DNA of 64,000 nt from contig NC_017249.1 of the NCBI RefSeq assembly GCF_000284375.1, forward strand, positions 5,248,001 through 5,312,000, read 5' to 3'. Numbering within the stretch: the first letter of the stretch is position 1; the number at the start of each line of letters is the position of its first letter. Under the pieces are notes generated by a model that worked only from the letters and a program-made list of their open reading frames with translations, did no database searches and was not told where the DNA came from. Below are positions 1 to 64,000 of this stretch, one piece after another. Position numbers and translations under genes: made by a program. This stretch comes from Bradyrhizobium japonicum USDA 6 (lineage in GTDB: Bacteria > Pseudomonadota > Alphaproteobacteria > Rhizobiales > Xanthobacteraceae).

Positions 1-354
1 CAGATCAAGGCGCCGATCTTCCTCGCCTTCGGTGACAAGGAGCCGTTCATCCCGACGCCCGCTTTCAACGGGCTGACCGATCTCGGACGCGACGTCATCA
101 CGCCGTTCATGACGCGCATGACCAATGCGGGCAACCGGCCGATTCTGAAACTCTATCCGGAGACCGGGCACTTCATCCACACCGACAATCCGGTGGAATA
201 TTCTGCCGATGTCGTGGACTTCGTCACGAAGGGAACGGTCGACACCTCATCGCCCCTCGGCACAGATCGCATGATCAAGGGTTCCGTGGTATCCGCCCTG
301 CCAGTGGCGCCGACACCTCCCGGTGCGGCACCAACCGCCGGTCTCAACAAATAG
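1..354 (+). CDS. Alpha/beta hydrolase, C-terminal part (cut by window edge)
   Basis: The reading frame is open from base 1 to the TAG at 352-354, so the start lies outside the window. The visible 117 residues fit the end of an alpha/beta hydrolase: a strand followed by GDKEPFIP, where the acidic residue sits, then YPETGHFIHTDNP, which supplies the catalytic histidine (GHF). A proline/alanine-rich tail follows the fold. The substrate cannot be told. It lies 9 bp upstream of a second alpha/beta hydrolase on the same strand, so the two are probably co-transcribed with the phasin gene downstream. Confidence 0.75.
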   Translation, partial: QIKAPIFLAFGDKEPFIPTPAFNGLTDLGRDVITPFMTRMTNAGNRPILKLYPETGHFIHTDNPVEYSADVVDFVTKGTVDTSSPLGTDRMIKGSVVSALPVAPTPPGAAPTAGLNK

Positions 355-363
355 GATCGGTCT

Positions 364-1227
364 ATGCCACGGGTGCAGGCGGGTGAAATCGAGCTTGGCT
401 GGCGGGAGTGGGGCCGAGGCGAAGTGACCGTCGTCTTCATCCATGGCAATCTCGCCAGCAAGGACTGGATCGAGCTGGCTGCGCCCTTGTTTCCAACGGG
501 CCTGCGCGTCATCGCGATCGACTGGCGCGGCTGCGGGGACAGCGACCGGCCGAAGCCCGTAGCCGATTATTCGAACTACTCCATGCAGCAGCATGCCGAG
601 GACATGCTGGCGGCACTCGATATCCTCGACATCGGCTATTGCCATCTCGCGACGCATTCGACCGGCGGCATCATCGCCGCCCGCATGCTCTTGATGCAGC
701 CGCAGCGTTTCGGGCGCGTGTTCGCACTCGATCCGGTGACGCCGCTCGGCATGGCTTTCAATGCCGACCAGATCGGCCTGTTTCGGGCGATGATGGCGAG
801 CAAGGACCTGACACGAGCGATCATGGCGACCGCGGCGTCCTCGCTGTTCGAGCCCGAGAGCATGGCGCCAAACGCCGTGCCTCGATTTCGGGAGGGATTG
901 AAGGATATCCAGGTGTTGTTCGACCGCATCATCGAGCAGACCTTTGGCGTCTCCGAGGGCATCTGGATCGGAACGCCGGTCAACCTCACGAAGGAAAGAG
1001 AGAGGAGAGAGCTCGAGCGCCGCATGCCGGAAATGAGGCATCCGCATCTGGTGCTATGGGGCGAATGGGACGGCTGGATTCCGCCAACCGATCTTCGCGC
1101 CATGGCCCAGGCGATGCCAGATTGCCGTCTCGTGATTGTGCCTCGCATCGGGCACTCGATGAATCTCGAAGTACCGGCACTCTACGCCGGCTATTTCGGC
1201 GCCTGGTTCGGAGGACTTACCGAATAG
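364..1227 (+). CDS. Alpha/beta hydrolase
   Basis: A 287-residue alpha/beta-fold hydrolase of usual family length. Visible landmarks are the oxyanion segment VFIHGN near residue 20, the strand ending DWRGCGDSDRPK, a nucleophile-elbow region LATHSTGG (Ser in H-S-T-G-G) near residue 97, an acidic residue in LWGEWDGW near residue 235, and RIGHSMNLE with the catalytic His near residue 262. No signal peptide is seen, so it is probably cytoplasmic. The ATG follows 9 bp after the upstream hydrolase stop. A phasin follows 27 bp downstream, which hints at polyhydroxyalkanoate or ester metabolism, but the substrate is unknown. Confidence 0.8.
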   Translation: MPRVQAGEIELGWREWGRGEVTVVFIHGNLASKDWIELAAPLFPTGLRVIAIDWRGCGDSDRPKPVADYSNYSMQQHAEDMLAALDILDIGYCHLATHSTGGIIAARMLLMQPQRFGRVFALDPVTPLGMAFNADQIGLFRAMMASKDLTRAIMATAASSLFEPESMAPNAVPRFREGLKDIQVLFDRIIEQTFGVSEGIWIGTPVNLTKERERRELERRMPEMRHPHLVLWGEWDGWIPPTDLRAMAQAMPDCRLVIVPRIGHSMNLEVPALYAGYFGAWFGGLTE

Positions 1228-1254
1228 CCGCTAACGCCTGAAGGGAGAGACGTC

Positions 1255-1605
1255 ATGGCAGAGACCAATCTATCCGCAGATAACGTCCGTGCGGCGCTAA
1301 GCGAGGCACTTGGCCGCCTGCGCAAGGCCAACGCCGACTATTTCGAGATGTTGGAGAAGGGGATCAGTTCGTCGCCTCTGCCGATCGCGAACCAGGCGAA
1401 GGAGTTTTGCAGTTTCATGCAGCGTAATGTCACAGCGACCCTGGACCTCAGCGACAAGCTGATCCATGCCAAGGATGTCCAGGACGCGCTCAAGCTTCAG
1501 GCCGATTTCTTCCAGGAGCAGATGCGGGCCCTGACCGACCAGACCAAGACCATGGGTGAGGCGGCGATGAAGGCGGCCGGTGGCATGTTCAGTCCGAAGA
1601 GCTGA
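1255..1605 (+). CDS. Phasin family protein
   Basis: A 116-residue helical protein with the features of the phasin_2 family: a long amphipathic helix, the FCSFMQRNVTATLDLSDKL region, then AKDVQDALKLQADFFQEQM, which is the family hallmark. Phasins coat polyhydroxyalkanoate granules in the cytoplasm and control their size. The ATG is preceded by a good GGGAGAG ribosome site. It follows two alpha/beta hydrolases on the same strand with short spacing, consistent with a small operon. Assignment to the family is firm; which polymer or partner it serves is inference. Confidence 0.85.
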   Translation: MAETNLSADNVRAALSEALGRLRKANADYFEMLEKGISSSPLPIANQAKEFCSFMQRNVTATLDLSDKLIHAKDVQDALKLQADFFQEQMRALTDQTKTMGEAAMKAAGGMFSPKS

Positions 1606-1654
1606 GACTGCAACCACAGTACTGACAGACGCGGTAGCGTCAGAAAGGTCTGGT

Positions 1655-1831
1655 ATGGCCGAGACCAACAAGCTTTCTGTCGAAAAGGCACTCCAGAAGT
1701 TGCTTCGCGACGAACCTTTGGAAACGGCGAGCGAGCAGCGAGACGAAAAAGCCGAGGCGCTCAGGGAGGAGATCAAGCGCATGCGCGCGCAGAGATCGCG
1801 TCTTGAGCGATCACCCGGCAAGGGCAAGTGA
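1655..1831 (+). CDS. Small charged helical protein (58 aa)
   Basis: The frame runs from ATG 1655 to TGA 1829-1831. The protein begins MAETNKLSVEKALQKL and ends in a Lys/Arg/Glu-rich helix containing REEIKRMRAQRSRLER. An in-frame ATG exists at 1580, inside the phasin gene, but 1655 is more likely because it starts just where helical protein-like sequence begins. Similar short proteins occur in Bradyrhizobium as far as I recall; no function is known. It lies 49 bp after the phasin stop on the same strand and may share its transcript. Confidence 0.55.
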   Translation: MAETNKLSVEKALQKLLRDEPLETASEQRDEKAEALREEIKRMRAQRSRLERSPGKGK

Positions 1832-2006
1832 GATCCGGTATCATCGAATGATGCCCCGGTTTTTCGTCGGCATGCTGGCCCGTGTCGCCAACAGCTGGTC
1901 GGTGGCCGTGCTGTTCGAGGTTCTGCCCACGGCGCTCGACCATCTGGCCGATTTCGAAGCGCCCGGCTTCACATGCCCGTAAGCCGAAGAACGGAGCGGG
2001 CGCAGC

Positions 2007-2696
2007 ATGCGTGATATCGCCACATCGGGGCTCGTTGCCGATTTCCTGTTCGGCTTCGGCGCGCTGTTCGCGATCATCAACCCCTACGGACTGGCCTTCA
2101 TCTTCCTCGACAAGACCAGAGGTCTTTCTGAAGACGAGCGCGCGAACCTTGCGCTGCGGGTTGCCGGATATGCCTTCGTGGTCCTGCTGGTGTCGCTGTT
2201 TCTGGGCAGCCAGATCCTCAACTTCTTCGGCGTGACAATCCCGGCGCTTCGGATTGCCGGCGGCCTCGTAGTCGCTGCGACAGGATGGTCCATGCTCCAC
2301 GCGCCCTCGGGCCCGGCCGGACCTCACGAGGTCTCGTCCCCAGATCATGTGACCATGAAGCGCATGGCCTTCTTTCCCCTCACAATTCCGCTGACGACCG
2401 GGCCGGGAACGATCGCGACAGCCATCGCGATCGGGATTAGCCGGACCGGCAGCCTCGATGCGATGTTCCAGTCATCGATCGTTTCGCTTCTGGTGGCGTT
2501 CGCCGTGACTGCCGCGATCTATCACGCCTACCGGAAATCGAGCGCAATGGCGCGCCTGTTCGGCGAGGAGGGCACCAGCGTGGTGACGAAACTGTCAGCT
2601 TTCCTGCTGCTCTGCATCGGCGTGCAGATCATCCTCACCGGCGTTTCCGAGGTCATGCGGTCCATATTGGACAGTGCTCCGCGCGCTATCCAGTAG
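2007..2696 (+). CDS. MarC family integral membrane protein
   Basis: 229 residues with six hydrophobic segments, the usual size and topology of MarC/UPF0056 proteins of the inner membrane. Diagnostic segments are the first helix FGALFAIINPYG (the N-P-x-G signature), the central MAFFPLTIPLTTGPGTIATAI, and a C-terminal helix LLLCIGVQIILTGV. The ATG is preceded by GGAG about ten bases upstream. MarC was once linked to multiple antibiotic resistance, but the molecular function is not established. It stands alone; no neighbouring gene suggests a role. Confidence 0.85.
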   Translation: MRDIATSGLVADFLFGFGALFAIINPYGLAFIFLDKTRGLSEDERANLALRVAGYAFVVLLVSLFLGSQILNFFGVTIPALRIAGGLVVAATGWSMLHAPSGPAGPHEVSSPDHVTMKRMAFFPLTIPLTTGPGTIATAIAIGISRTGSLDAMFQSSIVSLLVAFAVTAAIYHAYRKSSAMARLFGEEGTSVVTKLSAFLLLCIGVQIILTGVSEVMRSILDSAPRAIQ

Positions 2697-3323
2697 GTAG
2701 AAGCGCGCCGACCGCAACACCAATCGGCCAATGCGACTCCGATGTTGTTCGGTGGTGATCAGGTAGAGTCCGTCTCCATCGGCGTTTGGCGCTCAAAATC
2801 ATGTTTCGCTATCCCCAAGTTTAGACGATCATGAGCAATCATGAGGAAACAGGCGCAAAGAGCAGTGGTGAACTCGGAAAGGTGAATGACTAGCGTGGCG
2901 ATTAACCAGCGAGGTCGCCAGCAGAGTACGCGCAGGACTAAGCTAGGGCGCTCATAAACGTCGGCTTCCGGTTATGAAGCGGAAGCTGCCAGTTCGGTCG
3001 ATGATCGGCAGCTTATGACCCGGACCGACCACCCGTTCGCCGCGCAGGCGTTGGGCTTAGGCTCGACCGGTGCTCGCGCTAGTTTGAAGGACGTCGTGTT
3101 GCCAGACAGGGCGGTCGTCCCCATCGTATAGTGATCAGAAACCGCCAGCCACGAAAAGACCAGACTACTGGCGATTACCCCGCTTGCGCCGCCTGCTTGG
3201 GCGGAAGGGCGCGGGTTGAACGCGTGCCAGGGCGAGCCCCTGGTACGGTATGGTAATCATCCCTCGATCATGGCCGATGAGTGCCGGTCATGCCAGTCCC
3301 GTGGATTATCGAAGAGCTGATCT
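2697..3323. other. Intergenic stretch without recognised genes
   Basis: About 630 bp between the MarC gene and the small secreted protein gene. I see no convincing coding frame, tRNA or insertion sequence. One decamer, GGCGGAAGGG near 3200, resembles part of the att core but is too short to count as an attachment site. Confidence 0.5.
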
Positions 3324-3590
3324 ATGGCCAAAAGCATTCTCGTCATCGTTGCTATTCTCGCAATTTCTACTTCTGGCGCTTTGGCCGCACAGAGGATCCA
3401 TCATGGCCGCGCGTCGCCTGCGCCGGCGCCGAGCGAGTGGTCGAGGGGGCCGAGCCCATATGCTGTGGGCCCAGGTAGTTCCAACGTCCGCGACCTGTAC
3501 ATCAAGAACCTGCGCGACTCCGGGTATAATCCGGAGAACAACTTCAACAGGTTCGGGAACGTGCAGGCAGTACCTTATGGGGGCGGCTAA
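3324..3590 (+). CDS. Small secreted protein of unknown function (88 aa)
   Basis: The protein starts MAKSILVIVAILAISTSG and has a clear Sec signal peptide, probably cleaved after the ALA near residue 21. The mature part is about 65 residues, Pro/Ser/Arg-rich, and ends DLYIKNLRDSGYNPENNFN...YGGG. This C-terminal pattern is common in short exported Bradyrhizobium proteins of unknown role. It is the last host gene before the mobile element, whose left attachment core begins 82 bp downstream, so it is outside the island. Confidence 0.7.
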   Translation: MAKSILVIVAILAISTSGALAAQRIHHGRASPAPAPSEWSRGPSPYAVGPGSSNVRDLYIKNLRDSGYNPENNFNRFGNVQAVPYGGG

Positions 3591-3672
3591 ACCTCGAATC
3601 CCCTTAACCCGGTACCGGCGCGGCTGCCGTCGGTAAGCCGCCAAAGGGCTTTTCGAGTTCGTGCGCGATGTA

Positions 3673-3687
3673 CTGGCGGAAGGGGTG
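3673..3687 (+). repeat. Left attachment core (att)
   Basis: CTGGCGGAAGGGGTG, identical to 21566-21580. It corresponds to the CCA, discriminator base and acceptor-stem 3' end of tRNA-Ser read on the minus strand. It lies 143 bp before the integrase start, as expected for an att site next to int. Confidence 0.75.
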
Positions 3688-3767
3688 TCCGCCAAAGCAG
3701 TGTTTTTGCTGTCCATGGCGACAACCGCAAATCTCAAGAACCCTTGTTTTCCTAGCCTTTCCGCTTA

Positions 3768-3799
3768 GGTTGCCAACACGGTCATCCGTGCTGGCAACC
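3768..3799. repeat. Inverted repeat upstream of integrase
   Basis: Two 14-base arms (GGTTGCCAACACGG and CCGTGCTGGCAACC) separated by TCAT, pairing at 13 of 14 positions. It sits between the att core and the integrase start. It could be an integrase-promoter operator, a terminator against read-through from the host side, or a structural part of attP. There is no T-run after it. Confidence 0.5.
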
Positions 3800-3806
3800 A
3801 CCCACA

Positions 3807-3825
3807 TTAGGAAAGAGATTAGGAA
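3807..3825 (+). repeat. Probable integrase arm-type repeat, left copy
   Basis: TTAGGAAAGAGATTAGGAA contains two TTAGGAA units. A 17/19 match on the same strand lies at 21492-21510 near the right att core. In the excised circle the two would flank the joined core, as arm-type sites do. The second TTAGGAA also serves as ribosome site for the integrase ATG at 3831. Confidence 0.5.
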
Positions 3826-3830
3826 CGGCC

Positions 3831-5000
3831 ATGGCGCGAAATCGGCTCACCACCACGCAATGCAATGCGCGCCGCAAGGCCGGAAAGCTGGCGGATGGCG
3901 ACGGCCTGTACCTTCAAACCAGCCCGAACGGTAACAAGTCGTTCGTGTTCGTTTTCATCCGCAGTGGTCGCCGCCGCGAGATGGGGCTGGGGCCGTTCGG
4001 CACGGGCACAGGGCAGGTTTCTCTCGCTGCTGCGCGTGACAAGGCCGACGAGGTTCGGGCAATCCTCGGGCGCGGTGGCGATCCGTTTACAGAGTTATCG
4101 TCGCGCCGCGCGACCAGCCGGAGCTTCGGCGCGTATGCCGACGAATGGGTTGCGGGGATGGAGGAGGGCTGGCGCAATGAGAAGCATCGCGCGCAGTGGA
4201 AATCGACGTTAGGAACGACCTATTGCGCGACCCTTCGCAAGCGGCCCATCGGCGAAGTCACAACCGACGATGTGATCAAGGTGCTGAAGCCTATCTGGCG
4301 CACCAAGGCTGAAACGGCCCGCCGCATCCGTGGCCGGATTGAACGGGTTCTAGACGCCGCTAGGGCGGCCGGTGAGCGCTCCGGTGAAAACCCCGCCCGA
4401 TGGCGCGGGCACCTGTCAGAGCTACTGTCCAAGCCCGAGAAGTTGCAGCGCGGCCATCACAAGGCCATGCCGCACACGGACGTGCCCGCGTTCATGACGC
4501 GGTTGCGGGCGATGAACGGGATTGCCGCGCTCTCCGTCGAATTCACGATTCTGACTGCTGCCAGGTCGGGGGAATCCCGTGGGGCAACGTGGTCCGAGAT
4601 TAAGGACGATCTATGGGTAGTGCCTCCCGAGCGGATGAAGGGCGGGCGCGAGCATAGGGTACCGCTCGTACCGAGGGCGCTAGAGATCTTGGAGCAGATG
4701 AAGAAACTGCGGACCTCAAACATCATCTTCCCTGGCTTCCGCGATGACAGGCCGCTATCGGATATGTCCCTGTCGGCGGTGCTGCGGCGGCTGAAGGTGG
4801 ATGCGACGGTGCACGGCTTCCGATCCAGTTTCCGCGATTGGGCGGGAGACGCCACCGACTTTCCGAGAGAACTGGCGGAGGCGGCCCTGGCGCATCTGGT
4901 CGGCGATGAGACGGAACGCGCCTATCGGCGGGGCGACGCCCTCAAGCGGAGGCGGGAGCTCATGGAGGCTTGGGCGGAATATCTCGGGCGGCAAAAATAA
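3831..5000 (+). CDS. int: P4-type tyrosine recombinase (integrase)
   Basis: 389 residues, the normal length for P4-like integrases. The N-terminal DUF4102/arm-binding domain is visible (KLADGDGLYLQ near residue 17, GLGPFG near 54). A SAM-like core-binding domain follows (residues 95-190). The catalytic domain shows Arg in TAARSGESRGATW, the H-x-x-R box VHGFRSSFRDWAGD, a later His in AALAHLVGDETERAYRRGD, and the nucleophile Tyr in that same segment (ERAYRR). The enzyme should cut and rejoin the tRNA-Ser att core. AGGA ends six bases before the ATG. It lies beside the left core, not beside the intact tRNA, the less common orientation for tRNA-directed elements. Confidence 0.95.
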   Translation: MARNRLTTTQCNARRKAGKLADGDGLYLQTSPNGNKSFVFVFIRSGRRREMGLGPFGTGTGQVSLAAARDKADEVRAILGRGGDPFTELSSRRATSRSFGAYADEWVAGMEEGWRNEKHRAQWKSTLGTTYCATLRKRPIGEVTTDDVIKVLKPIWRTKAETARRIRGRIERVLDAARAAGERSGENPARWRGHLSELLSKPEKLQRGHHKAMPHTDVPAFMTRLRAMNGIAALSVEFTILTAARSGESRGATWSEIKDDLWVVPPERMKGGREHRVPLVPRALEILEQMKKLRTSNIIFPGFRDDRPLSDMSLSAVLRRLKVDATVHGFRSSFRDWAGDATDFPRELAEAALAHLVGDETERAYRRGDALKRRRELMEAWAEYLGRQK

Positions 5001-5024
5001 TTTCACGAGATGCTACGGTTTGAG

Positions 5025-5051
5025 TTGACGTTTTGGGCAAAATGGCATTTT
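5025..5051 (+). promoter_or_regulatory. Possible promoter with palindromic operator upstream of alpA
   Basis: A TTGACG hexamer (5025-5030) is followed at 5039-5051 by the perfect palindrome AAAATGGCATTTT, which would overlap the spacer and -10 area. A regulator bound there could shut off rightward transcription. No clear -10 hexamer is visible, so this is tentative. Confidence 0.3.
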
Positions 5052-5171
5052 CTGGTTGATGCCTAAGCCGCGTGCGCCTTGCACCTTGTAGCGGCAACCC
5101 GGACTGGCCCCTTCGCCGGCGGGCATCGGTTGATTGGCTGACAACAGCCTCATACCACAAAACCACACACC

Positions 5172-5414
5172 ATGCACACTCCAAATCCGCCCGCCGGCGA
5201 GCCTATGCTCGTCAGCATGAAAACTGCGTGCACGCTCACATCATTGAGCCGCACGATGATCAATCGCTACCGCGCGGAGGGCCGCTTTCCTGCGGCCGTC
5301 CCGCTCGGGGACAAACGTATCGCCTTCGTTAAAGCGGAGGTCAGTGAATGGATCGCCTCGCGCATCGCTGCGCGTGCGGCGAACGATAACACCAGTAGGG
5401 CGGTGGCGGCGTGA
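5172..5414 (+). CDS. AlpA-family transcriptional regulator / excisionase-like
   Basis: 80 residues with a MerR-like winged helix-turn-helix: LTSLSRTMINRYRAEGRFPAAVPLGDKRIAFVKAEVSEWI, the standard AlpA pattern (sharp turn, then R..G.FP..V.LG...F....V..WI). AlpA proteins activate integrase transcription in P4-like elements and act as master activators in Gram-negative phage satellites. The start is uncertain: ATG 5172 gives 80 residues, while ATG 5205 or 5217 would still keep the domain. It is followed by an overlapping gene at 5411. Position just after int fits the satellite plan. Confidence 0.8.
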   Translation: MHTPNPPAGEPMLVSMKTACTLTSLSRTMINRYRAEGRFPAAVPLGDKRIAFVKAEVSEWIASRIAARAANDNTSRAVAA

Positions 5415-5677
5415 TGGTGGCCAGGCAGTATGAAGAGGTCGCTGTGCCCCTGTCGTGGTTTCTTCGTAATCCCGAGTTTCGACTTGGGTTCGCAGACGCT
5501 CGATCCCGCCGGCCGCCGCGTTTTGATCTGTTTGCCACCAATGCATACGAAGTTGGTCGGCTCTTCGCCATCGTAGCGCCGCCCGATATGACGCCGCACC
5601 ATCGTACTGCTTCGCGCGAATTGCGGTGGGCATTTCTCAATGGTGACATTCCAGAGATGTTTCCCCATGAAGAATAA
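5411..5677 (+). CDS. Hypothetical protein (88 aa)
   Basis: Starts inside the last codons of the AlpA-like gene (GTGATGG overlap) and ends 11 bases into the DUF3102-like gene, so it is embedded in a coupled array. The sequence contains VPLSWFLRNPEFRLGFADARSRRPPRFD and an aromatic-rich second half. No domain is recognised. The phrase P-x-FRLGFADARSG resembles proteins of unknown function in alphaproteobacterial mobile elements. Coding is supported mainly by the tight packing and absence of other frames. Confidence 0.6.
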   Translation: MMVARQYEEVAVPLSWFLRNPEFRLGFADARSRRPPRFDLFATNAYEVGRLFAIVAPPDMTPHHRTASRELRWAFLNGDIPEMFPHEE

Positions 5678-6326
5678 TCTGGATTCAATCGTCGCAAAAA
5701 TCCGTGAGCGGCAAGGTTCGACCACTCTCGCAATCGTCGAAATCGGACAGCTACTCAGCGCTGCAGCAGACTCGCTACCGCATGGCGAGTTCATGCCCTG
5801 GATTGAGCGTGAATTTGATTTTTCGTACCGCACTGCAAAGCGATATCGAGACGTCGCGGAAATGGTGTCAAATTTGCCAGTCTGGCAAATTTGGGCCGGC
5901 CAACTGTCGAAGGCGGCACTGTACGCGATGCTGGACCAGCCGAACAATGTGCGAGCCGCGGTTGTCGAGACCACTAAAACGATGTTCGTTTCTGCGTTTG
6001 AAGTTGCGCGGATCGCAGAACGGTTGCGTGTTGAGGCGGGAACCCAGCCGCCCATTGCCGATGAAGCGGCGGAGAAGGCAGGCCCGGCTGTGGATGGACC
6101 ACTGGACGCCCAACGAACCGCAGCCTCTATCATTCGATCGATATTCAAACTCGCGACATCGGGCGTAGCGCCAAGCAATCTCGTCGGCGCGATCGAAGAG
6201 GGGGATCTAAATTTCGCAATTGAATTTCTGCGCGAAATAAAATCAGCGCGAGAAGAGAAACGTTCATCGATTCAAGCTGCGGCGGATAGGGCTGAGCGAC
6301 GATCTGTGGAACGATCTTTGCATTAA
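5667..6326 (+). CDS. DUF3102-like protein
   Basis: 219 residues from ATG 5667. The N-terminal half shows the DUF3102 pattern: AIVEIGQLLSAAADSLPHGEFMPWIEREFDFSYRTAKRYRDVAE, i.e. a helix, L.HG.F.PW.E.EF, then a helix-turn-helix-like segment. The C-terminal half is charged and helical. Proteins of this family occur in phages and plasmids and probably bind DNA; none is well characterised. The gene holds a perfect inverted repeat at 5869-5893. An in-frame ATG at 5640 exists, but it lies deeper in the upstream gene. Confidence 0.75.
   Translation: MKNNLDSIVAKIRERQGSTTLAIVEIGQLLSAAADSLPHGEFMPWIEREFDFSYRTAKRYRDVAEMVSNLPVWQIWAGQLSKAALYAMLDQPNNVRAAVVETTKTMFVSAFEVARIAERLRVEAGTQPPIADEAAEKAGPAVDGPLDAQRTAASIIRSIFKLATSGVAPSNLVGAIEEGDLNFAIEFLREIKSAREEKRSSIQAAADRAERRSVERSLH
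5869..5893. repeat. Perfect inverted repeat inside the DUF3102-like gene
   Basis: CAAATTTGCCA, three bases GTC, then TGGCAAATTTG: 11-bp perfect arms within codons for SNLPVWQIW. It is AT-rich compared with its surroundings. It could be a protein-binding site (parS- or operator-like) or an RNA hairpin; the sequence alone does not decide. Confidence 0.5.
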
Positions 6327-6485
6327 ACGCGCCCATCCGATTGTCGCCAAATCCCGGGCCCAATTCTTCTGCGGTGGCGATTGCACACTTCGCCTGTCCG
6401 ACCACCAAATATCTGCGGCTGGCCTTTAGCGACCCGCCCAAAAACTCGCACTAGCAATCAGTAACTTCAACTTCGGAGGTGGGTG

Positions 6486-6680
6486 ATGCAGGTTCAGATG
6501 AAATCTAGCGGCACGGCGAAATCCAAGGTGCCGGACGGCTGGATCGACGACGGCGCGAGAGCGATTGCGCGTCGCCAGGAGAAAGAGACCGACGCAATGC
6601 TGGAGCAGTTCGGCGAAGCGGGAGCGAAAGTTTACAATCTTGCCGCCTATCGTGTGGCGCGCATCGAGGGGTGGTTCTAG
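6486..6680 (+). CDS. Hypothetical protein (64 aa)
   Basis: A strong GGAGGTG ribosome site lies just before ATG 6486. The protein is polar and helical (GWIDDGARAIARRQEKETDAMLEQFGEAGAKVYNLAAYRVARIEGWF). No domain is recognised. It ends one base before the GTG start of the RepA-like ATPase, so the two are almost surely cotranscribed and coupled. A role as accessory replication factor is only a guess from position. Confidence 0.65.
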   Translation: MQVQMKSSGTAKSKVPDGWIDDGARAIARRQEKETDAMLEQFGEAGAKVYNLAAYRVARIEGWF

Positions 6681-6681
6681 G

Positions 6682-7815
6682 GTGAGCGCTAAACCGAAGA
6701 CCAATAATGGCGAGCAGACAGGTGGCCACGCCAACGATAACGACCCTGATAAGGCAGCCAAGTTCAAGAAGGACTTCACATTCACGCGCTACTGCGAGCT
6801 GGGCCAGACGACGAGGGCCAAGGCGTTCGTAATCGATGGCGTCATGGCTGCCGGCGAGTCATCGTACACTGTGGCAAAGCCGGACAGCGGCAAATCCGTC
6901 ATCAAGCTTGACATGGACTTCCATATCGCGGCCGGCCTGGATTGGCACGGCTATCGCGTGACGAAGGGCCTCGCTGTCAACTTCGCCTTTGAGAGGTACG
7001 ACCTACAACTTAGGCGCGGCATGGCGTTGCGCCAATATTATTCCGATGTTGAGCCGAACATCCCGCTGGTGATTGTTGGCGGGAAGTTTGATCTGCATGG
7101 CAACACGCTTTCCGTCAGACGCATGGTCGACCTCATCAACTATCTGCAGGACGACTATCAGACCGTGCTGCGAAGCGCGACGCTCGACACGCTCACGAAA
7201 TCCTTCGGCCGCGGGAAGCAGAACGTTGCCGAGGACATGAAAGCCTATTTCGATAGTGTTGCGTATCTACTCGAAAAGTTTCCGACAACTCACTGCACGA
7301 TTGTTCATCACGAAGGGCATGACACCGGCCGGGCTAAGGGCGCCATTGACCTCGACGGCCTGGTCGATGTCAGCCACAGGGTAGTTCGGAAGGGTGAACT
7401 CTTCCGGCTTGAGTGCGACGGCGCCAATGACGGTGGCGCGTCAGGAACATTACTCACTTACGGCATGAAATCGGTCGAAGTGACGGACGCTGATGGCAAT
7501 AAGTTCGCAGCGCCTATCGTGTTCAAGGCGGCTGATACGGAGAAGTTCGCTGCCTCGCTTAGCGAGAAAGCCACCGAGACCGTGAAGGCCAAGACCAAGA
7601 CCGAATTAATGGACATTCTGACCGAGCTATCAAATGGCGGAAATCCTGTCGGTGGCGGTGTGTGGCAGTCCAAATACCACGAGCGATATCCAGACCTGAA
7701 TGAGAACACGGTACAGTCGAGGTTCAAGCGAGCCGCCAAGGCGCTTGAGGAGGACGGCAGCGTCCAATCGTCTGGAGTCCCCAAGGTCTATGTTCCGGTG
7801 CAGGTGCAAGCTTAG
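6682..7815 (+). CDS. RepA-like AAA ATPase / helicase
   Basis: 377 residues from GTG 6682. The fold resembles the RepA-type hexameric helicases found in RSF1010-like plasmids and integrated elements (AAA_25): a Walker A variant AKPDSGKS near residues 64-72, a Walker B region SATLDTLTKSFGRG near 170, then THCTIVHHEGHDTGRAKGAIDLDGLVD, the family's sensor region (HH.G.D..RG..G...L.GAVD). The usual first Gly of the P-loop is replaced by Ala. The C-terminal 100 residues look like a small winged-helix tail. The motif cluster and primase gene follow directly, making a replication module. Confidence 0.85.
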   Translation: MSAKPKTNNGEQTGGHANDNDPDKAAKFKKDFTFTRYCELGQTTRAKAFVIDGVMAAGESSYTVAKPDSGKSVIKLDMDFHIAAGLDWHGYRVTKGLAVNFAFERYDLQLRRGMALRQYYSDVEPNIPLVIVGGKFDLHGNTLSVRRMVDLINYLQDDYQTVLRSATLDTLTKSFGRGKQNVAEDMKAYFDSVAYLLEKFPTTHCTIVHHEGHDTGRAKGAIDLDGLVDVSHRVVRKGELFRLECDGANDGGASGTLLTYGMKSVEVTDADGNKFAAPIVFKAADTEKFAASLSEKATETVKAKTKTELMDILTELSNGGNPVGGGVWQSKYHERYPDLNENTVQSRFKRAAKALEEDGSVQSSGVPKVYVPVQVQA

Positions 7816-7919
7816 GTGCATGTTTTTTTGCACCCTGCACCTTGCACCTCAGCGACCATTCTTACGCGGGGTGCAAGGTGCAGCATTCAGCCCCCTTTAG
7901 GGGGCGATGCACCTGCACC
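7797..7919. repeat. GGTGCA/TGCACC iteron-like cluster (candidate replication origin)
   Basis: Ten copies of GGTGCA or its complement TGCACC occur in 123 bp: 7797, 7803, 7815 (plus sense); 7829, 7836, 7843 (complement); 7870, 7877 (plus); 7908, 7914 (complement). Within groups most copies are 6-7 bp apart. Segment 7835-7850 can pair with 7868-7883 (15 of 16), and 7877-7883 can instead pair with 7913-7919; a GCCCCC-TTTA-GGGGGC hairpin lies between at 7890-7905. It starts in the last codons of the RepA-like gene and ends before the primase gene. Iterons of an origin, or a switchable leader, are both possible. Confidence 0.65.
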
Positions 7920-7966
7920 CGCGCGTGGTTTGAAATTATAGAATTAGAAAGTGAATCCATCCGCCA

Positions 7967-8803
7967 ATGATCGACCTAGCACTCTCCCTAGCCACGGCAG
8001 GCACGCCCGTCTTTCCGTGTCGGCCCGAGAACAAGCGGCCGTACACTTCGAATGGCTTTAAATCCGCGACCGTCTTCCCGCACGTGCTCCGCAGGTGGTG
8101 GTCGGACTGGCCCGATGCCCTTGTCGGCATGCCAACCGGCGAGCGCACCAACGTCTGGGTGCTGGACATGGACTCCTATAAGGGCGCGACCGAGGCCGAC
8201 CTGTTGCACGACCTGCCGCCAACGCGCACAGTCAGGACGCGGAGCGGCGGCAGGCACTTCTATTTCCACCATGCTGGCCTGGGCAACTCACCGGGCAGGT
8301 TGCCGGCGGCCTGGGATGTTCGTGGCCAGGGTGGGTTTGTCCTCGTTCCAGGCAATCCGGGTTACACGTTGGAGCGCGACATGGCGCCCGCCGATGCGCC
8401 TGAATGGCTGCTGGCGCTTATCCGACCGCGTCCATATGTGCCGCGGCCGGGCCAACCGTACCAGCCGCAAACGCACGACGCGTACGTTGCCGGCGCGGTG
8501 TCGCAGGAGCTAGACCTGCTGTCGCGGTGCCCGGCAGGCAGCAGAGGGTATCAGCTCAATACCAGTGCCTTCCGGCTCGGCACGCTGGTTGGCGCTGGTG
8601 CACTAGATCGCAGTGAGGCTGAAGCAGGCTTGTGGGATGCTGCGCACGGATGTGGGCTGGCAGCGGTCGACGGCGAGCGTGCCTGCCGCAACGCTATTCG
8701 GCGCGGCTTGGACGCGGGCAGTAAGCAACCGCGGACGCTGCCCGAGCGGGACAACACGCCGTTAGTCGACGTGACGAAGCTGCTGCGGAAGCGGAGGGCA
8801 TAA
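7967..8803 (+). CDS. Bifunctional DNA primase/polymerase (Prim-Pol) domain protein
   Basis: 278 residues. The N-terminal Prim-Pol domain is recognisable: ALSLATAGTPVFPCRPENKRP (residues 5-25), RWWSDWPDALVGMPTG, the metal-binding D-x-D in VWVLDMDSYKG (around residue 65), then RTRSGGRHFYFHH (around 90) and GGFVLVPG. Such archaeo-eukaryotic type primases prime and extend DNA on plasmids and phages. The C-terminal third is short and lacks a helicase domain, which instead is the separate RepA-like ATPase upstream. The start has a weak ribosome site, so expression may depend on the structured leader before it. Confidence 0.9.
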   Translation: MIDLALSLATAGTPVFPCRPENKRPYTSNGFKSATVFPHVLRRWWSDWPDALVGMPTGERTNVWVLDMDSYKGATEADLLHDLPPTRTVRTRSGGRHFYFHHAGLGNSPGRLPAAWDVRGQGGFVLVPGNPGYTLERDMAPADAPEWLLALIRPRPYVPRPGQPYQPQTHDAYVAGAVSQELDLLSRCPAGSRGYQLNTSAFRLGTLVGAGALDRSEAEAGLWDAAHGCGLAAVDGERACRNAIRRGLDAGSKQPRTLPERDNTPLVDVTKLLRKRRA

Positions 8804-9056
8804 CCAGTCGGGGCAGGGGGCCGGTTCACACTCTGGCACCATCGCCCTTAACGACCGGACGCACAATCGCACGCTAAATCCCGCAGGTTTCCAGAAAGGT
8901 GCACAGGCAAAAATAGTTGCGAAATCTGCGGCGTCGCGTCCGCAGGGGCCCAACCGGTGGTTAGGAGTGATTGGCGCAGAGCCTGACCTTACCCCACCCG
9001 ACCACATTCGATCCGGCGGCACAGCCGGACGAAACCAGAGCCGGTAACGGCCAGAT

Positions 9057-10022
9057 ATGAGCACCACGTCGAGGACACCATCAATGCAGCACGATTACCG
9101 CGCAGCCCTATCTTCCTGGCAGCCGCCAGCCAACGACAACGCGCCGCTCACCGCTGACAGCTTCGCCAGCCTTACGGATCGGCGCGCCTATGTCCAGCGC
9201 TCGCAGCGCAAACCCGAGCCCGTTCTCAACCTACCGCAGCTGGAGCGCCTGGGCCGTGCGGCGCCCGACGTCGTGCCGCTGTGGAAGTTTTGGCGCGATC
9301 TTCAGTGCGCGCCCGCTGCTGACGTCTTTGCGGTGCCGGAAATCATCGTCGACGAGGGCGAGGAGCCCGCGAACACGGGTTTTTCCACGGCCGAGCAAGA
9401 TTTGGAGTGCCGCCCGACCGTCGACGAACTGCAACGGGCCTGGGAGTCCGCGCCAGCCAGACGGGTGAGTGTCCACTGTACGGTTCGCAACGGCCAGCGT
9501 AGCGACGTGCTACGGGTGGTCGATCCCGTGGTTGTGCGAAGCGGTGACACCGCCCAGATCGGTTCGCTAGAGTTCCGTCGCGGCCGCCTGGTGCGCTATG
9601 GCCGCACCGCCCGCGGTGTACCGCTGAAGCCAGTCGAGCAATTGCGCGCCGCCAAGGGCAGTCGCAAGCCTCAGCCGCCGCGCGATTTCCGCTTCCTGGT
9701 GCAGACCAATGCTCCAGTCGCATGGAAGGTGGATTTTCTGGCAGGCGAATCCGCTTCGACGGGCCGGAGCGGGTCGCCGTTGGAATGTTTCGCCGCGGCC
9801 GAGCAATCGCGGAAAGCAGAAGAGCAGGGGTTGAGGCAGGCACTGGGATCGCATGCCGAGATTTTGGACCTTGCCATCGGCGACAGCACGGCCCGTGAGA
9901 TCGGCGAGAGCCGTGGCCATCACGGGAAGCACGCTGAGCGTCGCGGGATTTTCCTGATCAACGAGGCGTTTGCAGCACTGCGCGCTCTTGTCGGTGTAAA
10001 TATTTTGCCGAAGGCGGTGTAA
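9057..10022 (+). CDS. Hypothetical protein (321 aa)
   Basis: Long open frame with GC-rich codon use like its neighbours. The first 150 residues are low in hydrophobic content and contain QPPANDNAPL, a linker typical of alphaproteobacterial proteins. The middle has beta-like segments (VSVHCTVRNGQRSDVLRVVDPVVV). The end ALRALVGVNILPKAV is helical. No domain is recognised. ATG 9084 has a GAGG ribosome site and may be the true start. It ends the early gene block: a strong terminator follows 77 bp downstream. Confidence 0.6.
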   Translation: MSTTSRTPSMQHDYRAALSSWQPPANDNAPLTADSFASLTDRRAYVQRSQRKPEPVLNLPQLERLGRAAPDVVPLWKFWRDLQCAPAADVFAVPEIIVDEGEEPANTGFSTAEQDLECRPTVDELQRAWESAPARRVSVHCTVRNGQRSDVLRVVDPVVVRSGDTAQIGSLEFRRGRLVRYGRTARGVPLKPVEQLRAAKGSRKPQPPRDFRFLVQTNAPVAWKVDFLAGESASTGRSGSPLECFAAAEQSRKAEEQGLRQALGSHAEILDLAIGDSTAREIGESRGHHGKHAERRGIFLINEAFAALRALVGVNILPKAV

Positions 10023-10098
10023 GCGGTCCCTAAACCTGCCCGCCAATCCGTATCTAAGTGTAGGGCGCGCTGCTGAACGGCTCGACGTGCACACCTTT

Positions 10099-10129
10099 AG
10101 ACGCTGGCTTCGCGCCAGCGTCTCTTTTT
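10099..10129 (+). terminator. Rho-independent terminator
   Basis: Perfect 10-bp stem AGACGCTGGC / GCCAGCGTCT with loop TTCGC, followed by CTTTTT. It closes the replication block, so the packaging genes starting at 10204 need their own promoter. Confidence 0.85.
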
Positions 10130-10203
10130 CCGGCGACCGCGGATGTAACGGCGTCGGCCATTTCACTATTCAATCGCAATTTCAAACACAGGAGACTGGC
10201 CGA

Positions 10204-10734
10204 GTGGCCACTTTGAATCACGTGCTCGACGCGATCGAGCGCCAGATCGGCTTTCCGCGCTCGCGAAGCAATGGAATTGCTCGCAGGCTGCAGGAATCCA
10301 ACCTTCTGCCCGTTGGCGCGCCTGGAGTTGCGCCAGAGTTGAATGAGGACAACGTCCTTGACCTCGTTGTTGCGCTCGCGTCGGACACAGAGCTGCACAA
10401 CGCGGTGGGCGCGGTCCGCGCGTACCACGCGATGACTCCCGGAGGTGCCATCCTGGATGGGGCCCCGCAGTCGATTCCCAACGCGCCGATCGCTGTTGCG
10501 CTTTTGGTCGAGGACGCACGCGCTGGCGTTCCGGCGGCTCGCAAATCCCGGATCGAAGTGTCTTGCAACGCGCGCGCAGTAGCGATCCACAAGCCGAACG
10601 GTGAAGTCAGTCGCTTCGTTGAAGCCGGTGCAGATCCTGTGCATTGGCCATCCCGAGGCCATCACAAATCGATCGCGCTCAACGTCGCCGCGATTGCTGA
10701 TGCGCTCGATGACATTTTTGGAAAGGTGAATTGA
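10204..10734 (+). CDS. Hypothetical phage-type protein (176 aa)
   Basis: The GTG at 10204 follows an AGGAG site and is preferred over the longer frame, which would run through the terminator. The protein begins with a helical, possibly DNA-binding segment (LNHVLDAIERQIGFPRSRSNGIARRLQESNLLP) and has an alpha/beta C-terminal half. I recall similar proteins near packaging genes of alphaproteobacterial prophages, but no function is known. Its TGA abuts the ATG of the next gene, indicating coupling. Confidence 0.65.
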   Translation: MATLNHVLDAIERQIGFPRSRSNGIARRLQESNLLPVGAPGVAPELNEDNVLDLVVALASDTELHNAVGAVRAYHAMTPGGAILDGAPQSIPNAPIAVALLVEDARAGVPAARKSRIEVSCNARAVAIHKPNGEVSRFVEAGADPVHWPSRGHHKSIALNVAAIADALDDIFGKVN

Positions 10735-11316
10735 ATGGCCGCCCTAAAGAAGAAAGATACTGAAGAATTCCGCGTCCCGAGCCTGGCCGAATCCAGCCAG
10801 GAATATAACGGCCTGATCGTAAAACAGCTTGGGCTGCATGAGCGATACCTCGCGCTCAACGCTGAGAGCAACAAGCTGCGTGGCGAAATTGAAAAAGCTA
10901 GGGCCGCAGGTGGACAGCCGCTTTCGCCTAGCGTGGCTGCATTGCTCGGCGATGCTCCTGACAGCTTGACGCTGCTGTCGCAGCGACAGCGTGAAGTCGC
11001 CACCGAGATGAATAACATCGAAACGGCCCAGGAAATTCTGCGCCGCCGTATCGAGGAGGCGCGTAACGGGGCGTCCAAAGCCGTCTGCGACAGTGTTCGC
11101 GGAGAATATCAGCGTCGCCTCGGTGCGGTGTGTGAGGCTGCGCGCGCCCTCGAAGCCGCACGCGAGGACCATGACTCTCTGCTTGACGATATTGAGCGCG
11201 AGGATGTGCGCGTTGATTATTTGCGACCAGTCCGTCCGTTCTTTCTCGGCGACCGGCGAGAAGGAAGGGTTTTCCATTATTTGAAGGAAGTCGCGGAGGC
11301 GGGACACAATGCTTGA
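10735..11316 (+). CDS. Coiled-coil hypothetical protein (193 aa)
   Basis: A charged, mostly helical protein with predicted coiled-coil stretches at about residues 25-60 and 80-165 (heptad-like Leu spacing, many Glu/Arg). It starts immediately after the upstream stop and overlaps the next gene by 8 bp. No known domain. By position it belongs to the packaging/head block, and a scaffold- or adaptor-like role is conceivable but not shown. Confidence 0.65.
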   Translation: MAALKKKDTEEFRVPSLAESSQEYNGLIVKQLGLHERYLALNAESNKLRGEIEKARAAGGQPLSPSVAALLGDAPDSLTLLSQRQREVATEMNNIETAQEILRRRIEEARNGASKAVCDSVRGEYQRRLGAVCEAARALEAAREDHDSLLDDIEREDVRVDYLRPVRPFFLGDRREGRVFHYLKEVAEAGHNA

Positions 11317-11491
11317 GAAAGCTGACGAGCGTCGCAGCAAAAAGAAGCGGAAAATTTCTATCCGGGGGACATACTTCAAAACGGATGACACGGATCCAAT
11401 CGCGATTGCGCGAGCCCTGAGAAAAGAATCAAAGCTCGGTAAGCGTGAAGCACGCTTGGAGCAGGCGGAGGCGAAGGTTGGCCGACGCTAA
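11309..11491 (+). CDS. Small basic protein (60 aa)
   Basis: Starts within the stop region of the coiled-coil gene and overlaps the protease start by 14 bp. It contains RRSKKKRKISIRG near the start and a helical Glu/Arg-rich end (LEQAEAKVGRR). Basic composition suggests nucleic-acid contact; no family recognised. Support comes from overlaps on both sides. Confidence 0.5.
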   Translation: MLEKADERRSKKKRKISIRGTYFKTDDTDPIAIARALRKESKLGKREARLEQAEAKVGRR

Positions 11492-11999
11492 AACTATTTG
11501 GGGCTATGCCGTTCTTTGGGGCTCCAGCACAAATATTGCGAACGAGTTTCTTGAACAGTTCGCAAAGGGATCGCTAACGCGCAGCATTAGAGAGGACGAT
11601 ATCCGGATGTTACTTGACCATGATCCAGGTCGAGTAGTCGGGCGCACGGCCTCGGGGAGCCTCCGTTTGCGAGAAGATGCTCTCGGACTTCGATACGAAG
11701 TCGACGTGAATCTTGATACGCCAGATGGACAAACTCTCGCTGGAACGATCGGCAGGCGAGATGTGTCTGGGATTTCTCCCTCGTTTTACGTAAAAACAGA
11801 AAATTGGCTGGATGGCGGGTCTGGCTTGCCTCTACGGATTATCACTGAAGCTCGGCTTAGGGAGATCAGTGCCGTGGCTTGGCCTGCGTATCCGCAGACA
11901 ACTGCGGTGATGCGGTCTATTGCCAACACCAACAGCGTAGCTGCCCAACGCCGCATAGCCGCAAGGCGTGAAGCCATGCGTGTGCGGGGAATGCTGTGA
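11478..11999 (+). CDS. HK97-family prohead (head maturation) protease
   Basis: 173 residues from TTG 11478, chosen because GGAGG lies six bases upstream and the family fold begins at once (TIWGYAVLWG). Landmarks of the U35/HK97 protease family: FAKGSLTRSI, the catalytic His in MLLDHDPGRVVGRT, and the catalytic Ser in RRDVSGISPSFYV, then LREISAVAWPAYPQT. It would cleave scaffold and capsid proteins during head assembly. No capsid or portal gene is present nearby, so its substrate must come from elsewhere or have been lost. It overlaps the HNH gene by a GTGA junction. Confidence 0.85.
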   Translation: MADAKTIWGYAVLWGSSTNIANEFLEQFAKGSLTRSIREDDIRMLLDHDPGRVVGRTASGSLRLREDALGLRYEVDVNLDTPDGQTLAGTIGRRDVSGISPSFYVKTENWLDGGSGLPLRIITEARLREISAVAWPAYPQTTAVMRSIANTNSVAAQRRIAARREAMRVRGML

Positions 12000-12274
12000 G
12001 CGCCTGGCAGCACCTGTATTCGTCGCGTCGATGGAAGGCCTTGCGCGAGTACCAGTTGCTCAATGAACCGTTGTGCCGCTTCTGTACGCAGAGCGACGTG
12101 GTTGAGGCGGCAACGGTTGCTGACCACATCCGGCCTCACAAGGGCGACGAAGCGCTGTTCTATGATCCGGATAATCTTCAGAGCCTTTGCAAGCCATGCC
12201 ATGACGGCACCAAGCAGCGCATCGAGCTTGGGCAGGAAGTCGTGACGTTCGCGGCGGACGGATGGCCCCGGTAG
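11996..12274 (+). CDS. HNH endonuclease
   Basis: 92 residues with the full phage-type HNH module: zinc ligands in LCRFC (residues about 27-30) and SLCKPCHDGTKQR (about 62-75), with the catalytic segment VADHIRPHKGD between. The fold start YSSRRWKALREYQL is typical. Such small HNH proteins cooperate with terminase in cos-type packaging. The GTG start overlaps the protease stop (GTGA). The terminase small subunit gene follows 86 bp later. Confidence 0.9.
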   Translation: MSAWQHLYSSRRWKALREYQLLNEPLCRFCTQSDVVEAATVADHIRPHKGDEALFYDPDNLQSLCKPCHDGTKQRIELGQEVVTFAADGWPR

Positions 12275-12360
12275 GGCGGGTCAGATCCCTTCACCGACGC
12301 GTCTATGTTAGCGGCGGCCCCACTTTCGCACGCATCTGCAATTCGGACCCCAGGGGCAAA

Positions 12361-12726
12361 ATGCCACGACCAAGAAAGCCGGCCGCCAAGGCGCTGGTTG
12401 AAGGCCGGCACATCATCAATGCTGGCCGCTATAAACGCAACGATCCAACCGGTGCCGAAATCGGCGCTCCGCCCACTTGGCTAAATGAGCAACAAGCTAC
12501 TGCATGGCGTGAATTCGCTGGCGAGCTGCCTTGGCTCAACGCTTCACACCGCTGCATCGTAGGAATCGCATCAGTATTGCGCGCTCGCCTGCAAAGCGGC
12601 GCGGAGATGGGTACAAAATCGCTCAGCCTACTGAGGCTGTGCCTAAGCAGTATGGGCGCGACACCGGCCGATGCGAGCAAGATCAGTTGGGCGCCAGCAG
12701 AGGAGGCGGACGATTTGCTTGACTAG
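12361..12726 (+). CDS. Terminase small subunit-like protein (P27 type)
   Basis: 121 residues beginning MPRPRKPAAKALVEGR, followed by IGAPPTWLNEQQATAWREFAGELPWL and a C-terminal helix with SLLRLCLSSMGATPADASKI; this order matches the P27-like phage terminase small subunit family. TerS recognises pac or cos DNA and recruits the large subunit. In phage satellites a private TerS redirects a helper phage's packaging machine to satellite DNA. The large subunit is absent from the element, which makes this reading attractive. The gene follows HNH on the same strand. Confidence 0.7.
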   Translation: MPRPRKPAAKALVEGRHIINAGRYKRNDPTGAEIGAPPTWLNEQQATAWREFAGELPWLNASHRCIVGIASVLRARLQSGAEMGTKSLSLLRLCLSSMGATPADASKISWAPAEEADDLLD

Positions 12727-12729
12727 AAC

Positions 12730-12995
12730 TCACGGACACTCCGGCAGAGCTAGGAGGTTATCGTTGTAGTAGCCATCAGCGTGAGTTCGAACATATTTCC
12801 CATTCGGGCCGCTAACGACACCAACGTCGGCGCGCTTACCGCTGACCAACGTGAAAAATGTATTGGTGCCGTTCTCGATCGATCGAATGACCTCCGATCT
12901 CGGCCACTTCCAACCGCCCCTCCGAGGTGCGTAATCCCCTCATGCGAGTTGTCGCGCGGTTGCTTGTTGATGCAGGTGACCTGTACGTCTGGCAT
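12730..12995 (-). pseudogene. DUF3892-like gene broken by a frameshift
   Basis: On the minus strand an ATG at 12995 with a GGGAGGGG ribosome site opens MPDVQVTCINKQPRDNSHEGITHLGG. The family sequence then continues in another frame as GWKWPRSEVIRSIENGTNTFF...GKYVRTHADGYYNDN and ends LLALPECP at the TGA 12730-12732. The join is around 12915-12922, near a GGGGCGG tract, and needs removal of one base. Both halves fit DUF3892, whose function is unknown. An intact relative lies at 16121-16510. A sequencing error is possible. Confidence 0.65.
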
Positions 12996-13145
12996 TTCCC
13001 CTCCCGCTGTTCTGCATCCCATAGAAAGCAACTACAGCGGGAACGCAATAATCAGTTAGTCGCAGAACGCGAGGCCTGGTCCCTCAGCGTGTAGCGCCTC
13101 GCAACGAGGTGCGGAGCCACCACGACATTCCCCAGAAGAGATCAA

Positions 13146-13322
13146 ATGACTCAACTCCACAACACTCCATCAGACCCGACCGAACCGCCGACGAATCCAG
13201 TTGAAGGTTTTGTGTTCAAGCCAGCCGGCAGCGACGTTTGGCAGGTCTGGCAAAAGATCAACGGTCGATATGTGCGCATCGATGATGCAGCTGCACGCCC
13301 TGATGAGGAAGTAAAACATTGA
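13146..13322 (+). CDS. Small hypothetical protein before the tail-fibre gene (58 aa)
   Basis: ATG 13146 to TGA 13320-13322. The protein contains a proline/threonine-rich start (TPSDPTEPPTNPVEGFVFKP) and VWQVWQKINGRYVRID. It overlaps the TTG start of the tail-fibre gene by four bases (TTGA), a sign of coupling. Similar small partners precede tail genes in phages; no function can be assigned. Confidence 0.6.
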   Translation: MTQLHNTPSDPTEPPTNPVEGFVFKPAGSDVWQVWQKINGRYVRIDDAAARPDEEVKH

Positions 13323-14908
13323 CCTCACCACTTAATTCATATTCCACCGGCACCGTTGCAGTTGCAGCGGACGGAACGACCGTTACCGGCACGAGCACCC
13401 TTTGGTCCAGCGCCGGCAACGTTAAGCCCGGCGATCTTTTCCAGAGCGGTCACTTTTGCGTTCCGATTACGGACGTCACCGACGACACGCACTTGGTCAT
13501 CACACCTTGGCCTGGCTCGACGCTGAGCGGTGCGTCGTATGTCGTTTGGAAAGTGTCGCAACAGCGCATCGTCGGCGAGACCTATGCCCGCGACGTCGAC
13601 AAAATGGTCGGCGCGCTCAACACATCGGGCTATTTCGTCTTCGTCGACATCGACGAGACTGTGCCGGATCCGTCGCTCGGCGATGACGGGCAATATGCGT
13701 TTCAGCCGACATCCGGCAAGACGTGGGCGAAGGTCGCTGGCGTCTGGTCTTATCTCGGAATTTATAAGGGGCTCCAACTCAAAGGAGCATGGAGCGGCGC
13801 GACGGCTTATGCGGCCAACGACGTCGTGACGTTGAGTGGGTCGAGCTACGTTTGCGTTCTCGACCACACCAATCACACGCCGCCGAACGCGACCTATTGG
13901 CAATTGCTGGCTGCGAAGGGCGACACGGGTGCGACGCCTCTATTGCCGGTTGCGGCGTGGGTTACGGCGACCGCGTATGTTGCTGGACCGCCTGCCAGCT
14001 ACGTGACCAATGGTGGCTCGTCATACATGTGCCTGACGTCCCATACGTCGGGAACGTTTGCGACCGATCTCGCTGCAGGCAAATGGGGGCTCGTTTCGCA
14101 GGCGGGCACCAACGCACCCACCTACGGCGGCACTTCGACGACATCGCTCGCTATCGGCACAGGGTCAAAAGTGTTCACCACGCAGGCTGGTTTGGCTTAC
14201 ACCAACGGGGCTCGCGTGCGGGCATCCTCCGGCGCTAATTGGCTTGAAGGTGTCGCGACATACAGCGGAACGACTCTCACGATTACGTCTGACAAGACAA
14301 ACGGCACCGGCACGTTCACGAGTTGGACGTTTAATGTCGCGGGCCAGCCTGGGGCTGGCGACCTGTCGAGCGCCAACAATCTGTCGGATGTGGCGAACAT
14401 CGCGACGGCGCGTGCCAATCTCGGTGCTGGTACAGTCAACAGTGTTACCGCCGGCACAGGACTGTCGGGCGGCACGATCACGAGCAGCGGCACGATTGCT
14501 CTGGCGCTAAATAATGCAACACTTCAAGCAGCGCCATCAAACCCCGCCGGGGTTGCAAGTTTTGTGATGCTCGGACTAGGATCGACTTGTCACATAACGC
14601 CGATATACAGCACGCGCATCCTGGTGACGATTAGTGGCCACGCCTCCAACGGTGGTGCGGGAACGTTTACAAACTTGACGATCCGATATGGCACAGGCAC
14701 TGCACCAGCTAACGGTGCGTCCCCGACCGGCACAACCGCGACAACACCCATGTCTGTGGCATCCAGCACCAACCTTACACCCTTCAGCCTGACTACCATC
14801 ATCACAGGGCTGACGGCAGGCGTCGCATATTGGTTGGATTTGTCGGCCTCCCCATTATCGGGAACGTCGTCGTTGGGTGGAATCAATTGTACAGCCGTTG
14901 AATTGTAG
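13319..14908 (+). CDS. Phage tail-fibre-like protein with carbohydrate-binding modules
   Basis: 529 residues from TTG 13319. The N-terminal region (TGTVAVAADGTTVTGTSTLWSS) resembles phage tail proteins. Two chitin/carbohydrate-binding-like modules follow: AWSGATAYAANDVVTLSGSSYVCV...YWQLLA (near residues 155-200) and AWVTATAYVAGPPASYVTNGGSSYMCL...W (near 220-260). Then come beta-rich Ser/Thr/Gly repeats, a tail-fibre motif LSSANNLSDVANIATARANLGAG (near 350-370), and a beta domain at the end. It may recognise host surface glycans. No other tail genes are in the element, so it may modify helper particles or be a relic. Confidence 0.75.
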   Translation: MTSPLNSYSTGTVAVAADGTTVTGTSTLWSSAGNVKPGDLFQSGHFCVPITDVTDDTHLVITPWPGSTLSGASYVVWKVSQQRIVGETYARDVDKMVGALNTSGYFVFVDIDETVPDPSLGDDGQYAFQPTSGKTWAKVAGVWSYLGIYKGLQLKGAWSGATAYAANDVVTLSGSSYVCVLDHTNHTPPNATYWQLLAAKGDTGATPLLPVAAWVTATAYVAGPPASYVTNGGSSYMCLTSHTSGTFATDLAAGKWGLVSQAGTNAPTYGGTSTTSLAIGTGSKVFTTQAGLAYTNGARVRASSGANWLEGVATYSGTTLTITSDKTNGTGTFTSWTFNVAGQPGAGDLSSANNLSDVANIATARANLGAGTVNSVTAGTGLSGGTITSSGTIALALNNATLQAAPSNPAGVASFVMLGLGSTCHITPIYSTRILVTISGHASNGGAGTFTNLTIRYGTGTAPANGASPTGTTATTPMSVASSTNLTPFSLTTIITGLTAGVAYWLDLSASPLSGTSSLGGINCTAVEL

Positions 14909-15149
14909 GCCGAGTGCTTTGCCTCAGACCGAGAAACGTCGTTAGCTCGTGTTGCATTTTACTGAGTAGGTCGGGCTCAACTATCAGCGTCGACCGGCCA
15001 CCGCGCTCAGCATCGAATATGATTAGGAAGGCTGGTGGTATCTCCTCGATCTTTTCGAGCATGTAGTGTGCGATCCTCCGGGTGATAAGCAGGCGGATTC
15101 CGCCGCCGTGCCTCGCGACGAATGCCGCGCCGCCGTGGTCGCCGGACAT
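14883..15149 (-). CDS. Hypothetical protein (88 aa), weak
   Basis: A minus-strand frame overlapping the end of the tail-fibre gene by 26 bp, with plausible protein-like stretches (GGGIRLLITRRIAHYMLEKIEEIPPAFLIIFDAE). No family is recognised and no strong ribosome site is visible. The stretch from here to 15450 otherwise shows only fragments, such as a 22-codon frame at 15193 that may be a decayed tail gene. Confidence 0.35.
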   Translation of the reverse strand: MSGDHGGAAFVARHGGGIRLLITRRIAHYMLEKIEEIPPAFLIIFDAERGGRSTLIVEPDLLSKMQHELTTFLGLRQSTRPTIQRLYN

Positions 15150-15450
15150 CAGGGTCTCGGTTGTTCATCGGCCAACTTCTACCGGAAACGCGATGGCAAC
15201 ATTTTCAGCGGGCACAGGATACGGTGTATCCGGTACGTTGAGTGCGGTAATAGCAGGCTAGATATCGTCCGCAGGGTAACAATCACTGCGACAGGAAAGC
15301 GACGCTGGCACGGCGATCTACATCAACACGTTTGGTTGGACCGATCGCCGCGGCAGGGAGGAGTTGCATCGCTGCGACGCGCGACGCGACAAGCCATTCT
15401 TTTGTCGGAGTCGCGCACTACTTTTCATTTTTGAAAAATGGAGAAGTAAG

Positions 15451-15654
15451 GTGGCAATTGGGACAGTGAAGTGGTTCAACCCGACAAAGGGGTACGGGTT
15501 CATTCAACCTGACAACGGCGGCAATGACGTCTTTGTCCACATCTCCGCGGTTGAGAAGGCTGGTTTTACTTCGCTCGCAGAGGGCGCAAAAGTCAGCTTC
15601 GACATCGTGAAAAATCGCGGAAAAGACTCGGCGGAAAATCTACGAATCGGGTGA
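15451..15654 (+). CDS. Cold-shock domain protein (CspA family)
   Basis: 67 residues from GTG 15451, preceded by GGAG. It is a single cold-shock domain with both nucleic-acid motifs: RNP1 in KGYGFIQPD and RNP2 in DVFVHISAV, after [11 protein letters not shown]. It binds single-stranded RNA or DNA. Cold-shock genes are common host genes and also appear in phages. Here it lies inside the element after the tail-fibre gene, so it may act as an element-encoded RNA chaperone. Confidence 0.9.
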
Positions 15655-16120
15655 TGCGCACAGCGTGTTGTTCAACAGAAAGGCCGCAGTGGTACGCCGC
15701 TGCGGGCGGCCGAGGAGATCGATCGGAATTGGCCGATGGATAAGGCGCTATCGTTCGCATGGGCGTTCGGGCTTGCAGCCTTGGTACTGTTCGTCGCGCT
15801 ATACCTGCTCTGGTAGTGAGTTGGCGATTCGCGACGGCGCTGCCTGCGATCCGAGACTGATTGCCAAGTCACCGCCCTATCCTGGTAGTTGCTCTAGGGC
15901 ATTCGTCCGGAGGATACGTTGCCCGGTCAGCCTCTTCGTCGCGAGGCTGGCGGTGGAGTTAGCGACGCGTGGTAGGGACAGCGCTCGGCCTCCGAACTGG
16001 GCGCCGAGCCGCGTGGCCGCTAGCTTCACCGGGCGGCGCGGGTGTGGCAGGGACAGCGTCGTTTCGCATTTCCCGGCGCCGAGTCGCGCCCGCACCGCCA
16101 CGATCTGGGATCGATAAGCA
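15655..16120. other. Intergenic stretch with a possible membrane micro-peptide
   Basis: About 470 bp without a recognised full-length gene. It holds the 26-codon frame listed at 15736-15816. Near-repeats of a GGGACAGCG-like sequence occur around 15972 and 16052. I see no tRNA or insertion sequence. Confidence 0.4.
15736..15816 (+). CDS. Possible 26-residue single-span membrane peptide
   Basis: MDKALSFAWAFGLAALVLFVALYLLW, ending TAG. It is a short charged start followed by one hydrophobic helix, the shape of small membrane toxins or phage micro-proteins. The ribosome site is weak, and length alone cannot prove coding. No antisense RNA signal was identified. Confidence 0.25.
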   Translation: MDKALSFAWAFGLAALVLFVALYLLW

Positions 16121-16510
16121 TCACGGACACTCAGGGAGGGAAAGGAGATTGTCCGGTTGAATTCCGTCAACTGTTGTCTTGATGTACTTGTTTCGGCCAT
16201 CGGTGGCGACGATGACCTCGACAGTGACGCCTGATTCTTCGACGTAGTACTCCCACTCGCGGCTTTCGAGGTCTCGGATAGTCTTCTTAACGGATAGCTT
16301 CCATCGCGTTCCGTCTGAATTTACCCCGCCGACATTTTTGATTCTCTCGTGTGCGCTTCGCCTGTCAGTCTTGTTTATGCAACGAATGCGCACGCGTTTG
16401 GTCATGCGGGTGTCTCCCATCTGTGCAAGCTGTTGGACCAGCTTAGAGACTGGTCGAGGAGGAGGGACCTGCCGATTCTGGTAGGTGCCCCGGTTACTTG
16501 TCTGCGCCAT
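16121..16510 (-). CDS. DUF3892 domain protein
   Basis: Minus-strand gene with a complete DUF3892 domain: VRIRCINKTDRRSAHERIKNVGG, then TRWKLSVKKTIRDLE, and the family ending KYIKTTVDGIQPDNLLSLPECP. The function of the family is unknown. Two starts are plausible: ATG 16510 (AAGGGG upstream; Gln/Pro-rich 35-residue extension) and ATG 16405 (GGGAG upstream; domain only). It is antisense to the main gene direction, like the broken DUF3892 copy at 12730-12995, suggesting separately expressed cargo. Confidence 0.8.
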   Translation of the reverse strand: MAQTSNRGTYQNRQVPPPRPVSKLVQQLAQMGDTRMTKRVRIRCINKTDRRSAHERIKNVGGVNSDGTRWKLSVKKTIRDLESREWEYYVEESGVTVEVIVATDGRNKYIKTTVDGIQPDNLLSLPECP

Positions 16511-16550
16511 TATCTGGGCCCCTTGAGAATGTGACCCTCTCAGGGGCAAG

Positions 16551-16588
16551 GGTGGCCAGCCTCAGTCTTCGAGGACGGGCTGGCCACC
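16551..16588. repeat. Inverted repeat upstream of the DUF3892 gene
   Basis: Perfect 11-bp arms GGTGGCCAGCC and GGCTGGCCACC with a 16-base spacer. A second imperfect hairpin lies at about 16518-16546, in the leader of the minus-strand DUF3892 gene. Both may be a terminator or operator between this gene and the divergent gene at 16634. Confidence 0.4.
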
Positions 16589-16633
16589 ATCGCTTGCGAC
16601 GCAATCTTACAGGGTAGGCTACAGGCCAACGGA

Positions 16634-16867
16634 ATGCACACATTCGAGCGGGACATCACCTCACTGCGGTCGCAAGCGCTTGCGGTGCTTGCAGCCAATC
16701 AGGCCCGCGCGGCCGATCAGTCTTTGAGCCAAGCAGATCGCCAAGACGCGACGTTTAGTGCCGAGGAGGCTCGGGCAGCGCTAGGCATACTCGACAGCTT
16801 GAAACCCAACATCGGGCCGGAAGAGGCACGGAAGATCGCTGCACGCATACGAACGCTTCTAGAGTGA
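16634..16867 (+). CDS. Hypothetical helical protein (77 aa)
   Basis: Starts MHTFERDITSLRSQALAVLAANQARAADQ and ends KPNIGPEEARKIAARIRTLLE; alanine-rich and helical throughout. No family recognised. It is divergent from the DUF3892 gene, with hairpin-forming sequence between the two. Supported by consistent amino-acid composition and lack of a competing frame. Confidence 0.5.
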   Translation: MHTFERDITSLRSQALAVLAANQARAADQSLSQADRQDATFSAEEARAALGILDSLKPNIGPEEARKIAARIRTLLE

Positions 16868-17525
16868 TGACGGGATGGTTGCTGGCAGCGGCTATTGCGC
16901 GACGCCGATTGGAGCCCGAGAGAAAGCAGATTATCGAGCGCGCGGCGAAGGGCGAGCGCTCGGGATATCGGCCAACTGGCATTGAGAATGTGACCACACC
17001 AACGTTCTCGCCAACCGCAAAGCCCAAGGGAGGTCGGTTGAACAAGCAAACGCAAATTCTGCGTTTGCTACCGCAACGGCAAAGTCGAGTGCCGCATGAC
17101 CCCCGATACATCCCCCATCGGTTGCCCCACACCTTGGCCGCCGCAATCGGTGAGTTGGCGACAGCGGAACCGCTAGTCTTGTCACTGGTAATCGTTAGCG
17201 TCGTGCCGCTAGGACGTGTGAGTGCCAACCGGTTCGGGTGGGATGCCCGTGAGACTTTCGCCAGCGCGGCGCGCCCGCGCTGTCACTGAGACTGACGACC
17301 GTCACGCGCGACGGTGTGGCGCAACGCGCGGTTCACCGCTGCTGGCCGGAGGACCGGGCGGGGAAGCCAATTAGGCCACGGGGAGAGGCGAGGAGGAGGG
17401 CGGCGTGAGGTGGATGACGCGAGCCCGTGTGCTAGCGCCGCTGACGCCTGGACCCTGTCGTTTTTGACAGTGTGGTCCATCCCGAGGTCGGCGCATGATC
17501 GCGGCTAGAAGACGAGGGCCATGCC
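16868..17525. other. Decayed region with a tail-fibre gene fragment
   Basis: About 660 bp without an intact gene. On the minus strand near 17140-17228 the frame reads SGTTLTITSDKTSGSAVANS, close to SGTTLTITSDKTNGTG in the tail-fibre gene (14265-14310), and the DNA is also similar. This looks like the remains of a second tail-fibre gene in the opposite orientation. The rest shows nothing recognisable. Confidence 0.45.
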
Positions 17526-17759
17526 ATGCAACATTACTACTTCCCGATTCTCCACAAGGGCGAGACACAGGCGGACGAGGTTGGAGAGCTATTTGGCTCT
17601 GCTGAGCTAGCGGTCCAATACGGCGCCCGTGTCGCTCGGGATATCGCCAGCGATCCCGAATATGACCCTGGTGCGGGCACGATCGTGATCGTGGTTGACG
17701 ACTCCGGTGCAGAGATCGAGCGACATGGGGAGGGTAGCGTGGGCGCGGCTGTCCAGTAG
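17526..17759 (+). CDS. DUF6894-like small protein (77 aa)
   Basis: Pattern of the short DUF6894-type proteins common in Bradyrhizobium: MQHYYFPILHKGET at the start, then a helix with LAVQYGARVARDIASD and a strand TIVIVVDDSGAEI. The order beta-acidic loop-helix-beta hairpin fits. Function is unknown. It may be cargo carried on the element. The start ATG 17526 gives the family's usual first residues. Confidence 0.65.
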   Translation: MQHYYFPILHKGETQADEVGELFGSAELAVQYGARVARDIASDPEYDPGAGTIVIVVDDSGAEIERHGEGSVGAAVQ

Positions 17760-17995
17760 GAGGGGCGTCGAGCGTTCTGGCAAGGACGCCAAGCCGGGGT
17801 GGGGCTGGCTTATGGCGCCGCCAAGGCAAGCTGGGGCGGATTGTCGAGGTTCGGGCTTGGTGCCGATGCTCCGGGCGGCTGGTCTATCGGTGACGAGCGT
17901 GTCGGACCTCTCGTCCGCGGTGAGAAATCTATAGCTTTCACGGCAGTATTTGCTAGCCTCGAATAGCCAGAACTTGCCGATTAGGGGTACCGAAC

Positions 17996-18684
17996 GTGGC
18001 TGTACGCGAGTTTGAAATAAGTGCTTACTCGGTCGTTTTGCTCGGCAACTTCAATCCGGTTATTTTCACGCCTAATTGGTTTGAGAAGTGGGGCTGCTCA
18101 CGGAAGATGAAGCTGCCAATGCCGAGGTCAGCGTCATACACCCCGACATAACTCGTTTCGCTGCTGGCGGCCTCACAGTCCAAGTCGAATTGAATCGGTT
18201 TTCAGCTTCAGGCACGCAGTCCGCGATTAAAATCAAGGACTTTGTTCTCAAGACGTTCCGTGATTACTTAAGCCATACGCCCATCCGCAGCATCGGGATC
18301 AATCGGGAAGTGCATTATAGGTTGCCCAATGTTGGCGCGAGAGTGAAGCTTGGTCGCTCTCTGGCGCCCCTTGCACCTTGGGGTGAATTTGGCCGTGAGA
18401 TGGAGGAGAAGCCCGGCAAGGAGGTAGGCGGTTTGCTTTCGATAACAATGCACAGGCAAAAGGAGGGGACCGAAATTAAAGGGCATGTGCAAGCCACGGT
18501 TCAACCTTCTGCGATCATCCCGCGTAATGTCGGCGTGTTTTTCCAGATTAACGATCACTCTGAGGCGCTCGACGAGAGCAATTCATCCGAGGTCATCCTA
18601 GACTTGCTGGACTCTTCGTTCGAAGAGTCCATCAAGCAAAGCGAGAAGATTATCGATCAGGTTTTGATTGGGATTGAAGCATAA
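17996..18684 (+). pseudogene. TIGR04255-like protein, first gene of a three-gene unit, frameshifted
   Basis: GTG 17996 with AGGGG eight bases upstream opens VAVREFEISAYSVVLLGNFNPVIFTPNWFEKWG; the frame then goes wrong at about 18090-18094. The continuation is in the next frame from GTG 18088: GLLTEDEAANAEVSVIHPDITRF, HTPIRSIGINREVHYRL, VFFQINDHSEA. Together they make about 230 residues in the style of TIGR04255 proteins (HTPI.ALGIN, INDH motifs). One missing base near GTGGGGCTG explains the break, so it may be a recent mutation or an error. A 198-residue product from GTG 18088 remains possible. Its TAA overlaps the next ATG. Confidence 0.65.
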
Positions 18685-19265
18685 TGCCATCCACAGCAAC
18701 AGCTACTTATGATTCGGATGAAGCGTATATTGATCAGTCGACGATGTTCAAAGAAGGTACGGTCCAGCGGCATCGATCGGCGTTACATAGTCGGCTTATA
18801 CAACACGCGGCCAAAGAGAGCTTGAGCGCTTTCACAGATCGACGGCGGCGCACGATTGCTTCTGAACTCGATGAGCCCGACGATTCGTCGGCAGTGGTGA
18901 TCGCGCCCGATAAGCAGCCTAAATCAAGGGTCGCCAGTTTCACCGCGTTGCAGGAGTGGGACGGATACGTTTTGTCTGTTGGTGCGAAAACATTCGTTGC
19001 GCGCATCACGGACATTACCGAGGATGGTCCTCCGGACGACGGCGAGGTGGAATTGCCTTTGCTCGAACTATCAGAGTCCGTGGCCCAGAAGCTCAAAGAG
19101 GGTGATCTTTTTCGGTGGTCAATTGGATACGAGCGAACTTTGGACGGACAAAAGACCAAGGTTTCACGGATTGTAATGCGCTTGCTGCCCCGCTGGCAAA
19201 AATCTTCGTTAGAGCAAGCTGATCGTCGAGCGTCAGAGTTAGTTGAGCGCATCAACTGGCGATGA
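18684..19265 (+). CDS. Unknown protein, middle gene of the three-gene unit (193 aa)
   Basis: Starts at ATG 18684, which shares a base with the previous stop (TAATG), and ends with ATGA overlapping the next gene. The first 70 residues are polar and probably disordered or helical; from about residue 88 a beta-rich part (LQEWDGYVLSVGAKTFVARITDI...GEVELPLLELSESVAQKLKEGDLFRWSIGY) looks like a small barrel, perhaps OB-like. No family recognised. Tight coupling on both sides means it acts with the TIGR04255-like and metallo-hydrolase partners. Confidence 0.75.
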   Translation: MPSTATATYDSDEAYIDQSTMFKEGTVQRHRSALHSRLIQHAAKESLSAFTDRRRRTIASELDEPDDSSAVVIAPDKQPKSRVASFTALQEWDGYVLSVGAKTFVARITDITEDGPPDDGEVELPLLELSESVAQKLKEGDLFRWSIGYERTLDGQKTKVSRIVMRLLPRWQKSSLEQADRRASELVERINWR

Positions 19266-20362
19266 CGGCGCCCGCTGAAGATCAGATAGAGGTCTCTCTC
19301 TTCGGACCCGGATACGGGGAATGCTGCCTTGTTCACATTGGAGGCGGCAAGTGGATTGTTATCGACTCTTGCGTTGAACCTCGGAGTCAAAAGCCGGCTG
19401 CGCTTGAGTATCTTGAACGGATAGGTGTCGATGCTGCCACGTCGGTAGAAATGATCGTGGCGACTCATTGGCATGACGATCATGTGCGTGGGATTTCAAC
19501 GCTGCTAAGGGCATGCCCCAAAGCGTCGTTTGTGTTGTCAAATGCTATGTCATCAAAGGAATTCATTTCGATGGCATTGGCTCGCAACACAATTAAGTCG
19601 ACAAAAGTTTCAACTGGCTCTGGCGAAATCTCCGCTGTCTTTGATCAGCTAGGTTCTTCTCGTAGGACAGCTACACGAGCGATCGCGGATCGGACGCTTA
19701 TGACCGTTCGTAACTCTTCTCTAAGACACGGTTACGACTGCGTTGTGACATCATTGTCGCCTTCCGACAGGCAGACACAGACATTTATGGATGATCTTGC
19801 GTTGCTTATGCCTGATCCAAACAGCTCGGAGAGGCGTTGTGTATCGAGAGGTCCAAATCACCTTGCTGTCGCACTTTGGGTCTCCTTGGGCCCCGTAGAC
19901 ATTCTGCTTGGAGCCGATCTGGAAGAGACCCAAGACCCCGATACTGGCTGGTCAGTTATCGTAAACTCGACCAATCGGCCAAAGGGACAAGCTACCGTTT
20001 TTAAAATTCCGCATCATGGTTCGCAGAACGGACACTGCGTTGGCGTGTGGCAAAGCATGCTGGCGCCCCATCCGATTTCTATTTTAACTCCCTACAATCG
20101 CGGTGATGTCGGCCTCCCCACCGAAGATGACGTGAAGCGAATTGTGCCTCTATCAAGTTCCGCATTTTCTACTGCCGAAAATCGGAAGTTGCGGACTCAT
20201 TCGAAACTCGATCCCGTCGCGTTTCGAATGTTAAAGCAAAACGGTATTCAGATTACGAACGCCGAACCAAGAATGGGGCACATCTGTCTTCGCAATGGTG
20301 GGAGCGCAGATTTTAGCACTTGGACGCCGTCATTGAGCGGCACTGCGCATCGGCTTTCTTGA
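19262..20362 (+). CDS. ComEC/Rec2-like MBL-fold metallo-hydrolase
   Basis: 366 residues with a stand-alone metallo-beta-lactamase domain of the ComEC type: GPGYGECCLVHIGGGKWIVIDS (residues 15-40), the metal site THWHDDHVRG (about 69-78), VALWVSLGPVDILLGADLEE (about 205-225) and FKIPHHGSQNGH (about 247-258). No membrane segments are present, so it is a cytosolic hydrolase or nuclease. Such enzymes occur in several defence-type gene sets. It closes the overlapping three-gene unit near the right end of the element, the usual place for cargo in phage satellites. Confidence 0.85.
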   Translation: MTAPAEDQIEVSLFGPGYGECCLVHIGGGKWIVIDSCVEPRSQKPAALEYLERIGVDAATSVEMIVATHWHDDHVRGISTLLRACPKASFVLSNAMSSKEFISMALARNTIKSTKVSTGSGEISAVFDQLGSSRRTATRAIADRTLMTVRNSSLRHGYDCVVTSLSPSDRQTQTFMDDLALLMPDPNSSERRCVSRGPNHLAVALWVSLGPVDILLGADLEETQDPDTGWSVIVNSTNRPKGQATVFKIPHHGSQNGHCVGVWQSMLAPHPISILTPYNRGDVGLPTEDDVKRIVPLSSSAFSTAENRKLRTHSKLDPVAFRMLKQNGIQITNAEPRMGHICLRNGGSADFSTWTPSLSGTAHRLS

Positions 20363-20468
20363 AGATGTGTCTCCCGCGCTCATCGCGGAGCGCAGGGAGG
20401 GGGCGTCAACGCTGGGCCAATCTCACGGCCCGCCCAACCAGGGAGGCGGGGCGGAGCACTGCCGGTGC

Positions 20469-20834
20469 TTAGTTTTTAGCCCTGGCTGTCAGCTCATTCT
20501 TGAGGGCTATTGCAGCCTGCGCGATTCGGTTTAATGGGTTTTGTGCGCAGTAGTTGTCCATCCAGGCGTAGTAGGCCACGCTTTGCGGTTTTGGAGCAAT
20601 AAATTCAACGTCGCTCCCCATGTTGAATCCAGACAGAAAGCCGTCCAGCCAAGCCTCTAGCTGAGCAGTGGCCGACTTGTCGCCGGTCACTCGATATTTC
20701 TGCCATTCGCCGCATGTCAGCATGCCGGCGCCATACGCTATTCTATTTCCATCAGCTGCCTGCGCCGAATGTGGTGACGCTAGGAGAACTGCTAGCAGGA
20801 CGAGCGCGGACTTCGCTCCTAACCTCTCGGGCAT
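20469..20834 (-). CDS. Secreted protein of unknown function (121 aa)
   Basis: A signal peptide (KSALVLLAVLLASPHSAQA) is followed by a mature domain with GMLTCGEWQKYR, WLDGFLSGFN and AWMDNYCAQNPLNRIAQAA. Two cysteines in these conserved-looking positions probably form a disulfide. The pattern recurs in short periplasmic proteins of alphaproteobacteria (Rap1a/HdeA-like in size), function unknown. It lies directly next to a ribbon-helix-helix gene on the same strand with no gap. Confidence 0.7.
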   Translation of the reverse strand: MPERLGAKSALVLLAVLLASPHSAQAADGNRIAYGAGMLTCGEWQKYRVTGDKSATAQLEAWLDGFLSGFNMGSDVEFIAPKPQSVAYYAWMDNYCAQNPLNRIAQAAIALKNELTARAKN

Positions 20835-21035
20835 CTATTTCACCTTCGACTTCAGCGCTTGCTCCACCAGCCTGCGGATAGCCTCTGGCCTGGTCATCAC
20901 GTCACCCTGTTTGGCGATCCACGCATCCAGTTTAGCAAGCGGATCATCGAGCAAGCGCACACCAACGAGCGTGCCCTTGCCGGTGGTCACCGGGCGACCG
21001 CGCCTTTTTGTGTTAACCCTAATTGACTTATCCAT
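20835..21035 (-). CDS. Ribbon-helix-helix protein (66 aa)
   Basis: Basic start (RVNTKRRGRPVTTGKG) then the ribbon-helix-helix pattern TLVGVRLLDDPLAKLDAWIAKQ...MTRPEAIRRLVEQALKSK, as in CopG/Arc-type repressors. Its stop abuts the start of the secreted-protein gene, so the two are one minus-strand transcript. It probably regulates the promoter region it shares with the divergent gene at 21123. Confidence 0.8.
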   Translation of the reverse strand: MDKSIRVNTKRRGRPVTTGKGTLVGVRLLDDPLAKLDAWIAKQGDVMTRPEAIRRLVEQALKSKVK

Positions 21036-21122
21036 TCTTTAGTGATAACACAAAATCAGGCCGGGCGAAAGCGCCAACTCTCGCACCGGCCCTAACCCCA
21101 GCGCGAAAGGACCTTCTGCGCC

Positions 21123-21398
21123 ATGGCTACCCACGAAACTACCACCATTTCCCGGCTGGTCTCTACACACCGCGACATTACGGAACTGGCGCGCGCACCG
21201 ATGCCCCTGGACGCCCTGCTTGATGTGGCCTCTGGAATCCAGAGGGAGGTTGTCGGCACGCCATCGGCTGATTGGGCTGAGTTCGGTGCGAAGGCCTGCC
21301 TCCTGATCAATGAGCTGACCACAGACCCGACCACCGGTTGGCTGGATGCGATCCGCGAAAGTCTGCGCGCCGACGTCGACCGGTTGGCCGCGATCTGA
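21123..21398 (+). CDS. Hypothetical protein (91 aa)
   Basis: Divergent from the ribbon-helix-helix gene. The protein is helical, with MATHETTTISRLVSTHRDITELARAPMPLDALLD at the start and AKACLLINELTTDPTTGWLDAIRESL later. No family recognised. A clear terminator follows 38 bp downstream, which supports expression. It is the last gene before the right attachment site. Confidence 0.6.
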   Translation: MATHETTTISRLVSTHRDITELARAPMPLDALLDVASGIQREVVGTPSADWAEFGAKACLLINELTTDPTTGWLDAIRESLRADVDRLAAI

Positions 21399-21436
21399 GA
21401 GAGTCGGTCGCGCTCTAATCGCGCGAGCCAAGCGCG

Positions 21437-21470
21437 AGCCCGCTCCAGCGCAAGTTGGGGCGGGCTTTCA
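21437..21470 (+). terminator. Probable terminator at right end of the element
   Basis: AGCCCGC (21437-21443) and GCGGGCT (21460-21466) form a 7-bp stem followed by a TTTC run. It follows the 91-residue gene and would stop rightward transcription before the att region and the tRNA. Confidence 0.6.
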
Positions 21471-21491
21471 CTGTTCTAGGCGCGGGGTTGT

Positions 21492-21510
21492 TTAGGAATT
21501 AGATTAGGAA
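21492..21510 (+). repeat. Probable integrase arm-type repeat, right copy
   Basis: TTAGGAATTAGATTAGGAA matches 17 of 19 bases with 3807-3825 in the same orientation and lies 55 bp from the right att core. See the left copy for the reading as arm-type sites. Confidence 0.5.
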
Positions 21511-21565
21511 TTGACTGTCGGATATTCATATTTCTCTAGTAATATCAATTAGATATATATAATTT

Positions 21566-21580
21566 CTGGCGGAAGGGGTG
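21566..21580 (+). repeat. Right attachment core within tRNA-Ser 3' end
   Basis: CTGGCGGAAGGGGTG, identical to 3673-3687. It covers the encoded CCA and the 3' acceptor strand, so integration keeps the tRNA intact. Confidence 0.75.
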
Positions 21581-21656
21581 GGATTCGAACCCACGGTACC
21601 CTTGCGGGCACGCCGGTTTTCAAGACCGGTGCCTTAAACCACTCGGCCACCCTTCC
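21567..21656 (-). tRNA. tRNA-Ser (UGA)
   Basis: On the minus strand the 90-nt sequence runs from GGAAGGGTGGCCGAGTGG to the encoded CCA. The acceptor stem GGAAGGG pairs with CCCTTCC. The anticodon loop is CTTGAAA with anticodon TGA between the ACCGG/CCGG arms. A long variable arm (GTGCCCGCAAGGGTAC) marks class II serine tRNA, and GGTTCGAATCC is the T loop. The 3' end is the integration site of the element to its left. A second partial copy of its 5' half lies at 23009-23047. Confidence 0.95.
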
Positions 21657-21859
21657 GGATCAACAGGATCAGGCACTTAGCCTAGCGGACGACCGAACGC
21701 AACGCGAACTTGGACCCAGCCCGGACCCAAAGAGCTCAGGATCCAAGAAAACCGGTAGCGAAGGCCGACAAGGTCGAGTTCAGCGCCTCGTCCGTCTGCT
21801 TCGCGCGCTTGCGCTTCGCGTAGTTTCGCAAGGGCACCGCCGGGTCCGCCGACGAGCCG

Positions 21860-22132
21860 TTAGTTCGTTAGTCGAGCGCGCGCCTGTTTGACATTGCGAG
21901 AGACGACACGATCGTAGGCCGATAAAGCGGCATCGGTCGCCAGCTCAACCATTTCTCGATAAGCGGCGTCGTTCGTTTGAGTGAAGCTTTCGTGGATTGC
22001 TCCGGCAAGCTGCTCGTCTGATACGGCGCCCCCCGGGGCCGCTCGTCCGGTGAGTCGGCTATACAGATTCAAGCGATACACGTCGGCAGCGATTTGCCAG
22101 GCCCAATCCTCCAGTCCCAGTTGTTCAACCAC
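21860..22132 (-). CDS. Hypothetical protein (90 aa)
   Basis: A minus-strand helical protein (MVEQLGLEDWAWQIAADVYRLNLYSRLTG ... YREMVELATDAALSAYDRVVSRNVK). Acid/base-balanced composition supports coding, but no family is recognised. It lies between the intact tRNA-Ser and the displaced 5' half, so it may be what is left of an older integrated element. Confidence 0.5.
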   Translation of the reverse strand: MVEQLGLEDWAWQIAADVYRLNLYSRLTGRAAPGGAVSDEQLAGAIHESFTQTNDAAYREMVELATDAALSAYDRVVSRNVKQARARLTN

Positions 22133-22632
22133 CCAGCCGACCCCTTGCTCTATTCGCAGAAAAATTGGGGTAGTCGACGCTGGGCATAGAAAAACTAACT
22201 CAGGTTAGAAAAAATCTGCCTTACAAATTCAGGTGGAAGCCGCCGCTCAAGGCGCTAAAGACCGGGCCCGCCGGTTCACGCCGCGCCAGGTGCTCTATGC
22301 ATTGTCCCGGCGGCGGTGTTCATTTCCAGCCCCGAGATGGGAACTAACAAAAAACCTCGGATACAGATTTTGCGTGCGAAACTTGGCAAGGTTTCAGGCC
22401 CTGTCAGTGCACGCTGGCGGGCCTAGCACTCCCGGGAAGCCCACCAGCGGGTGATGAGGCATGGCCGGCTGTCCCACTAGTTTCAAAATAGAACGCTGCC
22501 GGGCTCGAAATACATGTCCCGGCAGCGCCTCATTCTCAAACTGAGCACTGAAATCCCAGTTAGCGCTAATTTTGCAATGGGCGTGCCACAGGTTTGTGAC
22601 TGCGCCCGCCGGCTCACGCTGGCGGGAATTCG
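22133..22632. other. Intergenic stretch without recognised genes
   Basis: About 500 bp with only short, inconsistent frames. It contains phrases such as GCCGGTTCACGCCGCGCC and GCCGGCTCACGCTGGCG, but I could not make out a repeat family. No function is assigned. Confidence 0.4.
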
Positions 22633-22923
22633 CTAGTTGGGGGTGCTGCCGCTCTTGGCCTTGGACGAATGTTTCACTACCGGTTTGGCCGGCGTGGCCG
22701 GCTTCTTCGCTTCGTCGCCGCGGGCAGCTCCCCACGGATCGACTGCCTTCTGGTTGGGAACATTGCCGAGGGAGCGTTGATAGGCGCGCTCGGCCCGAAT
22801 GTCGTTCGCCTTCTCGGCCTCCGTCTTGGCCTTGGACTCTTCGCCGTACATTGGAACATGGTCCTCAGCCCATGCGCTCTGTGCGATCAGGGCGAACATG
22901 ACAGCGACGGCGATTTTGCGCAT
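22633..22923 (-). CDS. Small secreted protein (96 aa)
   Basis: ATG 22923 is preceded by GGGAG and opens a signal peptide MRKIAVAVMFALIAQSAWA, cleaved before EDHVPMYG. The mature part is Lys/Ala/Glu-rich with ANDIRAERAYQRSLGNVPNQKAVDPWGAAR and a Pro/Lys tail. This style is frequent in Bradyrhizobium exported proteins of unknown role. A longer frame to 22977 exists but lacks the clean signal sequence start. Confidence 0.75.
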   Translation of the reverse strand: MRKIAVAVMFALIAQSAWAEDHVPMYGEESKAKTEAEKANDIRAERAYQRSLGNVPNQKAVDPWGAARGDEAKKPATPAKPVVKHSSKAKSGSTPN

Positions 22924-23008
22924 CGAGAAACTCCCGGTTCTGCAACTAGCATAACATCGCGCCGATTGCGGCATCAATGCATCGGAGTGGACGAAGCCGC
23001 TCGCCTTC

Positions 23009-23047
23009 CAAGACCGGTGCCTTAAACCACTCGGCCACGCTTCCGGA
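23009..23047 (-). repeat. Displaced 5' half of tRNA-Ser
   Basis: 38 of 39 bases match the first half of the tRNA-Ser gene at 21567-21656, on the same strand: from the 5' end (with two upstream bases) to the anticodon, where identity stops. The single difference is in the acceptor stem. It is not a functional tRNA. Identity ending exactly in the anticodon loop is what tyrosine-recombinase integration there would leave. Confidence 0.7.
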
Positions 23048-23498
23048 CAGAGAAGGGTTGTCGCTTAACGCAGTCGACCGCGCAAGGCAACGCGAAGTTC
23101 GCGCTTGCGGGGGAAAACCAAGTCCGATGGGGAAACAGGCCGGGAAGGGCGAAGCTCGGCTTCGTCGAACAGTCGTTCGGCGCGGATTCGCTCACGGTGT
23201 GGCTCGGCGTCGTCCCACGACGACTTGCACGCTGCGCTCAATCGCGCAGCGTTTGATGACCGGACACGTCCGATGGCCGGCGCTGAGCTTGAGCAACGCA
23301 CTCGTGCTCGCATCCGCCTCATCCGCACGACGCATGGCCAGATCTGTCGATTTGATAAAGGTTGTATGAAATAGATCACGCAACCCGGAAAAATATTCGC
23401 GCGTGCTTCGACGTTGAGGGTGCGTGTCTAGGTGACATCACCCAAAAGTTGTGCTTAGTCTCCGGCCGCCTTCTTCGTCTTGCCGTCCGGGGGCTGGA
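23048..23498. other. Intergenic stretch upstream of the tyrosinase operon
   Basis: About 450 bp. Minus-strand frames up to 104 codons exist but look like random translation (Arg/Ser-rich, no pattern). The region presumably holds the promoter of the oxidase operon; I cannot name a -35/-10 pair with confidence. Confidence 0.4.
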
Positions 23499-25607
23499 AT
23501 GGACACCGAAGCATTGACCGTTGCTTATGCGCGCGTGAAGGCGATCCTGGATGAAGCTGCCGGCGATAGCACTGCTGACTATGGTGGCGCTGGACGGTTT
23601 TGGGACAAGGGCGCACAGGCGCTGGAGGCGGCCGAGATCTTCGGCATCAGGATGGTTGCTCCAGTGCCGGAGGGGCACGCCTGCTGCATCCCGCCGCATG
23701 CGCGCAGCGACGCGTCCGGATTGATTAAGGGATTGCGCGGGGACGCGCCGTTCGACGGCGGCCGGTTCCCGGCGCTGCCGTGGGGCGGCAAGCGCGTCGC
23801 GCCCGCTGACGTCGACCGCATTGCCGACTGGATCGATGCCGGCTGCCCGGATGATGCGACCAGCGTCGCAGTCGAGCTTGCGCCTGGCAAGCCGGCGAAG
23901 ACCGCGACGGTGAAGGTGAGCGAGATCGCCGAGTTTGCGGTGGCTGCCGACGGCTATTCGCCGGCCGCGGATGCCGGCGAGCCCAGGCGGCGCATGAACA
24001 TCGACTGCATGAGCGAGCCGCAACTCGAACGCCTGCGCCGCGGCTTCCGCCGGCTTTACGACCTCGACCACTGGCCGGAAGACCGGCGCAACTACAACAA
24101 CCAGGCGCTGATCCACCAGAACCATTGCCAGCACGGCTGGGAGCGCTTCCTGCCCTGGCACCGCGCCTATCTCTACGAGTTCGAACAGAACCTTCAGGAC
24201 TTCGAGCCCGGGCTGATGCTCCCGTACTGGGACTTCACGATGCCGGAGTACCGGCCGGAGGAGCCGGACAAGGGCCGCATCATTCCGAATTCGATGAAGG
24301 CCTATCTCACCGAGGAGGCGGCCGAGACGCTGTTGGCGGCGCTCGACCCGGCGCCGACGGCGGCTCAGAAGAAGGCGATCCTGGCGCTCGCGCGCGACCG
24401 CGTTACCTTCACCTCACAGCACAGTTTCTTCTGCTACCTGATCAACACGATCGGCTATTCGGCCGTAACGCCCGATCCCGCGAATGCCAACCGGCAGTGC
24501 TTCATCGACGCGCTGCTGCACTCCAACTCGCTCTGGTATCCGCTGCGCTATCCTGCCGAGTACGACGGCGGCGGCACCATCAACCAGGTCATTCACTATC
24601 ATTACCCGTCGGCCGACGACATCGCCCAGATCCTGAGCCTCAACAATTTCCGCGACTTCGGCGGCGGCAGCGTCTACGACGCGGCGTTCGGATTCCTTGA
24701 CCAGAATCCGCACAACACCATGCACATCTGGACTGGCGGCCAGAACCCCGATGCCGGGAAGGCGGCCTATGTTTGCCAGGGCGGGCCGACCGCGACGGGA
24801 ACGACACCGCAGCCGGGCGCCGAAACAGCGCGCCTGCGTGCGCTCACGACGCGCCGCAACAGCGCCGCGCAGGTCGGCGGGCGCCGTTTCCACGCCCGCT
24901 CGGATCTCTATTCGCAGCCGCGCTCCGGCGACATGTTCAGCAACCTGACGGCCTCCTACGATCCCGTGTTCTGGCCGATCCACGTCAATATCGATCGGAT
25001 CTGGTGGGAGTGGCAGAAGCTCAATCCGAATGCGCTGCCGGCGGATCTCGATTCCGTGCTGTCGCCGTGGAACTACACCATCCGCGACACGCTCGACATC
25101 GCGCCGTTCGGCTACGAATACGTCCGCAGCTCGCATTTCATGCCGGTTGGACTCGAGGCGCCGGTCAGCCGCTTCGTGTCGCAGCCGATCAACGTGCCGC
25201 AGGCCGCGCGCAGCTTCAAACGCGCGGAGATCCGCCTGCATCAGGTGCCGCAATTGATGCGCTCCTGCTTCGTGCGCGCCTTCCTGAACGAACCCGGCGC
25301 CGATGCCTCGACGCCGATCAAGGGCAATCCGCACTACGCCGGCTACATCTCGATCTTCGGACACGGGGCCTGCTACGGCGGTCCCGGCCATTGCGATATC
25401 CCGCCGCCGCAGCCGCGGCGCTTCGACCAGCGCGGGCGCAGCCACAACACGCCACGCGTCCATCGCATCGACGTCACGGCCGCCGCCAGGCAGGCGCTCA
25501 AGAAGAAGGGCCCGCTGCAGATCACGCTGGTCGTGATCGGCGGCGACTACCAGGAGGAGAGGGAGCTTCTGAAGCTGGAAGGCGTGTCGATCAGTTTCCT
25601 GGATTGA
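23499..25607 (+). CDS. Tyrosinase (type-3 copper polyphenol oxidase) with N-terminal extension
   Basis: 702 residues from ATG 23499 (GGGGGCTGGA upstream; ATG 23451 is a weaker choice). The catalytic domain shows the CuA region HQNHCQHGWERFLPWHRAYL (about residues 204-225) and the CuB region NPHNTMHIW (about 404) plus DPVFWPIHVNIDRIWWEWQ (about 490). It should oxidise phenols to o-quinones. Residues 1-120 form an extra domain with GLRGDAPFDGGRFPALPWGGKRVAPADVDRIADWID, similar to heme-lacking relatives of cytochrome-type regions. The C-terminal 130 residues form a beta domain that may shield the active site. No signal peptide. It is first in a six-gene operon. Confidence 0.9.
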   Translation: MDTEALTVAYARVKAILDEAAGDSTADYGGAGRFWDKGAQALEAAEIFGIRMVAPVPEGHACCIPPHARSDASGLIKGLRGDAPFDGGRFPALPWGGKRVAPADVDRIADWIDAGCPDDATSVAVELAPGKPAKTATVKVSEIAEFAVAADGYSPAADAGEPRRRMNIDCMSEPQLERLRRGFRRLYDLDHWPEDRRNYNNQALIHQNHCQHGWERFLPWHRAYLYEFEQNLQDFEPGLMLPYWDFTMPEYRPEEPDKGRIIPNSMKAYLTEEAAETLLAALDPAPTAAQKKAILALARDRVTFTSQHSFFCYLINTIGYSAVTPDPANANRQCFIDALLHSNSLWYPLRYPAEYDGGGTINQVIHYHYPSADDIAQILSLNNFRDFGGGSVYDAAFGFLDQNPHNTMHIWTGGQNPDAGKAAYVCQGGPTATGTTPQPGAETARLRALTTRRNSAAQVGGRRFHARSDLYSQPRSGDMFSNLTASYDPVFWPIHVNIDRIWWEWQKLNPNALPADLDSVLSPWNYTIRDTLDIAPFGYEYVRSSHFMPVGLEAPVSRFVSQPINVPQAARSFKRAEIRLHQVPQLMRSCFVRAFLNEPGADASTPIKGNPHYAGYISIFGHGACYGGPGHCDIPPPQPRRFDQRGRSHNTPRVHRIDVTAAARQALKKKGPLQITLVVIGGDYQEERELLKLEGVSISFLD

Positions 25608-25625
25608 GAAAGCGGCGGGGAAGTC

Positions 25626-27905
25626 ATGGCGACGTATCGAATCCATCCGGGCATCGGCATCGCGCGCCTGGGCAACAGCGACAGCGAATTCTACCTCGCG
25701 CCGGAGACGCCCGCGGCGATGCCGCTCGCCTGCGACAGTTTCGGCAATCCCCTGCACGGCCCCGACGGGGTCACACCCGTTCCGGTCAAGACCTTCAAGG
25801 ATGCGCAGGGCCGCGTGAAGCGCCAGGCCGCGCGCTTCCAGATCTTCGTCTATGACGATGAGTCCCCGGAAGGCAGGCCGCTGGCGCTCGGCGATGCCGT
25901 GGAGGGCGGCGGCAATCATGGTGTGCTCGTCGACATCCAGTGGCGCGTCTATGTCGCCAACAAGAAGGCCTCCTGGTACCCGTTCACCGAGCTCAAGGGC
26001 GAGCACGGTTACGCCCCCGGCAGCGCGCGCCGCAACGCCGACATCACCGGCCAGGACCGTGACCTGCTCATCATCGATCCCGGCCCGCGCAGCGTGAACG
26101 CGACCACCAACCGGCGCGCGCATTTCGATCGTTCGGGCGGGCCCGGCGGCTACGCCACCACGTTTCCGCCGAAGGGACTCCAGCCGTTCGACATCGACAC
26201 GCTGGGCGAGATGATGACCGACAACAAGGGCCGCCTGGTCGTGCTCGGCGGTCACGGCAATTCGGGCATGGACATCAGCGGCAGCTTCGGTCCGAAGATC
26301 GAGGACTATGCCAACACCGACGGCTGGTACGACGACATCTCCGACGGACCGGTGATGGCGCGGCTGATCATGTATTCGAAACAAGTCGGCCAGACCCGCT
26401 ACATCGACGTCGAGTTTCCGGCCTGGGTCGTGGTCGGCTATCCGCGCTTCGTACCTGAGATCCTCGACATGATCACGATGGACGAGGTGCTGTACGATCT
26501 CTATGTGCGCCAGTTCGCCACCGACACCGGCATCTACGGTACGCTCGGCACCTATGACGATCCGCAGCAGATCCCGTTCCGCGACGAGGCGGCGCTGCGC
26601 CACTGGCAGGCCGGCCGTCTTGCCTGGAATCGCAACTACCGGCCATGGTTCTATCGCGACGTCTGGCCGATCCTGTTCCGGCCGGATGAATTCAGGTATC
26701 TGAACGATATCCTTCAGCAATCGAACTACCCGCACGATCAGGCGCAGCGCGGCACGTTCGATCCCGACAAATTATCGCAGACCCCGAAACGCGCGACGCG
26801 GCCGACGGCAACGGCAACACCGTCGGATGCGCCGTTGCGCGATGCCAGTCAGGGCGAAGCGGTCATGGCGGTGGCGGCGGTCGCAGGTCCGACCCACTAT
26901 TCCAAGGCCGACGATCCCTACGGACCGATGCGCCGCTTCCTGTTCGATCTGTTGCGCCGTGCGGGCGAGGCCAATTCGTTCCAGGTGCAGGACCGGGCAT
27001 CGTCGCGCGTCCATTCGCTGCCGCTGATGCCATTGTTGTGCGGCGACAATCCGCTGACCAACGAGACGCCGTCGAAGTTTCTTCATCTCACCGAGTACCA
27101 GCTCTTCATCCTCGGCCAATGGGCGCGCGGCTGGTTCATCAACGAGAAGGAGGAGGGCTGGCTGCCCGACGGCTATTCACCCTTCGCGCCTTATCCGAAG
27201 ACGCCGCCGAAGACCGGCCGCGAGCTCGACCGCGGCGTGCTCAGCAACGTGCTCGGCGGCGCCTTTTGTCCGGGCGCCGAGCTCGGCTGGGTGATGCGCA
27301 ACCCTTCGATCTACTGGGCGCCGTATCGCATCAACGCCGATCGCAGCGTCTCGGATTTCCTGCAGAGCGCCGCCCAAGCCAATCAGGACCACGGCACCGT
27401 GATTGCCGACCCGACCTTCAACGTCAACTCGCCGCTCAGCCAGGACAACGACTTCGAGATCGGTCTTCAGCCGGGTGACCTCACCAAATACATGGGTCTG
27501 CCCTGGCAGTCCGATTTCAACGAGTGCACCACGCAGCCGATCAACATCACCTACGCCGACTGGAACAATCTCTGGCCCGGCAGCGACAATGACGATCGCT
27601 TGCGGCGCGACGAGAAGACCTGGACCACGCTGTGGTGGCCGGCGCATCGGCCGTTGCAGTCGTTCGAGATCGCCTCGGTCTCGAACGGAAAGCCCAATTA
27701 CGTCTGGACCACGTGGAGCCGCGGCGTCCCGCAGACGCCGGTCGGCGACCTCAAGATGGTCACCGAGTGGTCGCTGCTCGGTTTCATCGTGCGCAATCCC
27801 TACGAGCCGGCCGTCAAGCCCGCCGACAGTTATCAAGGTCCCAAATACATCAGCGTCGAGCGAACAACCGGGTCGAGGCCCGATCCCAAAAGCGAGGCAT
27901 CATGA
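25626..27905 (+). CDS. LodA/GoxA-family tryptophylquinone amino-acid oxidase
   Basis: 759 residues, full length for the LodA family. The N-terminus TYRIHPGIGIARLGNS is the family hallmark; other conserved parts are GRLVVLGGHGNSG, FPAWVVVGYPRFVPEI, NYRPWFYRDVWPILFRPDEFRYL, GGAFCPGAELGWVMRNPSIYW and LPWQSDF. LodA is an L-lysine epsilon-oxidase and GoxA a glycine oxidase; both carry cysteine tryptophylquinone made with the flavoprotein LodB. Cys548 (GGAFC) and Trp627 (LPWQSD) are candidate cofactor residues, by position only. Substrate is unknown. It lies 18 bp after tyrosinase and overlaps the next gene by ATGA. Confidence 0.9.
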   Translation: MATYRIHPGIGIARLGNSDSEFYLAPETPAAMPLACDSFGNPLHGPDGVTPVPVKTFKDAQGRVKRQAARFQIFVYDDESPEGRPLALGDAVEGGGNHGVLVDIQWRVYVANKKASWYPFTELKGEHGYAPGSARRNADITGQDRDLLIIDPGPRSVNATTNRRAHFDRSGGPGGYATTFPPKGLQPFDIDTLGEMMTDNKGRLVVLGGHGNSGMDISGSFGPKIEDYANTDGWYDDISDGPVMARLIMYSKQVGQTRYIDVEFPAWVVVGYPRFVPEILDMITMDEVLYDLYVRQFATDTGIYGTLGTYDDPQQIPFRDEAALRHWQAGRLAWNRNYRPWFYRDVWPILFRPDEFRYLNDILQQSNYPHDQAQRGTFDPDKLSQTPKRATRPTATATPSDAPLRDASQGEAVMAVAAVAGPTHYSKADDPYGPMRRFLFDLLRRAGEANSFQVQDRASSRVHSLPLMPLLCGDNPLTNETPSKFLHLTEYQLFILGQWARGWFINEKEEGWLPDGYSPFAPYPKTPPKTGRELDRGVLSNVLGGAFCPGAELGWVMRNPSIYWAPYRINADRSVSDFLQSAAQANQDHGTVIADPTFNVNSPLSQDNDFEIGLQPGDLTKYMGLPWQSDFNECTTQPINITYADWNNLWPGSDNDDRLRRDEKTWTTLWWPAHRPLQSFEIASVSNGKPNYVWTTWSRGVPQTPVGDLKMVTEWSLLGFIVRNPYEPAVKPADSYQGPKYISVERTTGSRPDPKSEAS

Positions 27906-28318
27906 GCGACAATCCATTCGTCGGACATTGGACCTATCGCAGCCTGCTCAATGATCCCGACGTCAACACGGCCTTCAACAATCTCGAATTCGGCCGTGGC
28001 ACGATCGAGATCGTGGACGGGCCGATGCAGCTGCTGACCGGCACGATCGGCGGCCCGGGCTGGTCGCTCGCGCTGAAGGGATCGCGCGCCTATGGATCGC
28101 CGATGCAGGTGCGTTTCCAGGGCACTGGCGTCGTCGGCGGCGAGGAATGGATCTACGATTATTGGGGCTCGCTGGTGCCGGCCTGGCCTAATGGCGTCGA
28201 CCAGCGTCCGGCCATCGTCGGCTCGGTGATCCGGACCATCCCGCACAGCGGCGGCTCGCCCGGCACGGTGGCGCCTGCCGGTGTGGTGGCGTCGTTCTAC
28301 GCAGTCCGGGCCGACTGA
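27902..28318 (+). CDS. Unknown protein between lodA- and lodB-like genes (138 aa)
   Basis: ATG 27902 overlaps the LodA stop (ATGA), and the LodB-like gene starts two bases after its stop, so it is translated with them. The protein (NPFVGHWTYRSLLNDPDVNTAFNNLEFGRGTIEI ... LALKGSRAYGSPMQVRFQGTGVVGGEEWIYDYWGSL) is beta-rich with repeated G-x-x-W and tyrosine-containing strands, like a small lipocalin-type or streptavidin-like barrel. No signal peptide. Function unknown; a binding or delivery role in quinone-cofactor or substrate handling is only a guess from position. Confidence 0.8.
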   Translation: MSDNPFVGHWTYRSLLNDPDVNTAFNNLEFGRGTIEIVDGPMQLLTGTIGGPGWSLALKGSRAYGSPMQVRFQGTGVVGGEEWIYDYWGSLVPAWPNGVDQRPAIVGSVIRTIPHSGGSPGTVAPAGVVASFYAVRAD

Positions 28319-28320
28319 CC

Positions 28321-29454
28321 TTGGCCGCGTTCGACATCATCGTTGCAGGCGCAGGTCCAGCCGGAGCGGCCGCTTCCCGCGCGCTTGCGATGTGCGCGCC
28401 GGAGCTTCGGGTTGCCGTGATCGCGCCGTCCGAGCGGCGCGGGCGAGGCGAAGGACGAGGCCAAGGACGAGGCGAGGTCTTGTCACCGCTGGTCCAGCCG
28501 GTGCTGCGGCAGCTGGGTCTGTGGCCGACTTTCCTGGCGCAGGGCTTTGCGCCGTCGCACCGCACGCTCACCTCCTGGGACCAGGCCGGCTTGACGTCGA
28601 GCGAATTGCTGCTGGAAGCGCGCGGGCCGTCATGGCGCGTTGACCGCCGGGCGTTCGATGGCTGGCTCACGGCGGCGGGGTGCCGCGCGGCCGAGTGCGT
28701 CGATGCGAAGGTCTGTCATCTCGCGCGCGAGGCGGACGGCTGGTCGATCGTTTGCGACGACGGCAACAGCCATTCGGCCCGGCTGATCATCGATGCGACG
28801 GGCCGTGCCCGCGCACTCGCCGACCGCCAGGGTTCGCGGACGAAAGCGCAGGACCGCCTGATTGCAGCCTATGCCGAGGCGACGACATCGGGGCCGGCCG
28901 CACCGGAACTGCTCGTCGAGGCCTTTGATGACGGCTGGTGGTACACGATGGCACTCGACCAGGGCAGGCGCGCCTTTGCCTGCATGACCGATGCCGATCT
29001 CGCGCGTGGCCTCGGGCTGAACACGCCGGACGGCTGGCGAGCAGCTCTCGCCAGGACGCAATTCGTCTCGGCGCTCGGGAGCAGGATCATTCGGCTCGAG
29101 CAACCCCGCTTGATCCCTGCGGGCAGTCGGTACGCCGCAACGACTGCCGGCTTCCATTTCCTCTGCGCAGGCGATGCCGCAAGCGCTTTTGATCCGATCT
29201 CGGGCCACGGCGTGGTCAAGGCCATGCGCTCGGGCGTGTTCGCTGCCTATGCCGCCTGCGATTGCCTCGCGCGCGGTGATGCGGCCGCTCTCGATCGCTA
29301 CGGCGCGTGGATCGCGCGCGAGGCTGCGGCCTACGCGACGACGCTGAGCGAACACTACGGCAGTGTTTCGCGCTGGTCCGAGCGGCCGTTCTGGCGGCGC
29401 CGGCGTGCCGACGCGCCTTCACGCAATCCTTCGAGCAGTCTTCTGGAACAGTAG
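28321..29454 (+). CDS. LodB-like FAD-dependent oxidoreductase
   Basis: 377 residues starting at TTG 28321, needed to keep the FAD motif DIIVAGAGPAGAAASRAL at residues 5-22. A second FAD signature GDAASAFDPISGHGVVKAM is near residue 285. The fold is that of tryptophan-halogenase/geranylgeranyl-reductase-like flavoproteins, to which LodB belongs. LodB-type enzymes are required to form the tryptophylquinone of their LodA partner, which is encoded two genes upstream. The Gly/Arg-rich loop RGRGEGRGQGRGEVLSP near residue 40-58 is unusual. The MCO gene follows after 10 bp. Confidence 0.85.
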   Translation: MAAFDIIVAGAGPAGAAASRALAMCAPELRVAVIAPSERRGRGEGRGQGRGEVLSPLVQPVLRQLGLWPTFLAQGFAPSHRTLTSWDQAGLTSSELLLEARGPSWRVDRRAFDGWLTAAGCRAAECVDAKVCHLAREADGWSIVCDDGNSHSARLIIDATGRARALADRQGSRTKAQDRLIAAYAEATTSGPAAPELLVEAFDDGWWYTMALDQGRRAFACMTDADLARGLGLNTPDGWRAALARTQFVSALGSRIIRLEQPRLIPAGSRYAATTAGFHFLCAGDAASAFDPISGHGVVKAMRSGVFAAYAACDCLARGDAAALDRYGAWIAREAAAYATTLSEHYGSVSRWSERPFWRRRRADAPSRNPSSSLLEQ

Positions 29455-29464
29455 GGCGGACAAC

Positions 29465-31672
29465 ATGATGAAGAGCTTCGCGCGAATTGGTCTTGTCATC
29501 GCCGCGCTGGGACCGAGCCTTCCAGCATTCGCGGCGCCGGTTCCCCGTGCTTTCGAACCGCCGCCGACGCTGCCCGGACAGGGCAATGTCGTGGCCCTGG
29601 AGGCCGCCGTGGCGCCGGCCGTCGGCGGCTGCCGGCCGCAAGGATCGATCTCGCGCAGCGGCTCGATCGTCTCGGTGGTGCTCAACTTCGTGCGCGGCCG
29701 CTTCTTCATCAACAACCCGGATCCGACCGATCCGCAGCCGGATGGCCTCGACCCCGTCGAGCTGCGCTCCTATGGCGGCTGCAAGTCGGGCCCGGCCATC
29801 TTCGTCAAGCCCGGTGATACGCTGCGCGTCGACCTGATCAACCAGCTCGCGAAGGACGACCCGAGCTGTCTGCCCAATCCGCCGGAGGGGCTGGGCTTGC
29901 CGGCGTTGGTCGGTTGCTTCAACACCACCAACCTGCACACGCACGGCCTGCACGTTTCGCCTGCCGGCAACAGTGACAACGTGCTGCTCAACATCGCCCC
30001 GCAGACGAAGTTTCCGTATGAGATCAACATCCCCAACGACCATCCGGCGGGGACGTTCTGGTATCACGCCCACCGTCATGGTTCGACGGCAGTGCAGGTG
30101 GCGAGCGGCGCCTCGGGCGTGCTGGTCGTCAAGGGCGAGCGTCCCTATACGCCGCCGTCACCGCAGAACCCGAAGCCGATTGCCGATATCGACACGGTAC
30201 TGCATGACGTCAACGGCGCCCCGTTCAAGGAGCAGCTCTTCCTGTTTCAGCAGATCGCCTATGCCTGCTTCGCCAACCAGCCGAACCAGCCCGGCGGCCC
30301 GTGGCAGCAGATCTACACCACGCAGGGACTCTACAACGCCAGCAGTCCGGCAAATATCGCCAACGCGCCGTGGACGTGCCCGCTGGCGACGCCAGGCAAT
30401 CCGGTAAGCCCCGGCGTCGTCGAGAACTTTGGCTTGCAACTGGATTCATCGTCGATCTGGGACACCAATGGCCGCTTCACCAGCGTCAATGGCATCGTGC
30501 AGCCGACGCTCACCGTGCCGGCCGGCGAGATCCAGCGCTGGCGCTTCGTGCATGCCGGCATTCACGACACGATCAACATTCAGCTCGTGCGCGCCACGCC
30601 GGTCGGCACAACGAACCTGATCGCGACCTCGGCGCTGAGCGGCAACCGCCAGCAGCAGAAGGCCGATCTTCTGGCCGCCTGCAACGCCTCGCCGGGCACG
30701 CTGATCCCGCAGTTCGAGATCGCATCCGACGGTCTGACCCGGACCAAATTGCGCACCGTGCACGCCTCGCAAGTCGGCGGCGTGCTCGAATCGAACTACA
30801 TGCAGCCCGGCTATCGCAGCGACGTCCTCGTCGTATTCCCCTCGGACGGTGACTATTGCCTGCTCAACCAGGCGGCGCCGAAGGCAGAGCGCGTGTCCAA
30901 CGGCAACGGCGGCGGGCAGGGGCCGTCGACCCCGCAATTGCTGGCCTACGTCCATGTGCGCGGAGGCCAGCCCGTGACCGGCGACCTGCAGGCCTATGTC
31001 GGCAAGGCGCTGTACGATGCCAATCCGACGCTGCCGGACGCCGTTCGCACCGGACTGCGTGACGGCGATCTGCGGCCATGGGCGCCATTCGAAAACCTTG
31101 CGCCGCCGGCAGCCGGCAGCCAGCAGCAGCAGGCGGCCTTCGCGATCAACTTCCCGGCCTTCACGGTCAACAACGCCTCGTACGATCCCGACGTGGTGAA
31201 CTTCACGCGCGAGGTCAACACCACGGACGATTGGCTGCTGTCCGCGCAAGGCGAGCCGCACATCTTCCATATCCACGTCAATCCATTCCAGGTGATCGAC
31301 GTCACCACCACCAACACCAACGGTCAGCAGATCTCGATCTACAATCCCGACGGCACCTGCAAACCTGACATCGTGTATGCCGACAAGCAGCAACTGGCGA
31401 ACCAGTATTGCGGCATGTGGCACACATTCCGCGACACGATCATCGTCGAGAACAACTATCAGATCCGCGTCAGGACGCGGTACGACCGCTACATCGGCGA
31501 GTATGTCCTGCATTGCCACATCCTGGACCACGAGGACGCGGGCATGATGGCCAACATCGCGATCGTTCCCGACCTCAACGCGTCGGGCGGCGGTCTCGGG
31601 ATGGCGGGCATGCGCCATGCCAAGCAGCCGACGGCGACACCCGCTGCGACGCCGGTAGGCCACAAACATTGA
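29465..31672 (+). CDS. Exported multicopper oxidase (laccase-like)
   Basis: 735 residues from ATG 29465 (or 29468). A Sec signal MMKSFARIGLVIAALGPSLPAFA precedes the mature protein. All four copper motifs are present: TNLHTHGLHV (about 155), WYHAHRHGS (about 198), EPHIFHIHVNPFQV (about 597) and HCHILDHEDAGMM (about 682), giving the trinuclear and type-1 copper sites with an axial Met. Large inserts make it longer than typical 500-residue laccases. It oxidises phenols or metals with O2 in the periplasm, while tyrosinase and LodA lack export signals. It ends with a His/Pro-rich tail. Confidence 0.9.
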   Translation: MMKSFARIGLVIAALGPSLPAFAAPVPRAFEPPPTLPGQGNVVALEAAVAPAVGGCRPQGSISRSGSIVSVVLNFVRGRFFINNPDPTDPQPDGLDPVELRSYGGCKSGPAIFVKPGDTLRVDLINQLAKDDPSCLPNPPEGLGLPALVGCFNTTNLHTHGLHVSPAGNSDNVLLNIAPQTKFPYEINIPNDHPAGTFWYHAHRHGSTAVQVASGASGVLVVKGERPYTPPSPQNPKPIADIDTVLHDVNGAPFKEQLFLFQQIAYACFANQPNQPGGPWQQIYTTQGLYNASSPANIANAPWTCPLATPGNPVSPGVVENFGLQLDSSSIWDTNGRFTSVNGIVQPTLTVPAGEIQRWRFVHAGIHDTINIQLVRATPVGTTNLIATSALSGNRQQQKADLLAACNASPGTLIPQFEIASDGLTRTKLRTVHASQVGGVLESNYMQPGYRSDVLVVFPSDGDYCLLNQAAPKAERVSNGNGGGQGPSTPQLLAYVHVRGGQPVTGDLQAYVGKALYDANPTLPDAVRTGLRDGDLRPWAPFENLAPPAAGSQQQQAAFAINFPAFTVNNASYDPDVVNFTREVNTTDDWLLSAQGEPHIFHIHVNPFQVIDVTTTNTNGQQISIYNPDGTCKPDIVYADKQQLANQYCGMWHTFRDTIIVENNYQIRVRTRYDRYIGEYVLHCHILDHEDAGMMANIAIVPDLNASGGGLGMAGMRHAKQPTATPAATPVGHKH

Positions 31673-31703
31673 TCGTCACAGGAAGCAGGGAGGATCACGC
31701 GCG

Positions 31704-32351
31704 ATGAAGATCGGCATCCCCGTCTACGACGGCGTCGACATGCTCGACGTCGCCGGTCCCTTCGAAATGTTCGACTGGGCCGACTTCGACGTCGAGATCG
31801 TTGCGGCAAAGCCGGGAATGAAACGGTTTCGCAACCGGGGATTTCCGTTCGAGGTCGCAAAATCCTTCGCGGAATGCACCCAGTATGATGCCGTCTGGAT
31901 TCCCGGTGGCGATCCAGACGCGCTCACCGAGATCATCAACGATCCGCACCGGACCTACGTCCAGTTTCTGACCAGGCAGGCCGCCGGGGCGAAGTACATG
32001 TGCTCGGTCTGCGAGGGAGCGATGCTGTTCGCGGCATCGGGTCTTCTCGACGACCACTGGGCGACGACGCACTGGGCTTTCCTGGAATGCTTCCCGACGC
32101 TGTTCCCGAAGGTGAAGGTTGCCGACGGACATCCGCGTTTCGTGCTGGATCGCAATCGCCTGACCGGAGGCGGAATATCCGCGGGCCTCGACGAGGCGCT
32201 GATGTTGATCACGCTGCTCGGAGGCACGGAGCTGGCGCGTGAGGTCCAGCAAAACACCCAATACTATCCGGAGCCGCCCGTCCGCAGCGCGATTCCCGCA
32301 GCACCGCAGTGCCCTCTTACAGGCGTCAAGCCGCCGGGAGCGACGCAATAG
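31704..32351 (+). CDS. DJ-1/PfpI-family protein, isonitrile-hydratase-like
   Basis: 215 residues. The fold begins MKIGIPVYDGVDMLDVAGPFEMF; the nucleophile Cys lies in MCSVCEGAMLFAASGLL near residue 103, followed by ATTHWAFLECFP and RLTGGGISAGLDEALML. This arrangement resembles isonitrile hydratase (InhA) and related DJ-1 members. It could hydrate isonitriles or detoxify carbonyls such as quinones or glyoxals. It lies 31 bp after the multicopper oxidase and is the probable last gene of the oxidase operon; protection from reactive products is my inference. Confidence 0.75.
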   Translation: MKIGIPVYDGVDMLDVAGPFEMFDWADFDVEIVAAKPGMKRFRNRGFPFEVAKSFAECTQYDAVWIPGGDPDALTEIINDPHRTYVQFLTRQAAGAKYMCSVCEGAMLFAASGLLDDHWATTHWAFLECFPTLFPKVKVADGHPRFVLDRNRLTGGGISAGLDEALMLITLLGGTELAREVQQNTQYYPEPPVRSAIPAAPQCPLTGVKPPGATQ

Positions 32352-32470
32352 GTCCGGCCGAGCGACGAGTGCATCATCTAACTATCTGATATGTCGAGAC
32401 TTCAATCGACCGCGCCGGCCTGCCCGGTTCAACTCGTGGAACCGTTTCGCTGCCTGCGCGTTGTCTCCGC

Positions 32471-32662
32471 ATGACCGAAGACCTTTCCTTCCGACGCAAA
32501 CCCTTGACCCCTGAGCAGCGCCAGGCTCGTGATGCCGCACGCCGGATCGAGGCCGAAAAGGCCATGCGCGATCACGAAGAGGCGCAGAGGGCGTTTTACG
32601 CCAACAAGGAACGGCTGAGGGCCGAGCGGCTCGCGCGCGAAGCGGCCGAGGCGAAGGGCTGA
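32471..32662 (+). CDS. Small charged helical protein (63 aa)
   Basis: MTEDLSFRRKPLTPEQRQARDAARRIEAEKAMRDHEEAQ...AREAAEAKG: a short, highly charged single helix after a disordered start. I recall near relatives in Bradyrhizobium annotated as hypothetical. The ATG has no strong ribosome site. Function unknown. Confidence 0.6.
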   Translation: MTEDLSFRRKPLTPEQRQARDAARRIEAEKAMRDHEEAQRAFYANKERLRAERLAREAAEAKG

Positions 32663-32720
32663 CCGAACGCGGTCATCGCCCGCAATCTTCTGAAGCGATC
32701 TCCCAACCGGAGACCGGCGG

Positions 32721-32945
32721 CTAGTGCCGGTTGGACATTCCGGTTGCGCTCAAAGCCAACTTGAGCGCCTGGACGGCGCCGGCGAACGCGCCGCGGGGCG
32801 CTTGCGCCTCGATCGCTTCGGCCGCGATGCGACAATCGTTGGCGACCTTGAGCAACCCGCTTCGCGCGAGATCCATGGTGGAGAGGGCGGCCTGCTCCAG
32901 GCAGACCCGTTCAAGCCGTCGAAACTCCCGCAGCTCTTTGTTCAT
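32721..32945 (-). CDS. Hypothetical helical protein (74 aa)
   Basis: Minus strand; MNKELREFRRLERVCLEQAALSTMDLARSGLLKVANDCR with helical composition throughout. Short proteins with ERVCLEQA..s.. and a later A-x-x-L patch are common in Bradyrhizobium; function unknown. Convergent with the gene at 32471 and divergent from the zeta subunit gene. Confidence 0.6.
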   Translation of the reverse strand: MNKELREFRRLERVCLEQAALSTMDLARSGLLKVANDCRIAAEAIEAQAPRGAFAGAVQALKLALSATGMSNRH

Positions 32946-33207
32946 GCGTCAGCTCTCGATGTCCCCCGGGCCCATCCGGCGCCGAGTCTGCTTAACGGAC
33001 GGTAAACATCTCTGCCTAGCTGATTTGGCTGGCGCGGCGCTGGTGCGCGCCGTGCCCACGCCCTGGCTGTGGCGCACCACCGCGCAGGCTTGACGGCCTC
33101 GGCCTTCCGGGAGGAAGATTCAAATGATCCTAAACTGACGAGAAGCACGGAGACGTTCGCTCCCAGCCAGTCCGATTCTCCTCAGCGAAAACGCATTGGA
33201 GCTGACC

Positions 33208-33522
33208 ATGACCACGTTCGACAAGCGCGAGCAGGGCTTTGAGGCCAAATTCGCCCACGACGAGGAATTCATGTTCAAGGCCACGGCCCGGTCCAACAAG
33301 CTGCTCGGGCTCTGGGCCGCAGGCCAGCTCGGGCTCAGCGGCGATGCCGCGGCAAGTTACGCAACGGCGCTGGTGACGGACAATCTGGAGAGCCAGACCG
33401 ACGATGTCGTGGCCAAGGTGTCTGGCGATCTTGCCGCCAAGGGCGTCGCGCGCGAACAGGTCGCGCAGAAGCTTCAGGAGTGCCTGCACCAGGCGCTCGC
33501 GCAACTCGAAGCAGACAAGTAG
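33208..33522 (+). CDS. F1Fo-ATPase inhibitor zeta subunit (DUF1476)
   Basis: 104 residues from ATG 33208 (GGAG eight bases upstream). It matches the alphaproteobacterial zeta subunit/DUF1476 along its whole length: MTTFDKREQGFEAKFAHDEE, then FKATARSNKLLGLWAA, and later DLAAKGVAREQVAQKL. The N-terminal helix of zeta inserts into F1 and blocks ATP hydrolysis. An in-frame ATG at 33196 would add four residues but has a poorer site. It is a lineage marker for alphaproteobacteria. Confidence 0.95.
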   Translation: MTTFDKREQGFEAKFAHDEEFMFKATARSNKLLGLWAAGQLGLSGDAAASYATALVTDNLESQTDDVVAKVSGDLAAKGVAREQVAQKLQECLHQALAQLEADK

Positions 33523-33538
33523 AAGGCGGCCTCGCGCC

Positions 33539-34117
33539 TCACTCGGCGTGCCTGCGCATGCCCGAATCGCTGAGCTTGTCGACGAAGGCGATGCCGAGCG
33601 CCGAGACGATGAAGGTGAGGTGGATCAGCACCTGCCACATCACGCCAGTCTCGGTAAAGCCGGCGCGGTTCGAGCCGAGATTGCCCGCCTCGATGAAGGT
33701 CCGCAGCAGCGCGATCGAGGAGATGCCGATGATGGCCATGGCGAGCTTGATCTTGAGCACGCTCGCATTGACGTGGCCGAGCCATTCCGGCTCGTCGGGA
33801 TGGCCCTGGAGGTCGAGCCGCGAAACGAAGGTTTCGTAGCCGCCGACGATGACCATCACGAGCAGGTTGGAGATCATCACGACGTCGATGAGCGCCAGCA
33901 CGCTCATCATGATCTGCTGCTCGGTGAGGTCGATCGCGTGCCAGGAGAGATGCCAGAGCTCCTTGAGGAACAGCACGATGTAGACGCATTGCGCCACGAT
34001 CAGTCCGAGATAGAGCGGCAGTTGCAGCCAGCGCGAGCCGAAGATGATCATCGGGAGCGCGCCCAAACGCGGCGACGGCGGGCGGGGTCCGGTCTTGGGT
34101 GCAGGCTCAACCGACAT
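33539..34117 (-). CDS. UPF0114/TIGR00645 family membrane protein
   Basis: 192 residues with three to four membrane helices ([85 protein letters not shown]), matching the YqhA/UPF0114 family in size and order. The [14 protein letters not shown] segment is the family signature. Function is unknown. A second, more divergent member is encoded at 60523-61038. It converges on the zeta subunit gene with a 16-bp gap. Confidence 0.85.
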
Positions 34118-34277
34118 TCAGGCAGCATCCTCGCGAGCTGAAACGATCTCGCCTTCATGTAACCCGACAAGATGGCCGGTGGAAGACGGCCAAGCCGCCC
34201 GGCTGCCGACAGATCGCGCAGTCTCGTGCTACCGTGCCGAACGGCCAAAGAGCCAGGGCTTGAATCGGGAGGCGGGG

Positions 34278-34568
34278 GTGTCTTGGAGCGGCTTCGGCAA
34301 AGGGCTCGGCGGCATCGCGGTCGCCGTCGCAATTGTGGTTGGCGCCGGTGGCGCAGAGGTCTCGGCGACACCGCTGACGCCGTTTCGCTACGAGGCGCAG
34401 GCGCAACGTCATTGCCCGCACGATCAGGTAGTCTGGCTCGATTTCAGGAAAGGCGTCTATTACGGCAAGAGCCAGAAGCGGTACGGCCAGGGTTTCGACG
34501 GCAGCTTCGTCTGCCTGAGCGAGGCCCGCGATGGCCTTTATCGCCGCTCGTTATTGGGCCTGCGCTGA
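34278..34568 (+). CDS. Secreted small protein (96 aa)
   Basis: GTG 34278 follows GGGAGGCGGG and opens a signal-like segment GLGGIAVAVAIVVGAGGAEVSATPL. The mature part contains AQRHCPHDQVVWLDFRKGVYYGKSQKRYGQGFDGSFVCLSEA, a two-cysteine module seen in short periplasmic proteins that start CP.D.VVW....G.Y. Function unknown. TTG 34260 is an alternative start. Confidence 0.65.
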   Translation: MSWSGFGKGLGGIAVAVAIVVGAGGAEVSATPLTPFRYEAQAQRHCPHDQVVWLDFRKGVYYGKSQKRYGQGFDGSFVCLSEARDGLYRRSLLGLR

Positions 34569-34600
34569 GCAGTGCGTGATTCGGAAAGTTTGGAGGACGG

Positions 34601-34729
34601 CTATTTCCGGTCGGGCAGCTTCACCGGCACGTGCGGGGAGGTGCTGATCACCCGGGGGCTTCCGTCGGGATAGGTGCGGTCGCCGCGGATCAGCGATTCC
34701 AGAACCAGAAAAAATTTCTCAGCAAGCAT
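34601..34729 (-). CDS. Micro-protein (42 aa)
   Basis: MLAEKFFLVLESLIRGD followed by GSPRVISTSPHVPVKLPDRK. The hydrophobic helix at the start and the conserved-looking tail PHVPVKLP are typical of a Bradyrhizobium micro-protein family I recall, function unknown. The upstream base run (GAGGGTGACGCAA before ATG) includes a GAGGGTG ribosome site. Confidence 0.6.
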   Translation of the reverse strand: MLAEKFFLVLESLIRGDRTYPDGSPRVISTSPHVPVKLPDRK

Positions 34730-34885
34730 TTGCGTCACCCTCGTTGGTGATGGCCTCTTGAAATGAGTCGAGGCGCCGAACGCAGAAATTCAATCAACTA
34801 AACGGGAGCAGGGTAATACCGGACAGCGCTATATGCTGCATCGCGGTGTGGTTGTAATTAGAAAGCAATAGAGTGGTGGTGGTGC

Positions 34886-34984
34886 TCAGCCGAAGGCCAG
34901 TGCCACGAGGCTCGAGCAGAGAAGAACCAAGCCGCCGGCGGTCAGTGCCAGGAAGCCATCGGATACGAAGTCATGGTTGCGCAT
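34886..34984 (-). CDS. Single-span membrane micro-protein (32 aa)
   Basis: MRNHDFVSDGFLALTAGGLVLLCSSLVALAFG: an eight-residue polar start and one hydrophobic helix. Preceded by GGCAGGTG. Function unknown; coding is supported only by composition and position in a row of micro-ORFs on the same strand. Confidence 0.4.
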   Translation of the reverse strand: MRNHDFVSDGFLALTAGGLVLLCSSLVALAFG

Positions 34985-35086
34985 GGGACACCTGCCGCTC
35001 TCGTGTTCGATGCTCGGTCGGATCGATTAAGATTGTCCGAACGTGCCGTCCTGAAGAGGTGATCCTTGCCGTCCGCCCGAATGCCC

Positions 35087-35176
35087 TCAGGCCCTCGTGC
35101 GGTAACCTTCAAACGCATGGGCCAGGAAAATCCCCGCGCTTACCAGACCCATCAGTGCCGAAACCGTCTCGATCAT
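35087..35176 (-). CDS. Single-span membrane micro-protein (29 aa)
   Basis: MIETVSALMGLVSAGIFLAHAFEGYRTRA, with one membrane helix and a basic end. I recall nearly identical short proteins in Bradyrhizobium genomes. The ribosome site is weak (CTGGA). Function unknown. Confidence 0.5.
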   Translation of the reverse strand: MIETVSALMGLVSAGIFLAHAFEGYRTRA

Positions 35177-35535
35177 CGTCAAATTCCAGTTCGCCCCTGC
35201 AGCCGAGAAAACGCGTGCGGCCTTGCACAGTCAAAAGAATTCCAGTGAGCCACAAGACAATGGGGGTGGAGTGAGGATTTGGCGCAACAGAATGTCCAGG
35301 AGTGGCACAGAGCAGGGTGCCTGCGCTCCGTAGATCAACGGTGGAGAGACGAACGTCCCGTTTACCATCCCGGCGTGAACGCTGTGGGCTCCCCATTTCC
35401 GCCGTGTTCGGGTTGCGTTATCCTTACTGCTTCCGACGCGGTGGTGGGCCGCCTCGGATTTTGGGACCGGACAGCGCTCCCCCGTAGCCAAAGCGGGGGT
35501 TGGGTACGCCTCCGGCGAAGTGGTATTTGGGGCGC
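35177..35535. other. Upstream region of rlpA
   Basis: About 360 bp with no convincing gene or tRNA. It must carry the rlpA promoter. I could not pick out a reliable -35/-10 pair. Confidence 0.4.
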
Positions 35536-36468
35536 ATGGGGATCCGACGGTCAGATTCGGTTTTGCGGGCCGCACGCGGTATTGCCGCGGTCGCGACCTG
35601 CCTCGCGCTTGCCAATTGCGCCTCCTCGAACAAGTTCGCCAGCCGGGTCGATCCGAAATACGGCGTGTCCTCGAGCCCGCGGGTCGTGGCGTTTGGGGAT
35701 CCGGTTCCGAAAGGCGGCGGCACCTACCGAGTCGGCAAGCCCTACGTTGTGGCCGGCCGGACCTACGTGCCGGAGGAGGACGTCAACTACCGCGCCGAGG
35801 GTATGGCGTCCTGGTACGGCGACGATTTCCACGGCCGCCTGACCGCCAATGGCGAAGTGTTCGACATGACCTCGCTGACGGCGGCGCATCCGACCCTGCC
35901 GATGCCGTCCTATGCGAGGGTGACCAATATCTCGAACGGCAAATCGCTGATCGTGCGCGTCAACGACCGCGGGCCCTATCACGGCAACCGGCTCATCGAC
36001 GTCTCGAACAAAGCCGCTGAACTCCTTGAATTCAAAGGCAATGGCGTCGCCAAGGTCCGTGTCGAATATGTCGGCCGGGCGCCGCTGGAAGGCTCCGACG
36101 ACCGCCAGCTGATGGCGACCCTGCGTACCGGAATCCCGGCGCCGTCGCCCTCGATGGTGCGGGTTGCCTCGGCAAGGCCCTTCGTGCCGGAGCTGCCATC
36201 GTCGAACCGCGGCGCCATTCGCGGCGAGGTTCCGACGCCGGAAGGGCGGCCCTATAATCTCGGCAACACCTCCGCCGACATGGCGTCGCTCAACGCGACC
36301 TCGGAGGTGTCGGCATCGAGCCGCAGCCGGGGCCGAGGCCGGGCGCTCCAGAACGCGCGCGCCGTGTCCTATGACGAGGATGGCCGCTACGCGACCGAGA
36401 ACGCGCCGTCATCGGCCGACGGCGCCGCCGAGGCCCGCAGCATCCTGAGCGGCCGCGGCCTCTACTAG
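35536..36468 (+). CDS. rlpA: RlpA-family septal ring lytic transglycosylase (lipoprotein)
   Basis: 310 residues from ATG 35536 (GGGGCG upstream). The lipoprotein signal ends in the lipobox LANC near residue 28. The double-psi beta-barrel domain is clear: EGMASWYGDDFHGRLTANGEVFDMTSLTAAHPTLP (about 85-120), SLIVRVNDRGPYHGNRLIDVS (about 138-158). RlpA cleaves denuded peptidoglycan strands at the septum. The C-terminal 100 residues are low-complexity, and no SPOR domain is visible. In related genomes rlpA is usually just before dacC-tmk; here about 8 kb separates them. Confidence 0.9.
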   Translation: MGIRRSDSVLRAARGIAAVATCLALANCASSNKFASRVDPKYGVSSSPRVVAFGDPVPKGGGTYRVGKPYVVAGRTYVPEEDVNYRAEGMASWYGDDFHGRLTANGEVFDMTSLTAAHPTLPMPSYARVTNISNGKSLIVRVNDRGPYHGNRLIDVSNKAAELLEFKGNGVAKVRVEYVGRAPLEGSDDRQLMATLRTGIPAPSPSMVRVASARPFVPELPSSNRGAIRGEVPTPEGRPYNLGNTSADMASLNATSEVSASSRSRGRGRALQNARAVSYDEDGRYATENAPSSADGAAEARSILSGRGLY

Positions 36469-36491
36469 GTACCAAGCCAGCAAATCCGGCG

Positions 36492-36508
36492 AGCGGCGTA
36501 GCGCCGCT
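36492..36508. terminator. Possible bidirectional terminator
   Basis: AGCGGCG-TAG-CGCCGCT, a 7-bp GC hairpin between the convergent rlpA and autotransporter genes. No T-run follows on either strand, so it is a weak call. Confidence 0.3.
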
Positions 36509-36530
36509 GGCCCGTCGTCGCGCCCGGGGA

Positions 36531-39500
36531 TCAGAACGGGATGCGGGCGCGTCCCGTGAACGTCCAGATCTGCGTGTTGCTGCCGATGCCGCCGAGTTCG
36601 GCGCCGAAGCCGACCGTGGTGCCGCCCGCCAGCCTTGCGCCGACGCCGCCCGTGACGCGGGCTGACCAGCCCTGGAGCAATGGTGTCGAAGCGAGCGGGA
36701 TGCCGCCCGCAGCAACGATCGCGGCCGCATCGTCCTGCGTGAAGTAATAGTCGGCAAAGACGCCGGCATAGGGCACCAGCAGCACACTATCGAGCCACGG
36801 CACGGGATAGGAGACCCTGTTGCCGGCAGACGCGCGGCCGCTCGAGAAGGTGCGGGCCGCCTGCGGGGTGCCGAGCGAGTCGACATAGGCATTTTCCCGC
36901 TCCCAGATAGCGTAGACCTTGGCCGATGGTTCGATATTGAGATTGGCCCAGCTGTAGCTGCCGGTGAAGCCGGTCGCGAAAATCCAGCGATTGCCGTTGA
37001 AATTGCCCTGGGCCGTGCCGGCGGTGCCGTCATAGCCGATGCCGGAATAGGTCACGGCCACGTCGTAACGCAGCGTCGGGATGATCTTCCAGCCGAGATA
37101 GGCGCCGACGGTCCAGCCGTCGCCCTTCAGCTTTCCGTTGATGTCGGTCTGGGTGTAGCTGAAGTTCTCGTAGCCGCCGGTCACACCGACCAGCAAATTG
37201 GGTCTCGCCCGGTAGGTCAGTCCGGACAGCAGGTTGATCTGCTGGCCGAAGAGCGTGGCCTGGGTTGCTCCCTGACCGATGTTGCCGGACGAGCCCCATT
37301 GATCGATGCCGGTGCCGCGCACGTCGATCCAGAACAGCCAGTCCTTCTGCTCCCTGAAGCGCACAGCCGGTGCCTTGGTCGGCGCCGCCCGATCGATCGC
37401 GGCGAAGGCGTCATCGATCCGCGAGGAGCCGCGCCCGCGGCCGCCGGTCCGGCCGGAGCCGCCGTCGCCCGAATAGGCGTTCAAACTTTGAGAACCGGCC
37501 TGCTGACCGGATTTTGGCTTGTCGTCCTCATCGCCGTCGGGCGCGGCGGCGAAATTGACGCGCAGCCCGCCCGCGCCTGGCGTGATGTATTGCCCGCCGT
37601 CGCTGAACCCTTCGGAAATCGCGGTGTCGATCGAACCGGAGATCGCCTGTCCCGAGCTCTGCGCCACGATCTTGGTGACGTTGAGCTGGAGGGCGCGCAG
37701 CTTGGCGCTGTCGGCGGGAATGTCGACCGACTGGTTCAGGGCCGGCGAGGTCGAGGCGTTGAAGGCCACACTGCGGTTGTAGGTTGCCGTGATGCTGTGA
37801 TTGCCGACGGCGAGCGTGGTCGTGGCAAAGGTGGCGACACCGGCCGACAGGGGAGACGTGCCGATCGGCGTGCCGCCGTCGTTGAAAGTGACCGTTCCCG
37901 TCGGCGTTCCGCCCGGGCTGTTCACCTTGGCCGTGAACGTTACAGACTCGCCGTAGCTGCTCGGATTCTTCGACGAGGTGAGCTCCGTGGTCGTCGTCGC
38001 GGACAGATAGGTGAACCTGTCTGCCGCCGAGGTCGGCGACGTCCCTCCGGCCGTCGTCACGGTGACATCGACCGTGCCGGCGCCGGGCGGCGAGGTTGCC
38101 GTGATCGACGTTGCCGAATTGACCGTGAAGCTGGTCGCGTTGTTGGCGCCGAACTTCACTGCGGTGGCGCCGGTGAATCCGGTCCCCGTGATCGCCACGG
38201 AGATGCCGCCGATCGCGGATCCGGAGTTCGGTGAGATCGAGCCGACCGTCGGTGCCGGCGTGTAGCTGAATTGATCCGATGCCGATGTGGCGGATGTTCC
38301 GCCTGGTGTCGTCACGGTGATATCGACGGTGCCGGCGCCGGCCGGCGAGACCGCGGTGATCGAGGTTGCCGAATTGACAGTGAAGCTGGTCGCATTGGTT
38401 GCGCCGAACTTCACCGCGGTGGCTCCGGACAGCGCGGTGCCCGTGATGGTGACCGACGTGCCACCCGTCGTCGAGCCCGCATTCGGCGCAACCGACGTCA
38501 CCGCCGGCGTCGCGGCGTAGCTGAACTGATCCGCCGCGGAGGAGGCCGACGTTCCGCCCACCGTCGTGACCCTGACGTCCACGGTGCCGGTCCCAGCAGG
38601 CGATGTCGCGGTGATCTGGGTTGCCGAATTGACGGTGAAGCCAGCCGCCGCCGTAGCGCCGAACGTCACGGCCGTTGCGCCCGACAGATTGGCGCCGGTG
38701 ATCGTGACAATGGTGCCGCCGGCCAGGGGGCCGCTTGTCGGCGAAATCGACGTGACGGAGGGAGCGCCGGCATAGGTGAACTGATCCGCGGCCGAGGTTG
38801 CGGAGGTCCCGCCAGGGGTCGTCACCCTGACGTCCACCGCGCCGGTCCCGGCCGGCGAGGTCGCGGTGATCGAGGTCGCGGAATTGAACGTGAAGCCGGC
38901 CGCGGCCGTACCGCCGAATGACACGGCCGTGACGCCGGTGAAGTTGGTGCCGGTGATCGTCACCGACGTCCCGCCGGCCGCCGGACCTGTGGTCGGGGAG
39001 ATCGAGGTGACGGTGGGAGCGGCAATATAGGTGAACTGGTCCGCCGCGGATGTTGCCGACGTCCCGCCGGCCGTCGTCACCCTGATGTCGATCGTGCTGG
39101 TTCCTGCCGGCGATGTCGCGGTGATCTGGGTCGCCGAATTGACCGTGAAGCCAGTCGCAGCCGTTGCCCCGAACGCCACAGCCGTCGCGCCTGTGAAGTT
39201 GGTGCCGGTGATGGTTACGGTGGTGCCGCCAGCGCCCGGACCCGAGGTCGGCGAAATCGAAGTGACCGTCGGTGCCGGAATATAAGTGAATTGATCGGCT
39301 GCTGACGTTGCCGATGTTCCGCCCACGGTCGTCACCGTGATGTCGACCGTGCCAGTGCCTGCAGGCGAGGTCGCGGTGATCTGGGTCGCCGAATTGACCG
39401 CGAAACCAGTTGCCGCTGTTGCGCCGAACGTGACCGCAGTTGCGCCGGAGAGGTTCGTGCCGGTGATGATCACGGTCGTGCCGCCGGTCTGCGGGCCTGA

Positions 39501-41198
39501 TGTCGGCGAGATCGATGTTACGGTTGGCGGACCAGCATAGGTGAACTGATCAGCCGCCGAGATCGCAGACGTCCCGCCAGGGGTCGTCACCCTGACGTCC
39601 ACCGCGCCGGTCCCGGCCGGCGAGGTCGCGGTGATCGAGGTCGCGGAATTGAACGTGAAGCCGGCCGCAGCCGTACCGCCGAATGACACGGCCGTTACGC
39701 CGGTGAAGTTGGTGCCGGTGATCGTCACCGACGTCCCGCCGGCCGCCGGACCTGTTGTCGGGGAGATCGAGGTGACGGCGGGAGCGGCAATATAGGTGAA
39801 CTGGTCCGCCGCGGATGTTGCCGACGTCCCGCCGGCCGTCGTCACTCGGACATCCACGGTGTTGGTCCCGGCCGGAGATGTCGCGGTGATCTGGGTCGCC
39901 GAATTGACGGTGAAGCCGGCCGCGGCCGTTGCCCCGAACGTCACGGCCGTCGCGCCTGTGAAGTTGGTGCCGGTGATGGTCACGGTGGTCCCGCCGCCAC
40001 CCGGGCCCGTCGTCGGCGAGATCGATGTGACGGTGGGCGCGGCTACATAGGTGAACTGGTCGGAGGCCGTGGTCGCGGATGTCCCGCCTACTGTCGTGAC
40101 GGTGACGTCGACGGTGCCCGTTCCGGCAGGCGCGGTGGCCGTGATCTGGGTATTGGAATTGACCATGTAGCTCGCGGCATTGATGGCGCCGAACTTCACG
40201 CCGGCGGCGCCTGTGGTCGTACTGAAATTCGTGCCGGTGATGATCACCGATGTGCCGCCACCGGTTGGACCTGACGTCGGCGATATCGAGGTTACGGTCG
40301 GCGGAGCGACGTAGGTGAACTGGTCCGCCGCCGACGTCGGCGATGTCGAGCCGTTTGTGACCGTGACGTCGACGGCGCCGGCGGACCCGGCCGGTGCGGT
40401 TGCCGTGATCTGCGTGTTGGAATTGACAGTATAGCTCGTCGCGTTGGTGGCGCCGAACTTGACGCCGCCCGCGCCGGTCGTGCCGGTGAAGTTGGTGCCG
40501 GTGATCACGACCGAAGTGCCGCCCGCGAGCGGCCCGGACGTCGGCGAGATCGACGTTACTGTGGGGCTGGGCAGATTGATCGTGAAAACGAAGGGGGTGT
40601 TCGCGATCGAACTGCCGGGGCAGCTTGCGGTGAAATCGCTGCAGCCCGGCGCGAAATAGAGCGTGATCGAGTCGGCTCCGCTACCCGTCTTGCTGTTCAG
40701 CGTAATGTCGATCTCGGCCTGGCCGGCGTTCGCGGTCTGACCGTTCTGGTTCGGGTTCGTCGGATGAAACGTATAGGTCGCCTTCGCCGTCGTCGGATTG
40801 TAGTCGGCGGCGGTGAGCTGCTGGTTGCCCGAATTGGTGCCGCTCGAATTGGCGATCGGCGCGTTGTAAAAGGAATCGGTGCCGGGGACAGAAAAAAGGC
40901 CCCATACGACGGAGTCGTCGGCAGGTGCGGAGGCCGTGCCGACAGTGAAACACAAGCGGTAGACTTGACCGACTGACGTGAAGTTCACGGTCACGCCCGA
41001 TGTGGAATTCGTCGTTTGATCGCAAGCCGCGTTCGCCGCGGCCATCGCGCCGAGCATCACGACGGCCGCGATGCAGATGCGTTGAGCCGCCCGCCAGAGA
41101 GAGCGAACTATCCGCGAAGGCATAGCTCCACCATCGCGTGCCGGGACCTCCAATTCCCCGATTATCTCTGGATCGGCCACCGCAATGGCGTGACTCAC
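36531..41198 (-). CDS. Giant IPT/TIG-repeat autotransporter
   Basis: 1555 residues from GTG 41198 (AAGGGGG upstream); ATG 41123 is an alternative that starts right at the signal sequence MPSRIVRSLWRAAQRICIAAVVMLGAMAAANA. An N-terminal beta domain (about 60-215) precedes ten IPT/TIG repeats of about 85 residues (PTVTSISPTSGPxxGGTxVxITGTN ... ADQFTY), then an Ig-like domain (SYGESVTFTAKVNSPGG). A linker with SGDGGSGRTGGRGRG leads to an autotransporter beta-barrel ending in the outer-membrane signature ...RARIPF with terminal Phe. It should be surface-displayed and adhesin-like. Units 3-5 and 6-8 are a recent duplication. Confidence 0.9.
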   Translation of the reverse strand: MSHAIAVADPEIIGELEVPARDGGAMPSRIVRSLWRAAQRICIAAVVMLGAMAAANAACDQTTNSTSGVTVNFTSVGQVYRLCFTVGTASAPADDSVVWGLFSVPGTDSFYNAPIANSSGTNSGNQQLTAADYNPTTAKATYTFHPTNPNQNGQTANAGQAEIDITLNSKTGSGADSITLYFAPGCSDFTASCPGSSIANTPFVFTINLPSPTVTSISPTSGPLAGGTSVVITGTNFTGTTGAGGVKFGATNATSYTVNSNTQITATAPAGSAGAVDVTVTNGSTSPTSAADQFTYVAPPTVTSISPTSGPTGGGTSVIITGTNFSTTTGAAGVKFGAINAASYMVNSNTQITATAPAGTGTVDVTVTTVGGTSATTASDQFTYVAAPTVTSISPTTGPGGGGTTVTITGTNFTGATAVTFGATAAAGFTVNSATQITATSPAGTNTVDVRVTTAGGTSATSAADQFTYIAAPAVTSISPTTGPAAGGTSVTITGTNFTGVTAVSFGGTAAAGFTFNSATSITATSPAGTGAVDVRVTTPGGTSAISAADQFTYAGPPTVTSISPTSGPQTGGTTVIITGTNLSGATAVTFGATAATGFAVNSATQITATSPAGTGTVDITVTTVGGTSATSAADQFTYIPAPTVTSISPTSGPGAGGTTVTITGTNFTGATAVAFGATAATGFTVNSATQITATSPAGTSTIDIRVTTAGGTSATSAADQFTYIAAPTVTSISPTTGPAAGGTSVTITGTNFTGVTAVSFGGTAAAGFTFNSATSITATSPAGTGAVDVRVTTPGGTSATSAADQFTYAGAPSVTSISPTSGPLAGGTIVTITGANLSGATAVTFGATAAAGFTVNSATQITATSPAGTGTVDVRVTTVGGTSASSAADQFSYAATPAVTSVAPNAGSTTGGTSVTITGTALSGATAVKFGATNATSFTVNSATSITAVSPAGAGTVDITVTTPGGTSATSASDQFSYTPAPTVGSISPNSGSAIGGISVAITGTGFTGATAVKFGANNATSFTVNSATSITATSPPGAGTVDVTVTTAGGTSPTSAADRFTYLSATTTTELTSSKNPSSYGESVTFTAKVNSPGGTPTGTVTFNDGGTPIGTSPLSAGVATFATTTLAVGNHSITATYNRSVAFNASTSPALNQSVDIPADSAKLRALQLNVTKIVAQSSGQAISGSIDTAISEGFSDGGQYITPGAGGLRVNFAAAPDGDEDDKPKSGQQAGSQSLNAYSGDGGSGRTGGRGRGSSRIDDAFAAIDRAAPTKAPAVRFREQKDWLFWIDVRGTGIDQWGSSGNIGQGATQATLFGQQINLLSGLTYRARPNLLVGVTGGYENFSYTQTDINGKLKGDGWTVGAYLGWKIIPTLRYDVAVTYSGIGYDGTAGTAQGNFNGNRWIFATGFTGSYSWANLNIEPSAKVYAIWERENAYVDSLGTPQAARTFSSGRASAGNRVSYPVPWLDSVLLVPYAGVFADYYFTQDDAAAIVAAGGIPLASTPLLQGWSARVTGGVGARLAGGTTVGFGAELGGIGSNTQIWTFTGRARIPF
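38007..40566 (-). repeat. Ten tandem IPT/TIG repeat units (about 255 bp each)
   Basis: The units encode ten Ig-like folds in the autotransporter. Spacing is 255 bp. Segments near 38806-39070 and 39571-39835 are almost identical with an offset of exactly 765 bp (three units), showing a block duplication. Approximate outer limits. Confidence 0.8.
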
Positions 41199-41602
41199 CG
41201 GCCCCCTTGGCGGCAGCTCTCGATAGAGCAGCCGCCTTAAATCCCTGATTGTGAAATTATTCGCGTATATTCTTGCGTGTATCTAGGAGCGGAGGCTGCA
41301 CACAATTGCAAGACGGTGCAGGCCGCAACATCCCGAAAAGTCATCCTTCAGGACGACTTTACGGCGAACCGTTGCGCTGCGGCAACAACTGGGTGTGCAA
41401 GTCATGACTGCCGAAACAACGCTAGAACTATTTATGATTGTATCTATTTATAATTGTACCAACGCTTGACTGTCAGCGTGAGCTGTTGAACAATCTAGGC
41501 GAGCAAAAGATATCGAATACGCCCAGTCGTTATTCACACCACATTTGAGAAGTCGCGCATCATCAAGCGAATGCGTTCGCATGCGCGCATTTGGAGGGGA
41601 AA
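41199..41602. promoter_or_regulatory. Divergent intergenic region between autotransporter and tail-collar operon
   Basis: About 400 bp, clearly richer in A+T than the flanks (TTATTCGCGTATATTC, ATTTATAATTGTACC). It must hold promoters in both directions. A candidate for the collar operon is TTGACT (41466-41471), 17 bp, AACAAT (41489-41494), leaving a leader of about 100 nt. Confidence 0.4.
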
Positions 41603-42145
41603 TTGCCCGCAACACCCATTCTTGGGCAGATTATGCCTTTTGCCGGCTCCATCATTCCCAGGGGATGGGCCTTGTGCAACGGCGCATTGCTGTCGATCCA
41701 GCAAAACACCGCGCTGTTCTCGTTGCTCGGCACGTATTATGGCGGCAACGGCGTGACGGTGTTCGGACTGCCGAACCTGATGGGGCGCGCTATCCTTGGC
41801 GCGGACAGCCAGGGCAGCTACGTGCCGGGAATGATCAGTGGCACGACCGCGGTCAGCCTGACCACGGCCACGCTGCCGAGCCACCCGCACGGGATCCAGG
41901 CCAAGACCGATCAGGGTGGCGGTCGCGGCAACGTTGTGCCGACGGGCAACACCTTCGCAACGAACACGCTGCCTGCCGCGAATCCGACCAAGATATTCGC
42001 CGCTGCCGGCCAGCAGGAGACCCCGCTCGCCATCGGCACCAATGTCCTGAACGAAGGCGGCGGCTCGCCGCACAACAACATGCAGCCCTATCTCACGATC
42101 AGCTATCTGATCGCGCTGCAAGGCGTTTATCCGTCGCGGGACTGA
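41603..42145 (+). CDS. Phage tail-collar domain protein 1
   Basis: 180 residues from TTG 41603, chosen because GGAGGGG lies six bases upstream. Contains the tail-collar pattern: ILGQIMPFAGSIIPRGWALCNGALLSI, TYYGGNGVTVFGLPNLMGRAILG and a C-terminal HNNMQPYLTISYLIALQGVYPS. The group is often annotated as microcystin-dependent (Mdp) protein; in phages such domains fold as trimers at the tail. Three copies in a row here differ in the middle. Function in the host is unknown; display with the adjacent autotransporter is a guess. Confidence 0.85.
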   Translation: MPATPILGQIMPFAGSIIPRGWALCNGALLSIQQNTALFSLLGTYYGGNGVTVFGLPNLMGRAILGADSQGSYVPGMISGTTAVSLTTATLPSHPHGIQAKTDQGGGRGNVVPTGNTFATNTLPAANPTKIFAAAGQQETPLAIGTNVLNEGGGSPHNNMQPYLTISYLIALQGVYPSRD

Positions 42146-42224
42146 GCGCGCGCCGACGGCGGCAGGCGACAACTTTTACTCCGCACTTAGACCACGCATT
42201 CGCGACACGATTGGAAACGCGACC

Positions 42225-42752
42225 ATGTCAGATCCCTTTGTCGGTGAAATCAGGCTCTTTGCCTTTCCGCGCGTGCCGAACGGCTGGCTCGCCTGCAACG
42301 GGCAGAGCGTGTCGATCGCGGAATACCAGACGCTGTATGCGATCATAGGCACGATCTATGGCGGCGATGGGCAGACGACTTTCAACCTTCCCGACCTGCA
42401 GGGACGCGTCGCGATCGGACAGGGGCAGGGCACGGGTTTGCCGAACTTCAGTCTCGGGCAACCGGGTGGTGAAGAAGCGCACACATTGAACGAGCCGGAG
42501 ATGCCGGTCCACAGCCATGCGTTGATGTCGTCAACGGCGACGGGCGACGCGGTAACCCCGGGCTCGACGCTGCATCTGGCGACGGCGACGGACGGGACTC
42601 TCTATGCACCGGCTGCCAACATCCCGTCCTATGATGTCATGGCGGCGTGCGTCGTCGCCGCCGGCAACAGCGTTCCGCACGACAACATGATGCCGACCGT
42701 CACGTGCAACTACTGCATCTGCTGGGCGGGTATTTTCCCATCACAGGGCTGA
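42225..42752 (+). CDS. Phage tail-collar domain protein 2
   Basis: 175 residues beginning MSDPFVGEIRLFAFPRVPNGWLACNGQSVSIAEYQ, then TIYGGDGQTTFNLPDLQGRVAIGQGQG and ending HDNMMPTVTCNYCICWAGIFPSQG. Same architecture as its two neighbours, with two neighbouring cysteines near the end not found in copy 1. It follows copy 1 by 79 bp on the same strand. Confidence 0.85.
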   Translation: MSDPFVGEIRLFAFPRVPNGWLACNGQSVSIAEYQTLYAIIGTIYGGDGQTTFNLPDLQGRVAIGQGQGTGLPNFSLGQPGGEEAHTLNEPEMPVHSHALMSSTATGDAVTPGSTLHLATATDGTLYAPAANIPSYDVMAACVVAAGNSVPHDNMMPTVTCNYCICWAGIFPSQG

Positions 42753-42800
42753 TCGTGCCGTCGAGGCAATCAAGCTCGCGCAATCGTCAGGGAGAACAAG

Positions 42801-43343
42801 GTGTCAGATCCGTTTGTCGGTGAAATCCAGGCGTTTCCGTTTCCTTTTGCTGCCCAAGGTTTCAACAATGCCTGGCTGCCGTGTCTGGGACAGGTCGTTC
42901 CGATCCAACGCTTCACGCCACTGTTCAGCCTGATCGGGACCTATTACGGCGGCAACGGCCAGACCAATTTTGCGCTGCCGAATCTTTCCGGCTCGGTCGT
43001 CATGAGCCAGGGCCAGGGACGGGGGCTTTCGCTGCGGGACATTGGTGAAGTCGTGGGCTCCCCCACGGTCACGCTGACAACAGATAATATGGCCCGTCAC
43101 ACCCATGGGCTGCAGCTTGGTGTCAAGACGGCCACGAACGCCACCACCGGCCCCGGAACGTCCTCAAACCTGACGGCGATCGATCCGGCGTTCAACGGCT
43201 TTGCCGCTCTCCCCGGCAACACGGTGCTGTCGCCGAACGCGATCGCGCCTAACGGCCAGGGCCAGCCTCACGACAACATGCAGCCGACCCAGGTGCTGAT
43301 CTGGTGCATTGCCTACTCCGGGGTATTTCCAAGCTTCAGCTGA
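42801..43343 (+). CDS. Phage tail-collar domain protein 3
   Basis: 180 residues from GTG 42801 with GGGAGAAC upstream. It shares MSDPFVGEIQAFPFPF with copy 2, the TYYGGNGQTNFALPNLSGSV block and HDNMQPTQVLIWCIAYSGVFPS. The variable middle (residues 80-140) is longer and Thr/Asn-rich. It is followed after 12 bp by an acetyltransferase gene, likely in the same operon. Confidence 0.85.
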   Translation: MSDPFVGEIQAFPFPFAAQGFNNAWLPCLGQVVPIQRFTPLFSLIGTYYGGNGQTNFALPNLSGSVVMSQGQGRGLSLRDIGEVVGSPTVTLTTDNMARHTHGLQLGVKTATNATTGPGTSSNLTAIDPAFNGFAALPGNTVLSPNAIAPNGQGQPHDNMQPTQVLIWCIAYSGVFPSFS

Positions 43344-43355
43344 GCGGTCCCGGCC

Positions 43356-43874
43356 GTGGCGGCGCCCGCGCCGGGCGAGATGATCGGCATCGGGCATCAC
43401 GGCTTGGCCATGCGGCTGACCGAAACGGGGGACGAGTCGTTCGTCCGGCATTTGTTCAAGACGGCGCGCGCCGAGAGCCTCGCGGTCGCCGGACTGGCTC
43501 CGGCAGCGCTCGACTCTCTGCTCGAGCAGCAGTTCCGCGCGCAGTCCGCCGGCTACGCCGCGCAATTTCCCGATGCCGTCTCGCTACTGATCGTGCGACG
43601 GGATGAACCGATCGGGCGCTTGATCCTGCACTGTACGGCGCAGCGCTGGCATATCGTCGACATCGTGCTGTTGCCGGCCGAGCGCGGCCATGGTCTCGGG
43701 ACAGAGGTCATCGACGCTCTCGAAGCGAGCGCTCGGCAGCAGGGTGTCGGTGCGCTGACGCTCTCGGTGCTTGGGGGCAATCCGGCCGCGCACGGGTTCT
43801 ACCTGCGGCGAGGGTTTGCCGAGACCGGGCAGGCGGGCGCCGCCCACATCGCGATGAAAAAGGATCTCGCCTAA
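43356..43874 (+). CDS. GNAT-family N-acetyltransferase
   Basis: 172 residues from GTG 43356 (ATG 43380 also possible). The GNAT core is visible: the strand WHIVDIVLLPAERGHGLGTEVIDAL, with the acetyl-CoA loop (R-G-x-G-x-G/T), and GVGALTLSVLGGNPAAHGFYLRRGFAETG, the standard motif B ending. Substrate unknown. Its position directly after the tail-collar genes suggests co-transcription. Its stop overlaps the convergent hydrolase gene by four bases. Confidence 0.85.
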   Translation: MAAPAPGEMIGIGHHGLAMRLTETGDESFVRHLFKTARAESLAVAGLAPAALDSLLEQQFRAQSAGYAAQFPDAVSLLIVRRDEPIGRLILHCTAQRWHIVDIVLLPAERGHGLGTEVIDALEASARQQGVGALTLSVLGGNPAAHGFYLRRGFAETGQAGAAHIAMKKDLA

Positions 43875-44827
43875 CGCTCAGCTACTTCGCGCAAGAACTT
43901 CAGCAGCGCAGCGTTGACCTCGTCGGGCCGTTCCTGCTGGACCCAATGGCCGGCGCCCTCGATGATCAGCTTCCGCGTCAGATTGGGCAGCACGCGCTCG
44001 AGCTCGTTGACGCGCTTGACGCCGATCAGGCCGGTGATGACGGCGTCTTTCGAGCCGGCAATGAAGAGCGATGGCTGATGGATCTGCGCGTCCTGCCAGG
44101 GCGCCGTCAGCTCCCAGTTGCGGTCGAGGTTGCGGTACCAGTTCAGCCCGCCGCGGAAGCCCGACTTGCGGAAGCTTTCGGTGAAATAGGCGAGGTCAGC
44201 CTCGCTGAGCCAGTTGGGCAGCGGCTCATCGGCGAGCGCGTGACCAAGAAAGCCCTTGCCCTCCTGGACGAACATCGCGGCGCTGGGATCGGCAAGGCCG
44301 CGCCCGCCGAGCACGATGCGCATGGTGCGGGCGATGTCACGCTCGAACTCGGCCTCGGCGACGCCGGGTGTCTGGAAATACTGCCAGTAGAAATTGGTGA
44401 CGCCGCCCTGGCGCAGCAGATCGAGCGGCTTGCCGCGGCCGCGGAAGGGTGGCGGTACGCTCAGGCCCGCCACCGCCGTGAAGATGTCGGGCCGGAACAA
44501 CGCCGCGTGCCAGGCGACCGGCGCGCCCCAGTCGTGGCCGACCACCATCGCCTTGCTCTCGCCGAGCGCGTGCACGAGGCCAACGATGTCGCCGACCGTG
44601 TGGAAGATCGAGTAGGCGGCAACGTCCGCCGGAGCCGCGCTCTGGCCGTAGCCGCGCATGTCGGGGGCGACGACGCGAAATCCGGCGTCGGCGAGCGCCG
44701 GGATCTGGTGGCGCCAAGAGTAGGATAGCTCGGGCCAGCCATGGCACAGCACCACCAGCGGACCCTGGCCGGCTTCGCGGATGAACAGGTCGATCCCGTT
44801 GGCCTTGATAACGCGGGTGGACAACAT
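43871..44827 (-). CDS. Epoxide-hydrolase-like alpha/beta hydrolase
   Basis: 318 residues from ATG 44827 (AAGGCGGA upstream); a longer frame to 44986 is not needed. The epoxide-hydrolase pattern is clear: LCHGWPELSYSWRHQIPAL with HGWP oxyanion motif, DMRGYGQSAAP, nucleophile Asp in VVGHDWGAPVAWH near residue 105, and GAGHWVQQERPDEVN with catalytic His near residue 297. The acid near KDAVITG completes the triad. Lid tyrosines are present in the cap region. Substrate unknown. It reads against the flanking genes. Confidence 0.85.
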   Translation of the reverse strand: MLSTRVIKANGIDLFIREAGQGPLVVLCHGWPELSYSWRHQIPALADAGFRVVAPDMRGYGQSAAPADVAAYSIFHTVGDIVGLVHALGESKAMVVGHDWGAPVAWHAALFRPDIFTAVAGLSVPPPFRGRGKPLDLLRQGGVTNFYWQYFQTPGVAEAEFERDIARTMRIVLGGRGLADPSAAMFVQEGKGFLGHALADEPLPNWLSEADLAYFTESFRKSGFRGGLNWYRNLDRNWELTAPWQDAQIHQPSLFIAGSKDAVITGLIGVKRVNELERVLPNLTRKLIIEGAGHWVQQERPDEVNAALLKFLREVAER

Positions 44828-44979
44828 CGCTTTTCCGCCTTGTTTCAGGGGTTTGGTCGGGAAATATGAGGTGCCACGATAGGGGCGCGCCGAGAATCGT
44901 GCAATCTCGGGTTCGGCGGCCAGCCCCGTGTTGTTTGCACCGGTTCCTGCTGTTAGAACGCCGCTCTCAGGGCTTCGCC

Positions 44980-46242
44980 ATGGCATTTCGTCTTTTTCCG
45001 CTCCGTCGCACCCGGTTCTCCGCCGGTGCGCTGGGGCGTGGGCTGATCGCGGCGGTTCTGGTGGCGGGCATCGGCTGGGGCGGCGCGCTCTACGCCGCCA
45101 ACCAGAGCATCCAGGGCGCCAAGAAAGCCGAGGATTCCGGCTTCGATGGCGACGCCCCGACCGCGATCCTGATCGAGGCCTCCAGCGGCAGCGTGCTGTT
45201 CGAGAAGAGCGCCGACGAGCTGCGCGCGCCCTCCAGCATGATGAAGCTGATGACGGCCGAAGTCGTCTTCAATGCCATCAAGAAGGGCGACATCAAGCCG
45301 ACCGACGAGTACCGGATCAGCGAGAACGCCTGGCGCAAGGGTGGGGCGCCCTCAGGCGGCTCGACCATGTTCGCCGCCATCAACAGCAAGGTTTCGGTCG
45401 ACGATCTCCTGCATGGCGCGATCATCCAGAGCGGCAATGACGCCTGCATCGCGCTGGCCGAGGGCATTGCCGGCAACGAGAAGATCTTTGCCGCCGACTT
45501 CATGACCAAGCGTGCCCGCGAGCTCGGCATGACGAAGTCGACCTTCGGCAATTCCAACGGCTTGCCCGATCCCGGCAACAAGATGACGGTCCGCGAGCTC
45601 GGCATCCTCGCTCGCCACATCATTCTCGACTTCCCCGAATTCTACAAACTGTTCGGCGAGAAGGAGTACACCTGGAACAAGATCCGCCAGCCCAACCGCA
45701 ATCCACTGCTCAATTCGATGGAAGGCGCTGACGGTCTGAAAACCGGCTACACCAAGGAAGGCGGCTACGGCATGGTCGGCTCGGCCGTGCAGAACGGCAC
45801 GCGGCTGATCGTGGTCGTCAATGGCCTGGAAGATCCTGAGGATCGCGCCACCGAAGCCAAGAAGATGCTGGAATGGGGCTTTCGCAATTTCGAGACCCGC
45901 ACCTTGATCGCGGCCGACCAGCAGGTTGGCTACGCAAAAGTGTTTGGCGGCGAGAGCCGTTCGGTCAAGCTTGTCGCCAAGACGCCCGTCAAGGTGATGG
46001 TGCACAAGAACGGCAGCGACAAGCTGATTGCGCGCGTCGTCTATAGCGGACCGGTGCGCGCGCCGATCGAAGCCGGCCAGAAGGTCGGCGTGGTCAAGGT
46101 CTGGCGCAGCGGCAATATCGCGGTGGAGACGCCCGTCTATGCCGCCGAAGCGATCGGCACCGGCTCGACCATGCGCCGCGCGATCGACGGTGCCAGCGAG
46201 CTCGTGATCGGCATGTTCCGCGCGGGCGCCGAGAAGCTCTGA
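44980..46242 (+). CDS. dacC: D-alanyl-D-alanine carboxypeptidase (penicillin-binding protein 5/6 family)
   Basis: 420 residues from ATG 44980 with an N-terminal membrane anchor/signal (LIAAVLVAGIGWGGALYAA). Active-site motifs: SMMK (S-x-x-K, near residue 85), SGN (about 151) and KTG in GLKTGYTKEGGYG (about 255). The C-terminal PBP5-type domain follows. It trims the terminal D-Ala of peptidoglycan stems in the periplasm. It heads the dacC-tmk-holB run; tmk starts two bases after its stop. dacC is used as a family name; the exact paralogue (dacA/C/F) is not certain. Confidence 0.9.
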   Translation: MAFRLFPLRRTRFSAGALGRGLIAAVLVAGIGWGGALYAANQSIQGAKKAEDSGFDGDAPTAILIEASSGSVLFEKSADELRAPSSMMKLMTAEVVFNAIKKGDIKPTDEYRISENAWRKGGAPSGGSTMFAAINSKVSVDDLLHGAIIQSGNDACIALAEGIAGNEKIFAADFMTKRARELGMTKSTFGNSNGLPDPGNKMTVRELGILARHIILDFPEFYKLFGEKEYTWNKIRQPNRNPLLNSMEGADGLKTGYTKEGGYGMVGSAVQNGTRLIVVVNGLEDPEDRATEAKKMLEWGFRNFETRTLIAADQQVGYAKVFGGESRSVKLVAKTPVKVMVHKNGSDKLIARVVYSGPVRAPIEAGQKVGVVKVWRSGNIAVETPVYAAEAIGTGSTMRRAIDGASELVIGMFRAGAEKL

Positions 46243-46244
46243 TC

Positions 46245-46931
46245 ATGAGTGAGAGCGCAGCACAGCGGCCGTCCGGACGCGGACGCTTCATCACCTTTGA
46301 AGGCGGCGAGGGGACGGGCAAGTCGACCCAGATCAAGAAGCTCGCCGACCGCCTCAATGCGGCCAGGATGCGGACCCTCGTCACGCGCGAGCCCGGCGGC
46401 TCGCCGGGTGCCGAGATCATGCGCCATCTCGTGCTGTCGGGGATGGGCAAGCTGCTCGGGCCCGAAGCCGAGACGCTGCTGTTCGCGGCTGCTCGCGATG
46501 ACCATGTCCGCACCGTGATCCAGCCTGCGCTCAATCGGGGCGCCTGGGTGCTGTGCGATCGCTTCGCCGACTCGACGCGGGCCTATCAGGGCAGCCTCGG
46601 CCGCGTGCCGATGGGCCTGATCAACGCGATGCAGCGGGTCACGATCGGCGATCTCAAGCCGGACCTCACCCTCATCCTCGATTTGCCGGTCGAGATTGGA
46701 TTGCAGCGCGCCGCCGTGCGTCGTGGTAGCGGCACACCTGACAGGTTCGAGGGCGAGAAGCTCAGCTTCCATCAGGGCCTGCGCGAGGCCTATCGCAAGA
46801 TCGCCGAGGACGATCCCGGCCGTTGCGTCCTGATCGATGCCAATTCCGATCCTGACACGGTTGCTGGACGAGTCTGGGCGGCGCTGCGCGATCGTCTTCT
46901 CCCAACCCCTGCATCGGTGGTTTCCCTATGA
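46245..46931 (+). CDS. tmk: Thymidylate kinase
   Basis: 228 residues with all dTMP kinase signatures: P-loop FEGGEGTGKSTQ near residue 20, TREPGGSPGAE, the DR(F/Y) motif in CDRFADSTRAYQG near residue 105, and lid arginines near RRGSGTPDRFE. It makes dTDP for DNA synthesis. ATG 46245 lies two bases after the dacC stop, and its end overlaps holB by ATGA. Confidence 0.95.
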   Translation: MSESAAQRPSGRGRFITFEGGEGTGKSTQIKKLADRLNAARMRTLVTREPGGSPGAEIMRHLVLSGMGKLLGPEAETLLFAAARDDHVRTVIQPALNRGAWVLCDRFADSTRAYQGSLGRVPMGLINAMQRVTIGDLKPDLTLILDLPVEIGLQRAAVRRGSGTPDRFEGEKLSFHQGLREAYRKIAEDDPGRCVLIDANSDPDTVAGRVWAALRDRLLPTPASVVSL

Positions 46932-47974
46932 GCCCGCGCCAGGCCGAACGTGAAACCGCCATTCCGCATCCGCGCGAGACGAGCCTTCTGTTCGGCCATC
47001 GCGAGGCCGAGACGGCGCTGCTCGCGGCCTATCGCAGCGGGCGCATTCCGCATGCCTGGCTGATCGGCGGGCCGCAGGGGATCGGCAAAGCGACGCTGGC
47101 CTATCGCATGGCGCGCTTCGTGCTTTCCAACGGCCAGCCGCTGGCGCCGTCCGTGCAGCGCGCCGAGACCCTCGCGGTCGATCCTGATGACGCCGTGGCG
47201 CGGCAGGTTGCGGCCAGCTCGCATGGCGGGCTGTTGACGCTGGAACGCACCGCCAATGATCGCGGCGTGATGCGCACGGTGATCACCGTGGACGAGACGC
47301 GGGAGACGATCGGTTTTTTCGGCTCGACTGCTGCGGCAGAGGGCTGGCGCGTCTGCATCGTCGACACCGTCGACGAGCTCAATCCGAATGCCGCCAATGC
47401 GCTGCTGAAAATCCTCGAGGAGCCGCCGCAGCAATCGCTGTTCCTCCTGGTCAGCCACGCACCGGCGCGCGTGCTCGCCACGATCCAGTCGCGCTGCCGC
47501 AAGCTGCGCCTGCGCCCGCTCGACACGGATGATGTGATCGGCGCCGCAGCTTCGGCGGCTGACCTCGATCCGAACGATCCGGCGCTGCGCGAGGCCGCGG
47601 AGGCCTCCGAGGGCAGCGTCGCGCGGGCGCTGACGCTGCTCGGCGGCGATGCCCTGAAGCTGCAGCAGCGCACGGCGGCGCTGCTTGCGCGCCTGCCAGA
47701 GGTCGATCCGCGCGAATTGCACACGCTCGGCGATTCGCTCGGCACCAGTGACCGCGTCGCGCTGGCGGCCTTCATCGACGGCATCGATCGCTGGATCGCG
47801 GAACGCCTGCACTCCGACGAGGCCAATGCCAACCAGAATCTGCCGCGCCTTGCGCGCCTAGCTGAGGTATGGGAAAAGATCGTCCGCGCCGCGCGCGACA
47901 CCGAAACCTACAATCTGGAGCGAAAGCCCTTGGTTTTCTCGGTGTTCGGCTGGCTGGCGGACGCAACGCGCTAG
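46928..47974 (+). CDS. holB: DNA polymerase III delta' subunit
   Basis: 348 residues; clamp-loader AAA-type protein with HAWLIGGPQGIGKATLAYRMARF near residue 38-60, VDTVDELNPNAANALLKILEEPPQQSLFLLVSH (Walker B/sensor-1 region, about 140-175) and QSRCRKLRLRPL. The P-loop reads GGPQGIGKAT. As in other delta' subunits of this group the zinc module is reduced. It is part of the tau-delta-delta' clamp loader. ATGA overlap with tmk is conserved in this order. Confidence 0.9.
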   Translation: MSPRQAERETAIPHPRETSLLFGHREAETALLAAYRSGRIPHAWLIGGPQGIGKATLAYRMARFVLSNGQPLAPSVQRAETLAVDPDDAVARQVAASSHGGLLTLERTANDRGVMRTVITVDETRETIGFFGSTAAAEGWRVCIVDTVDELNPNAANALLKILEEPPQQSLFLLVSHAPARVLATIQSRCRKLRLRPLDTDDVIGAAASAADLDPNDPALREAAEASEGSVARALTLLGGDALKLQQRTAALLARLPEVDPRELHTLGDSLGTSDRVALAAFIDGIDRWIAERLHSDEANANQNLPRLARLAEVWEKIVRAARDTETYNLERKPLVFSVFGWLADATR

Positions 47975-48022
47975 GCGCAGGTTCGTTTCCAAATTTTTAG
48001 AAGTCGGTAAAGGAAATTCGTC

Positions 48023-50008
48023 GTGGCCACGCGAGCTAAAAAATCCGTCAAGCGCAAGAGCGGCAAGAAGGCTGCGAAGGAGGCCACCAAAAAGGCCGCG
48101 AAGGCGCATCCAGGTGCCAAGAAGGTCAAGAAGACCAAGAAGGCAGCGGCCAAGAAGGGCGTGAAGAAAAGCGCTGCGAAGACGACAAAGAAGGCGGGCA
48201 AGAAGGCCGCGAAGAAGCAGGTCGTCGCCAAGAAGGCGGTGAAGAAAGCGGCCAAAAAGGCAGCCAAGTCTCCGGCGAAGAACAAGGCTCCGGCGAAGAA
48301 GGTCGCCAAGAAAGCGAAAGTGACCGTGCCTGCCGTGACCGCCGCACCGGCTCCTGTCGCCACGCCGCCGAAGGTTGTGAAGCCCAAGGTGTCGAAGCCT
48401 GAGGCGCCGCCCGCGGCGAAGCCCGTTGCAGCTCTACAAGCCGCAGCTCCCGTTGCCGCTCCCGCGCGCGACAACGTCTTCTACATCTCGACCGCCATCG
48501 CCTATCCCAACGGCAGCCCGCATATCGGCCACGCCTATGAGGCGATCTCGGCCGACGTGCTGGCGCGCTTTGCGCGGCTCGACGGGAAGGACGTGTTCTT
48601 CCTGACCGGCACCGACGAGCATGGTCAGAAGATGGTCCAGACCGCGCAGAACGAGGGCCTGACCCCGTCCGCGCTCGCGACCCGCAATGCTGGCCGCTTC
48701 AAGGAGATGGACGAGCGTCTGAACGTGTCGTTCGACCGCTTCATCCGCACCACCGAAGAGCAGCACCATCGCTCCAGCCAGGAAATCTGGCGGCGCATGG
48801 AAGCGAACGGCGACATCTACGCCGACACCTATGCCGGCTGGTACTCGGTGCGCGACGAGGCGTATTACGCCGAGGACGAGACGCGCCTGAACGACGACGG
48901 CGTGCGCCTCGGCCCGCAAGGCACGCCAGTCGAATGGGTCGAGGAGAAGAGCTATTTCTTCCGCCTGTCGGCCTATCAGGACAAGCTTCTGAAGCTCTAC
49001 GAAGATCATCCCGAATTCATTGGCCCGGACTCGCGCAAGAACGAGGTGGTGAGCTTCGTGCGCGGCGGCCTGCGCGATCTCTCGATCTCGCGCACGACCT
49101 TCGATTGGGGCGTGAAAGTGCCCAGCGACGAAGAGCACGTGATGTATGTCTGGGTCGACGCGCTGACCAATTACATCACCGGCGTCGGATTCCCCGACGA
49201 GAGCGACGAGAACTGGCGCTACTGGCCGGCCGACGTGCACATCATCGGCAAGGATATCATCCGCTTCCACGCGGTCTACTGGCCCGCATTCCTGATGTCG
49301 GCCGGCATTTCGCTGCCGAAGAGGGTCTATGCCCATGGCTTCCTGTTCAACAGGGGCGAGAAGATGTCGAAGTCGGTCGGCAATGTCGTCGACCCCTTCA
49401 ATCTTGCCGACCAGTATGGCGTCGACCAGATGCGCTATTTCTTCCTGCGCGAGGTCTCGTATGGCCAGGACGGCAACTACAACCACGAAGCCATCGTCGC
49501 GCGCATCAATGCCGATCTCGCCAACGACCTCGGCAACCTCGCGCAGCGCTCGCTGTCGATGATCGCCAAGCAGCTCGGCGGCGTGCTGCCGGAGCCGGGC
49601 GAGTTCAGCGACAACGACAAGGCGATTTTGGCGATGGCGGACGGCATGATCGCCGCATCGCGCGAAGCGATGGCGACGCAGCAGATCCATCACTGGCTCA
49701 ACGCGGTGTGGGCCGTGGTCGCGGAGGCCAACCGTTATTTCGCGGGCGAGGCGCCGTGGGCGCTCGCTAAGACCGATCCTGTCAGGCAGAAGACGGTGCT
49801 CTATGTCACCGCCGAAGTCGTGCGCCAGATCGCGATCCTGGCCCAGCCGGCGATGCCGACCGCCTCGGGCCTGCTGCTCGACAGCCTCGGCATTCCCGCG
49901 GGCGAGCGGAATTTCGCGATGCTCGGGGGCGCCAAACGGATCGCGCCAGGCTCGACGCTGCCGGCGCCGACACCGGCGTTCCCGCGCTACATCGAGCCGG
50001 CGGCCTAG
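48023..50008 (+). CDS. metG: Methionyl-tRNA synthetase with lysine-rich N-terminal extension
   Basis: 661 residues from GTG 48023. The synthetase begins about residue 149 ([29 protein letters not shown] motif) with [10 protein letters not shown] and the KMSKS loop [14 protein letters not shown]. It has the usual 510-residue core and no C-terminal Trbp111 domain. The first 100 residues are almost pure Lys/Ala/Gly (KKAAKKA type), then 45 residues Pro/Val/Ala-rich, like histone H1 tails. There is no start codon near the core, so part of the extension must be translated. It may supply tRNA affinity. Confidence 0.9.
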
Positions 50009-50020
50009 GGCGTTCGGGCG

Positions 50021-50797
50021 ATGCTGGTCGACAGCCACTGCCATCTGGATTTTCCGGACTTTGCGGAAGACCTCGACGGGATCGTCTCGCGTGCACGTGC
50101 GGCCGGCATCGGCCGTATGGTCACGATCTCCACGCGGGTGCGAAAGCTCAATCAGCTTCTGGGCATCGCTGAGCGCTACGACGACGTCTACTGCTCGGTC
50201 GGCACCCATCCGCACAACGCGGACGAGGAAGACGGCATCTCGCCGGAAGAACTGATCGGGTTGACCGGGCATCCCAAGGTGGTCGCGCTCGGCGAGGCCG
50301 GGCTCGACTATTTCTACGACAACGGCGCGCCGGAGGCGCAGGCGAGGGGCTTTCGCGCCCACATCGCGGCGGCCCGTGCGACCGGCCTGCCGCTGGTGAT
50401 CCACACCCGCGCGGCGGACGAGGATTGCGGCCGCATCCTGGAGGAGGAAGCTGCCAAGGGATCGTTTCGCGCCGTGCTGCATTGCTACACGGGCGGGCGC
50501 GAGCTGGCGCTGAAGGCCGTGTCGCTCGGGCTCTATATCGGCTTCACGGGGATCCTGACCTTCAAGAAATCGGAGACCCTGCGCGCGCTTGCGGCTGAAC
50601 TGCCGTCCGACTGTATTCTGGTTGAAACAGACTCGCCCTATCTTGCGCCCGGCAAGTTCCGGGGCAAACGCAACGAGCCGGCCTTTGTGGTCGAGGTCGC
50701 CAAGGTGCTCGCCGAAACGCGCGGCGTGTCGCTCGACGAGATCTCACGCCAGACCACCGAAAACTTCTTCCGCCTGTTCTCCAAGGTGAAATCTTAA
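50021..50797 (+). CDS. tatD: TatD-family metal-dependent DNase
   Basis: 258 residues. Metal ligands are visible: LVDSHCHLDF near residue 3-12, the Glu in VALGEAGLDYFYDN near 90, LVIHTRAADED near 125, LHCYTGG near 150, and VETDSPYLAPGKFRGKRNEP near 205-222. Members are 3'-5' DNases/deoxyribonucleases with a TIM barrel. It follows metG by 12 bp and precedes an MBL-fold gene, the usual order in this family of genomes. Confidence 0.9.
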   Translation: MLVDSHCHLDFPDFAEDLDGIVSRARAAGIGRMVTISTRVRKLNQLLGIAERYDDVYCSVGTHPHNADEEDGISPEELIGLTGHPKVVALGEAGLDYFYDNGAPEAQARGFRAHIAAARATGLPLVIHTRAADEDCGRILEEEAAKGSFRAVLHCYTGGRELALKAVSLGLYIGFTGILTFKKSETLRALAAELPSDCILVETDSPYLAPGKFRGKRNEPAFVVEVAKVLAETRGVSLDEISRQTTENFFRLFSKVKS

Positions 50798-50810
50798 GGT
50801 TGGGAGCCGC

Positions 50811-51608
50811 ATGACGCTGACGCTGACGATCCTGGGCTCCGGCTCCTCCGCCGGCGTGCCGCGCCCGGCGCTCGGCTGGGGCGCCTGCGATCCCAACAAT
50901 CCAAAGAACCGCCGCCGCCGCTGTTCGCTGCTGGTCGAGCAGACCGGCGAGCACGGCAACACGCGGATCGTCATCGACACTTCGCCCGACCTGCGCGAGC
51001 AGCTCATCGATGCCAATGTCGATCACATCGATGCGGTGTTCCTGACCCACGAGCATGCCGATCAGACTCACGGCATGGACGATCTGCGTTCGGTCGTGCT
51101 GCACATGCGCAAGCGCATTCCAACGTATTTCAATCAGTCGACCGCCAAGGACATCATGGCGCGGTTCTCCTATTGCTTTATCTCGCCGGAGGGCAGCGAC
51201 TATCCGCCGATCCTGACGCGACATTCCATCGAGGCGGGCGAGACCCAGACCATCCTGGGGAAGGGCGGCACGGTGAAGTTGACGGCCTTCCTGGTCCAGC
51301 ACGGCCAGATCCCCGCGCTCGGCTATCGCATCGGCAATGCCGCCTACACGCCCGACCTCAACGACATCCCGCGCGAGAGCTGGGGCGCGCTGGAAAATCT
51401 CGATCTCTGGATCGTCGACGGCTTGCGCTACACTCAGCATTCCAGCCATTTCAGCATCAACGATGCGCTATCCTGGATCGAGCGTTTCAAGCCGAAGCGA
51501 GCTGTCATCACCAACATGACGGCCGACGTCGATTACGAGGTGATCAGGCAGAAGCTGCCCGCGGGCGTGGTGCCGGCCTACGACGGCATGCGGCTCGAGA
51601 CGCACTGA
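50811..51608 (+). CDS. MBL-fold metallo-hydrolase (PhnP-like)
   Basis: 265 residues: MTLTLTILGSGSSAGVPRP at the start, metal motif LTHEHADQTHGMDDLR near residue 80, GYRIGNAAYTPDLNDIP (Asp ligand) and NMTADVDYE at the end, as in PhnP/cyclic phosphate phosphodiesterase relatives. The family hydrolyses cyclic phosphates or RNA ends; the substrate here is unknown. It lies 13 bp after tatD, the end of the dacC operon. Confidence 0.85.
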   Translation: MTLTLTILGSGSSAGVPRPALGWGACDPNNPKNRRRRCSLLVEQTGEHGNTRIVIDTSPDLREQLIDANVDHIDAVFLTHEHADQTHGMDDLRSVVLHMRKRIPTYFNQSTAKDIMARFSYCFISPEGSDYPPILTRHSIEAGETQTILGKGGTVKLTAFLVQHGQIPALGYRIGNAAYTPDLNDIPRESWGALENLDLWIVDGLRYTQHSSHFSINDALSWIERFKPKRAVITNMTADVDYEVIRQKLPAGVVPAYDGMRLETH

Positions 51609-51623
51609 TCGCGCCGGCTCGGT

Positions 51624-53273
<1,650 letters not shown>

Positions 53274-53296
53274 CGAACCCTCCTTGACGCCGCGTT

Positions 53297-55186
53297 TTAC
53301 AGGAATCCGATCGAGATCCAGGGGAAGATCGCGACGATGATCAATCCCACCAGCAGCGCCAGCAGATAGCCCCAGATCGGCCTGATGCCTTCGGCCGGAT
53401 CGACGCGTCCGATGGCGCAGGCGGCATAATAGCCGACGCCGAAGGGCGGGGCGAATAGTCCGATACCCATGGCGAGAATGATCACCATGGCATAGTGCAC
53501 CTCGTGCACGCCGACGGTACGGGCGATCGGAAACAGCAGCGGCCCGAACAGCACGATTGCCGGAATGCCCTCGAGCACGCTGCCGAGGATGGTGAAGGCC
53601 AGGATCGACACGGCGATGAAGGTCGCAGGCCCCCCGGGCAACCCAGTCATGGCTGAAGCCAGCGAGCGCGAGAAGCCGGATTGGGTGAGCCCCCAGGCCA
53701 TGCCGGTCGCCGTGCCGATGATCAGGAGGATCGCGCCCGACAGCGCCGCGGTCTCGACCAGCATGGGAAACAGCCGCTGCCAGTCGAAGCGGCGGTAGAC
53801 GAGGAGGCCGACCAGGGCGCCGTAGACGATGCCGATGGTGGAGACTTCGGTCGCGGTCGCAATGCCCTCGACCACGGCGTAGCGGATCACGAAGGGCAGC
53901 GCGAGCGCGGGCAGGGCGATGATGAAGGTCTTGCCGATCTCGCTACCCGTGGCGCGGCGGACATGGCTCATGTCCTCGTGGCGGTAGCGCCACCACACCA
54001 GCATGCAGAGCGTGATGGCGAGCACGACGCCGGGCAGCAGGCCGCCGGTGAAGAGGGCGGCGATCGACACGCCCGTCACCGAGCCGATCGTGATCAGCAC
54101 GAGGCTCGGCGGAATGGTCTCGGTCTGCGCACCGGTGGCCGCGAGCAACGCCACGAGGTCGCCTGGCTTGGCGCCGCGTTGCTTCATTTCCGGGAACAGC
54201 ACGGGCGCCACCGCTGCCATGTCGGCCGCCTTGGCGCCTGATATGCCCGAGACCAGATACATGGCGCCGACGAGGACGTAATGCAGGCCGCCGCGGACAT
54301 GGCCGAGCAGGCTCGCCAGGAATGCGACCATGGCCCGTGCCATGCCGGTCATCTCGATCAGGAGCCCCAGGAACACGAACAGCGGCACCGAGAGCAGGAT
54401 GAGGTGGCTCATGCCCTCGTCCATCCGCCCGACCAGCACCATGACCGGCGTCCGCGTGGTCAGCGCCAGATAGCCGAAGATGGCGAGGCCAAACCCGAAC
54501 GCAATGGGAACGCCGGCAAAGACGCAGAAGCCGGCGACGCCGACGAAGAAGATGACGAGGTTGAGATTGCCGAGCGGCCGCAGATAAGGTTGCGCCAGCC
54601 AGAACAGACCGACGATGACGGCAACCGATATCACCGCCGTCAGCACCATGCGGTAATCGGCGGCGCGCAGCAGGCGCAGCAGCGCGAATACCGCCATCAG
54701 GCAGATGCCGGCCGGCAGCGCCGCGGCGCGCCACATGTTCGAGATCTGGAGCGCCGGCGTGGTGATGAAGCTTTCCTCGTAGGCGTATTCGGCGGAAGGC
54801 CAGACGATCAGCGCCAGGAACGCCAGCGCAGCGCAGGTCGCGACCACGTCCAGATAGGCGCGCATGGCCGGCCGCGCGCGCGCGACGAGCGCCGTCATGC
54901 GCATGTGCTCGGAGCGGCGGAATGCGACCGCCGCGCCGAGCATGGCCAGCCACAGGAACAGGATCGAGGCGAGCTCGTCCGACCAGATCAGCGGCCGGTG
55001 CACGCCGTAGCGCGCCACCACGCCCGCAAACAGGATCACGATCTCGGCGACGACCAGGATCGCCGCGGGGATCTCGACGGCGAGGCCGAGGATGCGCTCC
55101 AGCGAGGCCAGCACGGGGGATCGGCGAGGGGGCTGAACAGCCGCCTCGCCCACCACTTCGGTCGCCTCAACCTCGACATGAGCCAT
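53297..55186 (-). CDS. TRAP transporter permease, fused DctQ-DctM
   Basis: 629 residues with about 16 membrane helices. The N-terminal 170 residues match the small DctQ domain (four helices, FAGVVARYGVHRPLIWSDELASILFLW); the rest is the large DctM domain with VPLFVFLGLLIEMTGMA, GAMYLVSGISGAKAADMAA and ATGAQTETIPPSLVLITIG. Fusion of small and large subunits occurs in a minority of TRAP systems. It uses a proton/sodium gradient to import a carboxylate brought by the DctP-type protein encoded upstream. Confidence 0.9.
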   Translation of the reverse strand: MAHVEVEATEVVGEAAVQPPRRSPVLASLERILGLAVEIPAAILVVAEIVILFAGVVARYGVHRPLIWSDELASILFLWLAMLGAAVAFRRSEHMRMTALVARARPAMRAYLDVVATCAALAFLALIVWPSAEYAYEESFITTPALQISNMWRAAALPAGICLMAVFALLRLLRAADYRMVLTAVISVAVIVGLFWLAQPYLRPLGNLNLVIFFVGVAGFCVFAGVPIAFGFGLAIFGYLALTTRTPVMVLVGRMDEGMSHLILLSVPLFVFLGLLIEMTGMARAMVAFLASLLGHVRGGLHYVLVGAMYLVSGISGAKAADMAAVAPVLFPEMKQRGAKPGDLVALLAATGAQTETIPPSLVLITIGSVTGVSIAALFTGGLLPGVVLAITLCMLVWWRYRHEDMSHVRRATGSEIGKTFIIALPALALPFVIRYAVVEGIATATEVSTIGIVYGALVGLLVYRRFDWQRLFPMLVETAALSGAILLIIGTATGMAWGLTQSGFSRSLASAMTGLPGGPATFIAVSILAFTILGSVLEGIPAIVLFGPLLFPIARTVGVHEVHYAMVIILAMGIGLFAPPFGVGYYAACAIGRVDPAEGIRPIWGYLLALLVGLIIVAIFPWISIGFL

Positions 55187-55216
55187 CTCGATAAGAACCT
55201 CGGCGGCCCCGACGCG

Positions 55217-56236
55217 TTACGACAGCTTGCCGACGGCCTTTTCCAGGAGATCCCAGGCCTGGTCGCCATACTTGCCCTTCCACTCGGCATAGAAGCCGGC
55301 GGAGCGCAGCTTGTCACGGAACGGCGCCACCGCAGGCTGGTTGAAGGTCAGGCCCTTGCCCGCGAGCTCCTGCTGGAGGTTCGCATTGAGCTTGGCGGTA
55401 TCCTCACGCTCCTTGACGGCGGCGGCGTTGATGTTCTTGGCGACGATGGTGCGCACATCCTCCGGCAGCGCGTTCCAGGCGCGGCGGTTGGCCAGGAACC
55501 AGAAGCCGTCCCACATGTGGTTGGTCAGCGAGCAGTATTTCTGCACCTCGTACAGCTTGGCGGTCGAGATGATCGCCAGCGGGTTCTCCTGGCCCTCGAC
55601 GATCTTGGTCTGGAGCGCGGAATAGACCTCGGCGAAATTGATCGAGGCGGGCGCCGCATCGAACGCCTTGAACATCGAGGTCCACAGCGGTGACACAGGC
55701 ACGCGGATCTTGAAGCCCTTGAAGTCGTCGGGCCCGTTGATCGGCTTGCTCGACGACGTGGTCTGGCGGAAGCCGTTGTCCCAGATCTTGTCCATGACCT
55801 CGAGGCCGGCCTTCTTAATCTCGCCGCGGACATGGGCGCCGAGGTCACCGTCCATGGCCTTCCAGACCGTGCCGTAGTCCGGGAACGCGAAGCCGATGCC
55901 GTTGATGGACGCGGCCGGCACCAGGGTCGACAGGATCAGGCCTGACAGCGTGAAGAACTCGACGCCGCCGGACCGGATCTGGCTCAGCATGTCGGTGTCG
56001 GACCCGAGCTGGTTGTTCGGGAAGATCTGGAGGTCGAACTTGCCGTTGGTCTCGGCCTTGATCGCCGCCGCCATCTCCCTGGCGCGCACGTTGAGCGGAT
56101 GGGTGTCAGGCAGGTTGTTGGCGTATTTGTAGGTGAACTCGGCGCTCTGGGCGCGGGCCACATGGGGCGCACCAAGGCCACCCAGGACCGCGGTCGCGGC
56201 GGAGGCCTTGAGAAGCGTGCGTCGGGAAAAACTCAT
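55217..56236 (-). CDS. TRAP transporter solute-binding protein (DctP)
   Basis: 339 residues with a twin-arginine-like/Sec signal (SFSRRTLLKASAATAVLGGLGAPHVARA). Mature features: FTYKYANNLPDTHPLNVRAREMAAAIKAETNG, FKGFKIRVP with the conserved Arg that binds the carboxylate, INFAEVYSALQTKIVEGQENPLA near residue 215, typical of DctP. The likely ligand is an organic acid. It is the first gene of the minus-strand TRAP/CoA-ligase operon. Confidence 0.9.
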   Translation of the reverse strand: MSFSRRTLLKASAATAVLGGLGAPHVARAQSAEFTYKYANNLPDTHPLNVRAREMAAAIKAETNGKFDLQIFPNNQLGSDTDMLSQIRSGGVEFFTLSGLILSTLVPAASINGIGFAFPDYGTVWKAMDGDLGAHVRGEIKKAGLEVMDKIWDNGFRQTTSSSKPINGPDDFKGFKIRVPVSPLWTSMFKAFDAAPASINFAEVYSALQTKIVEGQENPLAIISTAKLYEVQKYCSLTNHMWDGFWFLANRRAWNALPEDVRTIVAKNINAAAVKEREDTAKLNANLQQELAGKGLTFNQPAVAPFRDKLRSAGFYAEWKGKYGDQAWDLLEKAVGKLS

Positions 56237-56758
56237 GGGTCTGCTTCCTCGGAAGGTTTGTTGTTGTTCTGAGATGCAAACCTATACGGACGGAAGGCCT
56301 GAAGGTCATCTGCGATCTCGCGAGGTCTCGCTTATTGCAGCCGGACACCGTCGCGGCAATATCGGCTTTCGGCAGATGGGCCGGATTCAAAATCTGAAAA
56401 ACAAGCCCATGCACAGTAGCCGTCAAGAGCCGAGAGGCCGGCCGTAGTCCAGATCGAAAACGGACGGAAAACGAAGGTGCCGTGTCAGGAATTCGATCTA
56501 AATATCTGATCTAATTGTATATAAAGATATTCCATAATATACCTTATGCGAATTATGGATATGGCGGTCCAGGCTGGGTGCCGCTTGGCGCATGGTCGCC
56601 GAAATCCCTCCCCACCGTTCATGGTGAGCCGCCTTGCTGGCCGTGGCGTCGCGGCGCATCGCCGCGCGCGGACTCAGCTGGGCATTCTTCTGAACTGGGC
56701 ATTCTTCCGAACGGGTGACGCTCGCGCACGGCGTCACCGGAGACCATCCGGCCGGCAG
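56237..56758. other. Intergenic stretch without recognised genes
   Basis: About 520 bp between the TRAP operon and the DUF4863 gene. An AT-rich patch at 56505-56560 (TCTAATTGTATATAAAG) looks like promoter-type DNA. No gene, tRNA or repeat was recognised. Confidence 0.4.
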
Positions 56759-57298
56759 TCAGGATGGCGCGGCGAAGTCGTAGGAGATGCGTCCGGCGGG
56801 CAGATAGAACAGAGCGATGACGGCGCCGCCGCGGACCTCGGGATAGTGCCGGCTGCCGGGATTGGGCGCGGTCCAGCCGGGCCCTTGCCAGCCCTGCAGC
56901 CCCTTCAGCTCGGCGCCCTTGTCGAGCGGCACGACCAGGTTCAGTTCCCCATATGGGTGACCGTGATATTGCCCGCGGAGCACGTCGTGGTCGTCCTCGT
57001 CCTTGAAGCGGCGCGGATCGGTGCTGTTCATGTAGACGGCCGTGATGCTGAACTGGAACGTTTCGGGCATCGGCTCCAGGATGCGGCTGCGCCGGTAGTT
57101 CGGACCGTCGACCTCCTGGTTCGCCGCCCAGCCTTCGGCGACCCCGAGCTTAATCAGGCGCGCCAGGTCCTGGTAGAGCTGGCTGCCCTCGCCGTATTTT
57201 TGATTGAGCCACCGCTCCATCTCCGCGCCGGGCGTCATATCCTTGACCTCGCGCAGAAACGGGATGCTGCACTGAATCAACTCGTCTCGGCTTCCCAT
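56759..57298 (-). CDS. pnbB: DUF4863 protein, 4-hydroxylaminobenzoate lyase-like (PnbB)
   Basis: 179 residues; the length and the pattern fit DUF4863, the family of 4-hydroxylaminobenzoate lyase PnbB: helical N-terminus (MERWLNQKYGEGSQLYQDLARLIKLGVAEGW), then a cupin-like part QYHGHPYGELNLVVPLDKGAELKGLQGWQGPGWT and GGAVIALFYLPAGRISYDF. PnbB converts 4-hydroxylaminobenzoate to protocatechuate and ammonium. It overlaps the nitroreductase gene by 22 bp, the PnbA-PnbB arrangement known from 4-nitrobenzoate degraders. Family assignment is fairly sure; the substrate is inferred. Confidence 0.75.
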   Translation of the reverse strand: MGSRDELIQCSIPFLREVKDMTPGAEMERWLNQKYGEGSQLYQDLARLIKLGVAEGWAANQEVDGPNYRRSRILEPMPETFQFSITAVYMNSTDPRRFKDEDDHDVLRGQYHGHPYGELNLVVPLDKGAELKGLQGWQGPGWTAPNPGSRHYPEVRGGAVIALFYLPAGRISYDFAAPS

Positions 57299-58026
57299 GG
57301 CCTTGTCCTTTCGATTTGGGTTGCACTTTGGTCTTCAAAGCCCGCGAACGAGGCGAAGTCCGCGACGTCCGCGCGCGGCATCAGCCTGCCCGCGATTTGG
57401 TCCCTGGCACGGCCGATCGAAACGCCGCACACGACCATTTGCTCCGCCGGGATCGACAGCAGCGGACGCAGGATCCGGTGATATCTGGAGAAGGTTTCCT
57501 GCGGACAGGACTGGAGCCCATGGCCCGCCGCAGCCAGCAGCACGTTCTGGACGAACATGCCGAGGTCGAGCCAGCTGCCGACTTCCAGGCGCCGGTCGAT
57601 CGTGACGATCAGCCCGACGGGTGCGCCGAAAAAGGCATAGTTCTTGGCGGTTTGGGCGCTCCTGGCTTCGATATCGGTTTGGGCGATGCCGAGCGAGCCG
57701 TAGAACAATCGGCCGAACTGCTGTCGTCGCTGCAAATAGGGTTCGGGCAGGTCGCTGGCGTAGTAGCTGTATTCCGACACATGCGCTTCACGGGCGGTTT
57801 CGTGCGCCTCGCGCAGCGCCGCCGAGACCCTGTCTTTGGCATCGCCGGCCAGCACGTAGACGTGCCAGGGCTGGATGTTGGCGCCGCTTGGCGCAAACCG
57901 TGCCACGCGCAGAATCTGCTCGATGGTCCCTCGCCCGACCGGCGCGCCCGAGAAGTCGCGGCATGCAAATCGGCCTGCGATGATCTCGTCGATGCCGCTC
58001 TGCACGGCTGCGCCCTCGCCGATCAT
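57277..58026 (-). CDS. pnbA: Nitroreductase family protein (PnbA-like)
   Basis: 249 residues from ATG 58026, which overlaps the upstream stop as ATGA (ATG 58047 is an alternative). Nitroreductase landmarks: GRFACRDFSGAPVGRGTIEQIL, VARFAPSGANIQPWHVYVLAG (FMN-binding), SWLDLGMFVQNVLLAAAGHGLQSCPQETFS and VCGVSIGRARD. Together with the overlapping DUF4863 gene it suggests two-electron steps from 4-nitrobenzoate to 4-hydroxylaminobenzoate. FMN and NAD(P)H use is known for the family. Confidence 0.85.
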   Translation of the reverse strand: MIGEGAAVQSGIDEIIAGRFACRDFSGAPVGRGTIEQILRVARFAPSGANIQPWHVYVLAGDAKDRVSAALREAHETAREAHVSEYSYYASDLPEPYLQRRQQFGRLFYGSLGIAQTDIEARSAQTAKNYAFFGAPVGLIVTIDRRLEVGSWLDLGMFVQNVLLAAAGHGLQSCPQETFSRYHRILRPLLSIPAEQMVVCGVSIGRARDQIAGRLMPRADVADFASFAGFEDQSATQIERTRPWEAETS

Positions 58027-59231
58027 GGCTGCTTCAGGAACGGACATCCGCCTTGCTCCATCGGCCGGAAAGCTTCCTCTCCCGGTATCGTCGCCAGCAG
58101 CTCGTAATAGTCGAACTTGTATTTGGACTGCTCGGGTGACTTGACGCGGAACAGATACATGTCGCGGACCAGCCGGCCGTCCTCGCGGATCCGACCATTT
58201 TTCGTCATGAAATCGTTCACGGGCATGTCGCGCATCTTGGCGGCTATGGTCGGCCCATCCAGCGTGCCGGCCGCCTGAACCGCCCTAAGGTAGTGCATCA
58301 CCGCGCCATAGGTGCCGGCGTGGATCATGGTCGGGACCTTCTGGGTCTTGCCGATAAAGCGCTTCGACCACGCCCGCGTGTCCTCGTTCTGGTCCCAGTA
58401 GAACGCCGAGCTCAGCATCAGGCCCTGGGCGCTCTGGAGCCCGAGACTGTGGATGTCGGCAATGAAGACGAGCAGCCCGACCAGCTTCTGCCGCTGCGTG
58501 ATGCCGAATTCGCCGGCCTGCTTGACGACGTTGATGAAGTCGCCGCCGGTGTCGGCGAGCGCGATCACGTCCGCCTTCGAGGACTGTGCCTGGAGCAGGA
58601 AGGACGAAAAATCCGGCGTATTGAGCGGATGTTTCACCGCGCCGATCACCTTGCCGCCCATGGCGTCGATGACCTTGCGGCTGTCGGCCTCGAGCTGGGC
58701 GCCGAGGGAATAGTCGACCGAAATGAAGTACCAGGAGTTTGCGCCGAGACGCGACATCGCCCGCGTCGTTCCCTGCGACAGCGCATAGGTGTCGTAGGTC
58801 CAGTGAATTCCGGTCGGCGAGCATTCGTCGCCAGTCAGGCGCGACGTGGCGGCGCCGGTGGCGAGGAAGAGCTTCTTCTTGTCGCGTGTGATGCCCTGCA
58901 CCGCCAGCGCGACCGCAGAATTGGGCACGTCGAGGATCACCTCGACGTTTTCATTTTCGATCCAGCGCCGTGCGATGGTCGCGCCGACATCGGCCTTGTT
59001 CTGGTGGTCTCCCGCGACGATCTGGATGCTGCGCCCCAGCACCTGACCACCAAAGTCGTCGACCGCCATTTGCGCCGCGACCACCGAGCCCTGGCCGCCA
59101 TTGTCGGCGTAGAGCGAGGACATGTCGGTGAGAACGCCGAGCTTGACCGGACCATCCTGCGCAAGGACCGGCGCCGTGAACAGTGCCAGTGCCAGTCCGA
59201 AAGCTCCGATTGACATCCCGCAGGATTTCAT
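58023..59231 (-). CDS. ABC transporter solute-binding protein (branched-chain amino-acid/aromatic type)
   Basis: 402 residues with a signal peptide (GAFGLALALFTAPVLAQ) and a Leu/Ile/Val-binding fold: VKLGVLTDMSSLYADNGGQGSVVAAQMAVDDFGG, SNWYF-like NSWYFISVDYSLGAQLE, and TPDFSSFLLQAQSSKADVIALADTGGDFINVVKQA. GGAGGAG precedes the ATG. It overlaps the nitroreductase gene. Members of this group often bind aromatic acids. The permease and ATPase genes are not in the cluster, so it must share an ABC transporter encoded elsewhere or lie downstream of a lost set. Confidence 0.85.
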   Translation of the reverse strand: MKSCGMSIGAFGLALALFTAPVLAQDGPVKLGVLTDMSSLYADNGGQGSVVAAQMAVDDFGGQVLGRSIQIVAGDHQNKADVGATIARRWIENENVEVILDVPNSAVALAVQGITRDKKKLFLATGAATSRLTGDECSPTGIHWTYDTYALSQGTTRAMSRLGANSWYFISVDYSLGAQLEADSRKVIDAMGGKVIGAVKHPLNTPDFSSFLLQAQSSKADVIALADTGGDFINVVKQAGEFGITQRQKLVGLLVFIADIHSLGLQSAQGLMLSSAFYWDQNEDTRAWSKRFIGKTQKVPTMIHAGTYGAVMHYLRAVQAAGTLDGPTIAAKMRDMPVNDFMTKNGRIREDGRLVRDMYLFRVKSPEQSKYKFDYYELLATIPGEEAFRPMEQGGCPFLKQP

Positions 59232-59293
59232 TGCCCGTCTCCTCCAAATCCGGCGTCGGGATCATGACGGGATCGCGCGAATGCGGAAGTGAA

Positions 59294-59306
59294 ACTCTTG
59301 CAGAGT
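59294..59306. promoter_or_regulatory. Possible LysR operator
   Basis: ACTCTTGCAGAGT, a dyad with 5-bp arms, in the divergent region between the solute-binding protein gene and the LysR gene. It lies 63 bp upstream of the former's start. Tentative. Confidence 0.3.
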
Positions 59307-59459
59307 GATCCTGAACCGCCTTCAGATTGGTGGCGCGAACGCCCGGGCGTCGCGGTCCGGGCGCCCTGCTCGGTTGCGTCGGCTGCGCGTATGGCCTTAA
59401 CTGGAAACGATCGCAGGTACGCAACGGGCGCGCGATCCGCCTGCGACGGTGTCCTGAAC

Positions 59460-60437
59460 GTGGCTGTTTCCTTCAAGACCCTGGACCTGAACCTGCTCAA
59501 GGTCTTCGACGCCGTCATGGAGGAGCGCAGCGTGCTGCGCGCCAGCCAGAGGGTTGCGCTCAGTCAATCCGCCGTGAGCCATTCGCTCGCCCGGCTCCGC
59601 GAGATGCTGGAAGACGATTTGTTCGTGCGCACGGCGACCGGCATGCAGCCGACCGCGCGCGCGTTGACGATGGCACCACAGGTTCGCGAAGCCCTGCGAT
59701 CTCTCGAGGCGGCGGTCGAGCAGCCGCGCTTCGTTCCGGCGGCCTCCACCAGGCAGTTCACCCTCGCCGCCAACGACTTCACCACGATGGTGCTGGCGTC
59801 ACCGCTCCTGAAGATACTCGGGCTTGAAGCGCCGGCGATCGACCTGATCATCAAGCCGGTGACACGGATCGACCTTGCCGAGCAGATCGACCTTGGTCGC
59901 ATCGACGTTGCGATCGGCGTCTTCTCGGATCCGCCGAGCCGCTTCCGGACCTCGCTGTTGTTCGAATATGACGATGTGCTGATCGTGGGCGGAAAGCGCA
60001 AGCTCGGCCGGATCGACAACGCGGCTCTGGCGCGCATGCCGCTGGTCGTCGTCTCCTTCGGCGGCGAGCAGGAGGGAGCGATCGGAGGCTTCATCTCCGA
60101 GCGTGGCCTCGCCAGGCGATCGGAAATGTATGACCGCGCGGCGCTCGAACGGGCATTGTCCGAAAGCGACCGGCCGCCGCGCATAGCTGTTTCGCTCCCG
60201 CATTTCCTGGCCCTGCCCGCGCTGCTCGCGGACTCCGAATTGGCGGCCATCGTTCCGCGGCCATTGGCGCGGGCGTTCGAACGCGCGCATGCCGTCACGA
60301 CGTACGAACTGCCTTACGCCACAGCCCCGGTCGAGGTCCGGCTGCTGTGGCACGAACGTATCGAGGGCGAGCCATCGCATGACTGGCTTCACGATATCCT
60401 CAGGCGCGCGACCGCGGACCTCAGGGGTGGACGCTAG
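59460..60437 (+). CDS. LysR-family transcriptional regulator
   Basis: 325 residues from GTG 59460 (longer in-frame starts at 59289 and 59391 would add non-LysR sequence). Helix-turn-helix: LDLNLLKVFDAVMEERSVLRASQRVALSQSAVSHSLARLREMLEDDLFVRT, then the effector domain. It is divergent from the solute-binding protein/nitroreductase/DUF4863 operon, which it probably controls in response to a nitroaromatic or its product, as PnbR does. The specific ligand is inferred. Confidence 0.85.
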   Translation: MAVSFKTLDLNLLKVFDAVMEERSVLRASQRVALSQSAVSHSLARLREMLEDDLFVRTATGMQPTARALTMAPQVREALRSLEAAVEQPRFVPAASTRQFTLAANDFTTMVLASPLLKILGLEAPAIDLIIKPVTRIDLAEQIDLGRIDVAIGVFSDPPSRFRTSLLFEYDDVLIVGGKRKLGRIDNAALARMPLVVVSFGGEQEGAIGGFISERGLARRSEMYDRAALERALSESDRPPRIAVSLPHFLALPALLADSELAAIVPRPLARAFERAHAVTTYELPYATAPVEVRLLWHERIEGEPSHDWLHDILRRATADLRGGR

Positions 60438-60522
60438 CTGGAGACGAGATGGCGTTCCTGCCGATGGATGCAGGAAGGGATTGTCGGACAGCTTGCGTGT
60501 CGCCGAGGCCAATCGCGGCCTT

Positions 60523-61038
60523 CTACTGCTTTGGCGGCTCAATGTGTCCGACGCGCTCTGCGAGCGCCAGGAGAAGCATCGTAAGCGCAAACCCCAACAT
60601 GATCGCAATGAGCCATCCGAGCTTGGTGCTGTCCGCGTTGTGTTCGATATCCAGGAACCATTCGAGGACATTCACCGCCGCAATGGCGACTATGGATGCG
60701 AGGAGCCTTTGCTTTAGGCCCGAGAAGCCCACGTTCGCCAGGCCAGTTGGCCAGGCAGGACGCCGCTGCACGTCAATTGGCGCCTGGAAGTTCTCGTAAC
60801 TCGAGCAAATCACGATGACGATCAGATTGGCCGTGAGGGCGACGTCGACCAGTTTCAGGCTTCCAACAATGATTTCCGAGGGATCGGCGACCGGGGCGCG
60901 CGCGAAGAAATCGAACAGCTTGAGCGCAAAATTGTAGAAAAGTCCCGCGAGCGTAAGTATCAGACCGAGTAGAAATGGAGCAAGCAACCAGCGGGAATTC
61001 GCAATTGTTGCTTCGAGCGTTAGGCGCAGGCGATCCAT
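60523..61038 (-). CDS. UPF0114/YqhA family membrane protein
   Basis: 171 residues from ATG 61038 (GGGAG upstream). A far longer open frame upstream (to 62196) is an artefact in the shadow of the AEC carrier gene. Family features: LEATIANSRWLLAPFLLGLILTLAGLF, SLKLVDVALTANLIVIVICSSYENF, SGLKQRLLASIVAIAAVNVLEWFL and a last helix. Related to the protein at 33539-34117 but divergent. Function unknown. Confidence 0.85.
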   Translation of the reverse strand: MDRLRLTLEATIANSRWLLAPFLLGLILTLAGLFYNFALKLFDFFARAPVADPSEIIVGSLKLVDVALTANLIVIVICSSYENFQAPIDVQRRPAWPTGLANVGFSGLKQRLLASIVAIAAVNVLEWFLDIEHNADSTKLGWLIAIMLGFALTMLLLALAERVGHIEPPKQ

Positions 61039-61121
61039 GACACACTCCCTGCCCCTGGGCCCTGCCCCGAGCGCCCCTTTGGGCCGGGCTCCAAATTGCC
61101 AGAATTGACCTGTCACGCCAA

Positions 61122-62051
61122 TCACAAGGTGGCTGACAGAAGAATTGCGGTCGTGAGGGTCGCGACGCTTGCAATTGTGCTCACGATCAAGGCTGTTCCG
61201 ACCCTCGGGGACGCAACATTGTACCGGATCGCAAACAGGACCCCGAATGCCCCGGAGGGGACCGCCATCAACATGATTGCGACCCGCGCCTCCGTGTGAT
61301 CGAGCAGCGGAATGGCGAGCAGCGCCGTCATCAATGGTTGCAGTATGTTCTTTGTCATGACGGCCAATCCGACCTCTGCCCTGAACTGGATCGGCTGAGC
61401 AGACAAGACGAGGCCAGTGAGAAACAAGGCCGTTCCCGACGCGCCCTGACCGACCAGGGTCAGCGTGCTGTCGAGGAGTGGCGGGAGCGACAAGCCGGCG
61501 AGCGACCATAGCAGGCCAAGGAGCGGCGCAATCACAATCGGCTTGGCCAGCGCGGCTGTGACGATCGACATGGCACTTCGGCTCTTGCCGGCGCAGGACT
61601 CCAGCAGCAGAAGGGACAGCGGCGTGAGCACGATTGCGGCCACGGCGACCGCGACGGCCACCGAGATCGAGGCCGATTTGTTGAACAAGGCGGCGACAAT
61701 CGGAAGGCCGGCGGATCCCACATTTGGACCGGACGCAGTCAGCGCGATCAGCGCGCTCTCGCGCCGGTCGACCCCAAGCAAGTGGACCTGGACAAAGTAT
61801 GTGACGGCAAATGCAAGCAGCATTGTGCCAAGCAGCACGAGCGCAAGCCGAGCCTGACCGATCATGGCCTGGCGCGGCGCCTGTGCCATTGCGGTGAACA
61901 GCGCCGCGGGCAGTGCAAAATCCATGACGAGCGCATTGAGCGAACCGATATTGTGGTTGTCGAACTCCTTGGTTCGGCCGGCCGCATAGCCCATCGCCAT
62001 GACAAGAAAAACGGGCGCGAGCGAAGCCAGAATGGTCGCGGTCTCGGTCAT
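61122..62051 (-). CDS. AEC family transporter
   Basis: 309 residues with ten membrane helices: LASLAPVFLVMAMGYAAGR at the start, DFALPAALFTAMA, ASGPNVGSAGLPIVAALF and KNILQPLMTALLAI, typical of AEC (auxin-efflux/malonate carrier) proteins. Members export or import dicarboxylates such as malonate. ATG 62051 overlaps the DUF1097 stop (ATGA), so the two are coupled. No malonate genes are nearby; substrate unknown. Confidence 0.9.
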   Translation of the reverse strand: MTETATILASLAPVFLVMAMGYAAGRTKEFDNHNIGSLNALVMDFALPAALFTAMAQAPRQAMIGQARLALVLLGTMLLAFAVTYFVQVHLLGVDRRESALIALTASGPNVGSAGLPIVAALFNKSASISVAVAVAVAAIVLTPLSLLLLESCAGKSRSAMSIVTAALAKPIVIAPLLGLLWSLAGLSLPPLLDSTLTLVGQGASGTALFLTGLVLSAQPIQFRAEVGLAVMTKNILQPLMTALLAIPLLDHTEARVAIMLMAVPSGAFGVLFAIRYNVASPRVGTALIVSTIASVATLTTAILLSATL

Positions 62052-62629
62052 GCTTCGCCTCCCTTCGAGGCGTGTGCCTCCGAAAGACTTCGCCTCCCCT
62101 CGCCACCCTGGCAGGCAAGAATGCGCGCAAGTGAGGTGTGAGCGATCCCGAGGAACGTACCGACAAGCAGGGAGAGCGGCACACTGAAAACGGCATTTCT
62201 CAAACTTGGCGAGATCAAGGCCTCGATGGTGAAAGCTCCCGGCGCGAGGCTGAGATAGGCGAATGTCGAAGCGAAACCATAGAAGGCGGCCGGCACAATG
62301 CGAAGTGACCGCAAGCGTGAGGCCGCCACGATCACGAACGAGGCAATGCCGGCAACGATGGCCGTCAATAGGGTCGCGCTCGCTGGAGATCCTCGGGCCG
62401 CCACGATGATCGCGACCAGCCACGCCATGATGGCGCCAAACGAGAGCGCTACCGAAGAGCGTAACGCCGCCTGCCCCGTCGCCCCGGAATGGTCGTAACT
62501 TGCCCAGCCGATAAAGGCGGCCCATACGAACAGGGCCGGGAATTGCGCGAGAGCCAGGACAGAGGCCGCGGCAATGAGCGCCGCGGCCAGTGCTGATGCT
62601 TTCAGCCAACTCAGTTTCATCTTGATCAC
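62048..62629 (-). CDS. DUF1097 membrane protein
   Basis: 193 residues from ATG 62629 (or 62620) with five hydrophobic segments: LKASALAAALIAAASVLALAQF, FVWAAFIGWASYDHSG, LTAIVAGIASFVIVAAS and others. The start W-A-A-F-I-G-W-A-S-Y-x-H-x-G is the DUF1097 signature. Function unknown. It is translated together with the AEC carrier and may work with it. Confidence 0.8.
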   Translation of the reverse strand: MIKMKLSWLKASALAAALIAAASVLALAQFPALFVWAAFIGWASYDHSGATGQAALRSSVALSFGAIMAWLVAIIVAARGSPASATLLTAIVAGIASFVIVAASRLRSLRIVPAAFYGFASTFAYLSLAPGAFTIEALISPSLRNAVFSVPLSLLVGTFLGIAHTSLARILACQGGEGRRSLSEAHASKGGEA

Positions 62630-62711
62630 CCTTGCAAGGACGGGGCTGCGTCGTTGCGATCCCTGATCGAGCCCCGCGCGGCGAGGCGTCTTGTCGAGGC
62701 CTCCAGCGCCA

Positions 62712-63884
62712 TCAAGCGGCGACGCTGGCCGGTTTCACACTCTCGCCCACGGGCATGCCGGGGTAGAAGCTCGCAAGCCAGTATACGATCGCGTGACGGG
62801 CGACCGCCGAGTTTCCGAGTTGGCAATGCTGCTCGGCACCTTCCCGCGCAGTGAATATCCGCGTCGTCACTGATTGTGCGCAGACGAGTTCACGCATGGT
62901 CCGATGCACCCAGCCGACGTCGAAGAGATGATCCTGCTCGCCCTCAGTGAGCAAGACGTCCTGCTTGACGTTGTGCAAAATGCCATCGAGAGAATGCTTC
63001 GCAATCGCCGTCAGGAAGTCGAACGGCGTCTTGGTGCCCGTGATATGCATCCCCTGGACAACACACCATTCGAACACGGAGCCCGGCAGGCGTTCCTCGG
63101 CCACGAGCGCCTCTGTTCCCTTGCGGTCACCGGCCTTGAACCGGGAGATCAGATCTTGAGCCCTGCCGGGCCGCATCTGCTTGAGCGTCATGTCGAGTCC
63201 CGAATAGGACGTGGGCATCGAGATGATGTGCTTGATGCGGGGCTCGAACGCCGCCGCCCGGATCGACATGTAACCGCCGCAGGAGGCACCGAGCCAATCC
63301 ACGGCATCGAGGTCGAAGTAGTCGATCGCCGCCTTGGCCGGCTTCTCCCACGCGTGGTCCAGATAGATTCCCTGTCGTAGGGCGCCGCCCTGGCCAGGTC
63401 CGTCGAAGGCGATCACGGTAATTCCAAGCTCGGTCAACGGCAGAAGGAAGTTGTAGAACTCCTCGACGAACGAATCGTATCCGCCGGTGAAGATCAGCGT
63501 ACTGCGCTCTTTGCCTTTTGCCTGGAGTCTGAAGCCCGGAAGATGTCCGCCAGGATACGGAATTGCGACGCGCTCGTAGCCGGCGACGCCTTTCATTCCG
63601 AGAGTCCAGTTTCGCGCAAAGTCGTCGTAGAGCCCATTGCGAACATCGCCGGCGGGCAAATAGAACTCCGCGCCGTGATAGTAAGAGGCAGCATCCAGGT
63701 ATCGCTTCTCGGCTTCCGCCCTCTTGGCGACCTCAAGCCAAACTGCATGCCAGGACTCGTAATCCCTGATGCGCGGTGCAATGGCGCCGAGTTCCTTGAG
63801 ACGCGCCGGCGACGTGCCGTCGAGCAGCGGCCGGTTGAAGGTGTAGTTCATCCCGGGGTCGGGTAACATGCGGATGAAGGGCAT
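62712..63884 (-). CDS. Alpha/beta hydrolase with cap domain (FrsA/2,6-dihydroxypseudooxynicotine hydrolase-like)
   Basis: 390 residues from ATG 63884 (GGAG upstream). An N-terminal helical cap (DYESWHAVWLEVAKRAEAEKRYLDAASYYHGAEFYLP, about residues 40-80) precedes the hydrolase core with FTGGYDSFVEEFY, AFDGPGQGGALRQG, a nucleophile elbow WLGASCGGYMS (Ser in G-A-S-C-G, about 203), an acid in LTEGEQDHLFD and His in EGAEQHCQLGN. The fold resembles C-C bond hydrolases of this group. Substrate unknown. It precedes the DUF1097-AEC pair on the same strand. Confidence 0.8.
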   Translation of the reverse strand: MPFIRMLPDPGMNYTFNRPLLDGTSPARLKELGAIAPRIRDYESWHAVWLEVAKRAEAEKRYLDAASYYHGAEFYLPAGDVRNGLYDDFARNWTLGMKGVAGYERVAIPYPGGHLPGFRLQAKGKERSTLIFTGGYDSFVEEFYNFLLPLTELGITVIAFDGPGQGGALRQGIYLDHAWEKPAKAAIDYFDLDAVDWLGASCGGYMSIRAAAFEPRIKHIISMPTSYSGLDMTLKQMRPGRAQDLISRFKAGDRKGTEALVAEERLPGSVFEWCVVQGMHITGTKTPFDFLTAIAKHSLDGILHNVKQDVLLTEGEQDHLFDVGWVHRTMRELVCAQSVTTRIFTAREGAEQHCQLGNSAVARHAIVYWLASFYPGMPVGESVKPASVAA

Positions 63885-64000
63885 CACGTTCTCCGTTGGG
63901 GTGGGTTTAGTCGCGCCGGGACAATTGACCTCGAACCGGTGTTGATGCCATATCAATACGTGCACCATGCTGTTGCCGAAAACGCAACACACGCAGAAGG

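Follow-up and report, generated by a model that had tools for sequence, protein, structure and literature searches.

Phage satellites carry accessory genes around, for example defence and virulence genes, and the capsid-forming PICIs (cf-PICIs) have HK97-type morphogenesis genes, including their own capsid, portal and TerL genes. The phage-satellite literature found in our search concerned mostly enterobacteria, staphylococci and vibrios, and the search yielded no description of a PICI in Bradyrhizobium. The Gram-negative PICI prototype, EcCICFT073, is presented in the relevant parts of its source with an int-alpA-rep gene order, a rightward gene direction and an incomplete set of structural genes (PMC6092414). 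In PmCI172 of Pasteurella and in SaPIbov5, the same account notes a capsid homolog that may yield small helper heads (PMC6092414).

The three traits of EcCICFT073 recur in a 17.9-kb island of the soybean-root bacterium Bradyrhizobium japonicum USDA6T (genome size, 9,207,384 bp), which lies in the window analysed here, a 64-kb stretch of the chromosome from whose first nucleotide all positions are counted unless stated otherwise. At a probability of roughly 80%, its gene content points to a phage satellite of Gram-negative PICI type that is integrated in the chromosome and would replicate by its own functions, be packaged under the direction of its TerS and perhaps reshape helper particles. The identical DNA has already been published as the genomic island BJ6TGI09, which the sections concerning it describe as an integrase-bearing genomic island associated with a tRNA gene, not as a phage satellite (PMC3927601). 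The published entry gives trnS-TGA as the site, a length of 17,879 bp, chromosomal coordinates 5,251,688-5,269,566 and a 14-bp duplication (PMC3927601), in agreement with the 5,251,673-5,269,580 obtained here when both 15-bp repeats are counted. The features are as follows.

3673-3687, plus strand: attL core, 15 bp, an exact repeat of 21566-21580
3831-5000, plus strand: tyrosine integrase of P4 type (PF22022, 1.1e-28; PF13356; PF00589)
5172-5414, plus strand: AlpA regulator/excisionase (PF05930, 3e-12)
5640-6326, plus strand: DUF3102 protein (PF11300, 1e-7)
6565-7815, plus strand: Rep initiator-like AAA_25 ATPase (PF13481, 3.8e-12)
7797-7919, no strand assigned: putative replication origin consisting of ten GGTGCA/TGCACC iterons at the rep 3' end, followed by AT-rich DNA
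7967-8803, plus strand: primase-polymerase (PF09250, 1e-28)
9057-10022, plus strand: o321, recurrent in the family (tblastn to relatives, e.g. 69-79% in locus L073)
10204-10734, plus strand: o215, putative DNA-binding regulator of winged-helix type (homologs of 176 aa)
10735-11316, plus strand: o193, a long helical hairpin, candidate for a role in scaffolding or capsid remodelling
11309-11491, plus strand: o60, small basic protein (recurs, e.g. 92% in locus L075)
11445-11999, plus strand: S78 prohead protease (PF04586, Peptidase_S78, 7.2e-38)
11996-12274, plus strand: HNH endonuclease (PF01844, 7.6e-8; phrog_2323, 1.5e-32)
12262-12726, plus strand: TerS, start possibly at 12361 (phrog_83, 2.8e-8)
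13319-14908, plus strand: tail-fibre-like protein with CBM5/12 (PF02839, phrog_5073, phrog_1980), recurring in relatives
15451-15654, plus strand: cold-shock protein (PF00313)
18088-20362, plus strand: three-gene cargo d1-d2-MBL, candidate defence module (PF00753)
21566-21580, plus strand: attR core, coinciding with the 3' end of tRNA-Ser
21567-21656, minus strand: tRNA-Ser (TGA), the integration target

All listed genes from int to MBL are thus on the plus strand, and o121 (20469-20834) is on the minus strand. The exact 15-bp att cores reported in the initial annotation are real: within the 64 kb, the plus strand holds the repeat CTGGCGGAAGGGGTG exactly twice, at 3673-3687 and at 21566-21580, and the latter copy forms the 3' end of tRNA-Ser. 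A same-strand 15-mer recurred 1-25 kb away in 102 of 20,000 random windows, with five start positions tried in each; unlike this bare 15-mer criterion, the island repeat additionally has an integrase at a distance of 143 bp and falls on the 3' end of a tRNA gene. In a comparison limited to one genome per species, none of 11 fetched loci had both window flanks joined at tRNA-Ser; the tRNA gene was conserved and the flanks were rearranged.

A left end with att sites and an integrase of the element itself, and a regulator of AlpA or MerR type beside int, are PICI features. The island shows both, the regulator being AlpA, and its integrase and AlpA are related to the EcCICFT073 integrase (E 5e-9) and AlpA-like protein (E 3e-6), respectively. 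These are the only two proteins with detected homology to EcCICFT073; the PICI-like character noted earlier holds by gene order and by the mechanism that we infer. Pfam domains likewise bear out the P4-type integrase, AlpA, RepA-like ATPase and primase-polymerase named there. The two elements differ in that EcCICFT073 encodes one primase protein and the island an AAA_25 ATPase Rep plus a separate primase-polymerase, in their structural genes, for a capsid and a decoration protein in EcCICFT073 and for the S78 protease, HNH, TerS and o193 in the island, and in the host, which here is an alphaproteobacterium. P4-like satellites have a single fused primase-helicase (alpha) protein; as Prim-Pol and AAA_25 are separate ORFs in the island, it does not conform to that type.

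The motif cluster previously likened to an origin proved to be genuine, with ten copies of GGTGCA/TGCACC at 7797-7919, and this is the most repeated hexamer within any 130 bp of the island. The AT-rich stretch lies on one side of the iterons only, not between two iteron sets. Of 30 rep loci (that of the island among them; elements of unspecified kind), 22 have at least six copies of a hexamer within 300 bp at the rep stop, compared with 4 of 737 half-overlapping control windows. With the same kind of script, EcCICFT073 also showed an iteron origin 3' of its replication gene, with 11 hexamer copies at pri and a maximum of five in 68 control windows. Rep homologs are present in 52 of 195 genomes of the genus, own included, and the Rep-plus-iteron origin anatomy is not specific to satellites.

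The head protease and HNH endonuclease were corroborated by Pfam and TerS by phrog_83, TerS having no Pfam match and sharing 46-47% identity with proteins annotated as TerS in Rhizobium phages. No solved relative was recovered by sequence for the protease at E 0.01, and none that was meaningful for TerS at E 1. Consistent with the absences described in the initial annotation, Pfam and PHROGs detected neither TerL nor any portal, capsid or lysis family in the 20 island ORFs scanned, a set that leaves out some small ORFs. In lacking capsid, portal and TerL among these ORFs, the island differs from cf-PICIs, and it differs from PmCI172 and SaPIbov5 in having a protease and a coiled-coil protein in place of the capsid gene. 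One sibling element, L120, resembles the latter two, as it carries a capsid gene in the place of the protease; another capsid family is encoded 0.9 kb to the left of the L120 integrase, in DNA that may belong to the element or to its flank.

The o193 protein falls among 58 protein clusters, own cluster included (21 contigs at 90% clustering), and its predicted model (pLDDT 85) matched generic coiled coils and nothing else in fold searches. For o215, Foldseek gave no match at E <=0.001, with weak MerR-type rows. Two candidate relationships of o193 were rejected by profile comparison, namely a capsid delta domain (probability 0.3% against the L120 capsid) and a coiled-coil-looking protein of locus L131 (0.6%). 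In IMG/VR, a single o193 sequence found no relatives and an o193 alignment found two contigs.

Judged by sequence comparison, the island is a member of an element family seen in many related soil bacteria. The block o215-o193-S78 protease is present in 23 of 26 collected o215 loci, and o193 is 39-63% identical over its main segment across loci. Nine further loci with TerS or Rep relatives (L121-L125, L127-L130) gave no o215 match and lie outside the 26, and L126 (genome G113), with TerS, protease and capsid matches of 24-31%, was too distant for the family counts. Among seven further block-bearing loci with a tRNA gene nearby, five had att repeats at the tRNA, spanning 10.5-19.7 kb. The same gene set, which the initial annotation had proposed to seek at other tRNA sites, thus occurs at tRNA-Lys, -Pro, -Pro, -Val and -Arg genes.

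An alternative hypothesis is that the island is a decayed prophage, i.e., the debris, along with cargo, of an HK97-type temperate phage at tRNA-Ser whose TerL, portal, capsid, tail and lysis genes have disappeared. The phage relatives of the protease, HNH, TerS and fibre would fit this history, as would the capsid gene of L120 and the tape-measure genes of several relatives, two of which also have neck and tube genes; the neck, tube and tape-measure genes could be prophage leftovers. However, the same gene subset recurs with att repeats at different tRNA genes and has diverged in sequence. Phage relatives also exist for Rep, whereas the conserved o215 and o193 had no match among 50,697 phage records, nor in the annotated Rhizobium phages RHph_TM3_3_14B and RHph_Y3_1, which have TerL, portal and capsid. 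In addition, the island order protease-HNH-TerS is unlike the TerS-TerL-portal-protease-capsid order of these two phages. Close relatives with the full capsid, portal and TerL set had been named as the finding that would speak for decay; in the six att-bounded loci, the window included, the portal and TerL probes used matched nothing. Decay from a complete phage is unlikely in our estimation.

The same probes matched none of the 26 o215 loci (24, then the remaining two), as regards TerL and portal of the Rhizobium-phage and BJ6TGI10 types (HK97 and T4 type), other terminase types escaping them. Of the two capsid families searched in relatives, PF05065 and PF25209, the former is present in three of the 17 carrier genomes, never within these loci, and in none of three IMG/VR records; portal PF04860 was likewise found in 3 of the 17, outside the loci. 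Separate bundled Pfam scans covered 120 ORFs of at least 250 aa in 17 loci and the best 25 of 64 plus the best 25 of 44 families, beyond which weak TerL or portal matches are possible. TerS relatives occurred in 19 of 195 genomes and Rhizobium-phage TerL in 27 of 195, with no shared place. In the IMG/VR contig L205, a weak TerS relative (34-36%) lies beside TerL and portal matches. The 44-kb contig L203 contains phage-like genes but no PF05065, and one of its ORFs, missed by the probes, resembles by eye another TerL type; as this ORF lies on the opposite strand at a distance of about 16 kb to the block, it leaves our estimate unchanged. The satellite reading of the initial annotation is thus supported by block-bearing relatives in which these probes found no portal or TerL, the capsid of L120 being noted. 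From anatomy and comparison, satellite is most likely the appropriate label, and mobilisation, a helper and remodelling would follow from it.

Under the satellite interpretation, infection by a helper would lead AlpA or o215 to turn on the rightward operon, the integrase would cut the element out of the chromosome, and Rep and the primase-polymerase would copy it from the iteron origin. TerS, with HNH, would then direct the helper TerL onto satellite DNA, the S78 protease and the coiled-coil o193 may change helper head assembly, and the tail-fibre-like protein may be built onto helper tails. A resident HK97-type helper was rejected, because the own genome has no match to PF03354, PF05065, PF04860 or PF25209; a resident helper of another phage type is conceivable, and a T4-type TerL is present elsewhere in the genome, in BJ6TGI10. 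As no HK97-type capsid or portal family is found in the host genome, the helper would probably be an incoming phage, and the closest named phages, RHph_TM3_3_14B, RHph_Y3_1 and 16-3 (TerS 46-47%, protease 47%, Rep 34%), represent a plausible helper type.

The lack of HK97-type capsid and portal families in the genome also suits a variant that overlaps with our preferred explanation, in which the element is such a satellite but has lost its function in USDA6T. The partial copies L062 and L137 in the same genome show that elements of this kind decay there, but the main reading frames of the island are open and its domain matches are near full length, and we regard loss of function as conceivable but rather doubtful.

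More tentatively, and as a reading that is less likely than not, the satellites of Bradyrhizobium and related rhizobia might form a lineage that steers the whole shape of the helper virion by regulatory parts alone: head size would be set by the protease together with a coiled-coil scaffold, the choice of cargo by TerS, tail length by the neck, tube-like and tape-measure proteins of sister elements, and host range by the fibre, with capsid, portal, motor and tail borrowed from the helper. As a pair that recurs with no capsid gene alongside, the protease and the coiled-coil protein are a new starting point in the search for capsid remodelling. If the satellite interpretation is true, some of the genomic islands in a genus used as agricultural inoculant would be phage satellites. 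Near-identical copies of the block are present in six genomes, and the copy in USDA6T lies inside symbiosis island C as delimited in the published description (PMC3927601); thus, phage piracy can be tested together with the dissemination of symbiosis traits.

This location also indicates that the block is able to travel with a larger island and, with the near-identical copies and the MBL trio as cargo, could suggest an integrative island whose phage-derived genes (protease, TerS and o193) serve as a defence or anti-phage module that poisons phage assembly, the island itself being moved by conjugative islands, transduction or similar routes. This scenario is at odds with the integrase and AlpA of the island, with its replication origin and TerS, and with the lack of any relaxase family among the 20 ORFs scanned, and we hold it to be very improbable. 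The d1-d2-MBL trio, which is also present in genome G017, is probably defence cargo. Its PADLOC matches, RTasMBL (1e-9) and LmuA (9e-9), are at the superfamily level and its NCBIfam scores fall below the cut-offs, which did not suffice to place it in a named defence system. The trio, the tail-fibre-like gene and the cold-shock gene had not been listed in the initial annotation. Of the 26 o215 loci, 10 hold copies of the cold-shock gene with 91-97% identity, and six of these 10 are mutually near-identical.

The island ends placed here, at 5,251,673-5,269,580 with both 15-bp repeats included, match an entry in Table 5 of a published work (PMC3927601), BJ6TGI09, given there as trnS-TGA, 5,251,688-5,269,566, 17,879 bp and 58.4% GC, with a duplication of 14 bp and one integrase. 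The island is therefore already known as DNA; its nature is not stated in the parts of that paper covered here (PMC3927601). The window lies within a single-contig genome of 9,207,384 bp, and the G + C content of the island is 58.5%, compared with 64.3% on its right side and 60.7% on its left. From left to right, the genes encode an integrase, AlpA, DUF3102, the AAA_25 ATPase Rep, a primase-polymerase, the recurrent protein o321, the putative winged-helix regulator o215, the helical-hairpin protein o193, the recurrent o60, an S78 protease, HNH, TerS, a tail-fibre-like protein, a cold-shock protein, DUF6894 and the three-gene candidate defence cargo d1-d2-MBL, all on the plus strand; the minus strand holds o121, a small ORF close to the island's right end. 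No TerL, portal, capsid or lysis family was found by Pfam and PHROGs among 20 island ORFs, in agreement with the initial annotation, which had reported these genes as missing.

As judged from its sequence, the island is laid out like a Gram-negative phage-inducible chromosomal island (PICI), and every layout feature testable here was found. In a comparison with the proteins of the E. coli prototype, EcCICFT073, homology was seen for the integrase (E 5e-9) as well as for AlpA (E 3e-6); the other island proteins gave nothing convincing. By definition, the island is neither a capsid-forming PICI nor a P4-like satellite. A family of rhizobial satellites with these genes would interest specialists without startling them.

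The protein o215 was present in 21 of 195 genus genomes, and o193 was found in 58 protein clusters, all from Bradyrhizobium wherever the listing names the organism. The o215 loci collected numbered 26 (L031 from Mesorhizobium tianshanense, 20 from one search, L120, L137 and the IMG/VR contigs L202-L204); in 23 of them, counting L069, whose o215 is split by an insertion, o193 and the S78 protease follow o215, the exceptions being L120 and the fragments L081 and L137. Six loci (L062-L067), each from a different genome, share approximately 99.9% identity across 10.8-13.4 kb, and thus the independent o215 loci number about 21. Within the stretch fetched, five of the six contain a primase-like piece, and none gave an integrase or AAA Rep match. 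The near-identical copy in the USDA 6 genome, at 9.15 Mb, lies inside what is published as symbiosis island C (9,114-0-70 kb; PMC3927601). This block is also present in genome G187.

The initial annotation had proposed a search for relatives at other tRNA sites. In five of the seven further block-bearing loci with a tRNA nearby, the tRNA end recurs exactly on the other side of the element.

Elements bounded by exact tRNA-end repeats
L202: tRNA-Lys, 49-bp repeat, 14.8-kb element, integrase at the repeat
G080: tRNA-Pro, 49-bp repeat, 16.5-kb element, integrase at the repeat
G031: tRNA-Pro, 65-bp repeat, 10.5-kb element, integrase at the repeat
G021 (L077): tRNA-Val, 47-bp repeat, 18.4-kb element, no integrase detected
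G144: tRNA-Arg, 18-bp repeat, 19.7-kb element, integrase at the repeat

No such repeat was found across the element in L069 and G093, though a tRNA is nearby. At 10.5 kb, the G031 element approaches a minimal core, with an integrase, AlpA-like, Rep-like (E 5e-10), o215, o193, o60, protease and TerS-like genes.

Close relatives with all of the capsid, portal and TerL genes between the same ends had been named in advance as the sign of a decayed prophage. Using probes of the Rhizobium-phage and BJ6TGI10 types, which other types can escape, TerL and portal were found in none of 24 o215 loci and capsid in L120 only; the remaining two (L081 and L137) matched none of the three. The capsid family PF05065 and the portal family PF04860 each occurred in 3 of 17 carrier genomes, always outside the o215 loci, and PF05065 was absent from the three IMG/VR records (L202-L204). 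PF25209 occurred in 3 of 17 genomes, some of them not among the former 17, and one match lies 0.9 kb to the left of the integrase of L120. TerS relatives (19/195 genomes) and Rhizobium phage TerL (27/195) never coincide in place; on IMG/VR contig L205, a weak TerS relative adjoins TerL and portal matches. On the L203 record (44,091 bp; also L209 and L210), phage-like long ORFs lie on the strand opposite to the o215-o193-protease block and approximately 16 kb away from it, and one of them resembles another TerL type by eye; the record may hold a satellite next to a phage, or a single composite element.

Against the satellite reading, tail genes are present in some relatives: L202 and L204 encode neck/tail-completion and tail-tube-like proteins, L203 encodes a neck protein, and tape-measure-like proteins are encoded in L202, L204, L068, L077, L079, L121 and, weakly, L078. 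Two of these carriers, L202 and G021 (L077), are att-bounded. The tail genes would reflect either a phage ancestor or working particle-shaping genes. A common gene subset, in a non-phage order and at several tRNA genes, is unlike the expected leavings of independent decay; two annotated Rhizobium phages have the order TerS-TerL-portal-protease-capsid, whereas the island has protease-HNH-TerS.

The origin-like motif cluster noticed initially was confirmed as ten GGTGCA/TGCACC hexamers (window 7797-7919). They cover the 3' end of rep and the spacer that precedes the primase-polymerase gene, and an AT-rich stretch comes next. Rep relatives comprised 32 loci (30 from one genus search, counting the window, and two from another), 30 of them with a usable tblastn match. 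A hexamer recurred at least six times within 300 bp at the Rep stop in 22 of these 30, versus 4 of 737 controls (half-overlapping windows from the same loci); two of the eight others (L009 and L026) have such a cluster at another place in the locus. The hexamer varies by lineage (CGGACA, CGTGAC, GGGACA, CGAACA, GGTGCA and others). For EcCICFT073, a script of this kind counted 11 copies of GGTAGA 3' of the primase gene, with a maximum of 5 in 68 controls. A second Rep lineage of relatives (L068 and L072) has weaker clusters of about 5 copies, equalled by some of its controls. Some of the 30 Rep loci may be prophages, and therefore the iteron rule is evidence for replication but does not on its own mark an element as a satellite. 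The 6-bp iterons at the 3' ends of AAA_25 rep genes (L001-L032) differ among Rep lineages; with them, it might be possible to predict throughout the genus which origin a given Rep recognises.

Several other loci resemble satellites. In the sibling L120 (G158:C91:62001-82000), a capsid gene occupies the protease slot (Pfam PF05065, 1.9e-49), with TerS at 77% and fibre at 50%; the nearby PF25209 is a different capsid family and may lie inside or outside the element. L126 (G113:C42:49001-69000), in which matches to an integrase, a primase, TerS, a capsid and a protease (24-52%) lie close together, is a possible capsid-forming satellite. The neighbouring BJ6TGI10, likewise a published island (L140, G000:C1:5379001-5396000, genes 958-11047), at tRNA-Asn with a 54-bp repeat, encodes an integrase, RusA, an AAA_25 Rep, a possible fibre, a weak DUF5681 TerS-like protein and a T4-type TerL; capsid and portal probes gave no match. 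It would be another satellite-like island, one that brings its own motor. Further satellite-like gene sets, with HNH and TerL, occur in L131 (G177:C1, 1.01 Mb), which adds a ClpP-type head protease and a fibre-like ORF, and L132 (G012:C110); both have a TerS, assigned by position, that does not resemble the one in the island, and capsid and portal probes found no match in either. In L137 (G000:C1:4370001-4390000), the left portion of BJ6TGI08, also a published island, holds a satellite remnant with an integrase of the same profile, an AlpA-like gene, a primase-polymerase (77%) and fragments of o321 and o215.

A 36-bp copy (97%) of the tRNA-Ser 5' half lies at window 23009-23044, 1.35 kb from the intact gene, and L195 also has a second partial copy approximately 3 kb from its tRNA-Ser. 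G017 has the d1-d2-MBL genes too (L206 and L207), with unchanged order and 28-38% identity, and at an E cut-off of 1e-20 the MBL protein is found in only 2 of 195 genus genomes, including USDA 6 itself.
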